Source: a virus
Length of the DNA: 64,000 bases
Reading direction: 5' to 3' (one strand)
Virus record (IMG/VR): IMGVR_UViG_3300021091_004015
Coordinates: 1-64,000 of that record
Shown: positions 1 to 64,000 of the stretch, in pieces
Position numbering within the stretch: the stretch's first letter is position 1
How the letters are laid out: the number at the start of each line of letters is the position of its first letter
Notes under the pieces: generated by a model
Databases searched by the model: none
Told to the model about the DNA's origin: nothing
The model's input: the letters and a program-made list of their open reading frames with translations, nothing else
Translations under genes and position numbers: made by a program

Positions 1-1
1 G

Positions 2-109
2 ACACATTCTATTTGGTTTTCAATTCTATGGGCTTTAGTTGGTTTATTGTCATTAATTATAGGTATTAAAGATTATCGACACCACAAAAAGTGTGAACTT
101 AAAAAATAA
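2..109 (+). CDS. C-terminal fragment of a small membrane protein
   Basis: An open frame enters from the left edge and stops at TAA 107-109. The 35 visible residues hold one hydrophobic segment (WALVGLLSLIIGI) followed by a basic, His/Lys-rich tail. The N terminus lies outside the window. It fits the run of small one- or two-helix membrane proteins that follows. No family is recognised. Confidence 0.55.
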   Translation, partial: THSIWFSILWALVGLLSLIIGIKDYRHHKKCELKK

Positions 110-162
110 TCATTACTTATAAAAACAAAATCTTAAATTAAATTTGAATATAAAAAAAATAT

Positions 163-169
163 TATTTAT
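163..169 (+). promoter_or_regulatory. Class B (TATTTAT) promoter element
   Basis: TATTTAT lies 31 bases upstream of the 201 start codon. It is one of about 30 strand-consistent copies placed just before phage genes in this window. The promoter role is inferred from that placement. Confidence 0.45.
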
Positions 170-200
170 ATTAGAGAATAAACAAAATAAAATATAAACT

Positions 201-410
201 ATGAAAAACAAACTAATTGAATTTTGGGGACTTTATTACCCCGTCGTACTTGCCTTTATTTCTTTTCTCTATTCAGTAACACTCTGGTTTAGTGGACAGA
301 AACTAGAAGGAATATTTGTTGGAATTTGGGTTCCTTCAATACTAGCTTTTGCTATAGCCATTAGACAACGTAGAAATGATTTTTTCAAAAACAAAAAGAA
401 AAATAAATAA
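201..410 (+). CDS. Small membrane protein (69 aa)
   Basis: It has two predicted transmembrane segments, roughly residues 12-31 and 37-54, and a strongly basic C terminus (IRQRRNDFFKNKKKNK), so the tail is probably cytoplasmic. The next gene starts directly after the stop, which suggests an operon. No family recognised. A host-envelope role is possible but nothing in the sequence fixes it. Confidence 0.6.
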   Translation: MKNKLIEFWGLYYPVVLAFISFLYSVTLWFSGQKLEGIFVGIWVPSILAFAIAIRQRRNDFFKNKKKNK

Positions 411-554
411 ATGGAGAATAAAGGAATGTTTATTATTGGTACAATTATTTTTGTACTCTATATGGTTGGATATCTGACTATGATAACCAAGATGAATAAA
501 TTACAATCTAAAGAAAATAAAGTTGAAAAAAAAAATAATAAAAAAAAATTATAG
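411..554 (+). CDS. Small membrane protein (47 aa)
   Basis: ATG 411 follows the previous stop with no gap and runs 47 codons to TAG 552-554. An N-terminal hydrophobic helix (FIIGTIIFVLYMVGYLTM) is followed by a Lys/Asn-rich tail. It ends one base before the start codon of the PEP synthase gene, so the three genes are probably cotranscribed. The A-rich 3' end resembles a real phage intergenic junction, which lowers confidence slightly. Confidence 0.5.
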   Translation: MENKGMFIIGTIIFVLYMVGYLTMITKMNKLQSKENKVEKKNNKKKL

Positions 555-555
555 A

Positions 556-2934
556 ATGGAATATATTAAAAATCTTAATGAAATATCCTTGAAAGATATA
601 AATCTTGTAGGTGGTAAAAATGCTTCGTTAGGAGAAATGATACAAAATGTGGAATCTTTAAACATAAGAATACCTAATGGTTTTGCTATTACAACTAAGG
701 CTTATTATGAGTTTATAAATTACAATAATTTAAATAAAAAAATATCTGATTTAATATCCAATTTGAATGCAGATGACCTAAACAACTTGAAGTTGGTTGG
801 TTCTGAAATTAGACAATTGATTCGAAACGGATTTTTTCCTGAAGATTTAAAAAAAGAAATTTTCTTATCTTATGAAAATTTATGTAAATTTTATTGTGTA
901 GAAATGATTGATGTCGCAGTCAGGTCATCTGCAACCGCCGAAGATTTACCTGACGCAAGTTTTGCCGGTCAACAAGAAACTTTTCTGAATGTTAGGGGAT
1001 TTCAATCAATTTTAGAAGCGATAAGAAATTGTTTTGCGTCCCTTTTTACTGATAGAGCAATCTCATACAGAAACACATTCAAATATAATCATTTGGACAT
1101 TGGTCTTTCAGTTTGTATTCAAAAAATGGTTAGGTCAGATTTGGCATCTTCTGGTGTTGCTTTTTCATTAGATACAGAAAGTGGTTTTAAAGATGTAGTA
1201 CTTATAAACTCATCTTATGGGTTGGGAGAAATGATTGTTCAAGGTGCAATATCTCCAGACGAATTTATCGTATTCAAACCATTATTGAAAAACAATTTTT
1301 CATCCATCATAGAAAAAAAATTGGGTAATAAAGACAAAAAAATGATTTACGGTGAAGAACATGGTAAACTTACAAAAATTGTCAGCGTTTCCGAAAAACA
1401 AAAAGAACAGTTTTCAGTTACTGATTCTCAAGTTTTGGAAATTGCAAAATGGGTAACATCTATCGAAGAATATTATTCGAAAATAAAAAAAAAATGGTGT
1501 CCAGTCGATGTTGAATGGGCTATAGACGGATTGACTAATGATTTATACATTGTCCAAGCTAGACCAGAAACAATACATTCAAGAAAAAATCAAAGTAATT
1601 TAGTAGAATATAAAGTCAAATCTGAAGGGCACACACCTATTGTCAAAGGAATTGCAGTTGGTGATGGAGTATCTACAGGTCGCGTTACTGTCATGAATTC
1701 CTTAGATGAAGTAGTATTTCAAGAAGGAAATATTTTGGTTACAGATATGACAGACCCAGATTGGGAGCCAATAATGAAGAAAGCTTCCGCTATAATAACA
1801 AATAAAGGTGGAAGAACTTGTCATGCGGCAATTGTTGCAAGGGAAATGGGTTTAACGGCAATAGTTGGATGTAACAATGTGACTGAAATTCTTGAAGATG
1901 ATGATTTAGTAACTGTTTCTTGCGCTGAAGGTGAAACAGGCCTCGTGTATAAAGGTATTATCGATTTTGAAAAAACTGAAACTAATATAGATGATTTACC
2001 AAAAATTGATACTCCAATTATGTTTAACATTGCAAGTCCAGAAATTGCATTCAAATTTTCACACTTACCAAATGCTGGCGTTGGTTTAGCAAGAGAGGAA
2101 TTTATTATCAATAATTACATAAAAATTCACCCTTTAGCACTATTGAACCACAACAAAATTGCTGACAAAAACTTATCAAATCAAATAAAGAACATTATTT
2201 CTGGTTATAAAGATGAAGAAACTTTTTTTGTCAAGAGATTAAGTTATGGAATTGCAAGAATAGCGTCTGCTTTTTATCCAAATAAGGTGATTGTCAGATT
2301 GTCGGATTTTAAATCTAATGAATATTACAACCTGCTTGGTGGAAATTATTTTGAACCCAAAGAAGAAAACCCTATGATTGGATGGAGAGGAGCCTCGAGA
2401 TATTATTCTGAAGAATATGAAGAAGCTTTTGGAATGGAAATAAAGGCGATTAAAAGAGTTCGTGAGAAAATGGGTTTAGAAAACGTTGTAGTTATGATTC
2501 CTTTTTGTAGAACAGTTGATGAATTACTTAAAGTTTATCAGACGATGGAAAAATACGGATTAAAAAGAAGAGAAAAGGGACTTGAAATTTATTTGATGGC
2601 TGAATTACCATCTAACATTTTTTTAGCTGATGAATTTTCGAAACATATCGATGGATTTTCAATTGGGTCCAATGATTTAACACAATTAACTTTAGGCTTA
2701 GATAGAGACTCTTCATTAGTCGCACATATCTATGATGAAAGAAACACCGCAGTCAAAAGAGCGATTTCACATCTTATAGAAGTTTCTAAACAAAATAATG
2801 TCAAAGTTGGAATATGTGGTCAAGGGCCAAGCGATTTTCCTGATTTTGCTAAATTTTTAGTAGATTTAGGAATTGATAGTATTTCTGTGACACCTGACTC
2901 ATTATTGAAAACTTTGAAAGCTCTTCAAAAATAA
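556..2934 (+). CDS. ppsA: Phosphoenolpyruvate synthase
   Basis: It would make PEP from pyruvate and ATP (pyruvate, water dikinase), a gluconeogenic reaction. At 792 aa it has the family's full length. The N-terminal ATP-binding part begins with VGGKNASLGEM and carries VAVRSSATAEDLPDASFAG near residue 120. The swivelling phosphohistidine domain has GGRTCHAAIVAREMG with the catalytic His near residue 423. The C-terminal PEP-binding barrel has IGSNDLTQLTLGLDRDS and the CGQGPSD loop near residue 754. I chose ATG 556 over the upstream in-frame 523 because the extra 11 residues are poly-Lys/Asn and overlap the preceding gene. No truncation or missing catalytic residue is seen, so it is probably an active auxiliary metabolic gene. 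Confidence 0.93.
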   Translation: MEYIKNLNEISLKDINLVGGKNASLGEMIQNVESLNIRIPNGFAITTKAYYEFINYNNLNKKISDLISNLNADDLNNLKLVGSEIRQLIRNGFFPEDLKKEIFLSYENLCKFYCVEMIDVAVRSSATAEDLPDASFAGQQETFLNVRGFQSILEAIRNCFASLFTDRAISYRNTFKYNHLDIGLSVCIQKMVRSDLASSGVAFSLDTESGFKDVVLINSSYGLGEMIVQGAISPDEFIVFKPLLKNNFSSIIEKKLGNKDKKMIYGEEHGKLTKIVSVSEKQKEQFSVTDSQVLEIAKWVTSIEEYYSKIKKKWCPVDVEWAIDGLTNDLYIVQARPETIHSRKNQSNLVEYKVKSEGHTPIVKGIAVGDGVSTGRVTVMNSLDEVVFQEGNILVTDMTDPDWEPIMKKASAIITNKGGRTCHAAIVAREMGLTAIVGCNNVTEILEDDDLVTVSCAEGETGLVYKGIIDFEKTETNIDDLPKIDTPIMFNIASPEIAFKFSHLPNAGVGLAREEFIINNYIKIHPLALLNHNKIADKNLSNQIKNIISGYKDEETFFVKRLSYGIARIASAFYPNKVIVRLSDFKSNEYYNLLGGNYFEPKEENPMIGWRGASRYYSEEYEEAFGMEIKAIKRVREKMGLENVVVMIPFCRTVDELLKVYQTMEKYGLKRREKGLEIYLMAELPSNIFLADEFSKHIDGFSIGSNDLTQLTLGLDRDSSLVAHIYDERNTAVKRAISHLIEVSKQNNVKVGICGQGPSDFPDFAKFLVDLGIDSISVTPDSLLKTLKALQK

Positions 2935-2954
2935 AATAAATTCAACAATAAGAA

Positions 2955-3233
2955 ATGACACACCAAATTAAAACTTCAACCAATAAAATTCTTGTGGAAC
3001 TGAAAGTTGTTGAACACGGGACCGAATTTTATACTTCAAAGGAATTGTCAGAGTTTAAACAAAAACTTAACGAGGCAAATAAAGACCATGGGAAACAGTT
3101 TAACGAAGATTTGTCAACCTTAGATAAAATATATCAAGAATGTAAAAAAACAGGTGTTAATCCTGACGTAATTACAAAACATAAATTTAGTAAAGTAAGT
3201 AAAAATTGGGGATTAAAATATGAGAATAATTAA
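2955..3233 (+). CDS. Hypothetical protein (92 aa)
   Basis: A soluble, charged and mostly helical small protein with no recognised motif. It starts 21 bases after the PEP synthase stop, so it is probably in the same transcript. Function unknown. Confidence 0.6.
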   Translation: MTHQIKTSTNKILVELKVVEHGTEFYTSKELSEFKQKLNEANKDHGKQFNEDLSTLDKIYQECKKTGVNPDVITKHKFSKVSKNWGLKYENN

Positions 3234-3269
3234 AATTTATTAACAAGAACGAAAAACAAATAGAAAAGT

Positions 3270-3452
3270 ATGAAAAAAGAAATTTATGTGAGATTTACTA
3301 ATGACGGAACATATTTCAATAAAATCAAAGTTTCATATGATGAGTTAGAGGACTGTAAAGTATATTCTAATGAGGTTTTCTGTACCATAAAAGGAATAAG
3401 AATGGCGATTAAAAAAAATGATTGGGAGGACTTAAAAAATGAATTTAAATAA
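3270..3452 (+). CDS. Hypothetical protein (60 aa)
   Basis: A small protein of beta-rich appearance (EIYVRFTNDGTYFNKIKVSY). Its 3' end overlaps the start of the AAA+ ATPase gene by 14 bases, which implies translational coupling. It may be a partner of that ATPase, but this is only positional inference. Confidence 0.6.
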   Translation: MKKEIYVRFTNDGTYFNKIKVSYDELEDCKVYSNEVFCTIKGIRMAIKKNDWEDLKNEFK

Positions 3453-4440
3453 AATTAAAAAAATGGTTATAGCAATGGAAGAACAATATAAGTATCCTGT
3501 TGAGGATAGTTCAATTGAGTATACGTCAAGGGAAATTCACCCTTCCTTACTTGAAGAAGAAAAAAAAGATTTAGATATCCCTTCTTGTTGGAGTAACTTA
3601 AAAAACAATGAGTACGCTCCCGCATACCCAACGGTTCCAAAAGTACCTGCAGGTGTTTATGAAATAGGATGGAATAGTAGTCTATCAACATATACCGTTA
3701 AAAAACAACCATTCAAAACAGATGAGTTATACCACTTACCATCTTATGAAATTACAGACATCTTAAAAGATATTGATAATTTCTGGAATAGAGCAGATAA
3801 TTATAAAAAATATAACTATATCCACAAAAGAGGTATATTAATGTATGGTGAACCAGGTTGTGGTAAGTCAGGTATAATTCAGTTAATATCACAACAAATA
3901 ATTAAAAAAGATGGTATTGTGATGAATGTAAAAGATGAAGAAGATGTTGAAAGATTTACATCATTTATTGGAACATTTAGAAAAGTTGAACCTAAAAGAC
4001 CACTTATTGTGTTATTGGAGGATATTGATTCACTTAGTGGTGAAGGTAAACATCAAACTGCAAGATTATTAAATATCCTTGATGGTGTAAAACAAATTGA
4101 AGGTGTTGTATACATCGCAACAACAAACTACCCAGAAAAATTACAAGAAAGAATTACCAATAGACCATCTCGTTTTGATAGAAGATATAAAGTGGAACTT
4201 CCTAATGAAGATATTAGAAAAGCGTACATCCAACACAAATTGAGTGAAGACGATTTGAAAGGTATTGATATTGAAGAATGGATAAAAAAAACTGAAGGAA
4301 TGTCTTTGTCACATTTAAAAGAAGTTGTAATTTCGGTTATTGTTATGGGTAGAACTTTTGAAGAAACAATTGATAATCTTGAGGGGTTGAAAAAAACACC
4401 AACAATAAAAGGTAGTGGAAGAATGGGGTTTGGGTCGTAA
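3439..4440 (+). CDS. AAA+ ATPase
   Basis: A single AAA+ module. The Walker A motif GEPGCGKS is at about residues 137-144 and the Walker B LLEDIDS near 193. A sensor-1-like TTNYPEKL and an arginine-finger-type RPSRFDRRYKVELP follow. The N-terminal 110 residues are Pro- and Tyr-rich and are probably a substrate or partner domain. The arrangement resembles Bcs1/FtsH-type ATPase cores without the protease. It overlaps the preceding 60-aa gene. Alternative starts exist at MVIAMEEQ, 24 bases in. It could be a remodeller of phage protein complexes; the substrate is unknown. Confidence 0.85.
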   Translation: MNLNKIKKMVIAMEEQYKYPVEDSSIEYTSREIHPSLLEEEKKDLDIPSCWSNLKNNEYAPAYPTVPKVPAGVYEIGWNSSLSTYTVKKQPFKTDELYHLPSYEITDILKDIDNFWNRADNYKKYNYIHKRGILMYGEPGCGKSGIIQLISQQIIKKDGIVMNVKDEEDVERFTSFIGTFRKVEPKRPLIVLLEDIDSLSGEGKHQTARLLNILDGVKQIEGVVYIATTNYPEKLQERITNRPSRFDRRYKVELPNEDIRKAYIQHKLSEDDLKGIDIEEWIKKTEGMSLSHLKEVVISVIVMGRTFEETIDNLEGLKKTPTIKGSGRMGFGS

Positions 4441-4444
4441 TTGA

Positions 4445-5293
4445 CTACGCCAAACCTGATTCTTTATCGATTAGATTATTAACTTTAACAGTTCCTTTGG
4501 CCCAAGCTCCGCCAAGACTACTAGTCCTACTATCTTTAGCAATTTTTAACAATTCCTTGTCAGATTTACCTTCTTTAACGGCACTTTCTATTTTTTGAGC
4601 AAATTTCTTAAAGAAACCAGGACCGTTCCAACATGCGTATGACATATGTAATAATAAACCTTTGTTACCCTCGATACGTTTTTTTGTTTCAGAGTCTTTA
4701 ACAAAATTAGACATATTTCGTTGGTAAGATTTAAACATTATTTTTGATGCCAAATTTTTAAGTTTTTCTTGTAAATCACCCCCTGTGTATCCCCATTTCC
4801 ATTTTTTACAAAATTCGGACATACCTAATTTCTTTTTTTCAGAATCTATAATTCTAAAAAATTCCTCACCTTCAGGTTTAACGGTTTCAATAGCCCCCGC
4901 TTTTCTATCTAATCCAAACATAGTTTCACCTGATTTATCAAACATTGCCGTATATGGGTGAGATTTACATTGCCAATGGTTCCAATACCCACCCTCAAAG
5001 TTATCAATAACTTTTTTAGTGACATCCATCCAATTAGACTCAACACTACCTGTGGCATTTTTTATTATCTTATCTTCATCTTTCTTATCTTCATCTTTCT
5101 TATCTTCATCTTTCTTATCTTCATCTTTCTTATCTTCAGTACTATCTTTTGAAGATGTCGAACTAAACCCTGAAGATAACTGTTTTAAAAAATCATTAAC
5201 GTCAATACCTAGAATTGAGCCCACCTCATTTAATTGATACATTTGTTTTATTTTATTTTTTTCTGATTCAGATATTAAAATTTTCTTATACAT
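4445..5293 (-). CDS. Virion-associated muramidase (GH108-like) with N-terminal tag
   Basis: Residues 4-23 (ILISESEKNKIKQMYQLNE) match the tag shared by many late proteins here. Residues 54-75 are a tandem acidic/basic linker of repeated KDEDK units. The catalytic region begins at FEGGYWNHW, with Glu100 as the likely acid. GETMFGLDRKAGA follows, then a helical C-terminal half, as in GH108 N-acetylmuramidases, which would cleave peptidoglycan. The 282-aa gene diverges from the 5332 gene across a palindromic TATTTAT element. There is no signal peptide, so packaging in the virion or holin-dependent release is likely. Confidence 0.75.
   Translation of the reverse strand: MYKKILISESEKNKIKQMYQLNEVGSILGIDVNDFLKQLSSGFSSTSSKDSTEDKKDEDKKDEDKKDEDKKDEDKIIKNATGSVESNWMDVTKKVIDNFEGGYWNHWQCKSHPYTAMFDKSGETMFGLDRKAGAIETVKPEGEEFFRIIDSEKKKLGMSEFCKKWKWGYTGGDLQEKLKNLASKIMFKSYQRNMSNFVKDSETKKRIEGNKGLLLHMSYACWNGPGFFKKFAQKIESAVKEGKSDKELLKIAKDSRTSSLGGAWAKGTVKVNNLIDKESGLA
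5069..5137. repeat. 15-base tandem repeat inside the muramidase gene
   Basis: About 4.5 copies of a unit read on the plus strand as tcttcatctttctta encode the KDEDK linker. It is an in-frame coding microsatellite, so copy-number changes would alter linker length without breaking the gene. Confidence 0.9.
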
Positions 5294-5310
5294 GGTAAAT
5301 TAATTTTTTT

Positions 5311-5324
5311 AATAAATATTTATT
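5311..5324. promoter_or_regulatory. Palindromic divergent class B promoter
   Basis: AATAAATATTTATT is a perfect 14-base palindrome. It gives the TATTTAT element on both strands between the muramidase start (5293, minus) and the protease-like gene start (5332, plus). One element could therefore serve both directions. The promoter role is inferred from its recurrence. Confidence 0.6.
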
Positions 5325-5331
5325 AAATAAG

Positions 5332-5721
5332 ATGAAAGTGTTAGTTAAATACAAAAACTCCTCAATTGGTAAAAATAAAATGGAATTTTATAATAAATTT
5401 ATTAAATTCCTACAGAAAGAATTACCATTAAAAAATGATGTTAGTATTTGTTTTTTAGGTGAGAGAGAAGGGAAAATGACTACAGGTAGTAGAACTGATA
5501 ATAGTGAACTTAAAATACTATGTAAAAACAGAATGACTCGTGATATTTTAAGAACATTAGGACATGAATGGGTTCATGAGTACCAAATAAATGTTTTGGG
5601 TAGAGAACACGGTCCTGACATTGGGGGTCAGAATGAGGATGAGGCTAATGCTTTTGCAGGTCAAATGATGAAAAAATTTGAAAAAAAATATCCTCGCGAG
5701 GAGGATATGATGTACGATTAA
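5332..5721 (+). CDS. Zinc metallopeptidase-like protein (IrrE/ImmA type)
   Basis: The 129-aa protein has HEWVH at residues 78-82 (HExxH: two zinc ligands and the catalytic Glu). The following NEDEANAFAG makes Glu104 a plausible third ligand, as in ImmA/IrrE-like minigluzincins. No signal peptide or membrane segment is seen. It diverges from the muramidase gene. Whether it cleaves a host regulator or a phage protein cannot be read from the sequence. Confidence 0.7.
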   Translation: MKVLVKYKNSSIGKNKMEFYNKFIKFLQKELPLKNDVSICFLGEREGKMTTGSRTDNSELKILCKNRMTRDILRTLGHEWVHEYQINVLGREHGPDIGGQNEDEANAFAGQMMKKFEKKYPREEDMMYD

Positions 5722-5758
5722 ACTAAGTAAACCCAATTTTTAGGTAATTAACATCTAA

Positions 5759-6184
5759 TTAAGAGATGCTAACTATCTCCAAATCAAAAATTAGTTTTTT
5801 ACCTGCTAATGGGTGATTAGCATCCAACTTAACGGTTTCCTCATTAATTTCTAAAACTTTAACATTGATAGGTCCCATCGGTCCAAATCCCTGTAACATG
5901 TCCCCAACATTAACACCTTCAGGTACTTGTGTTTTTGGAATGTCGTTAATCATATCTTCTCGGTATTCACCATACGCTTCTGAAGGTTCAATTTCAATTG
6001 TTTTACTTTCCCCTTCAGACATTTCTAAAAGACCATCCTCAAAACCTTTAATTAAAGAACCTTCACCCAAAATTGCAGTTAGGGGTTCTCTCCCTTCATT
6101 CAAAGATGAGTCAAATATTGACCCATCCTCTAATTTACCTGTGTAATTTACAGTTACGGTATTACCGTTTTCAACTTTTTTCAT
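5759..6184 (-). CDS. FKBP-type peptidyl-prolyl isomerase (SlyD-like)
   Basis: The 141-aa protein opens with VTVNYTGKLEDGSIFDSS and has LIKGFEDGLLEMSEGE and the PSEAYGEY element that precedes the inserted flap of SlyD-type FKBPs. It closes with DANHPLAGKKLIFDLEI. It would speed proline isomerisation and act as a folding helper in the cytoplasm. It lacks the His/Cys-rich metal-binding tail of Escherichia coli SlyD. Together with DnaK and the ClpC-like ATPase it forms part of a phage-encoded folding set. Confidence 0.9.
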   Translation of the reverse strand: MKKVENGNTVTVNYTGKLEDGSIFDSSLNEGREPLTAILGEGSLIKGFEDGLLEMSEGESKTIEIEPSEAYGEYREDMINDIPKTQVPEGVNVGDMLQGFGPMGPINVKVLEINEETVKLDANHPLAGKKLIFDLEIVSIS

Positions 6185-6217
6185 AATTTATATTTTTTTA
6201 AAACAATTATAGGGGTA

Positions 6218-6493
6218 TTAGGGTACAATATCAACAGATGAAACTAAACTAATCTTGTGTTTATCTGAACCTGTATATTTCCAAGACTCCTCAATTAAAT
6301 ATTTTAAACCATCTAATTGGGTCTCCTCAAATAACTCAACACTACCTACTTTAAGAGTACAATCAATTAAAAAATCTTTAGTTGTTGTACAATACTTACA
6401 TTGATTGACCTCCACAATAGTACCCTCCCCATAAAGTAATTCTAAATCTTTTCTAAAAACTATATTTAATAGGACGGTCATACAATTCCTCAT
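6218..6493 (-). CDS. Hypothetical protein (91 aa)
   Basis: A soluble protein with a CKYC pair in the middle. A TATTTAT element (complement of 6498-6504) sits just upstream. It makes MRNCMTVLL at 6493 the preferred start over the six-residue longer frame that begins inside the promoter. No family recognised. Confidence 0.55.
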   Translation of the reverse strand: MRNCMTVLLNIVFRKDLELLYGEGTIVEVNQCKYCTTTKDFLIDCTLKVGSVELFEETQLDGLKYLIEESWKYTGSDKHKISLVSSVDIVP

Positions 6494-6568
6494 AATAATA
6501 AATATAAACACTTGTTTTGGGTTGAAAAGTTCTTTTTAATAATTTATATTTTGTAAAAAAAAAGAAAT

Positions 6569-6793
6569 ATGGTACTGAATATTTTATTGTTGTTATTATT
6601 ACTTTGTTTAATTACAATCACTACGTTAATTTGTGTATGGTGGGTTAAATATGGTAAAAAATTGTTTAACACATTTAAGACTATGGAAAAAACATTCAAT
6701 CAGACTAAAAATCCGATAAATTCTGCGGGTAAATTAGATATGAATGGTTTATTAGATGAACTAAACAAAATAAATAAAATATTTAAAAAATAA
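6569..6793 (+). CDS. Small single-span membrane protein (74 aa)
   Basis: A very hydrophobic N-terminal helix (LNILLLLLLLCLITITTLICVWW) is followed by a roughly 45-residue soluble helical tail with an amphipathic pattern. The topology would suit an inner-membrane spanin or holin accessory. No lipobox partner gene is adjacent, so this is only a possibility. Confidence 0.55.
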   Translation: MVLNILLLLLLLCLITITTLICVWWVKYGKKLFNTFKTMEKTFNQTKNPINSAGKLDMNGLLDELNKINKIFKK

Positions 6794-6891
6794 AAAATCA
6801 TGTATAGAACATCAATAAAGACTATTTTTTTATAAACATGGTATATTTATAAAACACTATCACTCTCATCACGAGAGCCTCTATATATAAA

Positions 6892-6926
6892 AAAGACCTG
6901 TTAAATTTGACAGGTCTTTTTATTTT
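6892..6926 (+). terminator. Rho-independent terminator
   Basis: AAAGACCTGT pairs with ACAGGTCTTT around an 8-base loop and is followed by a T-rich run. It closes the small membrane protein transcript just before the class A promoter of the next gene. Confidence 0.85.
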
Positions 6927-6937
6927 CACTATATTTG
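6907..6937 (+). promoter_or_regulatory. Class A promoter (TTG-N20-TATATTTG)
   Basis: TTG at 6907-6909 and TATATTTG at 6930-6937 match the Bacteroidota housekeeping promoter. ATG 6942 begins 4 bases after the box, so the transcript should be leaderless or nearly so. The TTG lies within the upstream terminator. Confidence 0.7.
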
Positions 6938-6941
6938 TCTT

Positions 6942-7541
6942 ATGAAAAAAGAAGAGGTAAAAAAAATTAATGTTTTTGAAAAAATATCGCTTTGGTGGAA
7001 ATTTGATGGTCGGTACATGCACAGAAATTTTGCTAAAGGTATAAAAAACCTTTGGAGGTGGTTTCCTGTTATATGGGAAGATAGAGATTGGGACCATGAT
7101 TATATCTACACATTAATAAGAACCAAGTTAAATTTCCAATCAGATTATATTCGTAAGTTCGGAAATCATTTAGATGCTGGAAGGGATGCGGAAAGAATGA
7201 GATTAGTTTCAAGACTAATTGAATTAGAACAAGAAGGGTTCTATACAATGGAGTATATGGGTTATCATGACACAAAGTATGATTTTATTCCGACTGATGA
7301 GACTAAAAAATTATATAGAATAGAAGACACTTTAATTTCTGAAAGCTTTGACGAATACTTTAAAAAGTATCCTCGTCAATATAAACGAGTTTTATCAGGT
7401 GAAATTAATAGATATAAAAGACCTGTAGAAAAAAAGGATAAACAAGTTATCGCAATGGAAATTGCACACGAGAATCAAGAACGTTGTAGAAATTTAATCT
7501 TTAAAATAATGAATGACCACATCCAAAGATGGTGGGATTAA
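6942..7541 (+). CDS. Hypothetical protein (199 aa)
   Basis: A soluble, Trp/Tyr/Arg-rich protein with NLWRWFPVIWEDRDWDHDY in the N-terminal third, followed by charged helices. I recognise the Trp-rich block as a recurring feature of uncharacterised large-phage proteins but know no function. It is expressed from the class A promoter directly upstream and has no Shine-Dalgarno sequence. Confidence 0.7.
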   Translation: MKKEEVKKINVFEKISLWWKFDGRYMHRNFAKGIKNLWRWFPVIWEDRDWDHDYIYTLIRTKLNFQSDYIRKFGNHLDAGRDAERMRLVSRLIELEQEGFYTMEYMGYHDTKYDFIPTDETKKLYRIEDTLISESFDEYFKKYPRQYKRVLSGEINRYKRPVEKKDKQVIAMEIAHENQERCRNLIFKIMNDHIQRWWD

Positions 7542-7561
7542 AAAAAAAATAGTATATTTGT

Positions 7562-7645
7562 ATGAAATTTAAAATCAATTGGAGTTTAATAATCGTAGTT
7601 TTATGGTTTGCTCTTATAACAACAATAGCTTATTTTGTAATATGA
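7562..7645 (+). CDS. Micro-protein: 27-aa membrane peptide
   Basis: A TATATTTG box ends one base before ATG 7562. The 27 codons encode one hydrophobic helix (WSLIIVVLWFALITTIAYF) with a basic N terminus. The stop TGA overlaps the next start as ATGA, a classic coupling signal. The promoter, the coupling and the coherent membrane helix together make this a likely real gene despite its size. Confidence 0.5.
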   Translation: MKFKINWSLIIVVLWFALITTIAYFVI

Positions 7646-7860
7646 AACACATACACACATTTGAAAACTTCTCAAATGAAGGTCAAACTAACCAAGACAT
7701 TAAAGTTGGTGATACTGTAGGTAATGCGGTACAGGGATTCAACTTTGAAGTAAAGAAGATTAGTGGAGACAAAATGACCGTAAAGGATAAAAAGTCTGGA
7801 AAAGAATTTGAGACTTTTATTGAAAATATGTACAAAACCACATTGGGTATAAAAGTATAA
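7642..7860 (+). CDS. Small protein with N-terminal FENF-type sequence (72 aa)
   Basis: I placed the start at ATG 7642 (MKHIHTFENFSNE) because it is coupled by ATGA to the micro-protein. The longer in-frame reading from 7579 would run through that gene. The first 13 residues look like a short T4-type capsid-targeting sequence ending in xxE. The rest is a compact beta-rich domain (VGDTVGNAVQGFNFEVKKIS). Confidence 0.6.
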   Translation: MKHIHTFENFSNEGQTNQDIKVGDTVGNAVQGFNFEVKKISGDKMTVKDKKSGKEFETFIENMYKTTLGIKV

Positions 7861-7879
7861 AGGCTTTCATCCAAACATT

Positions 7880-7990
7880 ATGGAAGTAACAGATACTCTA
7901 AGAATTACCAAGATAGATGGTGACACACTCATTTTTAACAACGGAGAATATCAGATAAGCAAAAAATATTTTACCAAAACAAAAATATGA
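7880..7990 (+). CDS. Micro-protein (36 aa)
   Basis: It reads MEVTDTLRITKIDGDTLIFN followed by 16 further residues and is coupled to the next gene through ATGA at 7987. It looks like a single small beta-sheet. Function unknown. The coupling and coherent composition favour a real gene. Confidence 0.45.
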   Translation: MEVTDTLRITKIDGDTLIFNNGEYQISKKYFTKTKI

Positions 7991-8181
7991 ACCCAAATAA
8001 AGATTTTGAATTTGTGCTTAGAGTATTAAACTCAAGTGAAAACAGTGACCACATTAAAACCACAGATAAACTGTTTGAGAACTTCAAAAATAAATGGAAA
8101 AAAAGAATGGAATGTTATGAGCTTGTAGATTACATGTTCAAATACAAAGTAGAAAGAAAAAAAAATAAAAAAAATATATGA
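7987..8181 (+). CDS. Hypothetical protein (64 aa)
   Basis: A small helical protein with a Lys-rich C terminus. It overlaps its neighbours by ATGA at both ends, placing it in a tightly coupled operon with the downstream phosphoesterase. Confidence 0.6.
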   Translation: MNPNKDFEFVLRVLNSSENSDHIKTTDKLFENFKNKWKKRMECYELVDYMFKYKVERKKNKKNI

Positions 8182-8870
8182 AACTTACAATAATATCAGA
8201 TACTCACAACCACCACAAAAGAGTTACAGATGATTTACCAGGAGGTGACTTATTAATTCATGCAGGTGACCTTAGTTCTATGGGGTACGAACATGAAATA
8301 ACTGAGTTCGCTAAATGGTATAATAAACTTGATGGTTATGACCATAAAGTATTTATCGCAGGAAACCACGATTGGGGTTTTCAGAATAATACTGAAAAAA
8401 TCAAAGGGTTACTTACAGGGTATAAAAATATAGATTACCTTGAAGACGAATTCATGGGAATCCAAGAAGGTGACGGTCCTGAAATTAAAATTTGGGGTAG
8501 TCCTTGGCAACCTGAATTTTACAATTGGGCATTTAATCTTCCTCGTAATGGTGAAGAATTAAAAGCAAAATGGGATATGATTCCTGATGATGTGGATATC
8601 CTTATAACTCACGGCCCTGCTTGGGGATTTGTTGATGATGTTGAGGGTTGCAGAGGAGAACACTTAGGTTGTGAGTTACTTGCTGAAAGAATTAAACAAA
8701 TCAAACCTAAAATACATATCTGTGGTCATATCCATACAGGTCACGGACACTATTTTGATGGTCATACTCACTACTTTAACGCATCTGTGTTAAATGAAAG
8801 ATATCTATATTCTCACACACCGTGGGTTATTGATTGGGACCCTATTACAAATGAAGTAAAATTTGTCTAA
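8178..8870 (+). CDS. Calcineurin-like metallophosphoesterase
   Basis: The 230-aa protein carries the full motif series: ISDTHNHH, HAGDLSSMG, AGNHDWGF, ITHGPAWG and CGHIHTGHGH. These supply the dimetal ligands of the calcineurin-like superfamily. It is coupled by ATGA to the upstream 64-aa gene. Substrates in this family include cyclic nucleotides, RNA ends and phosphoproteins. Given the RNA ligases elsewhere in the window, RNA-end processing is possible but not shown. Confidence 0.88.
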   Translation: MKLTIISDTHNHHKRVTDDLPGGDLLIHAGDLSSMGYEHEITEFAKWYNKLDGYDHKVFIAGNHDWGFQNNTEKIKGLLTGYKNIDYLEDEFMGIQEGDGPEIKIWGSPWQPEFYNWAFNLPRNGEELKAKWDMIPDDVDILITHGPAWGFVDDVEGCRGEHLGCELLAERIKQIKPKIHICGHIHTGHGHYFDGHTHYFNASVLNERYLYSHTPWVIDWDPITNEVKFV

Positions 8871-8871
8871 T

Positions 8872-9060
8872 ATGAAAGTGTATATAACTGAAAACAAAGA
8901 AGTGTACGAAAAAATTAGACAGATTTTATCGGGGATTGCATTTTTTAGACACACGGATACGGAGTATTTCATTAAAGTAAGAAAAAACCCAGTGATAGAA
9001 AATTTTTTAGAACTGGGTTTAATTTCTGAATACAATGAAGTGAGTGAAGTTACTCCTTAG
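8872..9060 (+). CDS. Hypothetical protein (62 aa)
   Basis: It starts 1 base after the phosphoesterase stop (MKVYITENKEV). A small mixed alpha/beta protein with no recognised family. Its 3' end overlaps the convergent ADP-ribosyltransferase-like gene by 11 bases. Confidence 0.55.
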   Translation: MKVYITENKEVYEKIRQILSGIAFFRHTDTEYFIKVRKNPVIENFLELGLISEYNEVSEVTP

Positions 9061-9478
9061 TTTTACGTATTGAAATTATCTTAACACCTTTACCTTTATT
9101 TTTTAAGGTAACTTCATTTTCATGTGGATATAAAACGTTGTTATAGACTGTTTCACCAACATCAACTAGTTTTTTAGGTGCTAATACGGTTATTATGTAG
9201 GATTGGTCTCCGACACCATCGGCATATGAATGATTATTTAATAAATCCTTTTTACTTGTTGAGTAATGGGACCCCAACTCGTTAGTGTTAATATCTTCTT
9301 TACTTTCGACATGTATTATCCTGAATAATCTTATTTCTTCAGGTAAATTTTTTACACTATGTATAATATCTTCTAAAACTTCTTTAGCCTCATCTTCATC
9401 ATAATTCATATCCCGTTTTAATAAAGAAAGATATTTTTCTTTATTAATTTTTTCGGTAAGCAACTGAAGTAGTTTCAT
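9050..9478 (-). CDS. Probable mono-ADP-ribosyltransferase with virion-targeting N terminus
   Basis: The first 20 residues (LLQLLTEKINKEKYLSLL) resemble the late-protein tag. After a helical stretch the protein shows the three R-S-E class landmarks in order. These are an Arg on a beta strand (RLFRIIHV), an STS strand (GSHYSTSKK) and an ExE element (HENEVTL) near the C terminus, separated by typical strands (YIITVLAP). This class moves ADP-ribose from NAD to proteins; T4 Alt is packaged and modifies host RNA polymerase. A class B element (9483-9489) lies 5 bases upstream. The ART call rests on short motifs only. Confidence 0.55.
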   Translation of the reverse strand: MKLLQLLTEKINKEKYLSLLKRDMNYDEDEAKEVLEDIIHSVKNLPEEIRLFRIIHVESKEDINTNELGSHYSTSKKDLLNNHSYADGVGDQSYIITVLAPKKLVDVGETVYNNVLYPHENEVTLKNKGKGVKIISIRKTKE

Positions 9479-9496
9479 ATAGATAAATATGGAAGA

Positions 9497-9670
9497 CTAA
9501 ACCTTTCGTCTGGTCACTGAAGGTTTTCTCTCCACCTTATATTTTATTTCGACCTCGCAAGGATTAACCATACTCTTTTTACTATCATATCTCCATATAG
9601 TGATTGTTTCATCGTCCTCATAACGACGCTCCCATTTTTTATGTTCGATTTGCTCCTTTTTCTTACTCAT
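9497..9670 (-). CDS. Small basic protein (57 aa)
   Basis: ATG at 9670 (MSKKKEQIEHKKWERRYEDD) runs to TAG at 9497-9499. It is highly charged, with a basic tail (KVERKPSVTRRKV). A class B TATTTAT element lies upstream on the same strand (9692-9698). It fills most of the gap between two tagged genes and has a codon pattern like its neighbours. Function unknown. Confidence 0.5.
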   Translation of the reverse strand: MSKKKEQIEHKKWERRYEDDETITIWRYDSKKSMVNPCEVEIKYKVERKPSVTRRKV

Positions 9671-9728
9671 AGAGCTAAGTTACGTAAAAAAATAAATATA
9701 TCCAAATTGAGATATTTATAATAGAATA

Positions 9729-10781
9729 ATGAGCAATAGTCAACTTAAAATATTAATGACCGAAGAACAATTCAATCAACTATTGAATGAGGATAGGGGG
9801 GTCAACAGAGCGTCTATATCGTATAGTAATATTATATTAGAAAAAATTGAACCTTATATTTTAAACTCATTAAAGTCTAAAAAATCTGAAACGATTAAAT
9901 TTAAAATCCCATTGAATGATTTATCGAGCGTGTGGGAGAATGATTTAGAAGGTTATTCCGAATTCCCCATTTTTGAGATTAGAGTAGAGTTGAATATATC
10001 AATCCAAACGAAGAATCAAATGGATTACCTTTTTAGTACTGGTGGAGGGGCTGAACAAATTAACGATAATAGTACTGAAGATTCTTTTGTATCATTACCA
10101 CCAAGAGGTTTACCTAAAAATGTGAAAGAAATGATTGATTCTAGTTTAAGTGCAAAATTTAGTTTTGATGTTTTCTTAAGGAAAGATGTTGGTGAAAATG
10201 ATAAACAAGATTTAATATACGATTTAAGGGATACAATTTTACACGAAACAAATCACATGTTAGAATTTTTCAAAAAACATGAGAATAGTTCTGGTAATAT
10301 TGACGTAGCATTAAGTTACGCAGGTAAAAGGAATTTTAATGTGCCTAATCACATATATGAAATATGGAGAGAATTTCAAACAATGGTGTATTTCTCGGAA
10401 CCATATGAAATGAGGGCTATGGTACAGGAAATGTATAGTGTTAGATTAAGAAAACCGTTTGAAGCGTTTAAACAACATAGATATTATAAAGCGGCAGAAA
10501 TAATGGAAAATTTTAACGCTGATAAAATGTTTGATGTTCTTATCCAAAGAATAGAAGATTACAATCCTGATTACCTAATACCAATATTAACTAACTTATG
10601 GAAATGGTTTATTTCTGAATATTTTGCAATGTTAGAAGCTCAAGGATTCACACCTAACAAAAAGTTAGAAAAATCAGTACATATTTTGGATATTATGAAA
10701 TTATTACAACCAAGGATTAATAAAGCTGGTTCAAGACTAAAAAGAAAATTTAATACCTTATATTCCATATCACCTGATTGA
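9729..10781 (+). CDS. Tagged zinc metalloprotease-like virion protein
   Basis: The 350-aa protein begins with the tag ILMTEEQFNQLLNED. HETNH at residues 172-176 is an HExxH zinc site, and the later YEMRAMVQEMYS could give the third ligand. The rest is helical. The gene follows a class B element (9713-9719). The overall plan resembles the 18186 protein, though overall similarity is low. A packaged protease could act on a host protein during entry or on the prohead. Confidence 0.65.
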   Translation: MSNSQLKILMTEEQFNQLLNEDRGVNRASISYSNIILEKIEPYILNSLKSKKSETIKFKIPLNDLSSVWENDLEGYSEFPIFEIRVELNISIQTKNQMDYLFSTGGGAEQINDNSTEDSFVSLPPRGLPKNVKEMIDSSLSAKFSFDVFLRKDVGENDKQDLIYDLRDTILHETNHMLEFFKKHENSSGNIDVALSYAGKRNFNVPNHIYEIWREFQTMVYFSEPYEMRAMVQEMYSVRLRKPFEAFKQHRYYKAAEIMENFNADKMFDVLIQRIEDYNPDYLIPILTNLWKWFISEYFAMLEAQGFTPNKKLEKSVHILDIMKLLQPRINKAGSRLKRKFNTLYSISPD

Positions 10782-10782
10782 T

Positions 10783-10826
10783 ACATTTTGTCATAACACC
10801 TCATTTTAAAAATGACATTTTGTCAT
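10783..10826. promoter_or_regulatory. Repeated ACATTTTGTCAT element upstream of dnaK
   Basis: ACATTTTGTCAT occurs at 10783-10794 and again at 10815-10826. The second copy is part of a perfect inverted repeat, ATGACA-TTT-TGTCAT. It is followed by a T run, so the second copy may also terminate the upstream gene. Two identical copies beside a chaperone gene suggest an operator, but no CIRCE element is present. Confidence 0.45.
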
Positions 10827-10911
10827 GTTTTTTTGTTTGGTATAAAATTTAACATATGTGTATGGACTTGATTCCATAATTTATTTTTTATATAATTAAT
10901 CAAAAAAAAGT

Positions 10912-12774
10912 ATGAGTAAAATTATTGGTATTGACTTAGGTACTACAAATTCATGTGTTGCAGTCATGGAAGGTAGTGAACCTGTAGTAATTACGAACAG
11001 TGAAGGGAAAAGAACCACACCTTCAATTGTAGGATTTATTAATGGTGGTGAAAGAAAGATTGGGGACCCTGCTAAAAGACAGTCGGTAATTAATCCTGAT
11101 AAAACTGTACACTCAATCAAAAGATTTATGGGGTCTAGTTTTGACGAAACTAAAAGTGAAGTCAAAAGAGTACCTTATAAAGTTGTTAGTGAAAAAAACA
11201 ACCCTAAAGTTTCTATTGATAATAGAAAATACACCCCACAAGAAATTTCGGCAATGATTTTACAAAAGATGAAACAAACTGCCGAAGATTACTTGGGGGA
11301 AACTGTTACTGAAGCGGTTATCACAGTACCAGCATATTTTAATGATGCCCAAAGACAAGCAACTAAAGAAGCAGGTGAGATTGCGGGGTTAAATGTTAGA
11401 CGAATAATTAATGAACCTACGGCCGCTGCGTTGGCGTATGGTCTTGATAAAAAGTCTAAGGATATGAAAATTGTGGTATTTGACTGTGGTGGAGGAACTC
11501 ACGATGTTTCTATTTTAGATTTAGGTGACGGTGTGTTTGAAGTACTATCAACAGATGGAGATACCCATCTTGGGGGTGATGATTTTGACCAAGTAATTAT
11601 TGATTGGTTAGTAAGTGAATTTAAAGATGAAAATGGGTTAGACCTTAAACAAGATTCAATGGCCTTACAGAGACTTCGAGAATCTGCGGAAAAGGCTAAA
11701 ATTGAGTTATCATCCACAAATAGTACTGAAATAAATCTACCGTACATTATGCCTGTTGACGGTATTCCAAAACACTTGGTTAGAACTTTAACAAAATCTA
11801 AATTTGAACAACTTATAGATGGTTTGATTTCTAGAACTATCAATCCTTGTAAAACGGCATTAAAAAATGCGGGTCTAAAGGTTAGTGACATAGATGAGAT
11901 TATTTTAGTTGGTGGGTCAACACGTATTCCTGCAATTCAGGAGGCGGTTAAAAAATTCTTCAGTAAAGAACCATCTAAAGGGGTTAACCCTGATGAAGTT
12001 GTTGCACTTGGGGCGGCAATTCAGGGAGGAGTTTTAGGCGGAGATGTTAAAGATGTTCTATTGTTAGATGTTACACCTCTATCATTAGGTATCGAAACCA
12101 TGGGAGGTGTGTATACAAAATTAATTGAGTCTAACACGACAATCCCAACTAAAAAATCACAGGTATTCTCAACTGCAGTTGACAACCAACCATCTGTTGA
12201 GATTCACGTATTACAGGGTGAAAGATTAATGGCTAAAGATAACCGAACTATCGGAAGATTCCATTTAGACGGTATCCCACCATCAATGAGAGGGGTTCCT
12301 CAAATCGAAGTAACATTTGATATAGACGCTAACGGTATAATTAATGTATCAGCGTTGGATAAGGGGACAAACAAACAACAAACAATTCGTATTGAAGCTT
12401 CATCAGGTTTATCAAAAGATGAGATTGAGAATATGAAACGTGAAGCGGAGTTAAATGCGGAATCGGATAAAAAGGCAAAAGAAGAAGCAGAGATTTTAAA
12501 CGGGGCTGATAGTACGATATTTAATGTTGAAAAGACACTAAAAGACCTTGATGATAAAATCTCAGAAGAACAAAAATCGGAAATAGTGGAATCACTTGAA
12601 AAACTAAAAGAGGCTCATAAAAATAAAGATATTGAGTCTATCAAATCAACGACAGATGAAGTGAACACTAAATTTCAAAAAATTACACAAGACTTATATA
12701 GTCAGGTAAATGACCAAATGGGGGACATTAATTTTGATGGGTCAGATGTGGAATTTGAGGAAGTTGGTAAATAA
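10912..12774 (+). CDS. dnaK: Chaperone DnaK (Hsp70), full length
   Basis: The 620-aa protein starts [18 protein letters not shown], has the nucleotide-binding domain ([24 protein letters not shown]) and a linker near [19 protein letters not shown]. The beta substrate-binding domain has [16 protein letters not shown], and a helical lid ends in the acidic FEEVGK. All ATPase landmarks are present. The usual DLGGGTFDVS reads [10 protein letters not shown], an unusual pair of changes in the phosphate loop. No DnaJ or GrpE is seen nearby, so host co-chaperones are probably used. It is a rare cargo for a phage and likely helps fold phage proteins. Confidence 0.96.
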
Positions 12775-12794
12775 TCCGAAAAAAAAAATAAAGG

Positions 12795-12822
12795 ACCCTG
12801 AGTAATAATTCAGGGTTTTTTA
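12795..12822 (+). terminator. Rho-independent terminator after dnaK
   Basis: ACCCTGA pairs with TCAGGGT around an 8-base loop, followed by six T. It leads directly into the TATCTTTG box of the next gene. Confidence 0.85.
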
Positions 12823-12823
12823 T

Positions 12824-12831
12824 TATCTTTG
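12824..12831 (+). promoter_or_regulatory. Class A -7 box TATCTTTG, leaderless start
   Basis: The box ends 4 bases before ATG 12836. No clear TTG is seen 19 bases upstream because the dnaK terminator occupies that position. Confidence 0.6.
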
Positions 12832-12835
12832 TGAT

Positions 12836-13336
12836 ATGAAAACAAAGTTACCATACGAAATGACAGGAATAGCGATTAAAGGTTATAGTGATTCTTTAAC
12901 CGCAAGAACAGAAACAAATGATTGTGTTGTTAGGGCTTTCGCTTCCTCTTTTGATGTAACTTATGATTATGCTCATAAATACGTGGCTGAAGAGTTTAAA
13001 AGACAACCAAGAAAAGGTACATATTTCACCGCATCTAAGATGGTTAAACTTTCTGAGAGCATGTTCAAGGTTAACGGTAAAAAAATACTCCCTATTGGGA
13101 CAGAAATTAAAAGTGTTATATACCCATTTTCACTTTCATATGATGTTAAAGTAAAAGGTGAAACCAAAAAAAGACAAATGACTGTTGGTACATTTGTAAA
13201 GAAAAACCCGAAAGGAACATTCTTCGTATTAGTTAGAAGACATGCGTTTACAATTAAAGATGGAGTTGTTATCGGGAACCCTGAAGATGCGATAAAAACA
13301 AAACGTCCTATGATGGCGGCGTTCAAAATTAAATAA
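12836..13336 (+). CDS. Putative papain-like/C39-type cysteine peptidase fold protein
   Basis: The 166-aa protein has NDCVVRAFASSF near residue 32, with a Cys at the start of a helix. Near the C terminus is RRHAFTIKDGVVIGN, a His on a strand followed by a turn and Asn. This Cys-His arrangement is typical of papain-like folds in small phage and plasmid proteins. Catalytic activity is not proven by sequence. The gene is leaderless behind a TATCTTTG box and is followed after 3 bases by the HAD gene. Confidence 0.55.
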   Translation: MKTKLPYEMTGIAIKGYSDSLTARTETNDCVVRAFASSFDVTYDYAHKYVAEEFKRQPRKGTYFTASKMVKLSESMFKVNGKKILPIGTEIKSVIYPFSLSYDVKVKGETKKRQMTVGTFVKKNPKGTFFVLVRRHAFTIKDGVVIGNPEDAIKTKRPMMAAFKIK

Positions 13337-13339
13337 GTT

Positions 13340-13918
13340 ATGAAAGTATTATTTTTAGACCATGATGGAGTAATTTGTCTCTCCAATAATTGGGGTGGAC
13401 GAACAAAGAAATGGGCAAAGTATCGTAGTGAAAACCCTGATAGTAGTAAAGATAAAAAAGATGTTCCTGTAGAATATCGTTTTGATGACTTCGATAAAAA
13501 GGCAATTAAGATACTTAATGAAATAATAGAAGAAACAGGTTGTGAAATTGTTGTAAGTTCTGATTGGAAGTTACACGCAACATTAGAAGAACTTGGTGAT
13601 TACTACGAAAGTCAAGGGATTATCAAACGACCAATTGCTCTAACACCAAACATACAAAATTGTAAAGATTACGATAGTAATTTTTTATGGTCACGACGAT
13701 GGGAGTCGGAACAAATACGAACTATTGAAATAAAACAATACCTTCACGATAATCCTGAAGTAACACATTGGGTTTCTGTAGATGATTTGAATATGGGAAA
13801 AATTGGTGAGCCTTGGAAAGATGAATGGGCAATTGATAATTTTGTTTTAACACCAAAATCTAATGAAGGGATTAAACAATCAGGAGTAAAAGAAAAAATA
13901 TTAAATTATTTTAAATAA
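13340..13918 (+). CDS. HAD-family phosphatase of RNA-repair type
   Basis: The N-terminal LFLDHDGVICL carries the nucleophile Asp and second Asp of HAD phosphatases. VVSSDWKLHATLEELGDYY supplies motif II. The later VSVDDLN and the LTPKSNEG ending match the HAD domain found in multidomain RNA-repair proteins. At 192 aa it is a stand-alone version. It probably removes phosphates, perhaps from RNA 3' ends, and would complement the kinase at 15510 and the ligases at 41461 and 42562. Confidence 0.7.
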   Translation: MKVLFLDHDGVICLSNNWGGRTKKWAKYRSENPDSSKDKKDVPVEYRFDDFDKKAIKILNEIIEETGCEIVVSSDWKLHATLEELGDYYESQGIIKRPIALTPNIQNCKDYDSNFLWSRRWESEQIRTIEIKQYLHDNPEVTHWVSVDDLNMGKIGEPWKDEWAIDNFVLTPKSNEGIKQSGVKEKILNYFK

Positions 13919-13920
13919 AA

Positions 13921-13941
13921 AACCCCTTTCGGGGTTTTTTT
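13921..13941. terminator. Bidirectional terminator
   Basis: AACCCC-TTTC-GGGGTT is flanked by A and T runs. It separates the HAD gene (plus) from the holin-like gene (minus) and should work in both directions. Confidence 0.9.
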
Positions 13942-14170
13942 ATTCTTCAGTAGTTTCGTCTTCCTTAAAAAAGTTAGTTAAAAACTTACCAACTACACCT
14001 AAAGCGATTGAAGCACCTATCATGGCTCTTAATTCAGTAACCGTGAATAGTTCTTTTAAAGTATCCCATTGCCAAATACCACCGATTGCGATAACGGTAG
14101 CAACTGCCAATAATGAATCACCTAATTTTCTCCACTTTTTAGGTGTTGGTGACCAATAATGTTTCATCAT
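13940..14170 (-). CDS. Holin candidate (76 aa, two membrane helices)
   Basis: Two hydrophobic segments (LLAVATVIAIGGIWQW and LRAMIGASIALGVVGKFL) are joined by a short charged loop. The tail is acidic (FKEDETTEE) and the N terminus basic. This size and topology fit class II holins, which open the inner membrane for lysis enzymes. No lysin is adjacent; the muramidase lies 9 kb away. A structural membrane protein is the main alternative. Confidence 0.5.
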   Translation of the reverse strand: MMKHYWSPTPKKWRKLGDSLLAVATVIAIGGIWQWDTLKELFTVTELRAMIGASIALGVVGKFLTNFFKEDETTEE

Positions 14171-14193
14171 GATTTTTATTTTAATTTAGTTTA

Positions 14194-14325
14194 TTATCTT
14201 CCTTGACCTTTATAAGATTTTGGTTTTTCTTCTTTTGGTCCATACTTTTTTTTAAGTTTACCAACAGTTTTTTTTCCAAAGCTTACTTTCATTGAAGATG
14301 ATGAGGTTGATTTTCCTTTTGCCAT
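14194..14325 (-). CDS. Small very basic protein (43 aa)
   Basis: ATG at 14325 gives MAKGKSTSSSSMKVSFGKK and then VGKLKKKYGPKEEKPKS, ending KGQGR. It is Ser- and Lys-rich and probably disordered or nucleic-acid binding. A class B element lies upstream (14360-14366). It is immediately followed by the holin candidate on the same strand. I recall similar small basic proteins in related phages, without a known role. Confidence 0.55.
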   Translation of the reverse strand: MAKGKSTSSSSMKVSFGKKTVGKLKKKYGPKEEKPKSYKGQGR

Positions 14326-14370
14326 TTTATTGATTTTATACGGTTTATTTTAGTCATTTATAAATATCAA

Positions 14371-14402
14371 TAAAAAAGGGGATAGTAGCGAACCTCCCCT
14401 TT
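14371..14402 (-). terminator. Terminator of the tagged 170-aa gene
   Basis: Read on the minus strand, AAAGGGGA pairs with TCCCCTTT across a 12-base loop and is followed by T residues. It sits between the 14452 gene and the small basic protein. Confidence 0.65.
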
Positions 14403-14451
14403 GTTTTATTACCTTAACAGTAACGGTCCTAAAAGTCCTCTGTAAAGAGGA

Positions 14452-14964
14452 TTATTTTTCTTTGACTAATACCAAACATCTTTTCAGATACTCTTTAGCT
14501 CTTGGAGCGGTATCTGAATGTTTAAGAACCTTCTCGATATCCTTAACTAAATCTTCTCCGTGTTCGTTTTCCTTATATAACTCAACTACCTTGTCCATAG
14601 CTTTGTTACATTTACCAGAGGTCTCATCAAAATAATTTTTATTTCTAAATTTATTAATGTGATTCATTAGATTATATGCCAAATGTTGACCACCGTCATC
14701 CACATCGTGAAGTCTTAATGTTCTTAACATATCTAAAGTATCGACCATACCATTTATCCCACCGTCTCTTTTTAACATAGATGTTGTATAATTTCTAAAG
14801 TTGTCTGAAGGACCAACTATTTCATCTAACGGTAATGAATTTTCAGGAACACAATTTAATTTTTCCTCAGTTGTTTCACTTTTTGGTTCCATACTATTTT
14901 CTTCGTTTATGTATTTTTTAATAATACTTCGAAGTTTAGCCTCATGTATCAAGTATTTTTTCAT
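14452..14964 (-). CDS. Tagged virion protein of unknown function (170 aa)
   Basis: It begins with YLIHEAKLRSIIKKYINEE, a clear example of the shared N-terminal signature. The remainder is helical with a Glu-rich linker (MEPKSETTEEKL). A class B element (14979-14985) lies 14 bases upstream. No catalytic motif is seen. It is probably carried in the head. Confidence 0.65.
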   Translation of the reverse strand: MKKYLIHEAKLRSIIKKYINEENSMEPKSETTEEKLNCVPENSLPLDEIVGPSDNFRNYTTSMLKRDGGINGMVDTLDMLRTLRLHDVDDGGQHLAYNLMNHINKFRNKNYFDETSGKCNKAMDKVVELYKENEHGEDLVKDIEKVLKHSDTAPRAKEYLKRCLVLVKEK

Positions 14965-15085
14965 AAAATTCTTTTTATATAAATATATTTACAAGATGAT
15001 TTATTCGTAAATAGTTGTATTTATAATTTAGATAAATTAATCTGCGAGTTTTATACCATAAATTTTAAATCCATTTAAATGGAAG

Positions 15086-15304
15086 ATGACAGTAGCGATA
15101 AAGACGTGGAAGAAAATCTTCAAAGAAAATCTTTCGGTAAAATTTTTAATGATGGGAATGTTCTTCAATCCATTTGGGTTCGATATCATTCAGTATCAAC
15201 TGTACTCACTGACAGGAAGTTTGTGGTGGGCAAATTTAATTTTATATTGCGTTTCGGCTCTTTGCTTTGGGTTATATTTTTACTTAAGAGAACCCTCTAA
15301 ATAA
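15086..15304 (+). CDS. Small membrane protein (72 aa)
   Basis: An amphipathic basic N terminus precedes two hydrophobic segments (VKFLMMGMFFNPFGFD and ANLILYCVSALCFGLYFYL). A competing frame from 15079 is less coherent, so this frame was chosen. A TATTTAT element is at 15018-15024. The 3' end overlaps the convergent 15280 gene by 25 bases. Confidence 0.6.
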   Translation: MTVAIKTWKKIFKENLSVKFLMMGMFFNPFGFDIIQYQLYSLTGSLWWANLILYCVSALCFGLYFYLREPSK

Positions 15305-15513
15305 TCGTCATCATCATTCTCCTTTTTCTCATCGGAAATAGGTGGCATCATACCTGTAATCCAGATATCAAAAATCATGAATCCTGACCAATATATAATC
15401 TCGTTGATATTGTATTCTGAAGGGTCTGTGGTGTACATAAAAAGTACGTATACAACTTTGAATACAATGTATATTTTAATCGCACCAACTATAAGACTTA
15501 AAAATTTTATCAT
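15280..15513 (-). CDS. Small membrane protein (77 aa)
   Basis: Two hydrophobic helices (LSLIVGAIKIYIVFKVVYVL and IYWSGFMIFDIWITGM) precede an acidic tail (DEKKENDDDDYLEGSLK). The start overlaps the stop of the upstream kinase gene as ATGA, so the two are translationally coupled. Function unknown. Confidence 0.6.
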   Translation of the reverse strand: MIKFLSLIVGAIKIYIVFKVVYVLFMYTTDPSEYNINEIIYWSGFMIFDIWITGMMPPISDEKKENDDDDYLEGSLK

Positions 15514-15899
15514 AACTTAAATTCAAAACGATTTTTCATTTGTTCTAACTTGTCTTCAGGAACCCCGTGTTTATTAACACCACCGTGCCTATTTTCAACC
15601 ACAATACTGAAGACCGTATATCCATGTTCTTTTGCAAGTTTGAAATATGGTTCCATTTCCCAATCTTGTGTAAAGGTATTGGACACCGCAATTTCTTTGA
15701 TACCCGATGTCATAGCATGTCCAACAAACTCTTGACATTCTTTATGAGCCTCTTTTATTTCTGAAGGGACAAAATTATAATTACCATCGTTATCATAAAA
15801 ATAGTGGTCGGCCTCAAATACGTTCGATGTCAATTGTTTAGCAAATGTTGATTTTCCTGAACCAGGTATCCCGCGAACAATATATAAAATTTTATCCAT
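15510..15899 (-). CDS. P-loop kinase (polynucleotide-kinase-like)
   Basis: The 129-aa protein starts ILYIVRGIPGSGKSTFAK, a Walker A motif. EADHYFYDNDGNYNF follows in the position of the lid/acceptor region of NEDD4-binding-protein-2-like and T4 Pnk-like kinases, and then a VSNTFTQDWEME strand-loop. It would phosphorylate a small substrate or an RNA/DNA 5' end. With RNA ligases and the HAD phosphatase in the window, an RNA-repair role is attractive but inferred. Confidence 0.75.
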   Translation of the reverse strand: MDKILYIVRGIPGSGKSTFAKQLTSNVFEADHYFYDNDGNYNFVPSEIKEAHKECQEFVGHAMTSGIKEIAVSNTFTQDWEMEPYFKLAKEHGYTVFSIVVENRHGGVNKHGVPEDKLEQMKNRFEFKL

Positions 15900-15958
15900 A
15901 GTACAAATATAAACACTTTTTGTTTAATAAACAACTATTTATTAAGAAACGTTTTTGT

Positions 15959-16585
15959 ATGAAAAACATCGACTTAATAATTTCAAAAGTTCTCAATGAA
16001 TATAAAAATCCTCCTATGAGGTTAACTGAAGATGTAAAAGTTTCAGATAATATGAGATATCACCTTAACAATAATTTGAGATTAAGTGAAAATGTAAACA
16101 GAATTTATTCTGATAAGTTTTTTAATTTAATCAACGAAGCAAGAAAATTATATTTTAATAATAAACTCTCGTTGAATGAAAATGATATTTGGATTGTTGA
16201 GTCTGATTTAGGTAAAAAAGTGATTCTTGAAAGTGGTGAAAAAGTTTGGTTAAATGTCCCAATTTATGAAGATATCCACGGTTCTGTGGAGCGCACTTAT
16301 TTTGAAGAAAGTGGTTTTTTAAATGAAGCCGAATACCAAGGAAGAAAAGTTCAATTAGGTAAAATAATGCAAGGAGATATTAAAAAGTTCAAAGTGTACG
16401 TTAAAAACGACAAAGGAAAAGTTGTAAAAGTAAACTTTGGTTTTGGTGGAAAATCTGCTAAAGGTAAACGAATGACTATTAAGAAAAATAACCCACAAAG
16501 AAGAAAATCTTTTAGAGCTAGACACAATTGTGCAAATCCAGGACCAAGATGGAAACCAAGATATTGGGCATGTAGAACGTGGTAA
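15959..16585 (+). CDS. Tagged structural protein with Arg-rich C-terminal domain (208 aa)
   Basis: I placed the start at ATG 15959 (MKNIDLIISKVLNEYKNP). The N terminus repeats tag-like blocks (MRLTEDV, LRLSENV, LSLNEND). The C terminus is a compact basic domain with RRKSFRARHNC, PGPRW and RYWACRTW. I recall this pattern from virion proteins of marine T4-like phages, without a proven role. A class B element is at 15936-15942. Confidence 0.65.
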   Translation: MKNIDLIISKVLNEYKNPPMRLTEDVKVSDNMRYHLNNNLRLSENVNRIYSDKFFNLINEARKLYFNNKLSLNENDIWIVESDLGKKVILESGEKVWLNVPIYEDIHGSVERTYFEESGFLNEAEYQGRKVQLGKIMQGDIKKFKVYVKNDKGKVVKVNFGFGGKSAKGKRMTIKKNNPQRRKSFRARHNCANPGPRWKPRYWACRTW

Positions 16586-16696
16586 TGATTTAAATAAATA
16601 AATGTGAGATTTCACTAACTTTTATTGCAAAAAGATAGGCTTTACAATACCCAAATTTTCCGTATCTAACCAATTTGTGTTTCATACTAATAAATA

Positions 16697-17728
16697 TCAC
16701 TTATGATATCTATCTAAAGAATTTTTTGTTATAAAAATAACCTCAGATTCCTTAAATTCTTCTAAATTTTTGGAGTTTGTGTAAGACATAGCGGATTTTA
16801 AATAATCTATAAAATTTTCAGTCCATGAACTCAAGGTTGTTTCAACCTTGTTTAGTTTAACAATACCTTCAGATGTTGTTAATTTTTTCTTACCCCATTT
16901 CTTTTGGACTTCTTTAGTACTCATTCCTCTAAATTGTTTATAGAAATGTTTTCTAAGTTTTGGGAAATTATCCCATAAATATTTGGACTTAATCTCATCT
17001 AATGGGATTAATTTAAATAGTAAATTCTCCGAACATGATTCGAGTGTTTTATTTAACACTCCACCTAACATAACATAATCCGACCCTAAGGCTAATGCCT
17101 TAATTATATCATCATAATTTCTAAATCCACCATCGGCAACTATTTTTGTTTTATATTCACCTGAAAATTTGATTCGATAACACTCGTTAATTAATGACGC
17201 CATTGGGTAATGTACTCCAGTGTTTGCTGATGTTAAGCAACCACTACCACCACCAATCCCAACACGAACATAGTCAACACCAATCTCCGCAAATTTTTCA
17301 TATGTTTTTGGATTGGCAATATTACCAACCATTAGTTTATGATTTGGGGTTTTTCTATTCTCAATAAATTTTTTACAAAGAGTATGTAATTTTTCCATGT
17401 GACCATTTGCAATATCAACAAGAATTTTTATTTTCTCATTATTAAACACAGGCCAATCCTCCCAACTAACTATAGTTTCAAATTCATCTAAAGAAAGGGA
17501 GATAAAAATTTCTTGATTATTAGGGTTTAGTCCTCTTGGTAAACATACTTCAAAACCTTCCTTAACAAACTTTTTGTAATTATTTAAATCAACTACTGTG
17601 TCCATGGGAGACACAAACAAAGGTAAGGTACCTTCAGAATTATATATGTCTATCTCCGACCTACTATTAATAGTTGATATAGTTTCGGGAACTAATGTAA
17701 TATCTTTAAAATCAAATCTTTTTTCCAT
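16697..17728 (-). CDS. IMP dehydrogenase / GMP reductase family enzyme
   Basis: The 343-aa TIM-barrel protein has LPLFVSPMDTVVD near the N terminus. The catalytic-loop region is VGIGGGSGCLTSANTGVHYP, with the Cys in place. IVADGGFRNYDDIIKALALG and DYVMLGGVLNKTLE follow. CBS domains are absent, as in GMP reductase and some IMPDHs. It would adjust guanine nucleotide pools. It overlaps nothing but directly follows the thioesterase gene and may share its transcript. IMPDH and GMPR cannot be separated by eye here. Confidence 0.82.
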   Translation of the reverse strand: MEKRFDFKDITLVPETISTINSRSEIDIYNSEGTLPLFVSPMDTVVDLNNYKKFVKEGFEVCLPRGLNPNNQEIFISLSLDEFETIVSWEDWPVFNNEKIKILVDIANGHMEKLHTLCKKFIENRKTPNHKLMVGNIANPKTYEKFAEIGVDYVRVGIGGGSGCLTSANTGVHYPMASLINECYRIKFSGEYKTKIVADGGFRNYDDIIKALALGSDYVMLGGVLNKTLESCSENLLFKLIPLDEIKSKYLWDNFPKLRKHFYKQFRGMSTKEVQKKWGKKKLTTSEGIVKLNKVETTLSSWTENFIDYLKSAMSYTNSKNLEEFKESEVIFITKNSLDRYHK

Positions 17729-17731
17729 AAT

Positions 17732-18133
17732 TTATTTTGCTTCTATCATTTTAATAATTCTATTTCTACCTTTTTCTCCGATTGGTATCGGATGACCTTC
17801 TTCATCAATATGTACAAATTTGATGTGTGTTTTTAACACTAAATTTTGTTTTCCAGTGTAAACATTATGAGCTCTTGCTTCCATATATAATGTAACTGAT
17901 GTATTTCCCACTTCTGTAGGATACCCATAAATTTTAAGTAATTGACTTTCTTTAGCGGGTTTCTCAAAATTACATTTATCTATTGATACGGTTACCATTC
18001 TTGGGGTGTCGCACAACTGCATTGCATATCCCGCGGCAGACGCGTCAATCCATGCTAATAATTTACCCCCAAATAAGTTACCGTGAAATCCTAAATCCGA
18101 TTTTTTGATTGGGTGAGAGTTTAATAATTCCAT
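17732..18133 (-). CDS. Acyl-CoA thioesterase (hotdog fold, YciA-like)
   Basis: The frame could extend upstream to 18244, but MELLNSHPIKKSDLGFHGNL at 18133 is the natural family start. FGGKLLAWIDASAAGYAM holds the catalytic Asp/Gly helix. MVTVSIDKCNFEKPA and the later strands complete a single hotdog domain of 133 aa. It would hydrolyse acyl-CoA to free acid and CoA. It is an unusual phage cargo and sits 3 bases from the IMPDH/GMPR-like gene. Confidence 0.82.
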   Translation of the reverse strand: MELLNSHPIKKSDLGFHGNLFGGKLLAWIDASAAGYAMQLCDTPRMVTVSIDKCNFEKPAKESQLLKIYGYPTEVGNTSVTLYMEARAHNVYTGKQNLVLKTHIKFVHIDEEGHPIPIGEKGRNRIIKMIEAK

Positions 18134-18185
18134 GTAACAATTATAATAAAAATGGACTATAAAGACAATACAAGTATTTATTAAT

Positions 18186-19166
18186 ATGTTAACGAAAAAA
18201 GAAATAGATAGAGTAAACGACATACTAAAAAATAGAATATTCAAGTATTCAAAAGGATTATTTGATTACGATTTACCAGGTGAAAATGATTTCGATTTTA
18301 AATTCCAAATTTTAGGTTATAAACAAATGATTAGTGTTGGGGAATATTATGACTATCTTCGTGTATCGGTAACACTTTTAAATTTTAGAGATATATTAAG
18401 TCAAAAAGTTTTTCTAAGATTGGGTAAACAAGGTGATTTCTTAAACAAATATTTTAAAGAAAATATGTATTTTTTTAGAAATAATTTACGTGAGGAGATT
18501 AGAGCTATAATGTCTATGTTTGAACCTAATGTACTAATAACAATTGAGGATGTAAGTATTGATACGGGTAATGAAAAAGAATCATTACAAGAACAAAAAA
18601 TGACTAGAGAGGCTATAAGAAATGTTGTAAAAGATATTACCTATATTTTAAAAAGTGGTAGAAAAGGTGAGTTTACTTTACCTGATAATGATGAAGGTGT
18701 TGGATATAAGTTTAATAGATTTCCCGTAGAATTTACACTTGAACTATCAGTTGAAGTGGATAATAACATAGATAGGTTTCAAATAAATGCCGAATATTCA
18801 AAGAGTGATGATGTGATTGAAATGATAGTTAGGTATAATCCATCTAAATTAAAAACTCAGATGTACGACATTATTGGAGAATTAAATGAAACAATTGCTC
18901 ATGAGTTAGAACATAGTTTACAGGGATACCGTAACGAATTCCCAACTAAAAAAGGTAGAAAAGTTACAAATCCTTTAAAGTATTATTTACAACCTCACGA
19001 AATTCCTGCGCAAATTGCGGGATTTAAACGACTATCAAGAATTCAAAAAGTGCCATTAGAAGATGTAATTAGACAATGGTTTGACACTCACACTGACATT
19101 CACAATTTAAATAATAACCAACAAGAAAAAGTAATTCAAACACTATTAGATTATAGTAAATCTTAA
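18186..19166 (+). CDS. Zinc metalloprotease-like protein (326 aa)
   Basis: HELEH at residues 239-243 is an HExxH site. HEIPAQIAGF, about 30 residues later, could supply a third ligand. The first 200 residues are mixed alpha/beta. The N terminus (MLTKKEIDRVNDILKNR) is a weak match to the late tag. The domain plan resembles the 9729 protein. A class B element is at 18175-18181. Its 3' end overlaps the convergent 19163 gene by 4 bases. Confidence 0.65.
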   Translation: MLTKKEIDRVNDILKNRIFKYSKGLFDYDLPGENDFDFKFQILGYKQMISVGEYYDYLRVSVTLLNFRDILSQKVFLRLGKQGDFLNKYFKENMYFFRNNLREEIRAIMSMFEPNVLITIEDVSIDTGNEKESLQEQKMTREAIRNVVKDITYILKSGRKGEFTLPDNDEGVGYKFNRFPVEFTLELSVEVDNNIDRFQINAEYSKSDDVIEMIVRYNPSKLKTQMYDIIGELNETIAHELEHSLQGYRNEFPTKKGRKVTNPLKYYLQPHEIPAQIAGFKRLSRIQKVPLEDVIRQWFDTHTDIHNLNNNQQEKVIQTLLDYSKS

Positions 19167-19798
19167 TTTTTACTTTTAAATCTTTTTACAATTTTGTTAA
19201 TTAATTGTTTTATAATAATACCTGAAACAGTTAATAAACCAAACGAAGAAATCCTCACCACTAATTCGTTGATATCTTGGTCAGTAAATGTCATATTTTT
19301 TGAAACGTTATATAATATACCCAATAAAGGAATTATAAACGTGTAACTTAACATATTAGTCATTTTATGAAATTGTATTCCTAAACTACTAACAAAATCT
19401 AAAAATACTGCTAAGAATGAATCCGTTTTACGTAAAACTTGTTTTAACACATCAGATAGACCCTCCTCTTTAATTTTATTAAAAATTTTATATATCATAT
19501 CTTTATTATCGATATAATAAGATGCGATAACACCCGTCAGAATTAAACTAATTTGTAAATCGTTTATCTCAGGAAATTTACCACGTACAAAATCTTCAAC
19601 AGGACCTACAAAACCACCAATACTAGCACCCCAAGTTATTAAGAATTTTAGGTTCATACCAATCTGTTTTGAAGAATCCTCAATAATCTCTTTCACTCTA
19701 CTGTAGTTTTTTTTAATAATATCAACAATATTACCCCCACTAGCTTCAAGTAGGATTCTTCTTTTTTGGGATTCACTTATTAAAATACTAATACTCAT
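19163..19798 (-). CDS. Tagged membrane protein (211 aa)
   Basis: The tag ISILISESQKRRILLEAS is followed by several hydrophobic stretches (LKFLITWGASIGGFVG, ISLILTGVIASYYI, YTFIIPLLGILYNV and LLTVSGIIIKQLI) and a basic C terminus. It may be a packaged membrane-active protein. A class B element (19804-19810) lies 5 bases before ATG. Confidence 0.65.
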   Translation of the reverse strand: MSISILISESQKRRILLEASGGNIVDIIKKNYSRVKEIIEDSSKQIGMNLKFLITWGASIGGFVGPVEDFVRGKFPEINDLQISLILTGVIASYYIDNKDMIYKIFNKIKEEGLSDVLKQVLRKTDSFLAVFLDFVSSLGIQFHKMTNMLSYTFIIPLLGILYNVSKNMTFTDQDINELVVRISSFGLLTVSGIIIKQLINKIVKRFKSKN

Positions 19799-19847
19799 TG
19801 ACTATAAATACTTTTATTATATTTATTGTTAGTAATATTTTAAAAAA

Positions 19848-20447
19848 ATGATTAATCCTGAGTTAAATATTGGAGATAAAGTAATCCTTTTACATATGGA
19901 TGGAGACACTAGTGTTCCACCAGGTACTAAAGGGGTTGTTATAGCACGCTCTGTTTTTCAAGGGGAGAATCAATACACTGTTAGATGGGAAAGTGGTAAT
20001 ACATTAGCCCTAGTTGAGGGGTATGATTTATGGGACACCGAAGAAAATAGAAAAAACAGTAAGAAAAAAAATATTAGAGAAGATGAAATCGAAAGGAGTA
20101 AAAAGTTTATGAAGAACATCAACGCTTTCAGATTCTTCAATATGAAATTTTTAAATGAGTATCTAAAGAAAGTTAGGGAATCAAGTATTGTAAACATGTT
20201 TGGGGCGGCACCTTATTTATATATGGGTAAAGATAGAATAGAACATGAATTTAAGTATAAAGATATTGGTAATGAGGAAGCATTTGAGGAAGTTTTAGAA
20301 ATGGCCAATCTTGCCCAATCAGAAATGATTCGTGGTGTTATGAACGTACTTGACCACGAAGGTAAAGAACACGATTTAAATACAATAAACAGATATATAC
20401 AAAGATATTCTCATATGGTACTTGAAAACTATATGAATCTATTCTAA
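19848..20447 (+). CDS. SH3-like domain protein (199 aa)
   Basis: The first 65 residues form a small beta barrel (IGDKVILLHMDGDTSVPPG, TKGVVIARS, YTVRWESGN). A Lys-rich linker and a helical C-terminal half follow. It is probably a structural or assembly protein because it heads the 20-21 kb cluster under a class B element (19820-19826). Function unknown. Confidence 0.6.
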   Translation: MINPELNIGDKVILLHMDGDTSVPPGTKGVVIARSVFQGENQYTVRWESGNTLALVEGYDLWDTEENRKNSKKKNIREDEIERSKKFMKNINAFRFFNMKFLNEYLKKVRESSIVNMFGAAPYLYMGKDRIEHEFKYKDIGNEEAFEEVLEMANLAQSEMIRGVMNVLDHEGKEHDLNTINRYIQRYSHMVLENYMNLF

Positions 20448-20479
20448 TAGAATAATATATTTATTAAAAAACAAAAAAC

Positions 20480-21130
20480 ATGAACGCATATTTTTTCAAA
20501 ATGTCAAAAGAGGAAAGAGATAATATCCTTGACCAACATAAAGAACCTTATAATGGTTACGTTATGCAAAATCAAACATCATCTAATGAACAACCATTAT
20601 ATGTCCAAGATTTTGCAAATGATAAACAAGGTATTAATATTGATATCCACGGTAATGCAAAACCATATACCAATTTTAACATTAATGAATCTCACTCAGG
20701 TTTAGATATGATTGGTGATGGGGATGTTGATTTGAAAAATGGTACAGTTGACTTTGAAGATGTTTTATCACATGAAGATGATTACGATTTTGGGTTTGAT
20801 TATCCTGAGACAGACTCATATGAAAATAATGTAACAGTTGGAGATGATGATGACTCCATCTATGTTAGTATTGGGGAAATGAATGATATGATTGGAGGTG
20901 GTGACGATGATTTAAAACATGGTACTTTTGGATTTGAGGAAAGGGATGATGATAAGTTATTTGATGATGACGATTTGTTTGATGAAGAAATTTATGAAAC
21001 AGAAGGTGACGAATTTTCAGATGTTGATGATTTAGGAATTGACCATGATTTAGACCAAGGAGAGATAAATTCAATCACCGAAAGTATCGACAAAACATTA
21101 GATATGTTTAGAAGATTTAAAAAATACTAA
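20480..21130 (+). CDS. Acidic protein of unknown function (216 aa)
   Basis: The N terminus (MSKEERDNILDQHKEPYNGY) is followed by a disordered, Asp/Glu-rich tail with repeated MIGDGD, MIGGGDDD and FDDDDLFDEE blocks. It ends in a short helix (ITESIDKTLDMFRRFKKY). Such acidity suits a scaffold, core or DNA-mimic role, none of it proven. A class B element is at 20458-20464. Confidence 0.6.
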   Translation: MNAYFFKMSKEERDNILDQHKEPYNGYVMQNQTSSNEQPLYVQDFANDKQGINIDIHGNAKPYTNFNINESHSGLDMIGDGDVDLKNGTVDFEDVLSHEDDYDFGFDYPETDSYENNVTVGDDDDSIYVSIGEMNDMIGGGDDDLKHGTFGFEERDDDKLFDDDDLFDEEIYETEGDEFSDVDDLGIDHDLDQGEINSITESIDKTLDMFRRFKKY

Positions 21131-21131
21131 A

Positions 21132-21443
21132 ATGGAAATAAAGGAGATTGTTTCATATTATTTAAACGATACTACCAAAACTTTAGATGTTACTTTCAGA
21201 ACTATATTAGATAGTGATGATGAAATGAGGGAAGATAAAATATATTTTGAAGAAATCTCTGACTTTGGTTATGAATTTGCAAATAGTGAAAACATATACA
21301 AAGGTATATTAGATGAAGAATACGATGAAGATGATTTTGATTCTTACTATGACGATGAAGTCGATGAACAAGAAATCATGTCATTTTTAAACGAATATTA
21401 TCTAATATACCCAAGCAAATTACCCAACCCCGAAATATTTTAA
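21132..21443 (+). CDS. Acidic hypothetical protein (103 aa)
   Basis: It starts 1 base after the preceding stop. It begins with a small beta domain (VSYYLNDTTKTLDVTFRTI) and has an acidic middle (DEEYDEDDFDSYYDDEVDE). It is probably cotranscribed with the acidic 216-aa gene. Function unknown. It overlaps the convergent lipoprotein stop by 4 bases. Confidence 0.55.
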   Translation: MEIKEIVSYYLNDTTKTLDVTFRTILDSDDEMREDKIYFEEISDFGYEFANSENIYKGILDEEYDEDDFDSYYDDEVDEQEIMSFLNEYYLIYPSKLPNPEIF

Positions 21444-21946
21444 GGACCAATCCTTGTTAAATAAAGAGTTACATTTTGATTGTAACCTGAACTACCGCCA
21501 ACCCAAAGACCTGTAGTTCTTAAAACCAAACTTTCCGCACCATCACTAATTATTTTAAAGGTTCTCTCACCATTACCACAATCAAATTGAATATACCCTA
21601 AATCATATACGTTATAATGACCAACAACATTATAAAAGTATTGTTGTGACCAATGAACTTGACCTGAAGGAAGTGGGATTGGTGAAAATGAAATAACACT
21701 ATAATCTAAATGCCATTTAGTGAAACCAACATAGATACTATCGACAGGAAATTTATCGTGAGGATTTATATATAAATCACCAGGGTAATATGTTGTATCA
21801 TTTGGTGATGTTGTATTCTCATCTTCGGTATATGTTATCTTATCAATTACATATTCACCACTTAAACTTAATGAAGTTGGTTCCGCATATTTAATACAAG
21901 AAGTTAGAAATAAAACTAATGTGGATAGGTAAAAAAGTGTTTTCAT
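21440..21946 (-). CDS. Lipoprotein (168 aa)
   Basis: MKTLFYLSTLVLFLTSC is a lipoprotein signal ending at a lipobox (LTSC) with Cys17. The mature part is a beta-rich domain of about 150 residues with Thr/Tyr-rich strands, lipocalin-like in texture. It would be anchored in a host membrane, perhaps for superinfection exclusion. It has a class A promoter (TTG-N18-TATATTTG), unlike the flanking class B genes, which suggests early expression. Confidence 0.7.
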   Translation of the reverse strand: MKTLFYLSTLVLFLTSCIKYAEPTSLSLSGEYVIDKITYTEDENTTSPNDTTYYPGDLYINPHDKFPVDSIYVGFTKWHLDYSVISFSPIPLPSGQVHWSQQYFYNVVGHYNVYDLGYIQFDCGNGERTFKIISDGAESLVLRTTGLWVGGSSGYNQNVTLYLTRIGP

Positions 21947-21968
21947 TGTAATTATCTTTATTTGACTA

Positions 21969-21997
21969 CAAATATAAGTATATTTTTTTAATTACAA
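21969..21997 (-). promoter_or_regulatory. Class A promoter of the lipoprotein gene
   Basis: On the minus strand, TTG (21995-21997) and TATATTTG (21969-21976) are 18 bases apart. The start codon lies about 22 bases further on. Confidence 0.65.
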
Positions 21998-22000
21998 AAA

Positions 22001-22007
22001 TATTTAT
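22001..22007 (+). promoter_or_regulatory. Class B element before the internal-protein cluster
   Basis: TATTTAT ends 4 bases before ATG 22012. The same spacing pattern recurs at 22265-22271 and 23862-23868 for the next two genes, so each gene has its own element. Confidence 0.55.
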
Positions 22008-22011
22008 CGAT

Positions 22012-22257
22012 ATGAAAAACGATATTGACTATTTAATCTCATTAATGACGGAATATACATTCGACCCAACCAATAAAAATGAGATTGGGGAACAAGAAGC
22101 GGCGGCTTCAGGAGGTGGAGGTGGTTCTAAGCCAGCGTACCCTACAGTCACAAAATGGGAGTCAGGTGTTACAAGAGGTCCAGCGAATCAAATTGGTATC
22201 ACTAAATGGCATGAAATAGTTAAATTAAATAGAGGAAAGGCTAACACTTTATTATAA
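22012..22257 (+). CDS. Small virion protein candidate (81 aa)
   Basis: The N terminus (YLISLMTEYTFDPTNKNE) resembles the tag. A Gly-rich linker and a C-terminal block (VTKWESGVTRGPANQIGITK) follow, ending WHEIVKLNRGKANTLL. I have seen this C-terminal pattern in related phages without a function. It heads the cluster of large internal virion proteins. Confidence 0.6.
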   Translation: MKNDIDYLISLMTEYTFDPTNKNEIGEQEAAASGGGGGSKPAYPTVTKWESGVTRGPANQIGITKWHEIVKLNRGKANTLL

Positions 22258-22276
22258 AGATTAATATTTATTAAAT

Positions 22277-23842
22277 ATGAAAAATCAAAACCATACCCAA
22301 GTTATTGCAATGTCCGCAAATCTCGGATATCTTTTTACAAACAAAGGAGTTTCTAAAGTATCCTATGAATCAAATGATTTAAACGGTAGAAATTTTGTCC
22401 CTTACACCTACGAACATTTAAATGTCGCTAGCAAAATATTACAGGAAAACATAAACTTCAAATATAAAATAGGTTCACTCTCGTTAACCGAATACACATC
22501 TGAACCAAGAAGGTTTTTAAATCTATTAATGGAAACTTTTGAAGTTAATAATGGTATCGCCATAATTAAAGAATGGGAAGAAAAATTTGGTAATAAATTA
22601 TTATTAATTAATGAATCTACGGATAATTTACTAATTGAGCAAAGAGTAAACAATTCTTGGGAAGGGATTTATCAAATCATATCAGAAGGTATTTTAGGTA
22701 ATATTTGGAGCGGTGTTAAAAAGGTGGGAAGTGCCGTAGCCACAGGAGTTTCAAATGCCGCTGGATGGGTTAAAGATAAGGCAGTTGCTGCTAAAGATTG
22801 GGTAGTCGACCAAGGTAAACAAATTAAGGATAAAGGATTTCTTGGATGGGCGGCCGATAAAGCAAAGAATGTTTGGAATTATGTTAAAGATAAAATAGCC
22901 GCGGCTTGGAATTGTGTAAAGGCTGGTTTAGAATGTATAATGGAAGGTATCCGAAGTCTTGTTACAAGTGCTGCAGGTACCGCGGTTTTAACAGGATTAT
23001 CTTTTGTTCCTGTTGTAGGTCAAGTTACAAATGCGGTTATATTCGGAGCATTATTATTATATGATTTATATCAGATGTCTCAGGGTAAAGGTGATTGGAT
23101 TAATATTATTGTAGACTCGGTGGCATTAATATTACCAATGGCAAGTAAATTACTAAAAAGTGCGTTGGTTGGTGTAAAATCGTTCAGTCAACTCGGTGCG
23201 GCGGCAGCTTCTAAAGGGGGTATTTTAGCAAAAGTAGTAAACGCGTTTAGGTCAGGAATAAGTACATTGGGTGGTTATGTCACAAAGGCGGCAACTTGGT
23301 TAGGTGAAAAGTTAGGTATGACAACATTGGCTAATTGGGGGAAAAACGCAACTTCAAAATTGGCGAGTTTGAGTGATGAATTAGCCGCGGGGGCGAAAGG
23401 TGTAAAAGGAACCGCTAAAACTGCTGCAACTACAGGAGCTAAGAAAACGGTGACCGCGGGGGCTAAGAAAACCGTAACCGCAAACGCAAAGAACGTAGCG
23501 GCATCAAAAATTGGGGCTAAAGCATCTCAAGAATCAATTAAAAAAGCAACACCATTACAACAATTAAAAACAATATGGGCAAAGAACCCTAAAACACCAA
23601 TTCCTCCAACAGGTACAATTGTTAAGGCTTCAGGTAAGGCGTTTTTACTTACCACTGGTATTTGTGCAGCGTTAGGGTTAGATGGTTTTACATGTTCTTC
23701 TAAAGTGGAGAATGGTCAAGTAACTCCTGAACAATTAAAAGTTGCGGAAGAAAAAGCACAAATGGAATTAGCTCAACAATTAACTACAAACCCTGAAGGT
23801 ACAAGTTTAGGTATTAGTGATGCTGATATCGCAGCACTATAA
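22277..23842 (+). CDS. Large Ala-rich internal virion protein candidate (521 aa)
   Basis: Residues 1-135 are a soluble head with tag-like blocks (LLMETF, LLINES, IISEG). From about residue 140 the protein is Ala/Gly/Lys-rich with amphipathic helices. A long hydrophobic hairpin around 235-275 (TGLSFVPVVGQVTNAVIFGA) is followed by VDSVALILPMASK, reminiscent of pre-toxin or pore-forming segments. It could insert in the host membrane during DNA ejection, like the internal proteins of podoviruses. Function is inferred from composition only. Confidence 0.6.
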   Translation: MKNQNHTQVIAMSANLGYLFTNKGVSKVSYESNDLNGRNFVPYTYEHLNVASKILQENINFKYKIGSLSLTEYTSEPRRFLNLLMETFEVNNGIAIIKEWEEKFGNKLLLINESTDNLLIEQRVNNSWEGIYQIISEGILGNIWSGVKKVGSAVATGVSNAAGWVKDKAVAAKDWVVDQGKQIKDKGFLGWAADKAKNVWNYVKDKIAAAWNCVKAGLECIMEGIRSLVTSAAGTAVLTGLSFVPVVGQVTNAVIFGALLLYDLYQMSQGKGDWINIIVDSVALILPMASKLLKSALVGVKSFSQLGAAAASKGGILAKVVNAFRSGISTLGGYVTKAATWLGEKLGMTTLANWGKNATSKLASLSDELAAGAKGVKGTAKTAATTGAKKTVTAGAKKTVTANAKNVAASKIGAKASQESIKKATPLQQLKTIWAKNPKTPIPPTGTIVKASGKAFLLTTGICAALGLDGFTCSSKVENGQVTPEQLKVAEEKAQMELAQQLTTNPEGTSLGISDADIAAL

Positions 23843-23872
23843 TTTTTATTTAAAGTTAATATATTTATAGAT

Positions 23873-25378
23873 ATGAAAAATAACAATTTAATATTCGAGG
23901 AAATAAAAAGAGCCCAATTACTGATGGGGTATTCTTCTAAAAGTACTTTAACAGAAAACGAAATTAGAATCCAAAATAAACATAAAAAGTCTTTAGTAGA
24001 GAACTATAATAGATTAGTTTTGTCTGAAGGGGCTGGAGATAAAATTTTAAAATCTTTACTGGGTGGTGCTGATGACGCGGCAAGAGTGGCATTAAACAGT
24101 GCTGATGACGCGGCTAAAGTGGCGATAAAAACACAATTAGATGATGTTGTTAGAAGTGCTGGAGGTAAGATTGGTAAATTCTCGAGTGCTGATGACATAT
24201 TAAAACATTTAAAAAAAGGTGGTGTTCTTGACGATGTTGCAAGACAAGAACTTAAGATGGGTTTAATGAAAAGTCCGAATACCGCTAAAAATGTTAAAAA
24301 CGCATTAGCGGCTGACATGTTAAAAAACGCCGATAATATAAAAAACTTTAATAAAATTATTGCGGCAGGAAAAGGTGAAGCAGGGATTTCTAAATTATTA
24401 CAGAAAAAAGGTATTCCTGCCGACATTGCGGATGATATTGCAAGAAAACATGTATCCAAATCGGCAAATAAAGTTGCTGCAGGTTCAGCCGCAGGTAGTG
24501 GAGTTCAAAGTACTGTTAGTAAAGTGGGTAGTAAAACAAGTAAAAACGTTGGAAAAACAACTAAAACCGCTGGAAAAGGAGGTGTTGGTAGAGGTAAAAA
24601 TGTAAAAAAACCAACAAAACCAAGAGTAAAAAAACGAAGCTACACACCAAAAGGAGAAACAAATTGGCAAAAGTTTAAAAAGGCCATGGTAGGTTTTAGT
24701 AGAACTAAAATATTTAAATACCTTTTAATTGCGGGTGGTCTTTATTTAGTATATAAATGGTGGACGGATGAAGGTTCAGCACCTTTCCCTGATTGTATTG
24801 GTAAAAATATTCCTCAAGAAGATTTTGAGCAAATGGTTAATAGTGGGGACGGGTCAGTTATTATCTCTGACACAGGAGTTGATGCTATTGATAGAGCAGG
24901 TGGTGGTAAATTTTATGACGATAAGAAATTTGTGACAGGTAATGGTAGATATTCAGGAACTTGGTCTGAAGTTCCAGGTGTAGGTGTTGTTATCTCAATT
25001 GAAGGTCAAGAATACACTATGTCATGTGAAGGAGTTGTGGATGAAGAAGATGGTGGAGGAACAGGTGGTGGTGACGGAACAGGTGGCGGAACAGGTGGTG
25101 GAGGTGGATATACACCTTGTTCAGGATTCCCTCTTAAACAAGGTTGTAAATCAAGTGATGTTAGAAAAGTACAAGAATGTTTAGGTATTGGAGCCGATGG
25201 TCAATTAGGTCCTAAAACCGCAAGTGCTATTAAAGCGAAAGGTTATAGTATGCCATTAAGTCAATCTGATTATGATAAAATTGTTGCTAATTGTGGAGGT
25301 AGTTCATCCTCATCAACTACAACAACAACTACTGTATACACAGGAGGAGAGTCGGGCTCAATTGAGAATTTTGTTTAA
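23873..25378 (+). CDS. Internal virion protein with peptidoglycan-binding domain (501 aa)
   Basis: The tag region (LIFEEIKRAQLLMGYSSKS, then LTENE, SLVENY and LVLSEG) precedes Ala/Asp-rich helices with DDAAR/DDAAK repeats. A very basic stretch, one membrane helix (IFKYLLIAGGLYLVYKWW) and a small beta domain follow. After a Gly/Thr linker comes a PG_binding_1-type domain (CKSSDVRKVQECLGIGADG, QLGPKTASAIK). It probably reaches the cell wall during entry. It sits between two proteins of similar style. Confidence 0.68.
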   Translation: MKNNNLIFEEIKRAQLLMGYSSKSTLTENEIRIQNKHKKSLVENYNRLVLSEGAGDKILKSLLGGADDAARVALNSADDAAKVAIKTQLDDVVRSAGGKIGKFSSADDILKHLKKGGVLDDVARQELKMGLMKSPNTAKNVKNALAADMLKNADNIKNFNKIIAAGKGEAGISKLLQKKGIPADIADDIARKHVSKSANKVAAGSAAGSGVQSTVSKVGSKTSKNVGKTTKTAGKGGVGRGKNVKKPTKPRVKKRSYTPKGETNWQKFKKAMVGFSRTKIFKYLLIAGGLYLVYKWWTDEGSAPFPDCIGKNIPQEDFEQMVNSGDGSVIISDTGVDAIDRAGGGKFYDDKKFVTGNGRYSGTWSEVPGVGVVISIEGQEYTMSCEGVVDEEDGGGTGGGDGTGGGTGGGGGYTPCSGFPLKQGCKSSDVRKVQECLGIGADGQLGPKTASAIKAKGYSMPLSQSDYDKIVANCGGSSSSSTTTTTTVYTGGESGSIENFV

Positions 25379-25396
25379 AAAATAAAAAATATATAT

Positions 25397-27277
25397 ATGA
25401 AAAATATAAGATTTGAGAATAGATTAAGAAAAATGTTATCTGAATCTTCAGGTAGGGAACATGTTAAACGAATGTTAAATGAGGCATTAGTTAACAAAGA
25501 ATCTGAATGTAGAGACGCTTATGGTGAAACTAATTGGACATTGGCATGTTCTTATGGTTGTATCCCGTCAACAGGAAAATTATTAACAAACATAATGATT
25601 CCTGGACAACAAAAACAAACAGTGGTAATGTTTGACGCTAAACAACCTGTCGGTTATTATAAAAAAGTACTTGTTACCCAACCTAATGCCGAAACAGGTA
25701 AAATGACTGTTTATATGTCAAACGACAATGCTAGTGAATTGTTAAAAAACAACAAACAAGGTTCAGAAACTTTATGGTACGCGGTAAAATCATGTTCAGA
25801 TTTATTACCAAGTGTAAATCCCCAATTAAGTAAAGAAGCGACCGCATTAATCCAACAATTGATAACTTTAGAAACACCTCCAGGAGGTCAACCAAAACTT
25901 AAATTTTGGGCTGATGGTATGAATGACCCTAGCTCAGTTAAAACTGGTTGGATTCCTATTAAATTAAAAGATTTTATTGATAGTTACGTTAAAGCCGATA
26001 AAACAGGTAGATTTAACGCTATTGCTACCATGATTGAAGCTCAGAGAGAAAGTCCTGTAATGATGTGGTATCAAGCGGGTGGAGTATCTCAAGCTCAAGC
26101 AGAAAGGAGTATTGGTGGTTTAGATGCTTGGTTAAAATCATCGAATGGTTTATGGAAAGAAGGTCCATGTCCTCCAGGTAAAGAAAGAACATGTACTCAA
26201 AAAAATCTAAAAACTGACCCTGCAACGTCCGCAAATTTTAAAAATTCACCAACCGATGTGTTTGTTCATATGATGGAGGAAGATTTGTCAGGTGAAAATA
26301 TTGTTAAAGCTATATATGACGCATATAGTGGAGTTACCCAATCTCCTGATGAGAAAACAAAAAAAGAAAAATGTAAACCATTATTACAGGCATATGCAAA
26401 GGCATACGAATTAGGTACTCAAATCGACCCTCAAAATATTGAGGCATATAAAGGAGCGGTTAATCAATGTACTAAATATAATTATTTATTTGGTGTTGAT
26501 GAAAAACTATTTAGAAACCAATTACAAGTGAATGCGGTTAAAGGTAAAACTGATTATAGTTTGGGTAGTGGTGCAACCAGAACAACTTTTAGAGAAAGTC
26601 ATCGAGATAGGGAACTTAGAAACTTAATCCGAGAAAGTTTGCTTGATATCAAGCGAACCAAAAAAAAAATCGGCTTGGGTGAGAGTAAGATAATTAACAG
26701 TAGAATTAAGTTAATTTCTGAACATAGAACTCTAAAAACAAAATCTCAGAAAGAAAAGTTTTTCAATGAGTTAATGATGGAAATGGCTTACCTTAACTCA
26801 CAAGGATACGATTCAAAATTAATAAATGAGAATTTCCTTGATATATTAAAAGGTTTGTTTGGTACGGCTGCCGACTCAACGTTACAATATTTTAAAGAGT
26901 CAATCGCCAAATGGTTAATTGAAAAATTAACACCAATGGACCCTAATGGTTGGATGGCTAACATTATTATTGTTGCGGTTGGTAACGTTCCAATTGGTGA
27001 AATTACAAGATTAACGGAATGTAACTATTTAAGTGATGTTTTAACTAAGTCAATAGTGGAAGGTGCAGTTAACAAATATAAAAACGAACAAGGTCTAACG
27101 GGACCGTTCTATGATATTTTAAGAAATGGTATTGTAGAAATGTTGGAAGATACCAAATTCGGTCAAGTCATTGAAACCGCAATCGGTGATTTAGTTTGTC
27201 CGTTACTTGGAGGAATTAAAGATAAGATGGGTTCAGCAGCGGATACAATGAAAAAAGGAGCTCTGAGTCTAACTTAA
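25397..27277 (+). CDS. Tagged internal virion protein candidate (626 aa)
   Basis: Tag blocks (RFENRLRKMLSESSGREH and VKRMLNEAL) open the protein. Similar blocks recur inside it (RNLIRESLLDIKR, KLISEHRTL, KLINENF), suggesting several prohead-protease sites. A Cys-containing globular domain (CRDAYGETNWTLACSYGC) lies near residue 40. The C terminus is amphipathic and hydrophobic (MANIIIVAVGNVPIGEI). No enzyme motif is recognised. Confidence 0.6.
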   Translation: MKNIRFENRLRKMLSESSGREHVKRMLNEALVNKESECRDAYGETNWTLACSYGCIPSTGKLLTNIMIPGQQKQTVVMFDAKQPVGYYKKVLVTQPNAETGKMTVYMSNDNASELLKNNKQGSETLWYAVKSCSDLLPSVNPQLSKEATALIQQLITLETPPGGQPKLKFWADGMNDPSSVKTGWIPIKLKDFIDSYVKADKTGRFNAIATMIEAQRESPVMMWYQAGGVSQAQAERSIGGLDAWLKSSNGLWKEGPCPPGKERTCTQKNLKTDPATSANFKNSPTDVFVHMMEEDLSGENIVKAIYDAYSGVTQSPDEKTKKEKCKPLLQAYAKAYELGTQIDPQNIEAYKGAVNQCTKYNYLFGVDEKLFRNQLQVNAVKGKTDYSLGSGATRTTFRESHRDRELRNLIRESLLDIKRTKKKIGLGESKIINSRIKLISEHRTLKTKSQKEKFFNELMMEMAYLNSQGYDSKLINENFLDILKGLFGTAADSTLQYFKESIAKWLIEKLTPMDPNGWMANIIIVAVGNVPIGEITRLTECNYLSDVLTKSIVEGAVNKYKNEQGLTGPFYDILRNGIVEMLEDTKFGQVIETAIGDLVCPLLGGIKDKMGSAADTMKKGALSLT

Positions 27278-27340
27278 GAAACCTACGAGGTAGTTCTCGT
27301 ATGGGATAAACCAATAAAAGAAAGGGGGTATTCCAAATCT

Positions 27341-27376
27341 AACAAAAAGGTGTCGAAAGACACCTTTTTGTTTTTA
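27341..27376. terminator. Strong bidirectional terminator
   Basis: A perfect inverted repeat, AACAAAAAGGTGTC-GAAA-GACACCTTTTTGTT, with a GNRA loop lies between the converging 25397 and 27374 genes. Confidence 0.92.
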
Positions 27377-27865
27377 ACTAAATGACTTCTTAAAGTCTTC
27401 CCAAATATGTTCTACATTTGAATTTATAATTTCAGAAAATATTGATGGTTCATAAGGTTTAAACCTTAACTTCATATTGGCTTCTCCAGGAGTTCTATCA
27501 CCTTTTTGTCGATTACAAGTACCGCAACAAGTGACAAGATTTTGCCAAGTATTTGAACCACCTTTAGATTTAGGTTGTGTATGGTCAACAGTTAAGTTTT
27601 TTTTACTACCACAATAAACACACTCATGATTATCTCGTTTAAATAATCTATGACGGTTAATTTTTAATTTGTGAATTCTATGTCTAACATAGTTTAGTAG
27701 TCTAATTATTAGAGGTCTAACAAACTTATTTGCACCTGCAATAATTGGGTTTTCAGAAGATTTTAAAATTTCTGCTTTACCTTTTGTCACTAAATTAAAA
27801 CCTCTGTATACTGTAGTTATATTTATAGGAGTATAGTCCGAATTTAAAACTAATACTTTTTCCAT
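27374..27865 (-). CDS. HNH endonuclease
   Basis: From the start at 27865 (MEKVLVLNSDYTPINITT) the protein has a basic N-terminal half. A classical HNH core follows: CVYCGSKKNLTVDHTQPKS, GGSNTWQNLV, CCGTCNRQKGDRTP. The two CxxC pairs bind zinc, and DH plus N supply catalysis. It is about 163 aa. A TATCTTTG box on the minus strand (27902-27909) may drive it. A free-standing homing-type or restriction-type nuclease is most likely. It borders the glycan island. Confidence 0.85.
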   Translation of the reverse strand: MEKVLVLNSDYTPINITTVYRGFNLVTKGKAEILKSSENPIIAGANKFVRPLIIRLLNYVRHRIHKLKINRHRLFKRDNHECVYCGSKKNLTVDHTQPKSKGGSNTWQNLVTCCGTCNRQKGDRTPGEANMKLRFKPYEPSIFSEIINSNVEHIWEDFKKSFS

Positions 27866-27926
27866 AATATCTTTCAAAATAATTTTTCTTTTAAATATAA
27901 ACAAAGATAATTATCTTAACAAGAGA

Positions 27927-28610
27927 TTAAAAAGTGAGTTTTACATTATGTTTGGTTTTTGGTTCTAAAAATGGGTTTTTGTAAGTGGATTCACCGTATT
28001 TTATGGGAAAAACAACCAATGAAGTTTTCCAACTTGCATACATATTAGACAATTGGTCTCTACCACTACCATTATTAATCTCATTCCACCATATATTATT
28101 AAATTCATTAACCTTATCAACATTCCTTCTAACCATAAACCCTGTTTCAAATAAACCAAAATTTTTAGGAAAACCCTCTTCTCTATATTTTAACATTTGA
28201 TTCTCGACTACTAGCTTAGAATCAAGTTTTTGTTCTAACACTTTTTTTGACTCCTCATATATACATTTTCTCCAACTATGAGGAAATATCATAATATTTT
28301 TATCTTTAGTAAACTCCATCTTTTTAAAAAGTTCATTTACGTTAGTAAATTTTGGTATAAAACAATGGTCAATCCATATGTTTATATCGTGTTTAGGAAG
28401 AACAATATGAGGATTGACTTTAATGTATCTAGCCAATTTTCGACTATCTAATGTCTCATTTATCAAATCAGTATGGCAAATTTCCCACACATCTGATTTA
28501 ATATATTTATTATCAGTAAATAATATATATCTTACATTTTTATCATAAATCACGGGGTTATTAAAATTATCGTAATCCCCAATATTTGCACTATAAATTA
28601 TTGTCTTCAT
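27927..28610 (-). CDS. Glycosyltransferase-like protein (DUF616/TOD1 type)
   Basis: The 227-aa protein starts IIYSANIGDYDNFNNPV and continues YILFTDN, SRKLARYIKVNPHIVLP, WIDHCFI and FGLFETGFMVRR. This motif set is typical of DUF616 glycosyltransferases with a GT-A-like fold. It ends the minus-strand sugar operon. Substrate unknown. Confidence 0.72.
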   Translation of the reverse strand: MKTIIYSANIGDYDNFNNPVIYDKNVRYILFTDNKYIKSDVWEICHTDLINETLDSRKLARYIKVNPHIVLPKHDINIWIDHCFIPKFTNVNELFKKMEFTKDKNIMIFPHSWRKCIYEESKKVLEQKLDSKLVVENQMLKYREEGFPKNFGLFETGFMVRRNVDKVNEFNNIWWNEINNGSGRDQLSNMYASWKTSLVVFPIKYGESTYKNPFLEPKTKHNVKLTF

Positions 28611-28612
28611 TA

Positions 28613-29407
28613 TTATAAAACAGGTTTTATGTAAGAGGTTTTACCTTTACCAGGACCCCTAGTTATCTTCCCGACAAAAAAATCAAAAACACTACCTAAA
28701 TCTAAAGAAACCCCATTTAATTCTGAAAATACAAACCCTAAATGTTTACCAAATGCGCCCGCTCCAAAAATTAAAAGTTGTCCCGACCTATCTACAGAGT
28801 TTAATTTTTTTGTTATTTTGTTAATTTCCTCAAATATGTCAAGATTATTGTTTAATACTTCTTCGTATACTTGTTCTCCAGGTATTAAATATTGCTCAAC
28901 ATGATTAATATTTGGGAATCTTTTTTTAATTTTATCTTTAACATCTCTACAACTAACAATTACAATGCTATCTATAGACTCAAAAATTTCAAATAAATCA
29001 CCATTATCGACTAACTCAAAATGAGAATTAATCGTACAATAATTTTTATCAATCCAATTAGTAGGGTTATCATCCTTAATTTTTTCATAATAGGTGATTA
29101 AATCGGACCATAAACTATTTTTTATAATGTGTTTTTCAGTTGGTAATCCAAGTATATTACATTTCAGTACTGAATTAATTAAATTAATTTGTGTGTTATT
29201 AATTTCATCATTTGTCAACCTTCTACCAATCTGTTTTTTTGAGAATTTAGTTATCCTTTTATCATCATTTTTACTTGTATTATTTTTATCGTAATTGGCT
29301 AAAATCATTTCTCCATCACCCATCCTTAACATGAATAATGGTTTTCTATTTAACAAGGATTTTAAAACTTCGTCTTTAATTTGTTTTGATGAAAAATTTA
29401 TTTCCAC
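28613..29407 (-). CDS. GT-D-type glycosyltransferase (264 aa)
   Basis: FMLRMGDGEMILANY near residue 25 matches the GDGE nucleotide-sugar motif of GT-D enzymes. The C-terminal part (LLIFGAGAFGKHLG, then SLDLGSVFDFFVG) fits the same family. It lies 2 bases from the next sugar gene, so cotranslation is likely. Confidence 0.68.
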   Translation of the reverse strand: MEINFSSKQIKDEVLKSLLNRKPLFMLRMGDGEMILANYDKNNTSKNDDKRITKFSKKQIGRRLTNDEINNTQINLINSVLKCNILGLPTEKHIIKNSLWSDLITYYEKIKDDNPTNWIDKNYCTINSHFELVDNGDLFEIFESIDSIVIVSCRDVKDKIKKRFPNINHVEQYLIPGEQVYEEVLNNNLDIFEEINKITKKLNSVDRSGQLLIFGAGAFGKHLGFVFSELNGVSLDLGSVFDFFVGKITRGPGKGKTSYIKPVL

Positions 29408-29412
29408 AATTA

Positions 29413-30114
29413 TTATAAATCTTTTATTATCGACTCTATTTGAGAGGTATTTATATTACTTTGGTAAGTAAATTTAGGATTTTCCATAGTTGATAGGGTT
29501 GGTGTAAGATTAATAGACATAAAATGGTCTTTATATTTTGTATCATCACCAATTATAATGTCTGAAAACTTGACCCATGCGGATGGTATACCATATGCGT
29601 GTGAACAAATTAAACCATGTAAAGAACTTGATATAGTTTGTCTACATTCCGTAATTTGTTTAACAACTTCTAAAGGGTTTGGGTTATTTAAGTTAATTAC
29701 GTTATGATTTGGGTATTTTTCTTTAATTTTATGATACTCTTTCATATGCGGTATTATACCTAAATCGTATTTTTTTTTACTTTCATCACAAAAATTAGGA
29801 AGTAATAATGCTGCGTCACCATAAATTTCAGGGCATTCCCCCCCATTTTTTAACACTAAATTTCTTGTAATAGGTCCCCTAACAAATTTCCATATTGCTT
29901 TTGGGTTTAATTTACCATTTTCCCACGCGGAACCTGAACCAATAACTAAACAATTTTCAGTTGCTTTATTCGCAATTGAACCAATAGAAATTAAATTATA
30001 ATTTTCTTTAGTGTATTCGTATTTTATTGAGTAATGGTCGAATAATTTTGGTGTTAATACATCACCAAAATTATGAATTTTTTCACCTACCATCCACCAA
30101 ACTTTATAAGTCAT
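29413..30114 (-). CDS. Polysaccharide pyruvyl transferase-like protein (233 aa)
   Basis: The N-terminal NFGDVLTPKLFDHY, the central VIGSGSAWENG, VRGPITRNLVLKNG and GDAALLLP, and the late SSSLHGLICSHAYGIPSAWV are hallmarks of the PssM/CsaB-type fold. It would transfer pyruvate, or another group, to a sugar. It overlaps the methyltransferase gene by 11 bases. The phage's PEP synthase could supply the PEP donor, a tempting but unproven link. Confidence 0.78.
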   Translation of the reverse strand: MTYKVWWMVGEKIHNFGDVLTPKLFDHYSIKYEYTKENYNLISIGSIANKATENCLVIGSGSAWENGKLNPKAIWKFVRGPITRNLVLKNGGECPEIYGDAALLLPNFCDESKKKYDLGIIPHMKEYHKIKEKYPNHNVINLNNPNPLEVVKQITECRQTISSSLHGLICSHAYGIPSAWVKFSDIIIGDDTKYKDHFMSINLTPTLSTMENPKFTYQSNINTSQIESIIKDL

Positions 30115-30709
30115 CTTTTTTAAAAATTATTAGATTATTATACACGTATTTTGGAGCTTTTAAAGTTTTCCACTTTTCAGAAACCTCCTTAGTCACTTGG
30201 GAATCCACGCCAAAACCATAGGTATTAAAAAGTTCAATCCAAAATTCTTTGGTTTGGCAATTTATATGACCTGTCCCATTTTGTTCTGGTTGTGCGGCGG
30301 AAAAAATAATTAATGAATTTTCATCTGCAGAATTAATTAAGTTCATGACAAACACCTCACTTTTTAATGGATTAATGTGCTCCGCAGTTTCTATTGAAAT
30401 TATACATTCGTACTTATCAGTATTTATTTTTTCCGTACAATCGGTATAAGTTATAAACTTACCTATTAACGGGTTTGTATATTTTTTTAAAATCTCACCA
30501 TTTATATCAAACCCTTGAAGTCTTTCAACCCCTTTGTTAAAACCTGACTCTAAATAAGCCCCAATACCACAACCGTAATCAATTATTGATTTTGGTTTAT
30601 ATGTATCAATAAACCAATCCATAGTGGTTTTAATATAATCTTTAGTGTTTTTTACAAACCAATTATAATATTTATCATCATATTTTGATGAGTCAAAATT
30701 ATTTTCCAT
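30104..30709 (-). CDS. SAM-dependent methyltransferase (201 aa)
   Basis: IIDYGCGIGAYLESGF is motif I, LQGFDINGEI the acidic strand 2 and CIISIETAEHINP the motif IV region of class I methyltransferases. It lies inside the glycan operon, so it probably methylates a sugar or a sugar intermediate. It overlaps both neighbours. Confidence 0.8.
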   Translation of the reverse strand: MENNFDSSKYDDKYYNWFVKNTKDYIKTTMDWFIDTYKPKSIIDYGCGIGAYLESGFNKGVERLQGFDINGEILKKYTNPLIGKFITYTDCTEKINTDKYECIISIETAEHINPLKSEVFVMNLINSADENSLIIFSAAQPEQNGTGHINCQTKEFWIELFNTYGFGVDSQVTKEVSEKWKTLKAPKYVYNNLIIFKKDDL

Positions 30710-31202
30710 TTATGTATGTTTTTTTGGAGTCAATATCTGATAAACCTAATGTAAAATATCCAAAAGGTATTTTATTGACGTTTATTTTATTATAAATCTT
30801 CATAAAAGCAGAGTGGGAACCTGATTTAGTTTCATTAATCTCCTTAATCCATTCTAATAAAAATTGTTTATTTTCTTTCGTATTTTTTATTATATGTACA
30901 TAATCATGAGGGGAGCCATTTTTTTTAAAATCCACTAACCAATCAGAATCAATTGGGAAGTCTATATTTTTATTGATTCTACAATCAATATCCAACCATA
31001 ATAAATCTTGATTAAATTTCTCCATCATCTCAACTATAAAAGTTGGCTTCGCCCTAACATTATCTATCCATGAAGTACCAAAATTATATTCATCAATGTA
31101 GTAATCAATACCAAATTCAATACAATCCTGAATTAAATTTTTTGATGAGTTTTTATAAAAATCACCTCCATCTACATCACAGTAAAAACTAATTAATTTC
31201 AT
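30699..31202 (-). CDS. Nucleotide-diphospho-sugar transferase-like protein (167 aa)
   Basis: RAKPTFIVEMMEKFNQDLL leads into WLDIDCRINKNID, a DxD-like site as in GT-A sugar transferases. The C terminus ends in a turn (YFTLGLSDIDSKK). It overlaps the flanking genes by 4 and 11 bases. The exact donor is unknown. Confidence 0.6.
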   Translation of the reverse strand: MKLISFYCDVDGGDFYKNSSKNLIQDCIEFGIDYYIDEYNFGTSWIDNVRAKPTFIVEMMEKFNQDLLWLDIDCRINKNIDFPIDSDWLVDFKKNGSPHDYVHIIKNTKENKQFLLEWIKEINETKSGSHSAFMKIYNKINVNKIPFGYFTLGLSDIDSKKTYINGK

Positions 31203-31768
31203 AATAAATGTTTTTTATCGTTCATATTCCCACCTCTATACCAATGTTGGACATAAATACCTCTCATTAAACCGACTTTGAGTCCTGCATTTTTAAATCT
31301 TAAGTGTATATCATTATCAACACCCAACATACCTATTTCTTTAAAACCACCTACCCGCTCCCACGAAGATTTTTTAATTAGAATTATAACTCCACTTAGT
31401 AGAGTTTTATCAGTAATATCTAATACATTGGTTTTATTCGTGTTCCATAATTTTTCCCCAAATTCTCTATGATATTTTTGGTCATTTGAGGATTTATTGA
31501 CATTCGGAGCTAACTGATAAAAACAACCTATCCTGTTGGTATAACAAGTAAGGAGTGAATACTCGGGATTAGATTGGATTACCTCCTCGATATATTTACC
31601 AAAAAATGGAGTGGTATGTACTGCGTCCCCATCTAAAAAGCAACACCAATCGTTGTCATCAATTAGATTCATTATTTCATTGTATGACTTGCCAATCTTT
31701 TTTTCTGAATTCCACGGAATAACATGAAAAACTCTTGGTTTTGGTACTGTAAATGTTTTTTTTTCCAT
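31199..31768 (-). CDS. Family 2-type glycosyltransferase, short (189 aa)
   Basis: WCCFLDGDAVHTTPFFG carries the DxD metal motif. SGVIILIKKSSWERVGGF and GVDNDIHLRFKNAGLKVGLM match the acceptor side of GT2 enzymes. The N-terminal nucleotide-binding strand is short. It heads the minus-strand glycan operon behind a class B element (31788-31794). Confidence 0.72.
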   Translation of the reverse strand: MEKKTFTVPKPRVFHVIPWNSEKKIGKSYNEIMNLIDDNDWCCFLDGDAVHTTPFFGKYIEEVIQSNPEYSLLTCYTNRIGCFYQLAPNVNKSSNDQKYHREFGEKLWNTNKTNVLDITDKTLLSGVIILIKKSSWERVGGFKEIGMLGVDNDIHLRFKNAGLKVGLMRGIYVQHWYRGGNMNDKKHLL

Positions 31769-31836
31769 ATTTTAATATATGATTAAGATAAATAATAGTT
31801 ATCTTACCCTATTTATAAATATAGAGTTTAAAATTT

Positions 31837-32916
31837 ATGAAAATAGTTACAATATCAACTTTTTGGAATTGTGAAAAATATGTGAAAGAGTGCATACAAT
31901 CATTAAAAAACCAATATTATACCAATTTTGTCTCATATTTTATTGATGATATGTCAACCGACAATTCTTATGAAGTAGCAAAAAACGCTATCGGGGATGA
32001 CAAACGATTTATCTTAATCAAAAATGAAAATAAAAAATACAAGACAAAAAATTTTATAGATGTTATTAAGGATAACCCCAAAATAAATTGGAACGATGTT
32101 ATAATTGAGATTGATGGGGATGATAGGTTATCTGATAATTATGTTTTAGGGTTAATTAATAAGGTATTTTCAAATAATGATATTTGGATTTGTGGTACAA
32201 GATGGTCCGATAATAAAGGTAGACTTGGTAATTACGGTAAACCTAATCCAGAAAAAGCAAGAAAAACTTCTTGGAATTTTTCACATATGAGGTCATATAG
32301 AGCATTTTTATTTAGGTCAATAAATGATAAACATTTAAAATTTGATGGTGAATATTTTAAAGCCGCTTGTGATTTAGGGATAGGTATACCTATGTTAGAG
32401 ATGTCAGGGGAAGAACATTTCCACTACATTAATGAACCATTATACATATATAATTGGCATGACAAACAATCATATAGTGATAATAATTCCTTTGGTGATA
32501 AAACCCTACAAGGACGTACCGCAAAATATATTTATTCATTACCTTCTTATGAAAAATTAAAAATAATTAATGAAATTCCAGTACCTAAAGAGCGGGTTGA
32601 GACTAAAACTAATAAACAAATACTTGATGAAATTTTTGATGAGAATAATCATAAAAAATTAACACCAACCATTGAAAAAACAATACCGATTAATTATGAT
32701 AAAATTAATGTTGTGAATAATAAAGGAATCTTCAACCCAAAAGATTCTATTAAACAACAAATAATTCCAAAACCAAAAGAACAACCAATAATATTAAAAG
32801 AAGATACAATCGCAAAGTTAAAAAGGGAAATGTTTAAAACTAAACCAAAAAGAAAAGGTAACAGTCCTAATATATTTGGTAATAGTCAAAGAAGAAAGGG
32901 TGGTTTTAGTATTTGA
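31837..32916 (+). CDS. GT2 glycosyltransferase (359 aa)
   Basis: IVTISTFWNCEKYVKECIQS and YFIDDMSTDNSYEVAKN are the N-terminal GT2 motifs. VIIEIDGDDRLSDNYVL carries DxD. The C-terminal 100 residues are Lys/Pro-rich and probably disordered (EDTIAKLKREMFKTKPKRK). The gene diverges from the minus-strand operon and has its own class B element (31810-31816). Confidence 0.82.
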   Translation: MKIVTISTFWNCEKYVKECIQSLKNQYYTNFVSYFIDDMSTDNSYEVAKNAIGDDKRFILIKNENKKYKTKNFIDVIKDNPKINWNDVIIEIDGDDRLSDNYVLGLINKVFSNNDIWICGTRWSDNKGRLGNYGKPNPEKARKTSWNFSHMRSYRAFLFRSINDKHLKFDGEYFKAACDLGIGIPMLEMSGEEHFHYINEPLYIYNWHDKQSYSDNNSFGDKTLQGRTAKYIYSLPSYEKLKIINEIPVPKERVETKTNKQILDEIFDENNHKKLTPTIEKTIPINYDKINVVNNKGIFNPKDSIKQQIIPKPKEQPIILKEDTIAKLKREMFKTKPKRKGNSPNIFGNSQRRKGGFSI

Positions 32917-32953
32917 CCTATAATATTTTTTATCTTATTATTATTAAAAAAAT

Positions 32954-33133
32954 ATGTACGTTATAATCAAACATGTTAAAATGGGTGACGATAAAAAAAG
33001 GATACCCGTTATATTATTAAATACAGATACTGAAATTTGGGAATTCGATTCTATAGAAGAAGCGACAAAAATGAAAGATATTTTTGAAACTAATTCTGAT
33101 TCAGGTCATAAGTACGAGGTCAAAAAAATTTAA
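32954..33133 (+). CDS. Hypothetical protein (59 aa)
   Basis: ATG 32954 gives MYVIIKHVKMGDDKKRIPVI and runs to TAA 33131-33133. A beta-rich small domain ends in a helix (SIEEATKMKDIFETN). The reading frame is coherent and ends 6 bases before a tRNA gene. No family recognised. Confidence 0.5.
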   Translation: MYVIIKHVKMGDDKKRIPVILLNTDTEIWEFDSIEEATKMKDIFETNSDSGHKYEVKKI

Positions 33134-33139
33134 TTAAAT

Positions 33140-33213
33140 GGTCCTGTAGCATAATTGAATAATGCAACTCACTTCTAATGAGTAGACTCCAGGTTTGAAT
33201 CCTGGCAGGACTA
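33140..33213 (+). tRNA. tRNA-Arg (anticodon TCT)
   Basis: GGTCCTG pairs with CAGGACT in the acceptor. The anticodon stem ACTCA/TGAGT encloses CTTCTAA. The T arm is CCAGG-TTTGAAT-CCTGG. CCA is not encoded. It decodes AGA, a frequent codon in AT-rich phage genes. Confidence 0.93.
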
Positions 33214-33225
33214 CAACTTTAAAAT

Positions 33226-33327
33226 ATGGAAGATATACACCAACAAATTCACGAAGATTTCATTAATTCAGAAGAATACGAATCTTATCTGAAAGAAATG
33301 TCTATTTGGGAAGAAAAATATTCCTGA
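33226..33327 (+). CDS. Micro-protein (33 aa)
   Basis: MEDIHQQIHEDFINSEEYES is followed by 13 more residues and TGA. It is acidic and helical and lies between the tRNA and the next class A promoter. Weakly supported; kept because the frame is coherent and fills the gap. Confidence 0.35.
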   Translation: MEDIHQQIHEDFINSEEYESYLKEMSIWEEKYS

Positions 33328-33355
33328 ACAATACCACGCAATTAAAAAATTATTG

Positions 33356-33363
33356 TATCTTTG
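33356..33363 (+). promoter_or_regulatory. Class A -7 box TATCTTTG, leaderless start
   Basis: TATCTTTG followed by TGAT and ATG 33368 is identical in layout to 12824-12836. Confidence 0.55.
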
Positions 33364-33367
33364 TGAT

Positions 33368-33973
33368 ATGAAAACTTACTCATTCTTAAAAGACGTTGTA
33401 TATGTGGCATTGGTAATGATTGTTATTGGTGGCCTTTATGAATACTTAGAAAAACATAATTGGGATTATTCATCCATAATCACGGGTGACTTGCTTAAAC
33501 AAAGACCTATTGAGACTACAAGTATGAATACCTATGATGATTTGGGTAACATTGTTTATATAAAAGGTTTAGGTAATTTTAGTCACTCTGATTTGTTAAG
33601 AGCTGAAAGTGTAATCGAAGGATATTACAACACGCACTGTACTATCGAGAGTCCTGTTATGTTAGACGACAAATATTACAGTTCAAACGTGATTAAAGGC
33701 CACGAAGCTCTTGACCATTTAAGAGTTTCAGGTAAAAAAGTTATTTATGTGACTAATGATGAAATGATGTCGACTGAAACCGATAAAAGTATAAAAGGAT
33801 GTGCAAGAATTAATGGTAACACTATAATTGTTAGAACTAAAACATTAAAAAGAACTTTAGTTCACGAATACGCACATACTTTAGGTTTGGACCACTGTGA
33901 TAATAATGGTTGTGCGTTAGCGAAGGGCCATGGAGAAGAACTTTGTTTTGAGTGTAAAAGTAAAATTAAATAA
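33368..33973 (+). CDS. Archaemetzincin-like membrane-anchored zinc protease (201 aa)
   Basis: An N-terminal helix (VVYVALVMIVIGGLYEYL) anchors the protein. HEYAHTLGLDH near residue 166 is the long metzincin zinc motif (HExxHxxGxxH). It is followed by a Cys cluster (DHCDNNGC, then CFEC) as in archaemetzincins, which bind a second zinc. I start at ATG 33368 after the TATCTTTG box; a longer in-frame start lies inside that promoter. It is probably an active protease facing the membrane. Confidence 0.78.
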   Translation: MKTYSFLKDVVYVALVMIVIGGLYEYLEKHNWDYSSIITGDLLKQRPIETTSMNTYDDLGNIVYIKGLGNFSHSDLLRAESVIEGYYNTHCTIESPVMLDDKYYSSNVIKGHEALDHLRVSGKKVIYVTNDEMMSTETDKSIKGCARINGNTIIVRTKTLKRTLVHEYAHTLGLDHCDNNGCALAKGHGEELCFECKSKIK

Positions 33974-33981
33974 TAAAAGTT

Positions 33982-34389
33982 ATGACTCAGGTGGGATTTT
34001 TTATTGTGGGAAAACCTGTAGATGGTGAAATGGAAGATACTATCTTCAGTGAAATGAGAGATATTCTAACAAGTGAAGACTTTAACAAGATTGCATTTTG
34101 TGAAAATGAAGAAAGTCATGACATTTTGTATACTTTTTTAAATGAAATCAAAAATAAAAAATTGTTTATTCTGTTTGAAAAATATGAAGTGTTAGTTCAT
34201 TTTTCGGATATTACACAAAGTGTGCTGAGACAAATTAATATGAACAAGACTTTGACCGAAGGGGAATTTAAACCTTTGTTTGATGAATTTGTAAGTGAAA
34301 ACTTAACTATTGATTTTATTCTTGACAAAATTAATGAAACTGGTATTGAATCTTTAACTAAAATTGATTATAAAGTGTTAAAATCATAA
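33982..34389 (+). CDS. Hypothetical protein (135 aa)
   Basis: A mixed alpha/beta, acidic protein (MTQVGFFIVGKPVDGEMED at the start). It follows the protease gene after 8 bases and is probably in the same operon. No motif recognised. Confidence 0.6.
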   Translation: MTQVGFFIVGKPVDGEMEDTIFSEMRDILTSEDFNKIAFCENEESHDILYTFLNEIKNKKLFILFEKYEVLVHFSDITQSVLRQINMNKTLTEGEFKPLFDEFVSENLTIDFILDKINETGIESLTKIDYKVLKS

Positions 34390-34400
34390 AATATAAAAAA

Positions 34401-34739
34401 ATGAAAGACTACAATAAATTTATGAATGAACTTAATGTATATAAAGGTTATTCAGTTACAAGAATTAAATTTGCAATCTTTATACATAAGTTTTTTAGAA
34501 CATTCACCACTAAAGGATTTGAATTCATTGCTACTTTAACTTTAATGTTGGTTTTAGTTAGACTGATTATGGGTGAGTTAACTATTGGATATATAATGTC
34601 AACCGCAGTTGTACATTTTTTATATTGGATTTTGGTTTATCCGATACTATCGAAAGTTTTTGAAAATGATTTATACAAATTATTCTCACTTCGTATTAGA
34701 ATTCTTGAGGATATCTTGGAAACAAAAAAGAGGACCTAA
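34401..34739 (+). CDS. Membrane protein (112 aa)
   Basis: A basic N-terminal region precedes two long hydrophobic segments (FEFIATLTLMLVLVRLIM and STAVVHFLYWILVYPILSK) and a charged C-terminal helix. It ends in a strong terminator. Function unknown. Confidence 0.6.
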   Translation: MKDYNKFMNELNVYKGYSVTRIKFAIFIHKFFRTFTTKGFEFIATLTLMLVLVRLIMGELTIGYIMSTAVVHFLYWILVYPILSKVFENDLYKLFSLRIRILEDILETKKRT

Positions 34740-34752
34740 ATCCTCTTTTTTA
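34725..34752 (+). terminator. Rho-independent terminator
   Basis: AAAAGAGGA pairs with TCCTCTTTT around CCTAAA, with a T run. It overlaps the stop codon of the 34401 gene. Confidence 0.88.
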
Positions 34753-34771
34753 ATATTAATAGTTTTTATAA

Positions 34772-35455
34772 TTATCTACTACTTTTTTTACCTGCGTTCC
34801 AGTTGGCTACAACAAATATAATTGAGAATATTGAAATCATAAAAGTGAGAACCGATAAAGGACCTCCATAGTTACCAACGGCACCGTCAATTAAAAAGTG
34901 CATTCTAGTTAAAAATTCACTACTTGCCCAACCAGTATTATACCCCATTGCCCCAAAACCAATAATACTAGCCGCAACACCTGAAGGAATTCCGATAAGA
35001 CCCATAAATCTGGCTAACCATCTTTTACCTGTATCAGCCCAAAAACCTTCAGCCATTTCACCACTTGGTTCTTGGTTAGCCATTTGACCTAATTTTTCAG
35101 CCTCTCTGTCGGAGATTTCTTCTGTACCTAACTCGATAGTTGACGCAATTTTACCAAAATTAGAAACACCTGCTTTATCTTTTAAAATGTCTAAACCTTC
35201 TTGAGCTTCTTCATCATCAAACTCATCTCTAAGTTTTGAAGTTACTCTTGCCGCGATACTTTTAGCTTTATCAATTGCGGACATGATTTTTTCTTTGAAA
35301 CCAAACATTTCATTTAATTCTGATTCATTTAATCTACTATATTGTCTTCTTGAAGACCTATTACCATATCTCATTTGTTCTCTTTGATTTTCAGAAATAA
35401 CTCGTTTAACAATTCTCATTAAATCTGATTCTGTTAATCTTATAACTTTTTTCAT
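34772..35455 (-). CDS. Tagged membrane protein (227 aa)
   Basis: This is the clearest tag: KVIRLTESDLMRIVKRVISE, with a possible cleavage after ISE. Basic and acidic helices follow, then two hydrophobic segments (GVAASIIGFGAMGYNTG and SVLTFMISIFSIIFVV) at the C terminus. A class B element (35488-35494) lies upstream. It is probably carried in the head or tail tube as a membrane-active protein. Confidence 0.68.
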   Translation of the reverse strand: MKKVIRLTESDLMRIVKRVISENQREQMRYGNRSSRRQYSRLNESELNEMFGFKEKIMSAIDKAKSIAARVTSKLRDEFDDEEAQEGLDILKDKAGVSNFGKIASTIELGTEEISDREAEKLGQMANQEPSGEMAEGFWADTGKRWLARFMGLIGIPSGVAASIIGFGAMGYNTGWASSEFLTRMHFLIDGAVGNYGGPLSVLTFMISIFSIIFVVANWNAGKKSSR

Positions 35456-35496
35456 TACGTTTTTGATTTTTCTTTTTTTATTTTATTATAAATATT

Positions 35497-35859
35497 TTAA
35501 ATTTCGTAAAATATTTTATATTTACCCGATTTAGTCATTTTTTTGGTTATTTTACCTGTATAGTCAGTATCAGATGCTTTATCCATAATTCGTTGCCTAA
35601 TCACATCCCAATTGTTATAGTCAACAAATTCTTCAGGATTTTCTTCCATCTCATCTTCTATTTTTAATATATTATCGATAAAATATTCTCGTGGTGGAGT
35701 GTCTTTACCTGTGGTAATTTTTTTAATACCCCTACCAGCATCTCTAAGTTTGTCACCTAACCATCCTTCCTCTACTTCAGGTTCGGATTGAGATTCATTA
35801 ACAAGTTTACGGATTAACTCCGTTAACTCACTTTCAGTAAGTCTTACTTTCTTTTTCAT
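35497..35859 (-). CDS. Tagged virion protein (120 aa)
   Basis: The tag KVRLTESELTELIRKLVNE is nearly parallel to the neighbouring gene's. The rest is charged and soluble. I start at 35859 because the upstream in-frame ATG would read through the TATTTAT element (35866-35872). Confidence 0.65.
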   Translation of the reverse strand: MKKKVRLTESELTELIRKLVNESQSEPEVEEGWLGDKLRDAGRGIKKITTGKDTPPREYFIDNILKIEDEMEENPEEFVDYNNWDVIRQRIMDKASDTDYTGKITKKMTKSGKYKIFYEI

Positions 35860-35865
35860 ATATGT

Positions 35866-35872
35866 ATAAATA
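35866..35872 (-). promoter_or_regulatory. Class B element (minus strand)
   Basis: TATTTAT on the minus strand lies 6 bases before ATG 35859. It decides the start, since the longer frame overlaps the element. Confidence 0.55.
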
Positions 35873-35926
35873 TTCAAAAATTACATAATGGGTATTGTAA
35901 TAATAAAATATTTTTCATTGTTAATG

Positions 35927-35957
35927 TTGTGGGAATGGAAAAAAAGTTGTATCTTTG
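35927..35957 (+). promoter_or_regulatory. Class A promoter (TTG-N20-TATCTTTG)
   Basis: TTG at 35927-35929 and TATCTTTG at 35950-35957. The downstream start codon (35986) is 28 bases further, so this transcript has a leader. Confidence 0.7.
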
Positions 35958-35985
35958 TCAAACAAACAATTTAAAACTATACACC

Positions 35986-36432
35986 ATGACATCTACAATC
36001 ATCAACGTAACAACAGGAACAATGGCAGGAGACGTATTCTACGGAAACTTCAATACCGTTGTAAAAGGTAAAAAAATTTCTGTAATGGTTTCTAACCATT
36101 TGAAGGATTCCAATAAAGAATATGAGTTCCGTATTGCTGGTAAATGTAGAGCTGGTTTTATTAATATCCATGACACTAAAGGAACTGCGGAAGGTGTTAT
36201 CCGTGGATACAAAAAAAACACATTAGTTAACATCCAAGTGAAAAACGAATACGGGAATTGGGTGAACGTTTACACTCTCAAAGGTGGTAAATGGAACTCA
36301 ATCGACAAAGGGTTTTTGGATGTGTTGACTGTTGGAACTATGAGAGAATCTTTCCCTGACATGTGTGACATGGAACTTTGGGGTAGAATGGGAGCAAAAA
36401 CTTGGGCGGACAAGGCGTTTGCACAAAATTAA
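35986..36432 (+). CDS. Hypothetical protein (148 aa)
   Basis: I place the start at MTSTIINVTTGTMAGDVFYG; longer frames overlap the promoter. A beta-rich domain (RIAGKCRAGFINIHDTKG) ends in WGRMGAKTWADKAF. It has a strong class A promoter and therefore is probably expressed early. No family recognised. Confidence 0.65.
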   Translation: MTSTIINVTTGTMAGDVFYGNFNTVVKGKKISVMVSNHLKDSNKEYEFRIAGKCRAGFINIHDTKGTAEGVIRGYKKNTLVNIQVKNEYGNWVNVYTLKGGKWNSIDKGFLDVLTVGTMRESFPDMCDMELWGRMGAKTWADKAFAQN

Positions 36433-36442
36433 AAATATAGGT

Positions 36443-36532
36443 TGATTGGGGAAGGGTGATGCTAATGACACGAGAGTGTATATCGGTCAGTATCATCGGA
36501 GTTGGAAGATATACACCAAAGTAATGCCAATC
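36443..36532 (+). ncRNA. Structured RNA candidate upstream of the tRNA cluster
   Basis: GATTGG (36444-36449) can pair with CCAATC (36527-36532) to close the element. Inside it, ACAC-GAGA-GTGT forms a GNRA hairpin and GTGTATATC (36476-36484) pairs with GATATACAC (36508-36516). The loop carries TCGGAGTTGGAAG, which recurs as TCGGAGCTGGAAG at 36924-36936. No ORF explains it. Confidence 0.35.
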
Positions 36533-36572
36533 GTAAAATCAGATGTCCACTCAACCATCTTCTGATTTCCTA

Positions 36573-36656
36573 ACTTGGGAGTGTTGAGCAACGGTTGCTT
36601 AGCTGACTGTAAATCAGTGGTCTACGACATTGGGGGTTCGAATCCCGCCCCGAGTA
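36573..36656 (+). tRNA. tRNA-Tyr (anticodon GTA)
   Basis: Acceptor ACTTGGG/CCCGAGT. Anticodon loop CTGTAAA sits in the stem GCTGA/TCAGT. A long variable arm (class II) and T loop TTCGAAT are present. The T stem has one G-G mismatch. CCA is not encoded. Confidence 0.9.
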
Positions 36657-36696
36657 CTATCAATCGTAAATCCAAGTAACCCCTTGGTAGATGTAT

Positions 36697-36769
36697 TGGT
36701 ACGTAGCTCAATGGTGAGAGCACGACGCTTATATCGTCACGGTTATGGGTTCGAATCCCATCGTACCAA
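36697..36769 (+). tRNA. tRNA-Ile (anticodon TAT)
   Basis: Acceptor TGGTACG/CGTACCA, D stem GCTC/GAGC, anticodon loop CTTATAT, T arm ATGGG-TTCGAAT-CCCAT. It reads AUA, rare in many hosts but common in AT-rich phage genes. The outermost anticodon-stem pair is C-A. Confidence 0.9.
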
Positions 36770-36777
36770 CAATATTT

Positions 36778-36860
36778 GCCCGAGTGGAGGAATTGGTAGT
36801 CTCACTTGTCTTAGGAACAAGTGCTCTCAGAGCGTGTGGGTTAGAATCCCACCTTGGGTA
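36778..36860 (+). tRNA. tRNA-Leu (anticodon TAG)
   Basis: Acceptor GCCCGAG/CTTGGGT, anticodon stem CTTGT/ACAAG with loop CTTAGGA, long variable arm, T arm GTGGG-TTAGAAT-CCCAC. The T loop has A in place of the usual C after TT. Confidence 0.9.
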
Positions 36861-36875
36861 CAATAAACACATAAA

Positions 36876-36949
36876 CTTTGGTTCCCATACAGCGGTGAGG
36901 TGGGCTAAGTTATATACAATTTCTCGGAGCTGGAAGTAGAAAGCCAAAG
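36876..36949 (+). ncRNA. tRNA-sized structured RNA candidate
   Basis: CTTTGGT (36876-36882) pairs with GCCAAAG (36943-36949), like an acceptor stem. Inside, CCCAT/GTGGG and TTTCT/AGAAA can form arms. The second arm's loop holds the TCGGAGCTGGAAG motif shared with 36496-36508. No anticodon arm or T loop is recognisable, so it is not a normal tRNA. Confidence 0.35.
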
Positions 36950-36968
36950 AGTGTGTTTAAAATAATAT

Positions 36969-37043
36969 GGTGTCGGTAGCTCAGTAGGTAGAGCAGAGGT
37001 TTGAAACACCTTGTGCCGAGCGGTTCGATTCCCTCCCACACCA
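36969..37043 (+). tRNA. tRNA-Phe (anticodon GAA)
   Basis: Acceptor GGTGTCG/CCACACC (one C-C mismatch). The anticodon stem GAGGT/ACCTT encloses TTGAAAC. The T loop is TTCGATT. The T stem reads GAGCGG opposite CCCTC, which pairs well only if one C is bulged. Confidence 0.85.
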
Positions 37044-37049
37044 CAAAAC

Positions 37050-37122
37050 GCCTTCGTAACTCAATAGGTAGAGTACTTGATTTGTAATCAAGATGTTGCA
37101 GGTTCGATTCCTGTCAGTGGCT
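37050..37122 (+). tRNA. tRNA-Thr (anticodon TGT)
   Basis: D stem ACTC/GAGT, anticodon stem CTTGA/TCAAG with loop TTTGTAA, T arm GCAGG-TTCGATT-CCTGT. The acceptor GCCTTCG against CAGTGGC has two mismatches and one wobble, so its folding may need editing or be poor. Confidence 0.82.
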
Positions 37123-37145
37123 CCAACAAACCAATATGTTTGATT

Positions 37146-37172
37146 CCCCATCTTTATAGGTGGGGTTTTTTA
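37146..37172 (+). terminator. Terminator of the tRNA cluster
   Basis: CCCCA pairs with TGGGG across 10 bases, followed by a T run. Confidence 0.8.
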
Positions 37173-37207
37173 TTTGAATAAATTTTATTATATTTGTATT
37201 TGAAATT

Positions 37208-37516
37208 ATGAAATCAATAAATCAAATATTCAGAGGTAACGAACATCTAATGGATTTGGGTCCTGTTGAAGAGTTAATTGAATACGCTCAAGAGCTTGAG
37301 GATAAAGTTGTTGAAAATACTCAGGTAATTGACCAAACTGTAATATTAAAACAGTTAATTTCCGAAATTAAACAGAGTTGTTCATCTATGATGGAAGAAG
37401 ATGAAAAACATAAAAGATGGCCGAATGATTTCGAAGAAATGGATTTTAAAGATGCAATTAAAAATTTAAAAAATTATATTACCAAATATTGTTTTGATAA
37501 TAAAATTAGACTATAA
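37208..37516 (+). CDS. Hypothetical protein (102 aa)
   Basis: A helical, charged protein. A TATATTTG box (37189-37196) lies 11 bases upstream, so the leader is very short. It overlaps the upstream in-frame extension of the next gene but not that gene's chosen start. Function unknown. Confidence 0.6.
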   Translation: MKSINQIFRGNEHLMDLGPVEELIEYAQELEDKVVENTQVIDQTVILKQLISEIKQSCSSMMEEDEKHKRWPNDFEEMDFKDAIKNLKNYITKYCFDNKIRL

Positions 37517-37523
37517 TCAGAAT

Positions 37524-37937
37524 ATGAAAAAGAAAAGAATATACTTGGATGACGTAAGAACACCCGTAGACAAAGAAAATTGGGTTGTTGTCCGCTCATA
37601 TGATGAGTTTGTTCAGAAAATAAATTCAATCGGATTAGAAAACATTGAACTAATTTCCTTGGACCATGATTTAGGGGACAGTGCTATGAATGAATGGTTG
37701 TACGGAGTAACTAAAAATTACACAATTAATTATGACAACATTACTGAAAAGACAGGGATGGATTGTACTAAATGGTTGGTTAATCAATGGATGGACGGTA
37801 AACCATTAGTTGATGTTGTTGTTCATTCGGCAAATGCTATCGGTAGTGCGAATATGATGGGTTATATAAATAACTACCGTCATCTTAATCGTTTACCACA
37901 AAATTGTGTTAGAGTGCAAATTGAGCACACGGTTTAA
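37524..37937 (+). CDS. Receiver-like cREC domain protein (cyclic-phosphate processing type)
   Basis: The preferred start is MKKKRIYLDDVRTPVDKENW at 37524. The protein shows IYLDDVRTP, VVVRSYDEF, ISLDHDLG and the late VVVHSANAIGSANMMGYI, as in stand-alone cREC domains. That family has been proposed to process cyclic phosphates at RNA ends. It lies between the tRNA cluster and the RNA ligases, supporting an RNA-repair role. The assignment is by motif memory only. Confidence 0.65.
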   Translation: MKKKRIYLDDVRTPVDKENWVVVRSYDEFVQKINSIGLENIELISLDHDLGDSAMNEWLYGVTKNYTINYDNITEKTGMDCTKWLVNQWMDGKPLVDVVVHSANAIGSANMMGYINNYRHLNRLPQNCVRVQIEHTV

Positions 37938-37947
37938 AAAAAAATTG

Positions 37948-37955
37948 TATATTTG
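37948..37955 (+). promoter_or_regulatory. Class A -7 box TATATTTG, leaderless start
   Basis: The box ends 4 bases before ATG 37960. Confidence 0.55.
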
Positions 37956-37959
37956 TGGT

Positions 37960-38454
37960 ATGAATATTTTCTTTTTGGATTTTGATGTTAAAAAGTGTGC
38001 GGAGTATCATTGTGACAAACATGTTGTCAAGATGATATTGGAAACCGCACAACTTTTATGTTCGGCTCATCATGTTACAGGTGGGACTGCACCATATAAG
38101 TTATCACATAAAAACCACCCATGCTCAATATGGGTGAGGTCGTCATTATCCAACTACCTTTATTTATGTGAATTAGGTTTGGCTTTAGGTGAAGAATATA
38201 CATACCGTTATGGTAAAAAACATAAATCAATTGAGGTGATTGAATGGTGTTTACAGAACAGACCGAATATTCACGATATTGATTTTACATCCCCACCATT
38301 AGCAATGGGTGATGAATTTAAACTTGGTAATGACGTTATTGGGTCATACCGAAATTATTACAAAGGTGCCAAGTCAGAAATTGTTTCTTGGAAAAATAGA
38401 GAGGTCCCTGATTGGTTTTTACAAAAAAAAGAGTTAGATTTGCGATATGATTAA
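37960..38454 (+). CDS. Conserved phage protein with CDKHVVKM motif (164 aa)
   Basis: MNIFFLDFDVKKCAEYHCDK leads into HVVKMILETAQLLCSAHH. Later blocks are GEEYTYRYGKKHKS and SYRNYYKGAKSEI, ending WFLQKKEL. I recall this pattern from many phage genomes. It has been loosely compared with pyrimidine-dimer glycosylases, but the evidence is thin. Its leaderless class A promoter suggests early expression. It overlaps the next gene by 8 bases. Confidence 0.65.
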   Translation: MNIFFLDFDVKKCAEYHCDKHVVKMILETAQLLCSAHHVTGGTAPYKLSHKNHPCSIWVRSSLSNYLYLCELGLALGEEYTYRYGKKHKSIEVIEWCLQNRPNIHDIDFTSPPLAMGDEFKLGNDVIGSYRNYYKGAKSEIVSWKNREVPDWFLQKKELDLRYD

Positions 38455-39121
38455 AATACCTTCAAATAATAAAGGACGTTTTCCTGACGTGTGGATTTTT
38501 TCGGACCCACACTACAACCACAAAAATATTTGTCGTGGTGTAACTAATTGGAGGACTCAAAATGGGGGAATTCCTATTGAACAAACAAGAGATTTTCTTG
38601 ATTTGGATAAAATGAACGCAACTATCGTTAATAACATTAACGAGGTTGTAATGCAAGATGATATATTGATTTGTCTTGGTGATTGGTCTTTTGGTGGATT
38701 TGAATCTATTAAAGAATTTTGGGACCGAATTGTTTGTAAAAACATTCACCTTGTTCTTGGTAACCATGACCATCACATTGAAAAAAACCGTGAAGGAATT
38801 CAAGGACTGTTCAAATCAGTAGAACATTATAATACTCTTGTGGTTGGGGGGTATACTTTCCGTTTAATGCACTACCCAATCAGTTCTTGGGATGGTCTTA
38901 ACAAAGGAATAATGCACCTACACGGTCACTGTCACCTACCTACAAATAAAAGATTTGGGGTTGGTCAACGTATGGACGTGGGAATGGATGGTCACCCTGA
39001 TTTCCGACCATATCACGTAATTCGTGAGTGTGTTCCACTTCTAAAAAGTAGACCTGTTAAATCAGAAATACGAGAAGACCACCATGTGGATGAGATTGTA
39101 AATATAGATGCAGGTCAATGA
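38447..39121 (+). CDS. Calcineurin-like metallophosphoesterase (224 aa)
   Basis: IFSDPHYNHKNI, CLGDWSFGG, LGNHDHH, MHYPISSW and HLHGHCHLP give the full set of metal-binding motifs. DVGMDGHPDFRP near the end is typical of phage versions. It is coupled with both neighbours (overlap upstream, ATGA downstream). Possible substrates are RNA 2',3'-cyclic or terminal phosphates; this is context-based inference. Confidence 0.85.
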   Translation: MIKIPSNNKGRFPDVWIFSDPHYNHKNICRGVTNWRTQNGGIPIEQTRDFLDLDKMNATIVNNINEVVMQDDILICLGDWSFGGFESIKEFWDRIVCKNIHLVLGNHDHHIEKNREGIQGLFKSVEHYNTLVVGGYTFRLMHYPISSWDGLNKGIMHLHGHCHLPTNKRFGVGQRMDVGMDGHPDFRPYHVIRECVPLLKSRPVKSEIREDHHVDEIVNIDAGQ

Positions 39122-39321
39122 AAAAGAAGTTTAAGACTATAACAATTAATATTGAGTTGTCTAGCACTGATAATTTAGAAGAAATAACTTCTAAAATGAT
39201 ACAAAATTTATCAGATTGTGCGGTGAAAACTGTAAAATCAGAAAAAAAATGGTTTAGTAAAAAAGAACCAATAAAAATTAATTCAATCAGTGTTAGACAG
39301 TTCCCTTTAAATATTAATTAG
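39118..39321 (+). CDS. Hypothetical protein (67 aa)
   Basis: A small beta-alpha protein coupled by ATGA to the phosphoesterase. Its 3' end overlaps the convergent tagged gene by 8 bases. No family recognised. Confidence 0.55.
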   Translation: MKKKFKTITINIELSSTDNLEEITSKMIQNLSDCAVKTVKSEKKWFSKKEPIKINSISVRQFPLNIN

Positions 39322-39913
39322 TTTTTGGTGGTAAAGGAGGGTCAAGTAAAAATTTCTCATTTAACCAATTCCTAAGTTCATTCTCAACAAAGTAATCAGG
39401 AACTACCTCATCATCAGGTGTTTGACTTGCAATTTCTGATATGTATTTAGCAAATTTAACTTTGTATTTTTCATTCATTAGAGTCATTAATCCATCAGAA
39501 ATAAAAAATATTTTAGATAGAGGGTCCTCAACACCAAGTTCTCCTTCAACAACATCGAAAGATTTCATTATTGCTTTACCCCACCAAGTCTTGTAGGTTT
39601 CGGTATCCTCTAATGCAGGTCTAATTATTTTGTTAATTGCTCTTGTTATAGAAGCCGCGGCTCCTACAAGTAACAATTGTGGAATGAACCAAGGTAATAA
39701 TCTTAAAGTTGCTTTATAACCACCTTCACCTAGATGAGTGAAAATTCGTTTTCTTGTTGCCGAATCAACAATAGCTTTTAATTGACCAAAAGTTATTCTA
39801 CCTTGAGCTTTACAAAATTTTTCAGAATCACATATGTTCTTAATTGCTTCACCTGAAGGATTTATATCCTCAAACAAAGTAATAAATTGAGATTCTGTAA
39901 TTAAAACTTTCAT
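39314..39913 (-). CDS. Tagged membrane-interacting virion protein (199 aa)
   Basis: The tag KVLITESQFITLFED starts the protein. A Cys-containing segment (NICDSEKFCKAQGRITFG), a hydrophobic stretch (LLPWFIPQLLLVGAAASI) and a C-terminal block (DDEVVPDYFVENELRNWLNE) follow. A class B element is at 39918-39924 on the same strand. It is probably packaged; function unknown. Confidence 0.65.
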   Translation of the reverse strand: MKVLITESQFITLFEDINPSGEAIKNICDSEKFCKAQGRITFGQLKAIVDSATRKRIFTHLGEGGYKATLRLLPWFIPQLLLVGAAASITRAINKIIRPALEDTETYKTWWGKAIMKSFDVVEGELGVEDPLSKIFFISDGLMTLMNEKYKVKFAKYISEIASQTPDDEVVPDYFVENELRNWLNEKFLLDPPLPPKTN

Positions 39914-39925
39914 GACAATAAATAT

Positions 39926-39956
39926 TTGTCAAAATCATTTTAATTTAGTACTTTTG
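39926..39956 (+). promoter_or_regulatory. Class A promoter (TTG-N20-TACTTTTG)
   Basis: TTG at 39926-39928 and TACTTTTG at 39949-39956; the start at 39963 is 6 bases on. It heads the 40-43 kb early-type operon. Confidence 0.6.
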
Positions 39957-39962
39957 TACTGT

Positions 39963-40145
39963 ATGAAAAAACCTTGTAAAGAATGTCCCCATCTTATTCG
40001 TAATCGTCATAATGATATGATTGTGGAGTTCGGAAAAAGAACTGGAAAAAAACACAACTGTCATATGACGGAAGGAAAAAAAGATTTGTGGAATGTAACG
40101 GATAAAAAACATGAATGTTATGGAAGTAGAAATGACAACAGATAA
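39963..40145 (+). CDS. Cys/His-rich small protein (60 aa)
   Basis: It begins KKPCKECPHLIRNRHND and has later HNCH and HECYG groups, suggesting one zinc site. I choose ATG 39963, after the class A box, over the longer frame. Similar short CxxCP proteins occur in other phages; function unknown. Confidence 0.6.
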   Translation: MKKPCKECPHLIRNRHNDMIVEFGKRTGKKHNCHMTEGKKDLWNVTDKKHECYGSRNDNR

Positions 40146-40329
40146 AAACGGAAGAGACATCAAAGTAGGTGACTATGTTAAGGTGGTTAATAGAATTACT
40201 GGCTCTGTAGAAGATTCTGGTGTGATTACCAAAATTGAAGGTAATTATCTTCATCTTGGTAATGGTAAGAATATTGACGGAATGGTAATTAGTGATGTTT
40301 ATTTTAGAGACGAAGTAATTAAATGGTGA
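40111..40329 (+). CDS. Hypothetical SH3-like small protein (72 aa)
   Basis: GRDIKVGDYVKVVNRI, GVITKIEGNYLHLGNG and YFRDEVIKW suggest a small beta barrel. The start could also be 40120 or 40132. It overlaps both neighbours in a compact operon. Confidence 0.55.
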   Translation: MNVMEVEMTTDKNGRDIKVGDYVKVVNRITGSVEDSGVITKIEGNYLHLGNGKNIDGMVISDVYFRDEVIKW

Positions 40330-40634
40330 TGGGAGAAGTAAAAACTAAATTTGGAATATATACAATGGAAACAAAAAGTAACACACAAATAAGTACAGAT
40401 AAACTCGGAGTGTTTATTGAACGACTTAAAAAAATAGGAATAGATGTAAAACTATCAGGAAACTTTCCTTGGGTTTATCTTGATGAAATCTGTGGTATAA
40501 GAGTTAAAGAAAATTTTCAAGCAAACCACGGATTTACTGTGATGTTTCTTCCAGGAAGAAATGACTCACCACCATCCGACTTTACAGACATTAAGGAAAT
40601 TTTTAATTTAATAAAAAAATATACAAAAAAATAA
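40323..40634 (+). CDS. Hypothetical protein (103 aa)
   Basis: It contains KLSGNFPWVYLDEICGIRVK followed by NHGFTVMF, a pattern I recall in uncharacterised phage proteins. It is cotranscribed with its neighbours. Function unknown. Confidence 0.6.
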   Translation: MVMGEVKTKFGIYTMETKSNTQISTDKLGVFIERLKKIGIDVKLSGNFPWVYLDEICGIRVKENFQANHGFTVMFLPGRNDSPPSDFTDIKEIFNLIKKYTKK

Positions 40635-40637
40635 ATT

Positions 40638-40895
40638 ATGAAAACATATCGTCAAAATCTCAATATATGGTTAGAACAAAAAAAGAATAATACATCAAAT
40701 GATGAAATCAAAGATGTATTATCTGAAATCCAAAAACATATTAAAAATATGGAAAAAGATGAAGAAGATATGGTAAACTTAGCATATGATTCTGGATACC
40801 ACGATAAAGAACTCAAAAGAACCAAAAAGGGTAACTACTACCAAAATTATTATAAATTACACGATAAACTCAAACAATTTGTAAAATTTAATTGA
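40638..40895 (+). CDS. Hypothetical protein (85 aa)
   Basis: A highly charged, helical, probably coiled-coil protein (DEIKDVLSEIQKHIKNMEKD). It lies 3 bases after the previous stop. No family recognised. Confidence 0.6.
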   Translation: MKTYRQNLNIWLEQKKNNTSNDEIKDVLSEIQKHIKNMEKDEEDMVNLAYDSGYHDKELKRTKKGNYYQNYYKLHDKLKQFVKFN

Positions 40896-40931
40896 AATAA
40901 AAATTAAAACAAATCAATAATTAAATATAAT

Positions 40932-41459
40932 ATGGACTTATCAAAACTAACAATGAAGGAACTTATTTCTTTAAGAAATAAAATTGAAGGACTTATTCAT
41001 TCATATGAAGATGGGTATATCTACATTTGCTCTGTTCGTCAGTTTGGTAGTGTTTGGGAAGAAAGACCTAAAAGTTTACATTCATTAAGGGAGCTTTGTA
41101 GCGAATATAATGGAGATAATGGTATTGTTGATGTATATACTAACAACCCAAATTTGAGGTTTCCTGAAATGGAATTTTATAACTATGGGGATGTTATGTA
41201 TATTCGTTCAGAAGGTGATTACAGACAATGGATTGAGTATACTAAAAGAAAAAACCTAATTGAGGATGTAACGAAACGACTTGATGAATGGGATGAGAGT
41301 AAAAATTTACCATTTAAATACCGTCCATCTTTTGCCCCAATATGGACAAGAGAAGATGTTAGTGAATGGGTTACAGAATTTGAGAATGCAAATTGGGATT
41401 TTACCCCACCAAACTCAATGAAGTCGGATGATTTTAATGAAGATAATATAGAATCATAA
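40932..41459 (+). CDS. Hypothetical protein (175 aa)
   Basis: A soluble protein with an N-terminal helix (LTMKELISLRNKIEGLIHS) and a mixed body (SVRQFGSVWEERPKSLHSL). It ends 1 base before the RNA ligase start, so the two are probably cotranslated. Function unknown. Confidence 0.6.
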   Translation: MDLSKLTMKELISLRNKIEGLIHSYEDGYIYICSVRQFGSVWEERPKSLHSLRELCSEYNGDNGIVDVYTNNPNLRFPEMEFYNYGDVMYIRSEGDYRQWIEYTKRKNLIEDVTKRLDEWDESKNLPFKYRPSFAPIWTREDVSEWVTEFENANWDFTPPNSMKSDDFNEDNIES

Positions 41460-41460
41460 T

Positions 41461-42546
41461 ATGGAAAGAAAATTAGCAAGTGTTAGAGTTATCGGGGATA
41501 TCCAAAGAATCCCTGATGCTGATATGATTGAATTGGCCATCGTTGATGGTTGGAAAGTTGTTGTTGCTAAGAATGTTGGTCATAAGGTAGGTGATAAAGT
41601 TGTTTACTGTGAAATTGATTCATTCTTACCAATCAGAGACGAGTTTGAATTCTTAAGAAAGAGTTCACACAAAAAGATGGGTGACCAAGAAGGTTTCCGT
41701 TTAAAAACTATTAAACTTCGTGGTCAAGTATCACAAGGTTTAATTTTACCTTTATCTGTTTTAAAAACTACTGATATTCCTATGATGACAACATCAAAAC
41801 AAGAATGGGGTATTCAGTATGAAATGTTTGCAGAAGATGGTTTTCCTATGGTTGGAATTGGTGATGATGTTACTGAAATATTAGGTATTGTTAAATACGA
41901 ACCACCAATCCCTGCAGAACTTACAGGAAAAGTAAAAGGATTGTTTCCATCTTTCTTACGTAAAACCGATGAAGAGAGAGTCCAAAACTTGGCTAAAGAA
42001 TACCAAGGATACAGATTCACCTCCGCTCATAAATTCTACGTAACTGAAAAGTTGGACGGTTCTTCAGCAACATTTTACTTTAAAGATGGTGTATTTGGAG
42101 TGTGTTCTCGTAATTTAGAATTAACTGAAAGTGAAGGAAATACTTTTTGGAAAGTTGCTCGCGAATTAAAGTTAGAGGAATTATTAGGTGAATTAGATAA
42201 CAATATCTGTTTGCAAGGTGAGTTAATTGGGGAAGGTATTCAAGGAAATCCGTACAAAATTAAAGGTCAAACAGTTCGATTCTTTAATGGTTTTAATATA
42301 GACACTCAAGAGAATATTCCATTTTTAGAGTTTGTTGAGTTAGTTCAAAAAATGAAATTAAAAACGGTTCCAATATTAGACTTTGAATTTAATTTACCTG
42401 ACACGATTGATGATATGTTAGAATATGCCAACCAAAAGTCCGAATTAAATTCTAACTTTGATAGAGAAGGTGTGGTTGTTCGTTCTTACGATAGAAGAAT
42501 TAGCTTTAAAGCAATTAGTAATAAATTTTTATTAAACGAAAAATAA
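41461..42546 (+). CDS. RNA ligase, DraRnl/Rnl5-like with N-terminal OB domain
   Basis: Residues 1-110 form an OB-like domain (RKLASVRVIGDIQRIPDADM, GDKVVYCEIDSFLP, LRGQVSQGLILPL). The nucleotidyltransferase domain follows, with motif I TEKLDGSSATF near residue 195. Downstream are CLQGELIGEGI (motif III/IIIa), DREGVVVRSYD (IV) and ISFKAISNKFLL (V). It would seal RNA 3'-OH and 5'-phosphate ends with ATP. It is followed directly by a second ligase of a different family. Confidence 0.88.
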   Translation: MERKLASVRVIGDIQRIPDADMIELAIVDGWKVVVAKNVGHKVGDKVVYCEIDSFLPIRDEFEFLRKSSHKKMGDQEGFRLKTIKLRGQVSQGLILPLSVLKTTDIPMMTTSKQEWGIQYEMFAEDGFPMVGIGDDVTEILGIVKYEPPIPAELTGKVKGLFPSFLRKTDEERVQNLAKEYQGYRFTSAHKFYVTEKLDGSSATFYFKDGVFGVCSRNLELTESEGNTFWKVARELKLEELLGELDNNICLQGELIGEGIQGNPYKIKGQTVRFFNGFNIDTQENIPFLEFVELVQKMKLKTVPILDFEFNLPDTIDDMLEYANQKSELNSNFDREGVVVRSYDRRISFKAISNKFLLNEK

Positions 42547-42549
42547 TAC

Positions 42550-42557
42550 TATATTTG
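42550..42557 (+). promoter_or_regulatory. Class A -7 box TATATTTG, leaderless start
   Basis: The box overlaps the end of the first ligase gene's stop region and lies 4 bases before ATG 42562. Confidence 0.5.
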
Positions 42558-42561
42558 CAAC

Positions 42562-43614
42562 ATGTTAGAATTGTTGAACAAATATTACGAGGATGGGTTG
42601 GTGACAAAACAAGTTCATCCAACTCTTCCTTTGTCTATATGGAACTACACCCCAAAAGTACAATATGGTCTTTTATATAATCAATACGCTTTATGGGATG
42701 AGGTAACTACTCAAGCAAGAGGTTTAGTTGTTGATGAAAATAGTAACGTTGTTGCAAGACCATTTAAAAAATTTTTTAATATAGAAGAAAAAAGATTCAC
42801 ACCAACTAAAGAATTTGATGTGTATGAAAAAATGGATGGTTCTTTAGGTATATTATTTAACTATGAAGGTGAATGGATATTTGCATCTAAAGGTTCTTTT
42901 ACTTCAGACCAATCAGCCGAATTCAAAAAAATATTTGATGAAAAATATTCGACTAATTTATTAGACTTTTCTTGTACTTATTTGTTTGAAATATTATATC
43001 CTGAAAATAGAATAGTGGTTAACTATGGTGATTTAAGAGATGTGGTATTATTAGGTAAAATAGTAACTGAGTCTGGTGAAGAACTTGACGTGGAATCATA
43101 TCGGAATAACTTTAATGTTGTTAAAAAATATGATGGAATAACTGATTACACTTTTTTGAAAAAAATGGTTGCCGATAACCATGAAGGTTTTATAGTAAAA
43201 TTTTTTAATGGAAATAGAATAAAAGTGAAAGGAGAAGAATATCTTCGATTACATAAAATAATGACTAACATATCAACTACTTCTGTTTGGGAAGTTTTAA
43301 GTAATCAAGGAGATATAGGTGAATTATTAAATGATGTTCCTGATGAATTTTATGATAAGATAAAATCTTATGAAAAGGATTTAAAATACCATTTTCATCA
43401 AATAAATGAGTATTGTGGTAAACTACATGATGGTTTTAGATATGGTAAGTATGGTGATGTTGACCCTGAACCAACTAAAAAAGAATTTGCAGAATTTGTT
43501 ATGAGAAATGTAACAAAAACTGGTTTACGTCCTGTACTATTTGCTATGTGGGATAAAAAACCATATGACTACATAATATGGAGATTATTAAAACCTGAGT
43601 TTAGAAAACTATAA
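42562..43614 (+). CDS. T4 Rnl1-like RNA ligase (350 aa)
   Basis: Motif I is DVYEKMDGSLGILF near residue 92. Motif III/IIIa is TYLFEILYPENRIVV, motif IV NHEGFIVKFFNG and motif V IKVKGEEYLRLHKIM. The size and C-terminal helical domain fit T4 RnlA (374 aa). Rnl1 enzymes mend tRNA anticodon loops cut by host nucleases. It has its own leaderless class A box and is followed by a strong terminator. Confidence 0.88.
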   Translation: MLELLNKYYEDGLVTKQVHPTLPLSIWNYTPKVQYGLLYNQYALWDEVTTQARGLVVDENSNVVARPFKKFFNIEEKRFTPTKEFDVYEKMDGSLGILFNYEGEWIFASKGSFTSDQSAEFKKIFDEKYSTNLLDFSCTYLFEILYPENRIVVNYGDLRDVVLLGKIVTESGEELDVESYRNNFNVVKKYDGITDYTFLKKMVADNHEGFIVKFFNGNRIKVKGEEYLRLHKIMTNISTTSVWEVLSNQGDIGELLNDVPDEFYDKIKSYEKDLKYHFHQINEYCGKLHDGFRYGKYGDVDPEPTKKEFAEFVMRNVTKTGLRPVLFAMWDKKPYDYIIWRLLKPEFRKL

Positions 43615-43645
43615 AAGTATGACGAAAAGTCATACTTTTTTTTTT
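43614..43645 (+). terminator. Rho-independent terminator
   Basis: AAAGTATGAC-GAAAA-GTCATACTTT plus a long T run ends the RNA ligase operon. Confidence 0.92.
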
Positions 43646-43676
43646 TATAAAGTATTTATTAAGTAAAATTACTTAA

Positions 43677-44285
43677 ATGGTTAGTATAGAAATTATTGTT
43701 GCCTTTATTACAGGTATATTTGGACCTTTAACGGTTATATTTATAAGACATTTATTAGAAAAAAATAAGAAAAAACCTGACATGGTTCATGATACACTTA
43801 GAGTCAGTGAATTAATAAATCAAAAAATAGAACACATTAGAGAAGAGTTTAATGCCGATAGAGTATGGGTTACACAATTTCATAATGGAGGTAATTTCTA
43901 CCCGACAGGAAAATCTATGGCTAAGTTTTCAGTTATGTATGAATCTGTAGGTTCAGGAGCGTCATCCGTACAGTCAAATTTTCATAACATACCCGTTAAT
44001 CTATTTTCAAAATCAATAAATCAGTTATTACATAACGATGTTATAGAAATTCCTGATTATAAAGACGAATCAATTGCAACATATGGTTTAAAATATATTG
44101 CGGAAGATACGGGATGTAAATCAGGTTATCTATTAGCAATAAAAACAATTGATGACAAATTTATTGGTACATTAGGTTTAGACTTTATCAAGAAAAAAAC
44201 TAAGCTTGATATAGAATCTATAAATCATTTAGAAGTTCACGCATCTCAAATAGGAGGCGTTTTAATGACCCATTTAGAACAATAA
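43677..44285 (+). CDS. Membrane-anchored GAF-like domain protein (202 aa)
   Basis: An N-terminal membrane helix (IIVAFITGIFGPLTVIFI) precedes a GAF-like sensor fold. RVWVTQFHNGGNFYPTGKSM and YLLAIKTIDDKFIGTLGLD are its characteristic strands. It may bind a small ligand or protein. A class B element (43653-43659) suggests late expression, so a virion location is possible. Confidence 0.65.
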   Translation: MVSIEIIVAFITGIFGPLTVIFIRHLLEKNKKKPDMVHDTLRVSELINQKIEHIREEFNADRVWVTQFHNGGNFYPTGKSMAKFSVMYESVGSGASSVQSNFHNIPVNLFSKSINQLLHNDVIEIPDYKDESIATYGLKYIAEDTGCKSGYLLAIKTIDDKFIGTLGLDFIKKKTKLDIESINHLEVHASQIGGVLMTHLEQ

Positions 44286-44309
44286 AATAAATCTCTATAT
44301 TTATTAGAG

Positions 44310-45518
44310 ATGATAATTTATATTTTAGAAGGACCACAATTAGTAGATACTTCAAAGTACACAGGTATTAATTTTAAAGATAGAGTAGTTGGTAGTAGTA
44401 CACCATCTAAAGACAAAATTAATCCATCTTTATTAGCTGATGTTGACAAAGCTGCAATAATCGCGGGCACCAAAGCAAGTGTTACAACTGCGGTTACAGG
44501 GCACAGACCTGGGTCAAGACACAATCCTGGAGGTTTGGCGGTTGATTTGGCGATGTTTGATGGTAAGGGTTATGGTAGTAAAGAGGATGCTAAAAAGAAA
44601 GGTATATATGATAAAATAGAAAAATTTGTCAAAGCCTTAGAAAGTATGGGTTATAAGGTAAATTCAGAAAGGGGGAATGACAAGGCTGTTTTATGGTTTG
44701 GTTTTCCTAATCACCATCATCATGTTCATGTCTCAAGACTATCGGATGATGGAACCTCAACTTCATCTTCATCCTCATCAGAAGATTCTGATAACAATTC
44801 CGATGATAGTAGTGAAACTACAAAAACAACAACCTCACCACCTCCAACAGACAGTAAACCAAAGGGTTTGGATTTCAACACCCTTGGGTTGATTAGTGCT
44901 TTAGGTAGATTATCCGAAAACAAAAAAAATAAAAACATGGGTAGATTATTAAATGAAATAGAAAAAATTAATAGGATTAATAAAGTAGTTATTTCCGAAG
45001 GTGCTTTACAAGTTTCTTATCCTAAGATTGTTTTTACACCGTCTGAATCAAATTTCCAAAATACAAATAAAAATCTTTTAACTGATTTAAATTCAATTGG
45101 GTCTGAAAAAAATATTACGGTAAATATAACTGGCAGTACTCCCGATTCTGTATATGTAATTTTAAATGATGTTATAAAAAGTAAATTAACTGAAAAAGGA
45201 TACGGAGGCGGTAAAACTCAAAACCCTAATAAATATTATATGGATTATAATGGGTCAATTTACGTGTTTAATAACACAGTTACTTCACAAACTACGGATT
45301 CGGCAACAACCACAACAACAACTAAATCATCAACGAGCTCAACAACTAATACAACAACTTTAAAAATAGATACTAGTAGTGCTCAAACGGCTGCCGATTC
45401 ATTAATTGATTCTGTATTAAGTGGTTTTGTGGCACCATTCGCAACTTCTGAAAGTGTTGGTAATAAAAAAGAAAAACTTCTAAATGAGATTAATCGTATT
45501 AAAAAAAATATGATATAA
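44310..45518 (+). CDS. M15-type D,D-peptidase fused to tag-like regions (402 aa)
   Basis: The N-terminal domain has TGHRPGSRHNPGGLAVDLAM (His/Asp zinc ligands) and FPNHHHHVHVS (terminal HxH). That is the signature of M15 peptidoglycan peptidases. A long Ser/Thr-rich linker separates it from a second small domain (VSYPKIVFTPSESNF). Tag-like helices (GRLLNEIEKINRINKVVISE, KLLNEINRIKKNM) sit inside and at the C terminus, not at the N terminus. It probably helps tail penetration or wall cleavage. Class B element at 44298-44304. Confidence 0.72.
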   Translation: MIIYILEGPQLVDTSKYTGINFKDRVVGSSTPSKDKINPSLLADVDKAAIIAGTKASVTTAVTGHRPGSRHNPGGLAVDLAMFDGKGYGSKEDAKKKGIYDKIEKFVKALESMGYKVNSERGNDKAVLWFGFPNHHHHVHVSRLSDDGTSTSSSSSSEDSDNNSDDSSETTKTTTSPPPTDSKPKGLDFNTLGLISALGRLSENKKNKNMGRLLNEIEKINRINKVVISEGALQVSYPKIVFTPSESNFQNTNKNLLTDLNSIGSEKNITVNITGSTPDSVYVILNDVIKSKLTEKGYGGGKTQNPNKYYMDYNGSIYVFNNTVTSQTTDSATTTTTTKSSTSSTTNTTTLKIDTSSAQTAADSLIDSVLSGFVAPFATSESVGNKKEKLLNEINRIKKNMI

Positions 45519-45541
45519 AAAACCCCACCTTTCGATGGGGA
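45515..45541 (-). terminator. Terminator of the small lipoprotein gene
   Basis: On the minus strand, CCCCA pairs with TGGGG around an 8-base loop and is followed by six T. It overlaps the stop of the M15 gene. Confidence 0.75.
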
Positions 45542-45549
45542 TAACCAAA

Positions 45550-45708
45550 TTACTTAGTTTTTACCGTGTCTACTTTGTTTGTAGCAGTTGAGTCAACAAC
45601 TTCACTTGTTGTACTTACACTGTCAGTTGCAGGAACTTCGTTTGAAGTTGCTCCACCTCCGCATGATGCTAACAAAACAATAAGACCACCAAAAATTAAC
45701 TTTTTCAT
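45550..45708 (-). CDS. Small lipoprotein (52 aa)
   Basis: MKKLIFGGLIVLLASCGGG is a short signal with a lipobox (LASC) typical of Bacteroidota lipoproteins. The mature 37 residues are Ser/Thr/Val-rich and disordered. A class B element (45731-45737) lies upstream. It would be anchored in a host membrane; a lysis (o-spanin-like) or exclusion role is possible. Confidence 0.65.
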   Translation of the reverse strand: MKKLIFGGLIVLLASCGGGATSNEVPATDSVSTTSEVVDSTATNKVDTVKTK

Positions 45709-45805
45709 ATTATTTATTGTTTTAGATACAATAAATATAGGTTTAATGTTTATAAATCAATAACCAATTAATTAATTTTTATTAAATTAATATAGAAACC
45801 AATAT

Positions 45806-45845
45806 TTCCGAAATGACTGTTTCGGAACTTTTTTATTTTTTTTTT
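45806..45845 (+). terminator. Strong terminator
   Basis: TTCCGAAA-TGACTG-TTTCGGAA is followed by CTTTTTT and another long T run. It isolates the non-coding region from upstream plus-strand transcripts. Confidence 0.88.
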
Positions 45846-45855
45846 CTTAAAGTAC

Positions 45856-45885
45856 TTGTCAGAAAGAAAAAAATGTTTAACTTTG
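45856..45885 (+). promoter_or_regulatory. Promoter P1 (TTG-N19-TAACTTTG)
   Basis: An exact Bacteroidota consensus match with 19-base spacing. The predicted RNA begins near AAAACAAATCAG and at once forms the hairpin ATCAG/CTGAT, followed by GATAACGTTCTTTT. It drives the 54-aa gene at 45956. Confidence 0.8.
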
Positions 45886-45955
45886 TAAAACAAATCAGAA
45901 ATAACTGATAACGTTCTTTTAAATAATTTAGTATTAACTTTTAAAAACTCGAAAA

Positions 45956-46120
45956 ATGAGTGAAGGGACACAAGTTCTTGATAACTTGATTTTTTCCTAC
46001 ATTGGAAAAAACGGTGTTAGGTACCACACCCCAAATCCAAATTTAGCACAGGCACGTGCTAATTTTTACGAGACATACACTGTCTACGTAACTAAAGTGG
46101 AAGAGGTAGAGGGAAAATGA
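45956..46120 (+). CDS. Small protein (54 aa)
   Basis: ATG 45956 (MSEGTQVLDNLIFSYIGKNG) runs to TGA 46118-46120 and is behind promoter P1 with a 65-base structured leader. It is mildly acidic with an aromatic middle (NFYETYTVYVTKVEE). No family recognised. It is the only ORF in the first part of the non-coding region. Confidence 0.6.
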   Translation: MSEGTQVLDNLIFSYIGKNGVRYHTPNPNLAQARANFYETYTVYVTKVEEVEGK

Positions 46121-46138
46121 AAAAAGTTAACAAAGTAC

Positions 46139-46168
46139 TTGACAATTAAAAAAAATTGTTTAACTTTG
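46139..46168 (+). promoter_or_regulatory. Promoter P2 (TTG-N19-TAACTTTG)
   Basis: TTG at 46139-46141 with exactly 19 bases to TAACTTTG. The predicted 5' end folds as ACCTTT-CAGAT-AAAGGT. No ORF follows before P3, so P2 makes either a short RNA or a longer version of the P3 RNA. Confidence 0.78.
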
Positions 46169-46245
46169 TAAAACCTTTCAGATAAAGGTTGGAATTACCG
46201 TAAAACAAAGGTCTCCTAAATCTGAAAAAAAAAGTAGAGAAAAAT

Positions 46246-46276
46246 TTGGAAGTTTAAAAAATTGTTCTTAACTTTG
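46246..46276 (+). promoter_or_regulatory. Promoter P3 (TTG-N20-TAACTTTG)
   Basis: TTG at 46246-46248 and TAACTTTG at 46269-46276. The 5' hairpin is ATCGG/CCGAT, then GATAACGTTCTTTG as in P1. It drives the large structured RNA candidate. Confidence 0.8.
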
Positions 46277-47197
46277 TAAAACAAATCGGAAACGTCCGAT
46301 AACGTTCTTTGAAATTTTAGATATCCATTCAGGAGTAGATTAAAATCTTAGGATTTGAAACTGAAACTGATAAAGATATTGGGCCGTATATAGTCCATAA
46401 AATAAACCTCGAAAGGGGGATAAAGTGGAACCATCAGTGTTAGTGGTTCTGCGGTTTGGGAAACCGAACTCGAGTATACAAGTGGGATATCAGTGAGCCT
46501 GTAGTACCGAGGATAACTTCGTAGGGAAATGGAAAACTGAATAGGCAATGTGGATTGTCTGTTTGAGGTGGGAACACCAATAAGAATAACCCATAGGAAT
46601 CAAGTGAGAAATGTATTTCCAAATACATGATTGCGGGTTCCAATATGAGAGGTGACTTAAAACCGAAGGGGTAATACCTGAAGGTAAGATAGAGAACGAG
46701 TGGTGTCGCTACTATCCTTACCACAGACCCACCAAGGTCTTGGTACGAAGTAATCTTAAAATATGGAGGTAGGGATATCTCACGGAGTAGTATAGTATTC
46801 TGTTTCTCAAAAGGAAATGGAGCTTAAGGTGGACCACTACTTCGATTCATCCACGACACAAAAACTTTACTATTATTGAAGTAACATTTAAGAACATAAA
46901 GGAAAAGTGTCCATCAGGTTTTGGTGAAAGGTGACTACATAGTAATGAGCCGTTCATTGCACACAAGGACCCCAAGTCTGAGTGTAGTTTTACCAAAGAC
47001 CTCTAGTCCCGCAAGGATTTATTGGGGAGGCATCCTCGAAGAGAGTTGAGTAATAAGAGAGTAACCAAAATCTCAAGGAGTGGTAAACCTAAAAGACCGT
47101 CACTGAGGAATACTTCTTAAAAGGAAGTGGATAAGAGTAGAAACAATAATGACTCTAAAGGTTCTCAATTAACAGGTGTAATCTCAGCCTTTTTTTA
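46277..47197 (+). ncRNA. Large structured RNA candidate (about 0.9 kb)
   Basis: No plausible ORF on either strand has phage-like composition. Local GC is higher than in the flanking genes, and many strong hairpins can be read: CCTC-GAAA-GGGG, GAACCA/TGGTTC, CGGTTT/AAACCG, ATGTATTT/AAATACAT, TACC-TGAA-GGTA, GGTAAG..CTTACC and AATGA/TCATT. It has its own promoter and ends near a seven-T run (47190-47197). The size, phage setting and nearby tRNAs recall the GOLLD and ROOL classes. I cannot confirm membership, and the 3' end is uncertain. Confidence 0.6.
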
Positions 47198-47258
47198 GCT
47201 ATACATTGTTAAACGTAAAAAGGTAGTTCGTTAGTTTAAAAATGATATATTTATATAT

Positions 47259-47795
47259 ATGAAATATACAATTTACAAAATTACAAATACGTTAAATAAC
47301 AAAATTTACATAGGTAAGCACCAAACAGAAAATATTAATGATAGTTATTTTGGTTCTGGTGTTTTATTAGAGAAAGCAATAAAGAAATACGGTAAAAAAT
47401 TTTTCACTAAAGAAATTTTGTTCATATTCAATACCGAGAATGAAATGGATTTAAAAGAACGAGAGATAGTTACCGAAGAATTCATTAAAAGGAAAGATAC
47501 ATATAATAAATCCTTGGGGGGTGAAGGAGGTTCTAATTTCAAAGGAAAAAAACATACTAATGAAACTAAACAAAAATTATCAGATATTAGTAAAGGTAGA
47601 ATTTTTTCTGAAGAAACAAGAAATAAAATTTCTGAAGGAAATAGAAAAAGAGTTCTTAGTGAAAGTACAAAACTAAAACTTTCCGAAAAGGCGAAATTAA
47701 GATTTCAAAATGAAGAAACGAGAAAAAAACATTCTGAAATAATGAAACAGTATTATACAAAAAATATCGTGGTGGTTTCCAGCTCGGTCTCATAA
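47259..47795 (+). CDS. GIY-YIG homing endonuclease
   Basis: YTIYKITNTLNNKIYIGKHQ is the GIY-YIG core. NDSYFGSGVLLEKAIKKYG and the Glu in ERE (KEREIVTEEF) complete the nuclease domain. Residues 100-165 are NUMOD3-like DNA-binding repeats (GKKHTNETKQKLSDISKGR, SEETRNKISEGNRKR). The last residues (KNIVVVSSSVS) are read from a tRNA-like sequence, and the stop lies in its anticodon loop. It resembles T4 Seg enzymes that move with tRNA regions. Class B element at 47248-47254. Confidence 0.85.
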   Translation: MKYTIYKITNTLNNKIYIGKHQTENINDSYFGSGVLLEKAIKKYGKKFFTKEILFIFNTENEMDLKEREIVTEEFIKRKDTYNKSLGGEGGSNFKGKKHTNETKQKLSDISKGRIFSEETRNKISEGNRKRVLSESTKLKLSEKAKLRFQNEETRKKHSEIMKQYYTKNIVVVSSSVS

Positions 47796-47829
47796 GCCGA
47801 ATACGGGGGTTCGAGTCCCTCACCCGCTA
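47771..47829 (+). tRNA. tRNA-Met-like (anticodon CAT), D arm missing
   Basis: The anticodon stem TCGGT/GCCGA encloses CTCATAA, and the T arm is GGGGG-TTCGAGT-CCCTC. The acceptor 3' strand ACCCGCT pairs, with one mismatch and two wobbles, with GGTGGTT. Only 6 bases separate acceptor and anticodon stems, so no D arm is possible. The 5' half overlaps the GIY-YIG gene. It is either a pseudo-tRNA damaged by endonuclease insertion or a genuine D-armless form. Confidence 0.55.
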
Positions 47830-48205
47830 CTAAGTGACTCCAAACAAATGATAGGTCGGTAATTAACGATATCCCGTGAAGTTATGAGTATAAACTAACC
47901 TTCAAAATTCTCGTAAAGGTTTTTGGTGATTGTTCTGTAGTTGATAACGACCAATTTTAATCCTTAAAAATTAATAAAAAATGAATTCTACCTTGAGGTG
48001 TCAATCCAAAGACTGAAGAAGTTTGAGAAAAAAATTGGTAAGGGACCTCTTTTTAGATGTGGGTACTATGATAACCACAGTGTTTAGGTCTTAAAACGGA
48101 AAACACATAAAACAAATAGTCGTGAATACTAGTCACCACCCAACGTCACAGGGTTCTGTAGTTGTCTCACTAACAACTCGGTAGGTTTAGATTCCTAGGA
48201 CAAAC
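47830..48205 (+). other. Non-coding stretch, second structured RNA candidate
   Basis: The 376 bases hold no ORF longer than a few dozen codons. They contain a hairpin around 48060-48079 (GTGG/CCAC) and, at 48153-48201, a tRNA-like fold. In that fold GTTCT/AGGAC encloses a GTTGT/ACAAC stem with loop CTCACTA and a poor T-arm-like element. A strong terminator follows. This could be the 3' part of the large RNA split by the endonuclease gene, or a separate RNA. Confidence 0.4.
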
Positions 48206-48250
48206 AAGAGGGAAGAACTAACGTAATGTTAAATTCTTCCCTCTTTTTTT
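48206..48250 (+). terminator. Very strong terminator
   Basis: AAGAGGGAAGAA pairs with TTCTTCCCTCTT over 12 bp, followed by more T residues. It ends the whole non-coding/tRNA block and shows that this block is transcribed on the plus strand. Confidence 0.93.
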
Positions 48251-48325
48251 TATTTTATATTAATTCATAAGGTAGACTTGCTCATTCAAAACATTATTGT
48301 GACAACTTTTAAATCTTAGTTTTTG

Positions 48326-48332
48326 TATTTAT
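48326..48332 (+). promoter_or_regulatory. Class B element
   Basis: TATTTAT lies 4 bases before ATG 48337 of the T9SS-type secreted protein, placing that gene with the virion genes. Confidence 0.55.
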
Positions 48333-48336
48333 TATT

Positions 48337-50550
48337 ATGAGAAATATTTTAGCACTTTTAACCTACCTAATTAGTTTTGTCGGTTTCGGACAATACTGTC
48401 CATATTTAGGTCCTGACCAATTATTACCTTGCGGGTCCAACTCAACAACACTTACCGCGGACTTAACCCAATGTGGAGTTGGGGGTATTAATCCAAATCA
48501 AACAACAAATTATAATGTAACAAATATACCTTACGTTGCTCAAGTAAATAACGGTACTAATTTAACAATGACCGATGATTCCCAACAGGGTCCGTTTAAT
48601 ATAGGTTTTAATTTTTGTTTTTTTGGTACGACGTATACTCAATTTTGGATAGGGTCTAACGGATGGATATCTTTTTCGCCAAACCAACCAACAACATTTA
48701 CTTCTCAATCAATACCAACAACTAATGGCTTAGTACCAAAAAATTGTATAATGGGTCCTTGGCAAGATTGGCACCCTGGAATTGGTGGTCAAATAAAATA
48801 CCAAGTTCAAGGAGTTGCACCTTGTCGTAAATTAATTGTTAGTTGGGTTAATATGCCAATGTATTCATGTACTTCTAATCTTGGTACGTTTCACATTATA
48901 ATTTATGAAACAACTAATATCATAGAAAATCACATTCAAAGTAAACCTGCATGTCTACAATGGCAAAATGGAACTTCTGTTGAGGGTATCCATAATTTAG
49001 CAGGTACAATTGGGATAACAGTACCAGGAAGAAACTCAACCGCTTGGGTTGCACAAAATGATTCTTGGAGATGGACACCTTCAGGACCTGTAGTGACTCC
49101 GACATTAACTTGGTATCAGGTTGGTAATCCTATACCAATAGGGACGGGTCCATCAATAACGGTTAACCCACCTGCCGCGGGAGCGAGTTACACCTGTCAT
49201 TTTGTATATCCGACATGTAATGCAGGATGGGTAACATGTAATGGTTCACTTGGTTTAGGTCCTGATACTGTATTAGTTGTTCCTGGTCCACCTAATTTAC
49301 CTTTACCAACCATAATATCTAATGAACCAACTTGTAACGGGTATTGTGATGGTAGTCTTATAATAACTCCGAATGGAGGTAATGGAGCTCAAACAATTTC
49401 ATGGAATGGACCCCAATCTGGATTCAATCCAAACAACCTATGTTCAGGGAATTATGTTTTTACTTTAACAGATGCTTTAGGGTGTACAATAACAAGTAAC
49501 GTTACATTAATGGACCCTCCACCACTAATTATAAACCCTATTGTTGGTGAGGATACTATATGTATTAATTCTATTAGTGATTTTTATAACACAACAAATT
49601 TAATTACGGGTTTAAATTATGTTTGGTCAACAACCAACGGAATTATTAATAACGGACAAGGAACAAATCAGATTACTGTTGACGTTAATGGTACCCAATC
49701 AGGTTTTTACAATAACATGATAACTGTATACGGTATTGACGGAAACGGATGTCAGTCTCAAACAGAACTAATCGATATAACTATTTTTAATCTTACACCT
49801 TTTATAAATCCTGTCGGTCCATTCTGTTCTTATGACGAATTTGTTACTTTAGAATCATCACCTATTGGTGGTTATTATACAGGAAATGGTGTTATAAATA
49901 ATGATTTTTTTCCCATAAATGCGGTTGGTAATAATCTTATAACGTATACTTACACACAAAGTGGATGTTTGTTTACAACAACCGAGACAATTATTGTTTA
50001 CCCACAACCGATAATTGAAACCTTAACACCGTCAAACCCATTTTTTGAAGTTTGTATGGGAGATTCGGTTAACATCAATTTTGAATTGACATCAAATCCT
50101 CAAGGAATTAATCAATGGTCATTTATTGATAGTATTTATAATACCCAAGCATACAATCAAACTTTTAGTAGTGAAGGAACTTATATAATTTCAGTTACCA
50201 CAACAACAAACGGATGTATTTCTAACCCAGAACAAACTACAGTTATTATTGACGAATGCCCTGAAGAGTTGATATATATACCAAACTCATTCACACCTGA
50301 TGGAGATGAACATAACAATATATGGAAACCTGTATTTACATCAGGACTTGACCCATATGATTTTAGAATGGAAATCTATAATAGATGGGGAGAATTAATA
50401 TGGGTTAGTGAAAACCCTTTAGTTGGGTGGGACGGTACTTTTAATGGTAACTACTGTCAAGACGGTGTCTACTTATGGAAGTTAGAATTTGGTATACCCG
50501 AAAATGACGGAAGAAAAAAAATGTTTGGACATTTAACAACTTTTAGATAA
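48337..50550 (+). CDS. Secreted SprB-like protein with type IX secretion C-terminal domain (737 aa)
   Basis: The signal peptide (ILALLTYLISFVGFGQ) is followed by Asn/Thr/Cys-rich beta domains. A SprB-type repeat (EPTCNGYCDGSLIITPNGG, GNYVFTLTDALGCT) lies near residues 325-395, and further Ig-like repeats follow. The last 90 residues (YIPNSFTPDGDEHNN, FRMEIYNRWGELIW, GVYLWKLEF) match the gliding-motility-associated C-terminal domain. In Bacteroidota that domain directs export by the type IX system. It is complete and behind a class B promoter. It could decorate the infected cell surface or be a virion adhesin. Confidence 0.85.
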   Translation: MRNILALLTYLISFVGFGQYCPYLGPDQLLPCGSNSTTLTADLTQCGVGGINPNQTTNYNVTNIPYVAQVNNGTNLTMTDDSQQGPFNIGFNFCFFGTTYTQFWIGSNGWISFSPNQPTTFTSQSIPTTNGLVPKNCIMGPWQDWHPGIGGQIKYQVQGVAPCRKLIVSWVNMPMYSCTSNLGTFHIIIYETTNIIENHIQSKPACLQWQNGTSVEGIHNLAGTIGITVPGRNSTAWVAQNDSWRWTPSGPVVTPTLTWYQVGNPIPIGTGPSITVNPPAAGASYTCHFVYPTCNAGWVTCNGSLGLGPDTVLVVPGPPNLPLPTIISNEPTCNGYCDGSLIITPNGGNGAQTISWNGPQSGFNPNNLCSGNYVFTLTDALGCTITSNVTLMDPPPLIINPIVGEDTICINSISDFYNTTNLITGLNYVWSTTNGIINNGQGTNQITVDVNGTQSGFYNNMITVYGIDGNGCQSQTELIDITIFNLTPFINPVGPFCSYDEFVTLESSPIGGYYTGNGVINNDFFPINAVGNNLITYTYTQSGCLFTTTETIIVYPQPIIETLTPSNPFFEVCMGDSVNINFELTSNPQGINQWSFIDSIYNTQAYNQTFSSEGTYIISVTTTTNGCISNPEQTTVIIDECPEELIYIPNSFTPDGDEHNNIWKPVFTSGLDPYDFRMEIYNRWGELIWVSENPLVGWDGTFNGNYCQDGVYLWKLEFGIPENDGRKKMFGHLTTFR

Positions 50551-50557
50551 AACAATA

Positions 50558-50586
50558 AACCCCATCCTGAAAAGGTGGGGTTTTTT
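50558..50586 (+). terminator. Terminator after the secreted protein gene
   Basis: AACCCCA pairs with TGGGGTT, with further CC/GG pairing in the loop and a T6 run. It also separates this gene from the converging tmRNA. Confidence 0.9.
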
Positions 50587-50589
50587 AAT

Positions 50590-50987
50590 TGGTGGAGGTA
50601 TGCGGAGTCGAACCGCGTCCTGCTCACATTACCTACTAAGGACTACACGCTTAGGTCAACATTTGAGCTAATGTTCCGAAATTTCACAATTCCCTTATTT
50701 TTAAAGTGGTTCGGTTTACTGAGAACTAATCCTCCACTTGTTCCTTTTCGGGTAGAAACCACACCTTTGTAAAGACTTCTGTTCCTGGGTTATATGTCCA
50801 CCGACCCGAAGGTTTCGCTTAATCTGATTAAGCTACCGCCACTTCCTCAGTACGAACAAGTCCTACTGCAGAAAGTTTGTTGATAACGTTGCCGTTTATC
50901 GATTTTGAACCATTTTAACAAGGTTAGATTCATCCTTGACGTGCCCCGAGTAACTAACTATGACAGTCAATTTCCAAGGTTACCCCC
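50590..50987 (-). ncRNA. ssrA: Transfer-messenger RNA (tmRNA)
   Basis: On the minus strand the 5' GGGGGTA pairs fully with the 3' TACCTCC, followed by A and an encoded CCA. The 3' T arm is GCGG-TTCGACT-CCGC, and the 5' side has the tmRNA-type CTTGGAAATTGAC. The tag frame ends GAGGAAGTGGCGGTAGCTTAA, giving ...EEVAVA, with the stop in the hairpin GCTTAATC/ATTAAGC. The resume codon is uncertain; one reading gives AVGLVRTEEVAVA. The roughly 398-base size is normal. It would rescue stalled ribosomes and tag the peptides for proteolysis. Confidence 0.9.
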
Positions 50988-51011
50988 ATATGTTAAAGAA
51001 CTTTTGTTTTA

Positions 51012-51041
51012 CAAATATACAAAAAAAATCCTTATTATCAA
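51012..51041 (-). promoter_or_regulatory. tmRNA promoter (TTG-N19-TATATTTG)
   Basis: On the minus strand TTG (51039-51041) and TATATTTG (51012-51019) are exactly 19 bases apart. Transcription would begin about 18 bases before the mature 5' end. The following AAAACAAAAGTTCTTT resembles the start of the P1 and P3 leaders. Confidence 0.82.
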
Positions 51042-51067
51042 ATTTTTCAATATTTATTTGTATAAAT

Positions 51068-52453
51068 ATGTCAGAACAGGAAGAACTAAAAAATGATGCC
51101 TATAAAGGTAGTAAAATCTTATATGAAGATGATAATATTATCTTCCTGAAATGTCTTTCCTATGAATCCGCAAAATATTTTGGACCTCCATTCTTATGGA
51201 AAAAATGGAACACTCATAAATACGGTGACACTTTTATAGTTGTTGATAAAAAAGGTAACGATTGGTCCCCGACAAAATCTTATGTTATTAGTGTTAGTGA
51301 TTATGGTACACATTATTTAGATGATGAAGACCAAGAAATTAAAACATCAACTTTTTTTCATTGGTTCCCACAAATAGAAAACCTTGTTTATAAAACAATT
51401 CCAGCACAAAATATTTACCAAATTTTAAAAAAAATAAAAAATGGTGAAGAATACTCAAGTCACACATTAAATAGGTATGATGATTTAATTAGTGGTTTTC
51501 GTTTTAATAAAAATTCACCTGGTAAAAGTATGGTACAATTAACATTTGACTATAATGAAGATTATTTTAAATTATTTGACTTGGGTGAAGGTGATATTTG
51601 GTTTTTAAGAAATTTGTTTTCTTATTATGATAGTGATATGGGATTTTACCAATCTGATTATGCCTACGAAGATTGGGGGAATGGTTATTTATTGTATGAA
51701 TTTAACGAAGAAAATAGACGTAAAGTTTTGGAGATAATGTCATTTTTTAACCCAAATTTAAATAAAATGGAGGACTCAACAAACCCTCAAATTGCCAAAT
51801 TACTAATTGGTACATTCCAAAGACAAACTGAAAATATTGTTGATGATTACCAATCAGAAAAAGAATCGTGTATGTCAAGAACCGCTCAAAAAGAAATAAC
51901 TGATGACTTAAAAGATAAGTTTACTAATTATGGTATTTTTGAAAAAAATATGTTTAATAAATATGTGACAACGGTCAATGTTTTATTATCTCTTTATAAG
52001 AAATATGGAGACCACGATTTAACAATACAGGAATTAATGAGTAAATTAGCTCATGAGTTTAGTGTTGGTCCTTATGAAGAATATATGTACGAGTATGGTT
52101 GTGATGATTTTGATAGTGAATCATTTAATAATTACGTATCAGGTCAACTAGATAAAATATTAGAAGAAATTGAGGAGAGCGACAGATTTAGTAATTTAGA
52201 AGAATTTAAAAAGGTTAGTAGCGAAGTCCGTAAAAATTACGACTTTGATAAATGGTACTCAACCCCAAAAGATAAATCCTTAAAATTCAATATTAGGTTT
52301 ATAGACCCATTCACAAATAAAATTACAATAGTCACTCAAAGACAATTCGAATCCACTCAAAACAGGAATCTAACTCTTGATGAGTTTAATTCTTTTTTAT
52401 ATAATTTGGAATTATTTGAAAGAAAATTTTTGAAATCCCGAAAAAAGTTGTAA
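51068..52453 (+). CDS. Hypothetical protein (461 aa)
   Basis: I start at MSEQEELKNDAYKGSKILYE because the longer frame runs back through the tmRNA. A TATTTAT element is at 51051-51057. The first 90 residues form a compact domain (YGDTFIVVDKKGNDWSPTKS), followed by long charged helices. No enzyme motif is recognised. Length and promoter suggest a structural or infection-related protein. Confidence 0.65.
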   Translation: MSEQEELKNDAYKGSKILYEDDNIIFLKCLSYESAKYFGPPFLWKKWNTHKYGDTFIVVDKKGNDWSPTKSYVISVSDYGTHYLDDEDQEIKTSTFFHWFPQIENLVYKTIPAQNIYQILKKIKNGEEYSSHTLNRYDDLISGFRFNKNSPGKSMVQLTFDYNEDYFKLFDLGEGDIWFLRNLFSYYDSDMGFYQSDYAYEDWGNGYLLYEFNEENRRKVLEIMSFFNPNLNKMEDSTNPQIAKLLIGTFQRQTENIVDDYQSEKESCMSRTAQKEITDDLKDKFTNYGIFEKNMFNKYVTTVNVLLSLYKKYGDHDLTIQELMSKLAHEFSVGPYEEYMYEYGCDDFDSESFNNYVSGQLDKILEEIEESDRFSNLEEFKKVSSEVRKNYDFDKWYSTPKDKSLKFNIRFIDPFTNKITIVTQRQFESTQNRNLTLDEFNSFLYNLELFERKFLKSRKKL

Positions 52454-52458
52454 CTTTG
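52430..52458 (+). promoter_or_regulatory. Class A promoter (TTG-N18-TAACTTTG), leaderless start
   Basis: TTG at 52430-52432, TAACTTTG at 52451-52458, ATG at 52463, 4 bases after the box. Confidence 0.65.
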
Positions 52459-52462
52459 TAAT

Positions 52463-53290
52463 ATGCAAAGAGATTACGAATTATTAAAGAGTGTTTTGTC
52501 CGTTCCATCTAAAACGTATCAAGAAGAACGTATGATTAAATTCCTAACCGAATGGTTAACGGAAAACAACTTCCCATTTTTTGTTGATAAAATGAACAAC
52601 ATCTATGTTACAAAACAAACAGATGAAAATATTGAGTATTTTCCTTGTGTAGTTGCACATACGGATACCGTTCATAATATTGACACGATTAATATACGTG
52701 AAGGTAATTTACCAAACGCTCAGAATGTTTTAAAACCCGCATTAAAGGCTTATAACAATGAAGGATTACCAACAGGTATTGGTGGTGATGACAAATGTGG
52801 TATATACGCTTGTTTAGAATTGTTAAAAGAAATACCGAATCTAAAAGCGGCTTTCTTTGTGTCTGAAGAAACAGGTTGCCATGGCTCAAGAAATGCCGAT
52901 AAAGAATTCTTTGGTAATGTTGGTTACGTTATTGAATTTGATGCTCCTGGTAATTGGATGGTTAGCGAATATTGTATGGGAGTCCAATTATTTGAACGTG
53001 GTACCGAATTTTTTAAATCTTGTAATGAGGCTTTAACTGAGGGGTTCGAAAATCGACAAAAATACCAAGCACACCCGTATACTGATGTTTACGCTTTAAA
53101 ACAGTTATTTGATTTTGCTTGTATCAATTTCTCTATTGGTTATTACAATTATCACACCCCTAATGAATATGTTGTTATTGAGGATGTTTACAGTGGTATC
53201 GAAACGGGTAAAAAAATGATTGAGAGGTTAGGTAACACTAAACACACTTTCATTCCGAAACGAAAACAACAACAAACATTGTTTGGATAA
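52463..53290 (+). CDS. M20/M42-type metallopeptidase (275 aa)
   Basis: VVAHTDTVH gives the first His/Asp metal site and GIGGDDKCGIYACLELL the bridging Asp. FVSEETGCHGS supplies the catalytic Glu pair, VIEFDAPGN the next ligand and YNYHTPNEYVVIED the last His. That is the full co-catalytic zinc set of peptidase-T/dipeptidase-like enzymes. It lacks an obvious lid domain, so it is compact. It may trim peptides released by Clp proteolysis. It is unusual in a phage. Confidence 0.85.
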   Translation: MQRDYELLKSVLSVPSKTYQEERMIKFLTEWLTENNFPFFVDKMNNIYVTKQTDENIEYFPCVVAHTDTVHNIDTINIREGNLPNAQNVLKPALKAYNNEGLPTGIGGDDKCGIYACLELLKEIPNLKAAFFVSEETGCHGSRNADKEFFGNVGYVIEFDAPGNWMVSEYCMGVQLFERGTEFFKSCNEALTEGFENRQKYQAHPYTDVYALKQLFDFACINFSIGYYNYHTPNEYVVIEDVYSGIETGKKMIERLGNTKHTFIPKRKQQQTLFG

Positions 53291-53320
53291 AAAAAAGGGG
53301 GATTATTCATCCCCTTTTTT
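53289..53320. terminator. Bidirectional terminator
   Basis: AAAAGGGGGAT-TATTC-ATCCCCTTTT is flanked by A and T runs. It lies between the converging peptidase and Clp genes and overlaps the Clp stop. Confidence 0.9.
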
Positions 53321-55345
53321 CTTTCTACCCTTTTTAACAGGTACTGTCTTTATTTTGATTTCTTTTTCTTCTACGTATAGAATATATTTTGTTTGTTCAT
53401 TTATATTACCTTTTAATACTTCTTCGGAAATAAAGTCCTCAATCTTATCTTGTATTGCTCTTTTAATAGGTCTTGCCCCGTAAGTTTCATCAAACCCAAC
53501 TTCAGAGATTAAATCTAAAATAGTATCATCATAAGTAATCTGATATTTCAGATTAACCAACCTTTCAAATAATTTATCAAGTTCCAATTTAACTATCGAT
53601 TTAACTTCATCCTTTTTAAGAGAATTAAAGATAACTATTTCATCAATCCTGTTTAAGAATTCAGGTGCAAAAAACTTCTGTAATTCCTTCTTCAACAAGT
53701 CTCGTTTATATTCCTCCTCAATATATGTATTGTTATTACTTTTAAATCCGACACCAGAACCAAAATCCTGTAATTTTTTAACTCCCAAATTAGATGTCAT
53801 AATGATGACACAATTTTTAAAATTAATCTTTCTACCAAGACCATCAGTAATATGACCATCATCTAAAACTTGTAATAGTGATGAAAAAATATCTTTATTC
53901 GCCTTTTCAATCTCATCAAATAAAATAACAGAGTACGGTTTATTTTTAACTTGTTCAGTTAGTTGTCCACCTTCATCATAACCTACATATCCTGGAGGTG
54001 CCCCGATTAATCTTGAAATCGTATGTTTCTCTTGAAACTCCGACATGTCAACTCGAATTAAATTTTCTTCACTACCAAATATTTCTTTTGCTAATTGTTT
54101 TGCCAAATATGTTTTACCAACACCTGTGGACCCTAAGAAAATAAAAGAACCTATCGGTTTATTAGGGTCTTTAATACCTAATCTATTTCTTCTGATTGAT
54201 TTTGCAATTTTAGAAACCGCTTCAGATTGACCAATAACTTTATTACCTAAACTCTCTTCTAATTTAGTCAATGATTGAGTCTCATCAGAATTTAATTTTG
54301 AAATCGGAATTTTAGTCATGTTTGAAACTACTTCATAAACTAATTCGAGACTAACTTCTCGTTTTTGGTTTTGTAATTCAGATTCAAATTTTTTCTTTTC
54401 GGAGTCTAATTTATCTAAAATTCGTCTTTCTTTATCTCTTAAATTTGCAGCCTCTTCGTAGTTTTGTTTTTTTACAACTTCAATTTTTTCTAATTTAATA
54501 TCCTGAGCTTGTAATTTTAATTTTTCAATAATTTCAGGCATTTTTATATCAACTTGACTTCTTGCGCCAACCTCATCTATAATATCAAACGCTTTATCTG
54601 GAAATTCCCTATCTGTGATATACCGTTCAGCCAAATCAACACATAAGTTAAGTATTTCATCAGTATATGAGACTTTATGGTATGTCTCGTACTTGTCTTT
54701 TGCATGTTTTAAAATCTCTAAAGTTTCTTGTTTTGTTGCAGAATCAACAATTACTTTTTGAAATCTCCTTTCTAATGCTCCGTCCTTCTCGAAATTTTTT
54801 CGATATTCATCAAGTGTTGTGGCACCAATACATTGTATTTCACCTCTCGCTAATGCGGGTTTAAATATATTTGACGCATCCAAGGAACCTGAAGAATTAC
54901 CAGCACCAACTATTGTATGAATTTCATCTATGAATACAATAATATTTGAATTGTTTTGAAGTTCATCAATTATTACTTTCATTCTTTCCTCAAACTGACC
55001 TCGGTATTTTGTACCTGCAACAATTGAGGTCATATCTAATGATACAATTCTTTTATCAGTTAAGTTTCTTGGACATTCCCCATTGAATATCTTAATAGCT
55101 AATCCTTCGGCAATTGCAGTTTTACCACAACCTGGTTCGCCAATAATGATTGGGTTATTCTTTTTTCTTCTTGAAAGAATTTGTGCAATTCTTGTTATCT
55201 CACGTTCTCTACCAATTACAGGGTCTAATTTACCTTCTTCCGCTAACTTTATTAAATCTCTACTAAAATTGTCCAAAACAGGTGTCGGGGAATTCTCGTT
55301 ACCTTTACCTTTGTTTTGGTTACTACCATCCTTAGATTCTATCAT
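53303..55345 (-). CDS. ClpC-like AAA+ unfoldase lacking the N domain (680 aa)
   Basis: Two AAA+ modules are complete: GEPGCGKT with IVFIDEIHT, then GSTGVGKT with ILFDEIEKA and APPGYVGYDEGGQ. Between them lies a short coiled region with the UvrB/C-like NYEEAANLRDKERRI typical of ClpC. The usual adaptor-binding N domain of about 140 residues is missing, replaced by a short Gly/Asn-rich stretch. SGVGFKSNN near residue 525-530 retains the VGF tripeptide that docks ClpC onto ClpP. It could therefore commandeer host ClpP. The C terminus is Lys-rich (VPVKKGRKKKGDE). Confidence 0.88.
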   Translation of the reverse strand: MIESKDGSNQNKGKGNENSPTPVLDNFSRDLIKLAEEGKLDPVIGREREITRIAQILSRRKKNNPIIIGEPGCGKTAIAEGLAIKIFNGECPRNLTDKRIVSLDMTSIVAGTKYRGQFEERMKVIIDELQNNSNIIVFIDEIHTIVGAGNSSGSLDASNIFKPALARGEIQCIGATTLDEYRKNFEKDGALERRFQKVIVDSATKQETLEILKHAKDKYETYHKVSYTDEILNLCVDLAERYITDREFPDKAFDIIDEVGARSQVDIKMPEIIEKLKLQAQDIKLEKIEVVKKQNYEEAANLRDKERRILDKLDSEKKKFESELQNQKREVSLELVYEVVSNMTKIPISKLNSDETQSLTKLEESLGNKVIGQSEAVSKIAKSIRRNRLGIKDPNKPIGSFIFLGSTGVGKTYLAKQLAKEIFGSEENLIRVDMSEFQEKHTISRLIGAPPGYVGYDEGGQLTEQVKNKPYSVILFDEIEKANKDIFSSLLQVLDDGHITDGLGRKINFKNCVIIMTSNLGVKKLQDFGSGVGFKSNNNTYIEEEYKRDLLKKELQKFFAPEFLNRIDEIVIFNSLKKDEVKSIVKLELDKLFERLVNLKYQITYDDTILDLISEVGFDETYGARPIKRAIQDKIEDFISEEVLKGNINEQTKYILYVEEKEIKIKTVPVKKGRKKKGDE

Positions 55346-55404
55346 ACTAATACGTTTTCAAAAAATATAATATTTAATTTACTATTTTCAACTCAATTAA
55401 AATA

Positions 55405-55411
55405 TATTTAT
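55405..55411 (+). promoter_or_regulatory. Class B element deciding a start codon
   Basis: TATTTAT overlaps the first in-frame ATG (55410), so translation of the resulting RNA should start at ATG 55416. Confidence 0.5.
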
Positions 55412-55415
55412 GAAT

Positions 55416-55754
55416 ATGAGTATAAGGAAACATTATAGTAAATACGTTGAAACTTTAAAAGCCGATAATGACTTATTGGAGACTTATAGAGATTTAAGAA
55501 GAGCGTTTCAAAGAGAAGGGTGGACAGAGAAAGATTTACAAAATCCTCCTTATTATCCAAACGATATCATGAGAAATTTTCAAAATTTTAGTATCCTAAG
55601 AGATAAATTATTTTCTGAGTTAAGAAGTTTCTTTGATATTGACCATAATGAATTTGTAGATTATCTTCAAGATAAACTTAAAATAATAAATTTAGAAATA
55701 CCATTAGAAGATGGCAATATTGAAAGAGGAAATCAAGGGGACGAAGATTATTAA
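55416..55754 (+). CDS. Hypothetical protein (112 aa)
   Basis: A helical, charged protein (MSIRKHYSKYVETLKADNDL at the start). It overlaps the next gene by 44 bases in a different frame, a compact late-operon arrangement. Function unknown; position suggests a head or tail-assembly role. Confidence 0.6.
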   Translation: MSIRKHYSKYVETLKADNDLLETYRDLRRAFQREGWTEKDLQNPPYYPNDIMRNFQNFSILRDKLFSELRSFFDIDHNEFVDYLQDKLKIINLEIPLEDGNIERGNQGDEDY

Positions 55755-55953
55755 TGAAGTCCAATCATCAAATTTAGTTAAGACTGAATATGATACCGAA
55801 ACAAAAAAATTGGTTGTTGAATTTAAAAACGGCTCTAAATACGAGTATGATGAAGTACCTCATCAAATTTATACTCAATTTAGATTATCCGAGTCACAAG
55901 GTAAATTTTTTACAAGCAAAATTTCAAAAACCTTTAAATACAAAAAATTATGA
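55711..55953 (+). CDS. KTSC-domain protein (80 aa)
   Basis: VQSSNLVKTEYDTETKKLVV, FKNGSKYEYDEVPHQIY and SQGKFFTSKISKTFKYKKL follow the pattern of the short KTSC domain. That domain is often found next to lysyl-tRNA synthetases or in phages. Its molecular role is not established. It overlaps the previous gene. Confidence 0.72.
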   Translation: MAILKEEIKGTKIINEVQSSNLVKTEYDTETKKLVVEFKNGSKYEYDEVPHQIYTQFRLSESQGKFFTSKISKTFKYKKL

Positions 55954-55965
55954 TATTTATGGGTA

Positions 55966-58305
55966 ATGAGCAATTTACAATCTATCTTAAAAAGTTTTAA
56001 TTTAAAAGACAATCTTAACCCAAAGATATGGGTTAATCCAAAATCTTCAAATACAAAAATGGTCCCTAAAGTTAGAGAGACCCTGTTAGAGATTGCTAAT
56101 GATTTTATAGAATTTTTAGATGTTGATATTATAGTGTCTGATGTTGTAATGACAGGTTCATTGGCCAATTATAATTGGTCTAACTATTCTGATGTCGACA
56201 TCCACATAATTGTTGATTTTAGTCAATTTCCTGAAAATGTAAAAACTTTATACGAAGAGTTGTTCTACTTAAAAAAAGCAATTTACGGTAATAAACAAAA
56301 TATTAAAATTTTTGGGTATGACGTTGAGCTTTATGTTGAGGATGAGAATATTGAAAAGGATGTAAAGAACATTGCAATCTACTCAATATTATATGATGAA
56401 TGGAAAAGTTCACCTAAAAAAGATTTAGTTAATATTAATAAAACCAATGTAACTGAAAAAGCTAAACAATGGATGAGAATAATCGATGGTGTTGCGGAAA
56501 ACATACAAGACGAGGATATTGACACCGCAAAATCATTAATCAAAAAATACGTTAATAAAATCAGAAAATATAGAGAATGTGGTTTAGAGTCTGGTGGGGA
56601 ATATTCTGATGAAAATCTTGTATTTAAAATATTGAGAAGAAATGGTTACCTTGAGAAAATTAAAAGTATGAAAAATAAATTGGTCGATAAAAGATTATCC
56701 TTAAAAGAAGCGACGACAACCATCGGTGGTAAATTTAAAGTAGACATTGAAAATGGTCCATCTAACCATGGTAAACGAGCCTTTGGTAATTGGCAATCGG
56801 ATAATGCTTGGGATATATTCGCCCCTGCAGGTACTGTGGTTAATTCATATACTGAAGGTACCGTAATAAAAATAAGGGACACAGGTAAAAATTCAGGTAA
56901 AGTATTTGGTACACAAGTCTCAATAACAGGGACTAATGGATATCCTGATATTTTTTATACTCACCTGAAGAATGTAAAATTACAAAAGGGCGATAAAGTT
57001 AAAGTGGGTGATGTTATTGGGCTTATATCTGAATGGGTCGGTCATGATAATATGACTCACGTTCATATTGGATTACCAAGAGGAAAACATTTAAGAGATT
57101 TATTAAAGAATTCAGATAAAATATTTGTTGGTTCTGCAGGTGGAAGTGGAAAAACTGTTCCACCACCATCAGACGATTCTTTACCATTAAAAAGAGATAG
57201 TGAGATAGATAAAAAAATAGTAGATTCTGCAAATGAATTGATTAAAGATAATTCTGAGTTTGCTAATACTAAAAAAGAAAATGTTATCACAACTTTAGAA
57301 AATGCCGAAGAAGGAAAAAATAAAATTTTAAGTGAGTTTTATAAATTAGTACAATCTAAAAAAGAACTCAAAAATCTTAAAGGTGTTGAATCAACAATCC
57401 CTGTTGACAGAGGAGTTGAATTACTTCAAATAGCACTACAGTTTTTAGGGTTCCTATTACCTAAATGGGGTGTTGATGGTAAATTTGGAAATGAAACTGA
57501 AATAGCGGTTAAAGACTTCCAAAAGAAATACAAATTGGATGGGGATGGAACTATGTCAAGTGAAGACTTAACAAAATTATTTTCCATTTTAGTTTTAAAA
57601 GATTTTAACGATTCTAATATGTCATCAATTGAAAAAGATGAAGACCCAAATTTAACAAATGATTCTAAAGTGATGGGGAATGTTAAAATAGTTGGTAGTT
57701 ATAATAGTTCACAAAAAAATATTATTTCATCATTAATTGATGAAATGAAAAGAGTGGGTATTACTGATTCTTACGCTCAAATAGGTATTTTATCGGTTAT
57801 TGACAAAGAGAGTAATTTTAAAAGTTTTAAAGAAGTTGGTTATTGTGGGACTTCAGATAGTAGAATTGTTAGTATCTTTGGTAACAAAAGAGGTAACATG
57901 TGTAAATCTCTTAAATGTAATGACGCGAAATTTTTTGATTGTCTTTACGGATATAAATCAGGTTTAAGTTTAGGAAACGACCAACCTGGTGATGGATGGA
58001 AATATGTTGGTAGAGGTCTTAATGGTCTTACAGGTAAAGCAAATTATCGTAAATACGGTGGAATGGTTGGAGTGGATTTAGTATCTAATCCTGAGTTAAT
58101 GGAAGACCCTAAAATTGCTGCTAAAGTTGCAATTACATATTTTACTAAAGGTAAATCAGCAAGTTCTCTCCCTAAATTTAAATCAAAAGAAGATTCAGTT
58201 AACTACTTTGCGGATTTAAATGCTGGTAGGAGGAACTCTTCATTTGGTAGAGGTGCTGCAATTGTGTCATCTAAAAAATTTGACGTAGATAATAATATCA
58301 CCTAA
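55966..58305 (+). CDS. Multidomain lysin: NTase-like, M23, PG-binding and GH19-like (779 aa)
   Basis: Four domains can be read. (1) Residues about 30-190 are nucleotidyltransferase-like, with GSLANYNWSNYSDVDIH at residue 64. (2) About 250-365 is an M23 endopeptidase (NAWDIFAPAGTVV, YTHLKNVKLQKGDKVKVGD, THVHIGL); the first His of the usual HxxxD site is replaced. (3) About 480-550 is a PG_binding_1 domain (GVDGKFGNETEIAVKDFQKK). (4) About 590-760 is GH19 or lysozyme-like (VIDKESNFKSF, YVGRGLNGLTGKANYRKYG). It probably cuts peptidoglycan from the tail. Class B element at 55954-55960. Confidence 0.75.
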   Translation: MSNLQSILKSFNLKDNLNPKIWVNPKSSNTKMVPKVRETLLEIANDFIEFLDVDIIVSDVVMTGSLANYNWSNYSDVDIHIIVDFSQFPENVKTLYEELFYLKKAIYGNKQNIKIFGYDVELYVEDENIEKDVKNIAIYSILYDEWKSSPKKDLVNINKTNVTEKAKQWMRIIDGVAENIQDEDIDTAKSLIKKYVNKIRKYRECGLESGGEYSDENLVFKILRRNGYLEKIKSMKNKLVDKRLSLKEATTTIGGKFKVDIENGPSNHGKRAFGNWQSDNAWDIFAPAGTVVNSYTEGTVIKIRDTGKNSGKVFGTQVSITGTNGYPDIFYTHLKNVKLQKGDKVKVGDVIGLISEWVGHDNMTHVHIGLPRGKHLRDLLKNSDKIFVGSAGGSGKTVPPPSDDSLPLKRDSEIDKKIVDSANELIKDNSEFANTKKENVITTLENAEEGKNKILSEFYKLVQSKKELKNLKGVESTIPVDRGVELLQIALQFLGFLLPKWGVDGKFGNETEIAVKDFQKKYKLDGDGTMSSEDLTKLFSILVLKDFNDSNMSSIEKDEDPNLTNDSKVMGNVKIVGSYNSSQKNIISSLIDEMKRVGITDSYAQIGILSVIDKESNFKSFKEVGYCGTSDSRIVSIFGNKRGNMCKSLKCNDAKFFDCLYGYKSGLSLGNDQPGDGWKYVGRGLNGLTGKANYRKYGGMVGVDLVSNPELMEDPKIAAKVAITYFTKGKSASSLPKFKSKEDSVNYFADLNAGRRNSSFGRGAAIVSSKKFDVDNNIT

Positions 58306-58372
58306 ATAAATCGATAATTAAGTTAAACGATATATTTATAAATAAAATAATTTAAACAAAAACAAAAATAAA

Positions 58373-59728
58373 ATGGGAAATTTGAGACCAATTGGTAGTG
58401 AAAAACTACAAGGAATGGACAAAATAAATCGTATTTTACAAATAGCGAAATATAATGAGCATATCCCAACTCCAATCAATGAGAATAAATCTTTGGAGTA
58501 TCAAAAAACATTATCAGATGGTAATACATATGTTATTGTAAAGGAGAATAATGGTTACATAATTAAAAAGGGGTTGAATGAATCGGTTGCTGATTATATG
58601 GAATCAATGAAAGATAGAAAATACTACCCATCATATTCTCAAGCTCTTAAGAGATTAAACATTATGGCCAAGGAAATTAATTCTTCTGAAGGTTATATTA
58701 AAAATATTTCTTTATTTGAAAGTGAGGATGATGTGGAAGAAAAATATTTTCTTAAGTTAGATGGTGGTGAAACTAATGAACAGGATGTTCCCGCTCCTGC
58801 TCCTGCACCCGCACCCGCTCCTGCACCCGCTCCTGCACCCGCTCCTGAAGCACCTGTAGATGCTGATATGGGAGGTGCTGATATGCCAGATGAAGAACCT
58901 GAAGATGACATGGATATGCCAGATGAAGAACCTGAAGATGATGAAGATGTTACGTTTAAAATGATTCAAAAACTAACAGGTAAATTGGCTCAAAAAATTA
59001 GAACTTTTATGGAAGACGAAGAAAATGAAATGTCTTCTAAAGATATTAAATATGTAATTAACTCCGTAGTTTCCGCAATTGATTTAGATTCATTAGAAGA
59101 TGACGATTTAGATGAAATTATTTCTAAATTAGAAGGTGAAGAAGAAGGTGAAGAAGAAGGTGAAGAAGAAGGTGAAGAAGGTGGTGAACCAATGCCGTCA
59201 CCTGAAATGCCGTCACCTGAAGTGGCTCCCGCACCTCCAGCGGCACCTGCGACGGGTGAAGTTGCCGAGTATGATGACTTAGACGATGGTAAAGAATTTG
59301 TTGATGATATTTTTAGTGAAGAGGAAGATTATGAAAATTACGGTAAAAATCGTGGTTATAGAGGTAAGAAACACAGGTTTACAGAACTTGGAGAAGATGA
59401 GTCAGGTGCGGTAGAAGGAATGATTGAAGGTTTATTTAGTGAGTCTAAAGTCGACAACATTTTGAAAAAATATTTTAGAGTTGATGAAAAGGAGAGAGTT
59501 ATCTTAGAAGAAAAGAAAAAACAAAAAAGTGTTTTAGCTGAAAAAACAAATAAAAATATTGTTAGGATTAAAAATTTATCTGAGACAGTTGCTCAAGAGA
59601 TATCATCAAGTAAGTTAATTAAAAAATACCCAAATTTAAAGTTTGTTGGAAAGTCACAACAAAATAATTTAATATTTGAGAATAATAGTAGAAGAATTAA
59701 AGTAACTCCTAAAGGAAGTATTTTATGA
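58373..59728 (+). CDS. Acidic tagged head/core protein candidate (451 aa)
   Basis: Tag-like helices near the N terminus (MDKINRILQIAKYNEHIP, KGLNESVADYMESMKD, ISLFESED) are followed by a Pro-Ala repeat and Asp/Glu-rich blocks. The C terminus is basic (LKFVGKSQQ, RRIKVTPKGS). The composition recalls a scaffold or prohead core. It heads the last late operon before terminase. Class B element at 58333-58339. Confidence 0.62.
   Translation: MGNLRPIGSEKLQGMDKINRILQIAKYNEHIPTPINENKSLEYQKTLSDGNTYVIVKENNGYIIKKGLNESVADYMESMKDRKYYPSYSQALKRLNIMAKEINSSEGYIKNISLFESEDDVEEKYFLKLDGGETNEQDVPAPAPAPAPAPAPAPAPAPEAPVDADMGGADMPDEEPEDDMDMPDEEPEDDEDVTFKMIQKLTGKLAQKIRTFMEDEENEMSSKDIKYVINSVVSAIDLDSLEDDDLDEIISKLEGEEEGEEEGEEEGEEGGEPMPSPEMPSPEVAPAPPAAPATGEVAEYDDLDDGKEFVDDIFSEEEDYENYGKNRGYRGKKHRFTELGEDESGAVEGMIEGLFSESKVDNILKKYFRVDEKERVILEEKKKQKSVLAEKTNKNIVRIKNLSETVAQEISSSKLIKKYPNLKFVGKSQQNNLIFENNSRRIKVTPKGSIL
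58783..58848 (+). repeat. Pro-Ala coding repeat
   Basis: Alternating CCN-GCN codons encode an uninterrupted Pro-Ala track in the 58373 protein. Codons vary between C and T at third positions, which argues for selection on the peptide. A second acidic EEGEEEG repeat lies at about 59137-59180. Confidence 0.85.
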
Positions 59729-60135
59729 GTTATTTAATTTATGTAAATGAATTAGGTGCAAATTATAAAGGGGAAACAACTTATGAATTCATTTTCTCCG
59801 ATAATTTGGAAAATGTATGGGGAGATTCTTGGGAATCAAAACCATCGAATGGTTACCCATCTCCACCCGATTTAGATTACATAGAAAAAGTTGGAGTTTT
59901 GAAGACAGATAAGACAACATTATCAGTTATTCAAAACTCTGATTACTTTTCAATGGTTGACGCAATTGATAGAGTTATAGCGTTGGCGTGGGAAGATGAA
60001 AACGAAACAACCAATTTTGACTTAGTTAAAAGATTGGTATTTAGTTTTGGTCAAACTGAAGACTCCGTAAAAGATAAATTATATGAACGAGATTTCGTTC
60101 TTGAATTTGAGAAGAAAGTGGTTTATGAAAAATAA
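59725..60135 (+). CDS. Virion protein candidate (136 aa)
   Basis: It begins SYLIYVNELGANYKGETTYE and has VWGDSWESKPSNGYPSPP, a pattern I recall among structural genes of related large phages. It overlaps the previous stop (ATGA) and the next start by 11 bases. Function unknown. Confidence 0.6.
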   Translation: MSYLIYVNELGANYKGETTYEFIFSDNLENVWGDSWESKPSNGYPSPPDLDYIEKVGVLKTDKTTLSVIQNSDYFSMVDAIDRVIALAWEDENETTNFDLVKRLVFSFGQTEDSVKDKLYERDFVLEFEKKVVYEK

Positions 60136-61111
60136 TAAAAAAATACTATCTTTGTTAAACCATGGGTTTAAAGGTTCGTTACTTAATACGCTAAACGAAG
60201 CTCAAATCAATTCAATGTATAGTAGATTAGTTGAAAATAAAAAAGAAACTAAAGAACAACAAATTGTAAACACTCAAACAATGGTTTTTGATTCTTCTAA
60301 AGAAGACCAAAAGGCTAAATTAAATCAAATGTTAAAAGACCCTTCTAAATTACAAGGTCAAAACATAGAAGTTAAAGAAGATGAAGAATCAGATATTAAT
60401 TGGGGATTAACAGGTCATGACCAAGAACCAATTCAAAAAGGACCTACAGGTGACGGGGACCCAAATTCAATCCAAGAGAAAGAATTAATGGAAAAATTCG
60501 TATCTAAAAAACAACAAAAATATTTTTTTGCGAAATGTGGTGATGGAAAAACAAAAGAAGAAAAAAAATGGTGTAAAATGGCTGAAGAATTTGCGGAAAA
60601 AACAAATTTTAAAAAACTACCTAAAACTAAAAAGAAAGAAACCAAAGAAGAATTCACCATGAAAAATTATTTGGATAAAGTGGGTAGTGCTTATGCAAAT
60701 AACATGAAAGGACAATTAAGTAAAATGGCAAAAGAAAGTATCAATAAAAAAGAGTTAGAAAAAGGTATTATGTCTTTGGTTGAAAAACATATTACACCTA
60801 AAATGAGTAAAAGGGATTTACTAAATTTGGTTTTTGAACAAGGAACTAAAGAAAAGGAGAGAACTAAGGAAAAAGAAAAAACTAAAAGCCCTGAACGTGA
60901 TAATCCGTATGCTCCTAAACCTGGACCAAAGAAAAGTCCAAAAGCGGGAGATACCAAGATTGCACCTCCAATACCTAAAACACCTACAAAACCTGGTAAA
61001 CCTGATACAAATACCCCATATAACCCTAAAGTTAAACCCGCACCAAAAGCTGACAAGGGAAAACTACCTAATTGGTTGACATTTGATGCTATTGGAATTA
61101 ATCTAAAATAA
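60125..61111 (+). CDS. Tagged Lys-rich virion protein (328 aa)
   Basis: The preferred start is MKNNKKILSLLNHGFKGSLL; the tag-like SLLNTLNEAQINSMYSRLVE follows. A Lys-rich middle contains SKKQQKYFFAKCGDGKTKEE and WCKMAEEFA. The C-terminal third is a Lys/Pro/Thr-rich disordered stretch (KPGPKKSPKAGDTKIAPPIP). It is probably head-internal and DNA-associated. It overlaps its upstream neighbour. Confidence 0.62.
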   Translation: MKNNKKILSLLNHGFKGSLLNTLNEAQINSMYSRLVENKKETKEQQIVNTQTMVFDSSKEDQKAKLNQMLKDPSKLQGQNIEVKEDEESDINWGLTGHDQEPIQKGPTGDGDPNSIQEKELMEKFVSKKQQKYFFAKCGDGKTKEEKKWCKMAEEFAEKTNFKKLPKTKKKETKEEFTMKNYLDKVGSAYANNMKGQLSKMAKESINKKELEKGIMSLVEKHITPKMSKRDLLNLVFEQGTKEKERTKEKEKTKSPERDNPYAPKPGPKKSPKAGDTKIAPPIPKTPTKPGKPDTNTPYNPKVKPAPKADKGKLPNWLTFDAIGINLK

Positions 61112-61112
61112 G

Positions 61113-62456
61113 ATGAGTGTTAATTATAAAATGGAAAAAATATTAAGAGCAAAAACTAATTTAGAAAAAAAATTAGTTAGAGAAGGTTTAACTTATAATG
61201 AGAAATCATTATTAAATGAAATCAAAAAAAGTTTAACTGAGGCACCCATAGATTATGAAGGTCCTGAAAGAATGGGTCAGGATGTTGAGAGAAAAATAAC
61301 ACAGAGAGAGACTCCATTTCATGGTCACCCCGCAATACCTCAAGAACAAAGAGATTTTATCGAGGTGATTGCATCAAAAAGATTTAAAGACTCAGTTGAT
61401 AAAGTAAGAAGATTTTTAGGTAATACCCAACCTCTACAAGGACCAAACTCTTTTATGAACTTGATGATGATGGGTATGCAATCATTACAACAAATTTCAT
61501 CTATTGAATCAAGAAATAAACAAAGACTTGAAGAATTAGCGGTTGAGTTGGTTAAAAAAGAAATGGGGATTCCTGAAGGAGCTTTACAATTCGACGCCGA
61601 ATTAGTTAGTGGACCTATGAGTGCCGCTCAAGGGATGCAAACCCAATCACAAAATCCTTCTGAAGATGAGATTAAAGATGCTTTTAAAGAAGGTGAAGAA
61701 CATACCGAAGATTTATTAAACTTTGTAGATGAGTTCGAAAAATTCAATTTAGAGAAAGCAAAAAGACGATTTATAAATTCTTTAATACAAGGTGCGGCGT
61801 TCAAGGGTGGACACATGTATGTCTTGGCGGCTGATGAAATAAACAATATTGACCCAAGATTATTACAGATGTATGGTGTTAACCAATCATTAATGGAACA
61901 TCTATATTGGGTTTTCCCTGATATGGAAAATATGGCGGGTTCGGGAGGTGGACAATTAGGTCAAAGTGAAATTGATGATGAGACCGACCCACCAACAGTA
62001 AAGGCTAGGGCAGGTACTTTTCCGTTATTAATTCATGAATTGGTAAAAGGTGTTTATGAAGTATTTGGTACTCACGGATTACCTGATGACCCAAGACAAC
62101 AAGAAATGGTTATGGGTTCTGAAGATACATTACCTGCTGAGATTTGGGATTCAAGATTAGGACCTATTTTTTGGGAAAAATTTGTTGCGACATACCCGAT
62201 AGAATTATTCGAGGATGATATGAAACACATCCAACATTATCTATTTATGAGATTTTCTAAATTAGATGCGAATGAATTCTTTAGAGTTGCCAAACTTATA
62301 TTACAAGGAGACCCTAAAGGACAACAATTCATTCAAAGGATGGTTGATGAAATAGTTTCAGAATTAAAAAAACAAGAATATGAAAGAAGTATGAATCAAT
62401 ATGACGATGACGATGATGATTATGACGATATCGACCTTTCACAATTAGGATTATAA
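61113..62456 (+). CDS. Tagged late protein upstream of terminase (447 aa)
   Basis: The N terminus has KILRAKTNLEKKLVREG and LLNEIKKSLTEAP, tag-like with possible cleavage after LTE. A globular helical body (FMNLMMMGMQSLQQISSIE, LPAEIWDSRLGPIFWEKFV) ends in an acidic tail (YDDDDDDYDDIDLSQLGL). Its place just before terminase and its strong terminator suggest a head-assembly role. Family not recognised. Confidence 0.62.
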   Translation: MSVNYKMEKILRAKTNLEKKLVREGLTYNEKSLLNEIKKSLTEAPIDYEGPERMGQDVERKITQRETPFHGHPAIPQEQRDFIEVIASKRFKDSVDKVRRFLGNTQPLQGPNSFMNLMMMGMQSLQQISSIESRNKQRLEELAVELVKKEMGIPEGALQFDAELVSGPMSAAQGMQTQSQNPSEDEIKDAFKEGEEHTEDLLNFVDEFEKFNLEKAKRRFINSLIQGAAFKGGHMYVLAADEINNIDPRLLQMYGVNQSLMEHLYWVFPDMENMAGSGGGQLGQSEIDDETDPPTVKARAGTFPLLIHELVKGVYEVFGTHGLPDDPRQQEMVMGSEDTLPAEIWDSRLGPIFWEKFVATYPIELFEDDMKHIQHYLFMRFSKLDANEFFRVAKLILQGDPKGQQFIQRMVDEIVSELKKQEYERSMNQYDDDDDDYDDIDLSQLGL

Positions 62457-62475
62457 AATACAAAACAACAAAAAT

Positions 62476-62509
62476 AAACCCTCATTTATTAAATTAAGTG
62501 AGGGTTTTA
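62476..62509 (+). terminator. Rho-independent terminator
   Basis: AAACCCTCA pairs with TGAGGGTTT around a 14-base AT loop, followed by T. It lies just before the terminase class B element (62511-62517). Confidence 0.85.
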
Positions 62510-62510
62510 A

Positions 62511-62517
62511 TATTTAT
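62511..62517 (+). promoter_or_regulatory. Class B element of the terminase gene
   Basis: TATTTAT lies 14 bases before ATG 62532, right after the terminator, so terminase has its own promoter. Confidence 0.55.
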
Positions 62518-62531
62518 AGTAAAATAGTTTT

Positions 62532-64000
62532 ATGAGTTTAACAAAAGAACAACTTCTTTTAGAGTATGTTAAGTGTATGAGAGATACTCCATACGCATTA
62601 AGAACCTATTTGCAAACATATGACAATACAGTATCAAAATATGTACCGTTAGAATTATTTCCAGACCAAGTAACATTACTTGAAGACTATGAGCAGTATA
62701 ACGAAAATATCGCATTAAAGTACAGACAGGCAGGTGTATCAACAGTTACAGGTGCTTGGATTTCTAAAAAATTAGTTTTTGCTAAAAAAGAAAAACCTGA
62801 AAAGATTCTTATTATCGCTAACAAATTGGACACTTCTATTGAAATGGCAAATAAAATTAGAATGTTCGTTAGCCAATGGCCGTCTTGGACGGGTGTTGAC
62901 ATTGACCCTAATAAAAAATCAACTAAACATTACAAATTAACCAATGGGTGTGAGGTTAAGGCGGTTGCAACATCTAAAGACGCCTTACGAGGATTTACAC
63001 CTACTGTACTTGTATTTGATGAGGCGGCTTTTATCGAAGCGGACAGTGATTTTTGGGCGGCTTGTATGGCCTCATTATCTACGGGAGGTAAAGTAATCGT
63101 AGTTTCCACACCTAACGGATACGACCCAATCTATTATGAAATTTATGACCAATCATTACGTAACATGAACGATTTTAAGATTACTGAAATGTATTGGTTT
63201 AGAGACCCAAGATATACCAAAGATTTATTCTTTATTAAAACTGAAAGTATAATACACTACTTATTAAATAAAGAAGAATATAATGAATCTGATTTTATAA
63301 AGTGGGAAGAAAAACCTTTTGAGAATAGGGATTATAAAGAAGTAAAAGAGTTAATGAATCAAGGTTATAAACCATGTTCTACTTGGTTTGAGAACATGGT
63401 CAAAAAACTTAAGTATGATAAGAGAAAAGTATCTCAAGAGTTAGAATGTAACTTTTTAGGTTCGGGTGATAACGTATTCGATTCTTTAATGTTACAAAAA
63501 ATTAAAGAGAATTCTATTAAACCCCCGACAAACAAAATGATGGGTAATGCTTTATGGATATGGAAAGAACCCATTGTAGGTCACAAATATGTTATGGGAG
63601 TTGATGTATCAAGAGGAGATAGTGAAGATTTTAGTTGTTTCCAAATCATTGATTTTGATAATAGAGAACAAGTTGCAGAATACGTTGGTAAATTACCTCC
63701 TGACACAATGGCTGAGATATGTTATAAATGGGCCAACATGTATTCTTGTTTTGTGGTGATTGATATTACAGGTGGTATGGGTGTTTCTACCGCAAGGAAA
63801 ATGCAAGAAATGGGTTATAAAAATTTATACGTTGATGGTATTGATGTTTCTAATAAATGGAAGTATGACCCTAAAGCATTAGAAAAAATCCCTGGAATAA
63901 ATTTTAATAATAAACGTGTACAGATAATTGCTTCATTTGAGGAGGTAATGAGACATGAGTTTAAAATATACAGTTCCCGTTTATTTAACGAGATGAATAC
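62532..64000 (+). CDS. Terminase large subunit (partial, runs off the right edge)
   Basis: 489 codons are visible with no stop. The ATPase part has an adenine/Walker A region (ALKYRQAGVSTVTGAW, residues 61-76) and Walker B VLVFDEAAF (159-167). A coupling-type STPNGYDPIYYEI follows. The RNase H-like nuclease begins at VMGVDVSRGDSEDFS (first Asp about 358) and continues with VVIDITGGMGV. It packages DNA into proheads using ATP and cuts concatemers. The size and order of motifs fit the T4 gp17 group. Confidence 0.92.
   Translation, partial: MSLTKEQLLLEYVKCMRDTPYALRTYLQTYDNTVSKYVPLELFPDQVTLLEDYEQYNENIALKYRQAGVSTVTGAWISKKLVFAKKEKPEKILIIANKLDTSIEMANKIRMFVSQWPSWTGVDIDPNKKSTKHYKLTNGCEVKAVATSKDALRGFTPTVLVFDEAAFIEADSDFWAACMASLSTGGKVIVVSTPNGYDPIYYEIYDQSLRNMNDFKITEMYWFRDPRYTKDLFFIKTESIIHYLLNKEEYNESDFIKWEEKPFENRDYKEVKELMNQGYKPCSTWFENMVKKLKYDKRKVSQELECNFLGSGDNVFDSLMLQKIKENSIKPPTNKMMGNALWIWKEPIVGHKYVMGVDVSRGDSEDFSCFQIIDFDNREQVAEYVGKLPPDTMAEICYKWANMYSCFVVIDITGGMGVSTARKMQEMGYKNLYVDGIDVSNKWKYDPKALEKIPGINFNNKRVQIIASFEEVMRHEFKIYSSRLFNEMN

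Follow-up and report, generated by a model that had tools for sequence, protein, structure and literature searches.

In bacteriophage T4, the internal proteins IPI, IPII, IPIII and Alt carry an N-terminal capsid targeting sequence, and the gp21 protease cuts after (L/I)xE, according to excerpts of two papers (PMC9026906, PMC3012670). In the T4 controls used here, IPII and IPIII begin MKTYQEFIAE|A, Alt begins MELITELFDE, and gp23 has FLTE|A. Across the entire T4 proteome, N-terminal [ILV]xE is in slight excess at most (32 vs 19.9 in residues 6-10), and T4 is therefore a control chiefly through its known processed proteins. In phage P1, DarB, part of a virion anti-restriction system, has an N-terminal capsid signal longer than 9 and shorter than 30 residues, and its first 30 residues suffice to bring a reporter to the head (PMC9024508, in excerpt). 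In SPN3US and phiKZ, several head proteins have N-terminal propeptides which are cut past a short Glu-ending motif by a diverged relative of gp21. The excerpt of PMC5694885 treats these proteins as candidates for ejection into the host, and places a vRNAP in the head.

The stretch of DNA analysed here, the window, is 64,000 nucleotides long and is the first part of a 102.7-kb phage record (IMGVR_UViG_3300021091_004015). An initial annotation of its sequence proposed that at least a dozen unrelated proteins share an N-terminal tag which, as in T4, would be removed by a prohead protease after (I/L)xE. The T4 precedent was borne out by PMC9026906, as far as its excerpt goes, and all seven N-termini quoted for the claim were found in the window. 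Relatives of the record carry at least four recurring tag classes (A-D), and the commonest, class A, reads MKK[IV][IV]RLTESDLxRIVKRVIxE. Tags are 12 to about 32 residues long, often contain two [IL]xE sites and end in [ILV]xE; they are usually basic and could form an amphipathic helix. Strict class patterns matched five proteins in the window and five in the remainder of the record, 10 in total. With tag-like N-termini recognised by eye or from tagged homologs, the window has 11 and the record 18, so "at least a dozen" is right for the whole record and not quite right for the window. The proteins and head genes discussed below are:

4445-5293 (-), 282 aa, tag MYKKILISESEKNKIKQMYQLNE with V after the junction (quoted N-terminus ILISESEKNKIKQMYQLNE); from inspection and homologs
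9050-9478 (-), 142 aa, tag-like MKLLQLLTE, predicted fold weakly ADP-ribosyltransferase-like; from homology and a model
9729-10781 (+), 350 aa, class B-like tag MSNSQLKILMTEEQFNQLLNE with D after the junction (quoted N-terminus ILMTEEQFNQLLNED); HETNH motif
14452-14964 (-), 170 aa, class A-like tag MKKYLIHEAKLRSIIKKYINE with E after the junction (quoted N-terminus LIHEAKLRSIIKKYINEE); from inspection and a homolog
15959-16585 (+), basic internal-type protein with N-terminal MKNIDLIISKVLNE and an [IL]xE excess
19163-19798 (-), 211 aa, class B tag MSISILISESQKRRILLE with A after the junction (quoted N-terminus ILISESQKRRILLEAS); strict pattern, one hydrophobic segment
22277-23842 (+), 521 aa, two hydrophobic segments, [IL]xE 9 times vs 4.0 expected
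23873-25378 (+), 501 aa, class D tag beginning MKNNNLIFEEIKRAQLLMG; strict pattern
25397-27277 (+), 626 aa, tag-like MKNIRFENRLRKMLSE, then SSGREHVKRMLNE with A after the junction; from inspection only
34772-35455 (-), 227 aa, class A tag MKKVIRLTESDLMRIVKRVISE with N after the junction (quoted N-terminus RLTESDLMRIVKRVISE); strict pattern, two hydrophobic segments
35497-35859 (-), 120 aa, class A tag MKKKVRLTESELTELIRKLVNE with S after the junction (quoted N-terminus RLTESELTELIRKLVNE); strict pattern, counted from the first ATG (the listed ORF begins upstream at TTG)
39314-39913 (-), 199 aa, class B tag MKVLITESQFITLFED (quoted N-terminus VLITESQFITLFED); strict pattern, one hydrophobic segment
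62532-64000 (+), start of the head module, a terminase-like ORF continuing beyond the window to 64307
64508, outside the window, portal
67816-68547, outside the window, Peptidase_S77 protease
68940, outside the window, scaffold-like
70717-72597, outside the window, gp23-type capsid protein
73147, 74188, 74646, 75950, 77107, 77568 and 77886, outside the window, tagged or tag-like proteins

The protein at 20480-21130 was considered and left out of the count because its N-terminus is conserved together with its body.

The prohead protease that the proposal calls for was identified at 67816-68547 as a gp21-family Peptidase_S77 (Pfam S77 9.7e-23; T4 chain 5jbl 2.9e-14). The record encodes both a gp21-family protease and a gp23-type capsid protein, as T4-type targeting requires. 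The capsid protein has the junction LINE|A at the expected end of its propeptide, and so do 80 of the 81 sequences covering this site, which are not independent since they come from close relatives; the remaining one, from Flavobacterium phage immuto, has IVSE|A. The same Glu|Ala junction occurs in the basic internal-type protein at 15959-16585. This protein has the highest [IL]xE excess in the record among proteins of at least 150 aa (9 vs 1.9 expected), and its FLNE|A site precedes an 85-aa basic C-terminal module (25 K+R, 3 D+E). Its homologs bear A, B and other tags, and 11 of 12 have [LI]xE ahead of the basic module. The protein at 22277-23842, which has no N-terminal tag by pattern and has QIISE|G ahead of its hydrophobic part, is a possible cargo candidate.

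The excess of tags was measured with a core motif, [ILV].[ILM][STN]E, beginning in residues 1-10. It occurs in 12 of the 127 proteins of the record, where 0.8 would be expected from the interior rate (Poisson 7e-11), and at least two of these 12 (8872 and 91017) are probably not tags. Relatives show the same excess: 27 observed vs 1.9 expected in G001, 18 vs 1.4 in G002, 10 vs 0.8 in G003, 5 vs 0.4 in G006, and 13 vs 0.3 in G008. The strict patterns, which were devised after inspection of the data, identify 30 tagged proteins in G001, 27 in G002 and 29 in G020. They match 20 of 995 proteins in the relatives' loci around the capsid gene, none of 1,459 proteins in control loci chosen by an unrelated pattern, and none of 1,272 pseudo-N-termini taken from protein interiors. 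For most ORFs the longest ATG-initiated frame of 60 aa or more was taken, and overlaps were resolved by length. The core-motif excess is absent from G005 (0 vs 0.3 expected) and, with the pattern used, from immuto (1 vs 1.1 expected). Phage immuto, whose host is Flavobacterium sp. LMO8, fits none of the class A to D patterns and bears tags of other types, in four FDLKKFLxENKLT-type and two MKKQILSEQF proteins. RM378 and Mel-JY01, two cultured phages related through their capsid protein, lack a general excess of N-terminal [ILV]xE. That G005, RM378 and Mel-JY01 lack a comparable tag expansion counts against the capsid-targeting reading.

Class A was used to ask where tags sit and where they end. 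A DNA pattern for the middle of the tag matched at least 120 viral stretches, 80 of them listed, so that counts from these scans are lower bounds; the reversed pattern gave no matches. Among the matches listed, 137 of 142 are at most 12 aa away from the farthest ATG, which is the extreme N-terminal position that a T4-type targeting sequence requires. Four residues past the pattern, outside the query, every one of the 117 distinct proteins has Glu, and in 114 of them the tag ends in [ILV]xE (I or L in 112). Conservation then drops sharply, from 4.2 bits at the terminal Glu to 1.4 at the next residue and 0.06-0.6 further on. Directly after the tag, Q, E, N or S predominate, whereas the capsid site has an invariant A. 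Within 22 aa past the tag core, [ILV]xE is found in 38/38 class A, 28/33 class B, 17/17 class C and 12/12 class D proteins, and none of 500 permutations reaches any of these values. The four classes have in common this [ILV]xE ending, which is the gp21 motif (L/I)xE with V also allowed. When used as a tblastn query against named phages, the class A tag is too short to be informative and gave no match at E up to 1.

Could the tag be something other than a propeptide? One alternative is a DNA or RNA element at the gene starts, such as a regulatory or recombination site, which would account for the shared 5' ends and be translated incidentally. The cassette-like tandem arrays of tagged genes would suit this idea, but codon position 3 is freer than position 2 (entropy 1.09 vs 0.51 bits) and the constraint stops at the Glu codon. 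From these codons the tag is constrained at the protein level, which makes a purely nucleic-acid element most improbable; the DNA may have a role alongside that of the protein. It is unlikely, too, that the tag is a permanent amphipathic helix which is never cut, binds membrane or DNA, and so holds its protein at the host membrane or nucleoid during infection. Class A does look basic and amphipathic by eye, and hydrophobic segments occur in 28 of 305 tagged and 71 of 1,109 untagged proteins, although this enrichment is not significant (P=0.10). Such a helix would leave unexplained the invariant terminal Glu with the abrupt end of conservation, the [ILV]xE ending common to four classes, and the replacement of one class by another on related bodies. 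It also sits poorly with two window tags, at 9729 and 39314, whose net charge over the first 24 residues is negative.

A different processing or sorting signal, cut by some non-S77 protease of host or phage, or leading to a compartment other than the head, for instance a phage nucleus-like body, appears very unlikely. The unlike residue after the tag speaks for it, as does G023, a 160-kb contig with class A and B tags in which S77 was not found; the [IL]xE ending, being the gp21 motif, speaks against it. So do G017 and G018, both of which carry S77; these are the two class A contigs where a search for gp23 succeeded. A capsid match in G023 (E 3.5e-4) was rejected because the sequence looks unlike a capsid protein, and Gp23 was not found there. 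S77 was present in 13 of 14 records fetched by their capsid gene, the exception being G004, where 1.3 kb separate the capsid gene from the end of the contig. Co-occurrence of tags with S77 was tried as a decisive test and did not discriminate: among 22 class A contigs of at least 69 kb, 13 carry S77 (23 were listed, G001 being omitted as its S77 was already known), as do 8 of 20 control contigs (all those listed at 75 kb or more; Fisher P=0.35), since the control pattern too picks large T4-like phages. For contigs of at least 120 kb the figures are 11/13 and 7/11 (P=0.36). The nine class A contigs without S77 (G020, G023 and seven shorter ones), which weigh against capsid targeting, are also without gp23 and gp20. 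G020 is a relative, and its contig stops in genes whose counterparts in this record are about 8 kb away from the head genes.

The proteins behind the tags are diverse, as a T4-type targeting sequence shared by unrelated mature parts requires. The 334 tagged proteins gave 330 bodies, which fell into 215 clusters, a rough count made by blastp at 1e-3 with single linkage, in which some clusters were merged through one shared domain. Seven clusters hold more than one tag class, and one holds all four. Because different classes occur on proteins with a common body domain, the classes seem functionally equivalent, and cargo genes could thus move freely between tags. Tagged genes often lie in tandem arrays (e.g. 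L099:14152-18341 and L129:10251-17788). In the window, 4445-5293 has homologs with other tag types (L100:8141, D-like; L128:15498, E-like), and 14452-14964 has a homolog, L130:3708, starting MKKYRLNESDINRIIGKVLSE with Q after the junction. Class B tags are borne by L120:18843, a homolog of 9729-10781, and by L121:6438 and L130:7196, homologs of 19163-19798. A single protein with a single tag, L404:8285-9865, fuses homologs of three separate window proteins: 19163-19798 (first domain), 39314-39913 (middle domain) and 9050-9478 (C-terminal domain). The body of 23873-25378 clusters with a class C protein, L001:11188-11643, which has a weak PG_binding_1 match. No homologous body for 34772-35455 or 35497-35859, and no homolog of 25397-27277, was found in the fetched set.

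Domains were sought in 142 tagged-body proteins (133 of the 215 cluster representatives and 9 others), and the families reported are the most frequent 25 of 56 Pfam and of 102 PHROGs. PG_binding_1 was found in five proteins, Phage_lysozyme in two, and VanY, LysM, Hydrolase_2 and sigma-70 in one each; PAP2 is also among the cargo kinds. Pfam gave only weak matches, under the curated cut-off, for the window's own tagged proteins. The ADP-ribosyltransferase label of the initial annotation drew weak fold support, and its muramidase and zinc protease labels found no Pfam match. The model of 9050-9478 (pLDDT 85.8, residues 1-8 low confidence) gave a best Foldseek E of 0.13, with none at 0.001 or below and ADP-ribosyltransferase chains prominent among the top matches. 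VIA-align gave a best Z of 6.2 over 81 residues at 2.8 A, under the tool's caution level of 8, and an ADP-ribosyltransferase-like profile gave only a chance match among PDB sequences. The muramidase label of 4445-5293 was dropped: Pfam and PDB gave no match, and its model (pLDDT 64, no meaningful matches) is too poor for judgement. The protein at 9729-10781 has a HETNH motif and no Pfam match.

Compared with T4, as excerpted in PMC9026906 and PMC3012670, the likeness lies in an N-terminal propeptide on unrelated proteins ending in (L/I)xE, a gp21-family protease and a gp23-type capsid. T4 Alt is an ADP-ribosyltransferase cargo, and the predicted fold of one protein here is weakly similar. Such internal proteins number four in T4, whereas strict patterns give 10 in the 102.7-kb record, and the tags fall into at least four classes, span 12 to about 32 residues and often carry [IL]xE twice. 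PG-binding, VanY, lysozyme, PAP2 and sigma factor cargo fall outside the T4 internal-protein lists compared. By eye only, class B VLITESQFITLFED resembles the Alt tag, and class A shows no likeness to MKTYQEFIAE. P1 DarB shares a short N-terminal head-addressing signal, but BLAST gave no N-terminal consensus for the Dar proteins in the excerpt of PMC9024508, whereas the consensus here is strong across many proteins. SPN3US and phiKZ share N-terminal propeptides with a Glu-ending cleavage motif and a gp21-type protease; their propeptides often exceed 100 residues and are not described as shared in the excerpt of PMC5694885, whereas those here are short, repeated and interchangeable. Searches of the open-licence PMC literature with the tag words gave no related paper, and searches on capsid targeting and packaged sigma factors gave no account of such a tag system among the papers listed.

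From the sequence evidence and the analogy with T4, the tags are very probably capsid-targeting propeptides of the T4 kind, much expanded. The proposal of expanded T4-style head loading is supported in part, by the modular tags, the [ILV]xE endings, the S77 protease, the gp23-type capsid protein and the Glu|Ala junctions; its muramidase and zinc protease labels find no such support, and packaging and cleavage are what these features would predict. As in T4, the tag would bind the scaffold core during prohead assembly and bring its protein inside. The S77 protease at 67816-68547 would then cut past the Glu that ends the tag, as at the capsid LINE|A. The released proteins would remain with the DNA and enter the host upon infection, where, going by their domains, they may breach the cell wall, settle in the membrane, modify host proteins or redirect transcription.

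On balance, it seems likely that one lineage of large T4-like phages has an open cargo system. At least four interchangeable, dissimilar tags would direct tens of unrelated proteins in each phage, among them peptidoglycan enzymes, zinc proteases, ADP-ribosyltransferases and a sigma factor, into the prohead, where they would be trimmed, to be injected together with the DNA. If so, the exchange of cargo under fixed address codes would give a fast-evolving injected arsenal, active before phage gene expression, and the single tagged sigma factor found points to an injected transcription factor. The choice of cargo by the prohead core would be easy to test. From the first 10 to 30 residues alone, the injected ones among a phage's unknown proteins could be predicted, and hundreds of unnamed genes in large uncultured phages would become ranked candidates for host takeover and anti-defence.

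The initial annotation had described a short N-terminal signature shared by many otherwise unrelated proteins. All seven N-termini that it quoted were found in the sequence, and the motif is real: the core [ILV].[ILM][STN]E starts in residues 1-10 of 12 of the record's 127 proteins, where the rate in protein interiors would predict 0.8 (P 7e-11). The full IMG/VR virus record is 102,672 bases long, the window being its bases 1-64000. In the same test on six other long contigs of uncultured relatives, four showed a strong excess (G001, 27 vs 1.9; G002, 18 vs 1.4; G003, 10 vs 0.8; G008, 13 vs 0.3); in G006 the excess was weaker (5 vs 0.4), and G005 had no match at all (0 vs 0.3). Flavobacterium phage immuto had no excess of this core (1 vs 1.1) and carries repeated N-termini of other types, four like FDLKKFLVENKLTxNSxLLxE and two of the form MKKQILSEQFxRMQxLAGIITES. 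No comparable tag expansion was found in RM378 and Mel-JY01. Three adjoining proteins of Mel-JY01, a cyanobacterial phage, start MIKLxSLxxExISDRVWHxT and form a small tag-like set (locus L425, record 60276-62718).

Four tag classes were defined by reading N-termini.

Rough consensus of the four tag classes
Class A: MKK[IV][IV]RLTESDLxRIVKRVIxE
Class B: MKIIITESQYKxLxE
Class C: MKKLxxLxEEEKxRILxxHxxATxxxYLxE
Class D: MNLNExIxRIKxLMGLxE

A fifth, looser form has the start codon and then a likeness to the second half of class A, as in MNINDIIKKVISEE. Strict patterns, drawn up after the data had been seen, matched 10/127 proteins of the present record, 30/360 of G001, 27/308 of G002, 16/227 of G003, 1/94 of G005, 4/107 of G006, 16/132 of G008, 9/193 of G023, 29/256 of G020 and 8/213 of immuto. 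They matched none of 1,272 pseudo-N-termini taken from protein interiors, and none of 1,459 proteins in control loci picked by an unrelated pattern. Among 1,312 proteins in loci picked by class A, 173 matched A and 48 matched another class (B to D); of 995 proteins in capsid-gene loci, 20 matched.

The tags share an ending. Within 22 residues after the tag core, which for this count stops short of the ending, [ILV]xE occurs in 38/38 class A, 28/33 class B, 17/17 class C and 12/12 class D tags, counts that were unreached in 500 permutations; interior windows gave 10 to 29%. A stronger test used a DNA pattern limited to LTESDLxRIVKR, leaving the ending unqueried. At least 120 viral contig stretches matched this pattern and none its reverse; for 137 of 142 viral matches the farthest ATG is no more than 12 residues away. 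In this set, which partly depends on the set of relatives because some contigs (e.g. G001) are in both, the fourth residue past the pattern (number 22 in the usual form) is Glu in 117/117 distinct proteins, 114 of which have [ILV]xE. The terminal Glu carries 4.2 bits, the next residue 1.4, and columns further on 0.06 to 0.6.

The same pattern found four stretches in the genome contigs of GTDB release 220 (257 billion bases).

GTDB matches
Matches 1 and 2: a single contig labelled Prochlorococcus, on which several N-termini are tag-like
Match 3: Prevotellaceae bin, at an N-terminus
Match 4: Caldiserica bin, internal to a protein

On the Prevotellaceae contig (L419) a protein starts MKQLIILTESDLHNIVKRVIDE, then has a basic stretch, in otherwise bacterial-looking surroundings.

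The tags are modular. The fetched set holds 334 proteins with tags of classes A to D, and 330 bodies fall into 215 clusters, seven of them with more than one tag class; counted by class, 144 clusters have A, 37 B, 23 C and 21 D. All four classes occur on one group linked through a peptidoglycan-binding-type domain, and a metalloprotease-like family (HELAHQYQF) is tagged with A in L258, with B in L106, and with the looser form in both L100 and L402. In the window, 19163, 39314 and 9050 are separate genes, each individually tagged or starting in a tag-like way. Their homologs in contig G020 are joined into a single 526-residue protein with a single B tag (L404:8285-9865); the parts are homologs of two membrane-type proteins and one ART-like protein. 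On contig G023, a 1,039 aa protein (L394:6174-9293) resembles a polyprotein into which tag-like repeats are built; it contains segments that recur, EFLDKVVDRLLKE for one, along with SLNE-type sites, and its C-terminus is ART-like.

A Pfam scan covered 142 proteins, 138 tagged by pattern and four others. Among the matches listed, from the 25 most frequent of 56 families, were PG_binding_1 in five, Phage_lysozyme in two, DUF6576 in two, and VanY, LysM, Hydrolase_2, SET, PAP2, kinase-like and sigma-70 domains once each, besides weaker ones. The 25 most frequent of 102 PHROGs families were mostly endolysin or tape measure families. Ten proteins were checked singly; six had a clear domain match, and in all six the domain starts behind the tag. 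VanY starts at residue 71 in L122:8988. The single tagged sigma-70 protein (L238:2357-2935, MKIIITESQYSRIVDIKE...) has a class B tag, sigma region 2 from residue 38 and region 4 at E 1.8e-15, which suggests a packaged sigma factor. The model of 9050-9478 was good except at residues 1-8, which make up most of the tag-like start, and ADP-ribosyltransferases were prominent among its structural neighbours, with weak matches (E 0.13; Z 6.2). Past the window's end, record 75950-76573 and 77107-77571 (L001:12950-13573 and 14107-14571) encode small proteins rich in cysteine and lysine (GPWVNICRKDKDGKHPPCGR, GHGVQVCKGKIKGLDGKKR) behind PINE/A (slash, expected cut) or a looser tag. Marine phages often carry modules of this kind.

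Most of the head module lies outside the window, in the remainder of the record, and the prohead protease that the initial annotation wanted identified is there.

Head genes of the record
From 62532: terminase-like ORF, by eye
64508: portal (Portal_T4, 1e-78)
67816-68547: prohead protease (Peptidase_S77, 9.7e-23; T4 prohead protease chain 5jbl, 2.9e-14)
68940: scaffold-like acidic protein, by eye
70717-72597: gp23-type capsid protein (Gp23, 1e-64; T4 gp23 chains, 1e-24)

The capsid protein has a relative in immuto at 39.5% identity, and others in Microcystis phage Mel-JY01, Rhodothermus phage RM378 and many uncultured phages. By eye, the window also has three host-type ORFs unusual in a phage, like pyruvate phosphate dikinase (523-2934), DnaK (10912-12774) and ClpA/C (53303-55345). 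At the record end, several minus-strand ORFs with VLVGV-type repeats (99840-102635) may be a repeat gene of the opposite strand read in reverse.

An extract of PMC9026906 describes T4 gp21 as cleaving after (L/I)xE and T4 internal proteins as having N-terminal propeptides of 10-19 residues, called capsid targeting sequences, which its authors suggest may let T4-like phages bring various proteins into the capsid. In the T4 record, IPII and IPIII start MKTYQEFIAE/A, Alt starts MELITELFDE, and gp23 has FLTE/A. Capsid proteins of the present group, mostly close relatives, have LINE/A at the corresponding position in 80 of 81 covering sequences (L013, which begins too late, was left out); the remaining one, immuto, has IVSE/A. 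Of the 117 distinct class A proteins, 42 have Q right after the Glu, 18 have E, and N and S follow it in 16 each; in this position class A tags are unlike the capsid site. In six of seven genomes, the protein of 150 aa or more with the largest [IL]xE excess is a homolog of window 15959-16585 (G006 is the exception, and in G008 the excess is slight). In 11 of 12 homologs [LI]xE, then A or G, directly precedes a conserved, strongly basic C-terminal module, the exception being L354, from a control locus. The window's copy has FLNE/A, then an 85-residue module with 25 K+R and 3 D+E, ending RWKPRYWACRTW. This second family thus agrees with the capsid site in pointing to a link between [IL]xE and the prohead protease.

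Some observations sit badly with capsid targeting or are neutral to it, among them the residue after the class A Glu and the lack of an expansion in RM378 and Mel-JY01. Among class A contigs no shorter than 69 kb, 13/22 had S77 vs 8/20 control contigs, a non-significant difference (P=0.35), and in the nine class A contigs without it gp23 and gp20 were not found either. One of the nine, G020, is from a relative; its contig ends in a run that is collinear with the present record starting at 83491, a point some 8 kb away from the record's head genes. Records fetched by the capsid gene had S77 in 13 of 14, and in the fourteenth, G004, that gene is 1.3 kb from the contig end.

Less probably, the tags would be a DNA or RNA element, an uncut, permanent helix, or some other processing or sorting signal. 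In class A, codon position 3 varies by 1.09 bits vs 0.51 at position 2; third positions are thus freer than second, and constraint therefore acts on the protein. As judged from sequence, the tags exist, are modular and end in the protease motif, and an expanded capsid-targeting system fits the sequence evidence better than do the rivals considered. By analogy with T4, P1 and SPN3US, as extracts describe them, the tags would be cut and the bodies packaged into the head and injected. The logic would be common to T4 capsid targeting and the present tags. What is new relative to T4 is several exchangeable tag codes and a far more numerous and varied cargo, which, if T4 is a guide, would be packaged.
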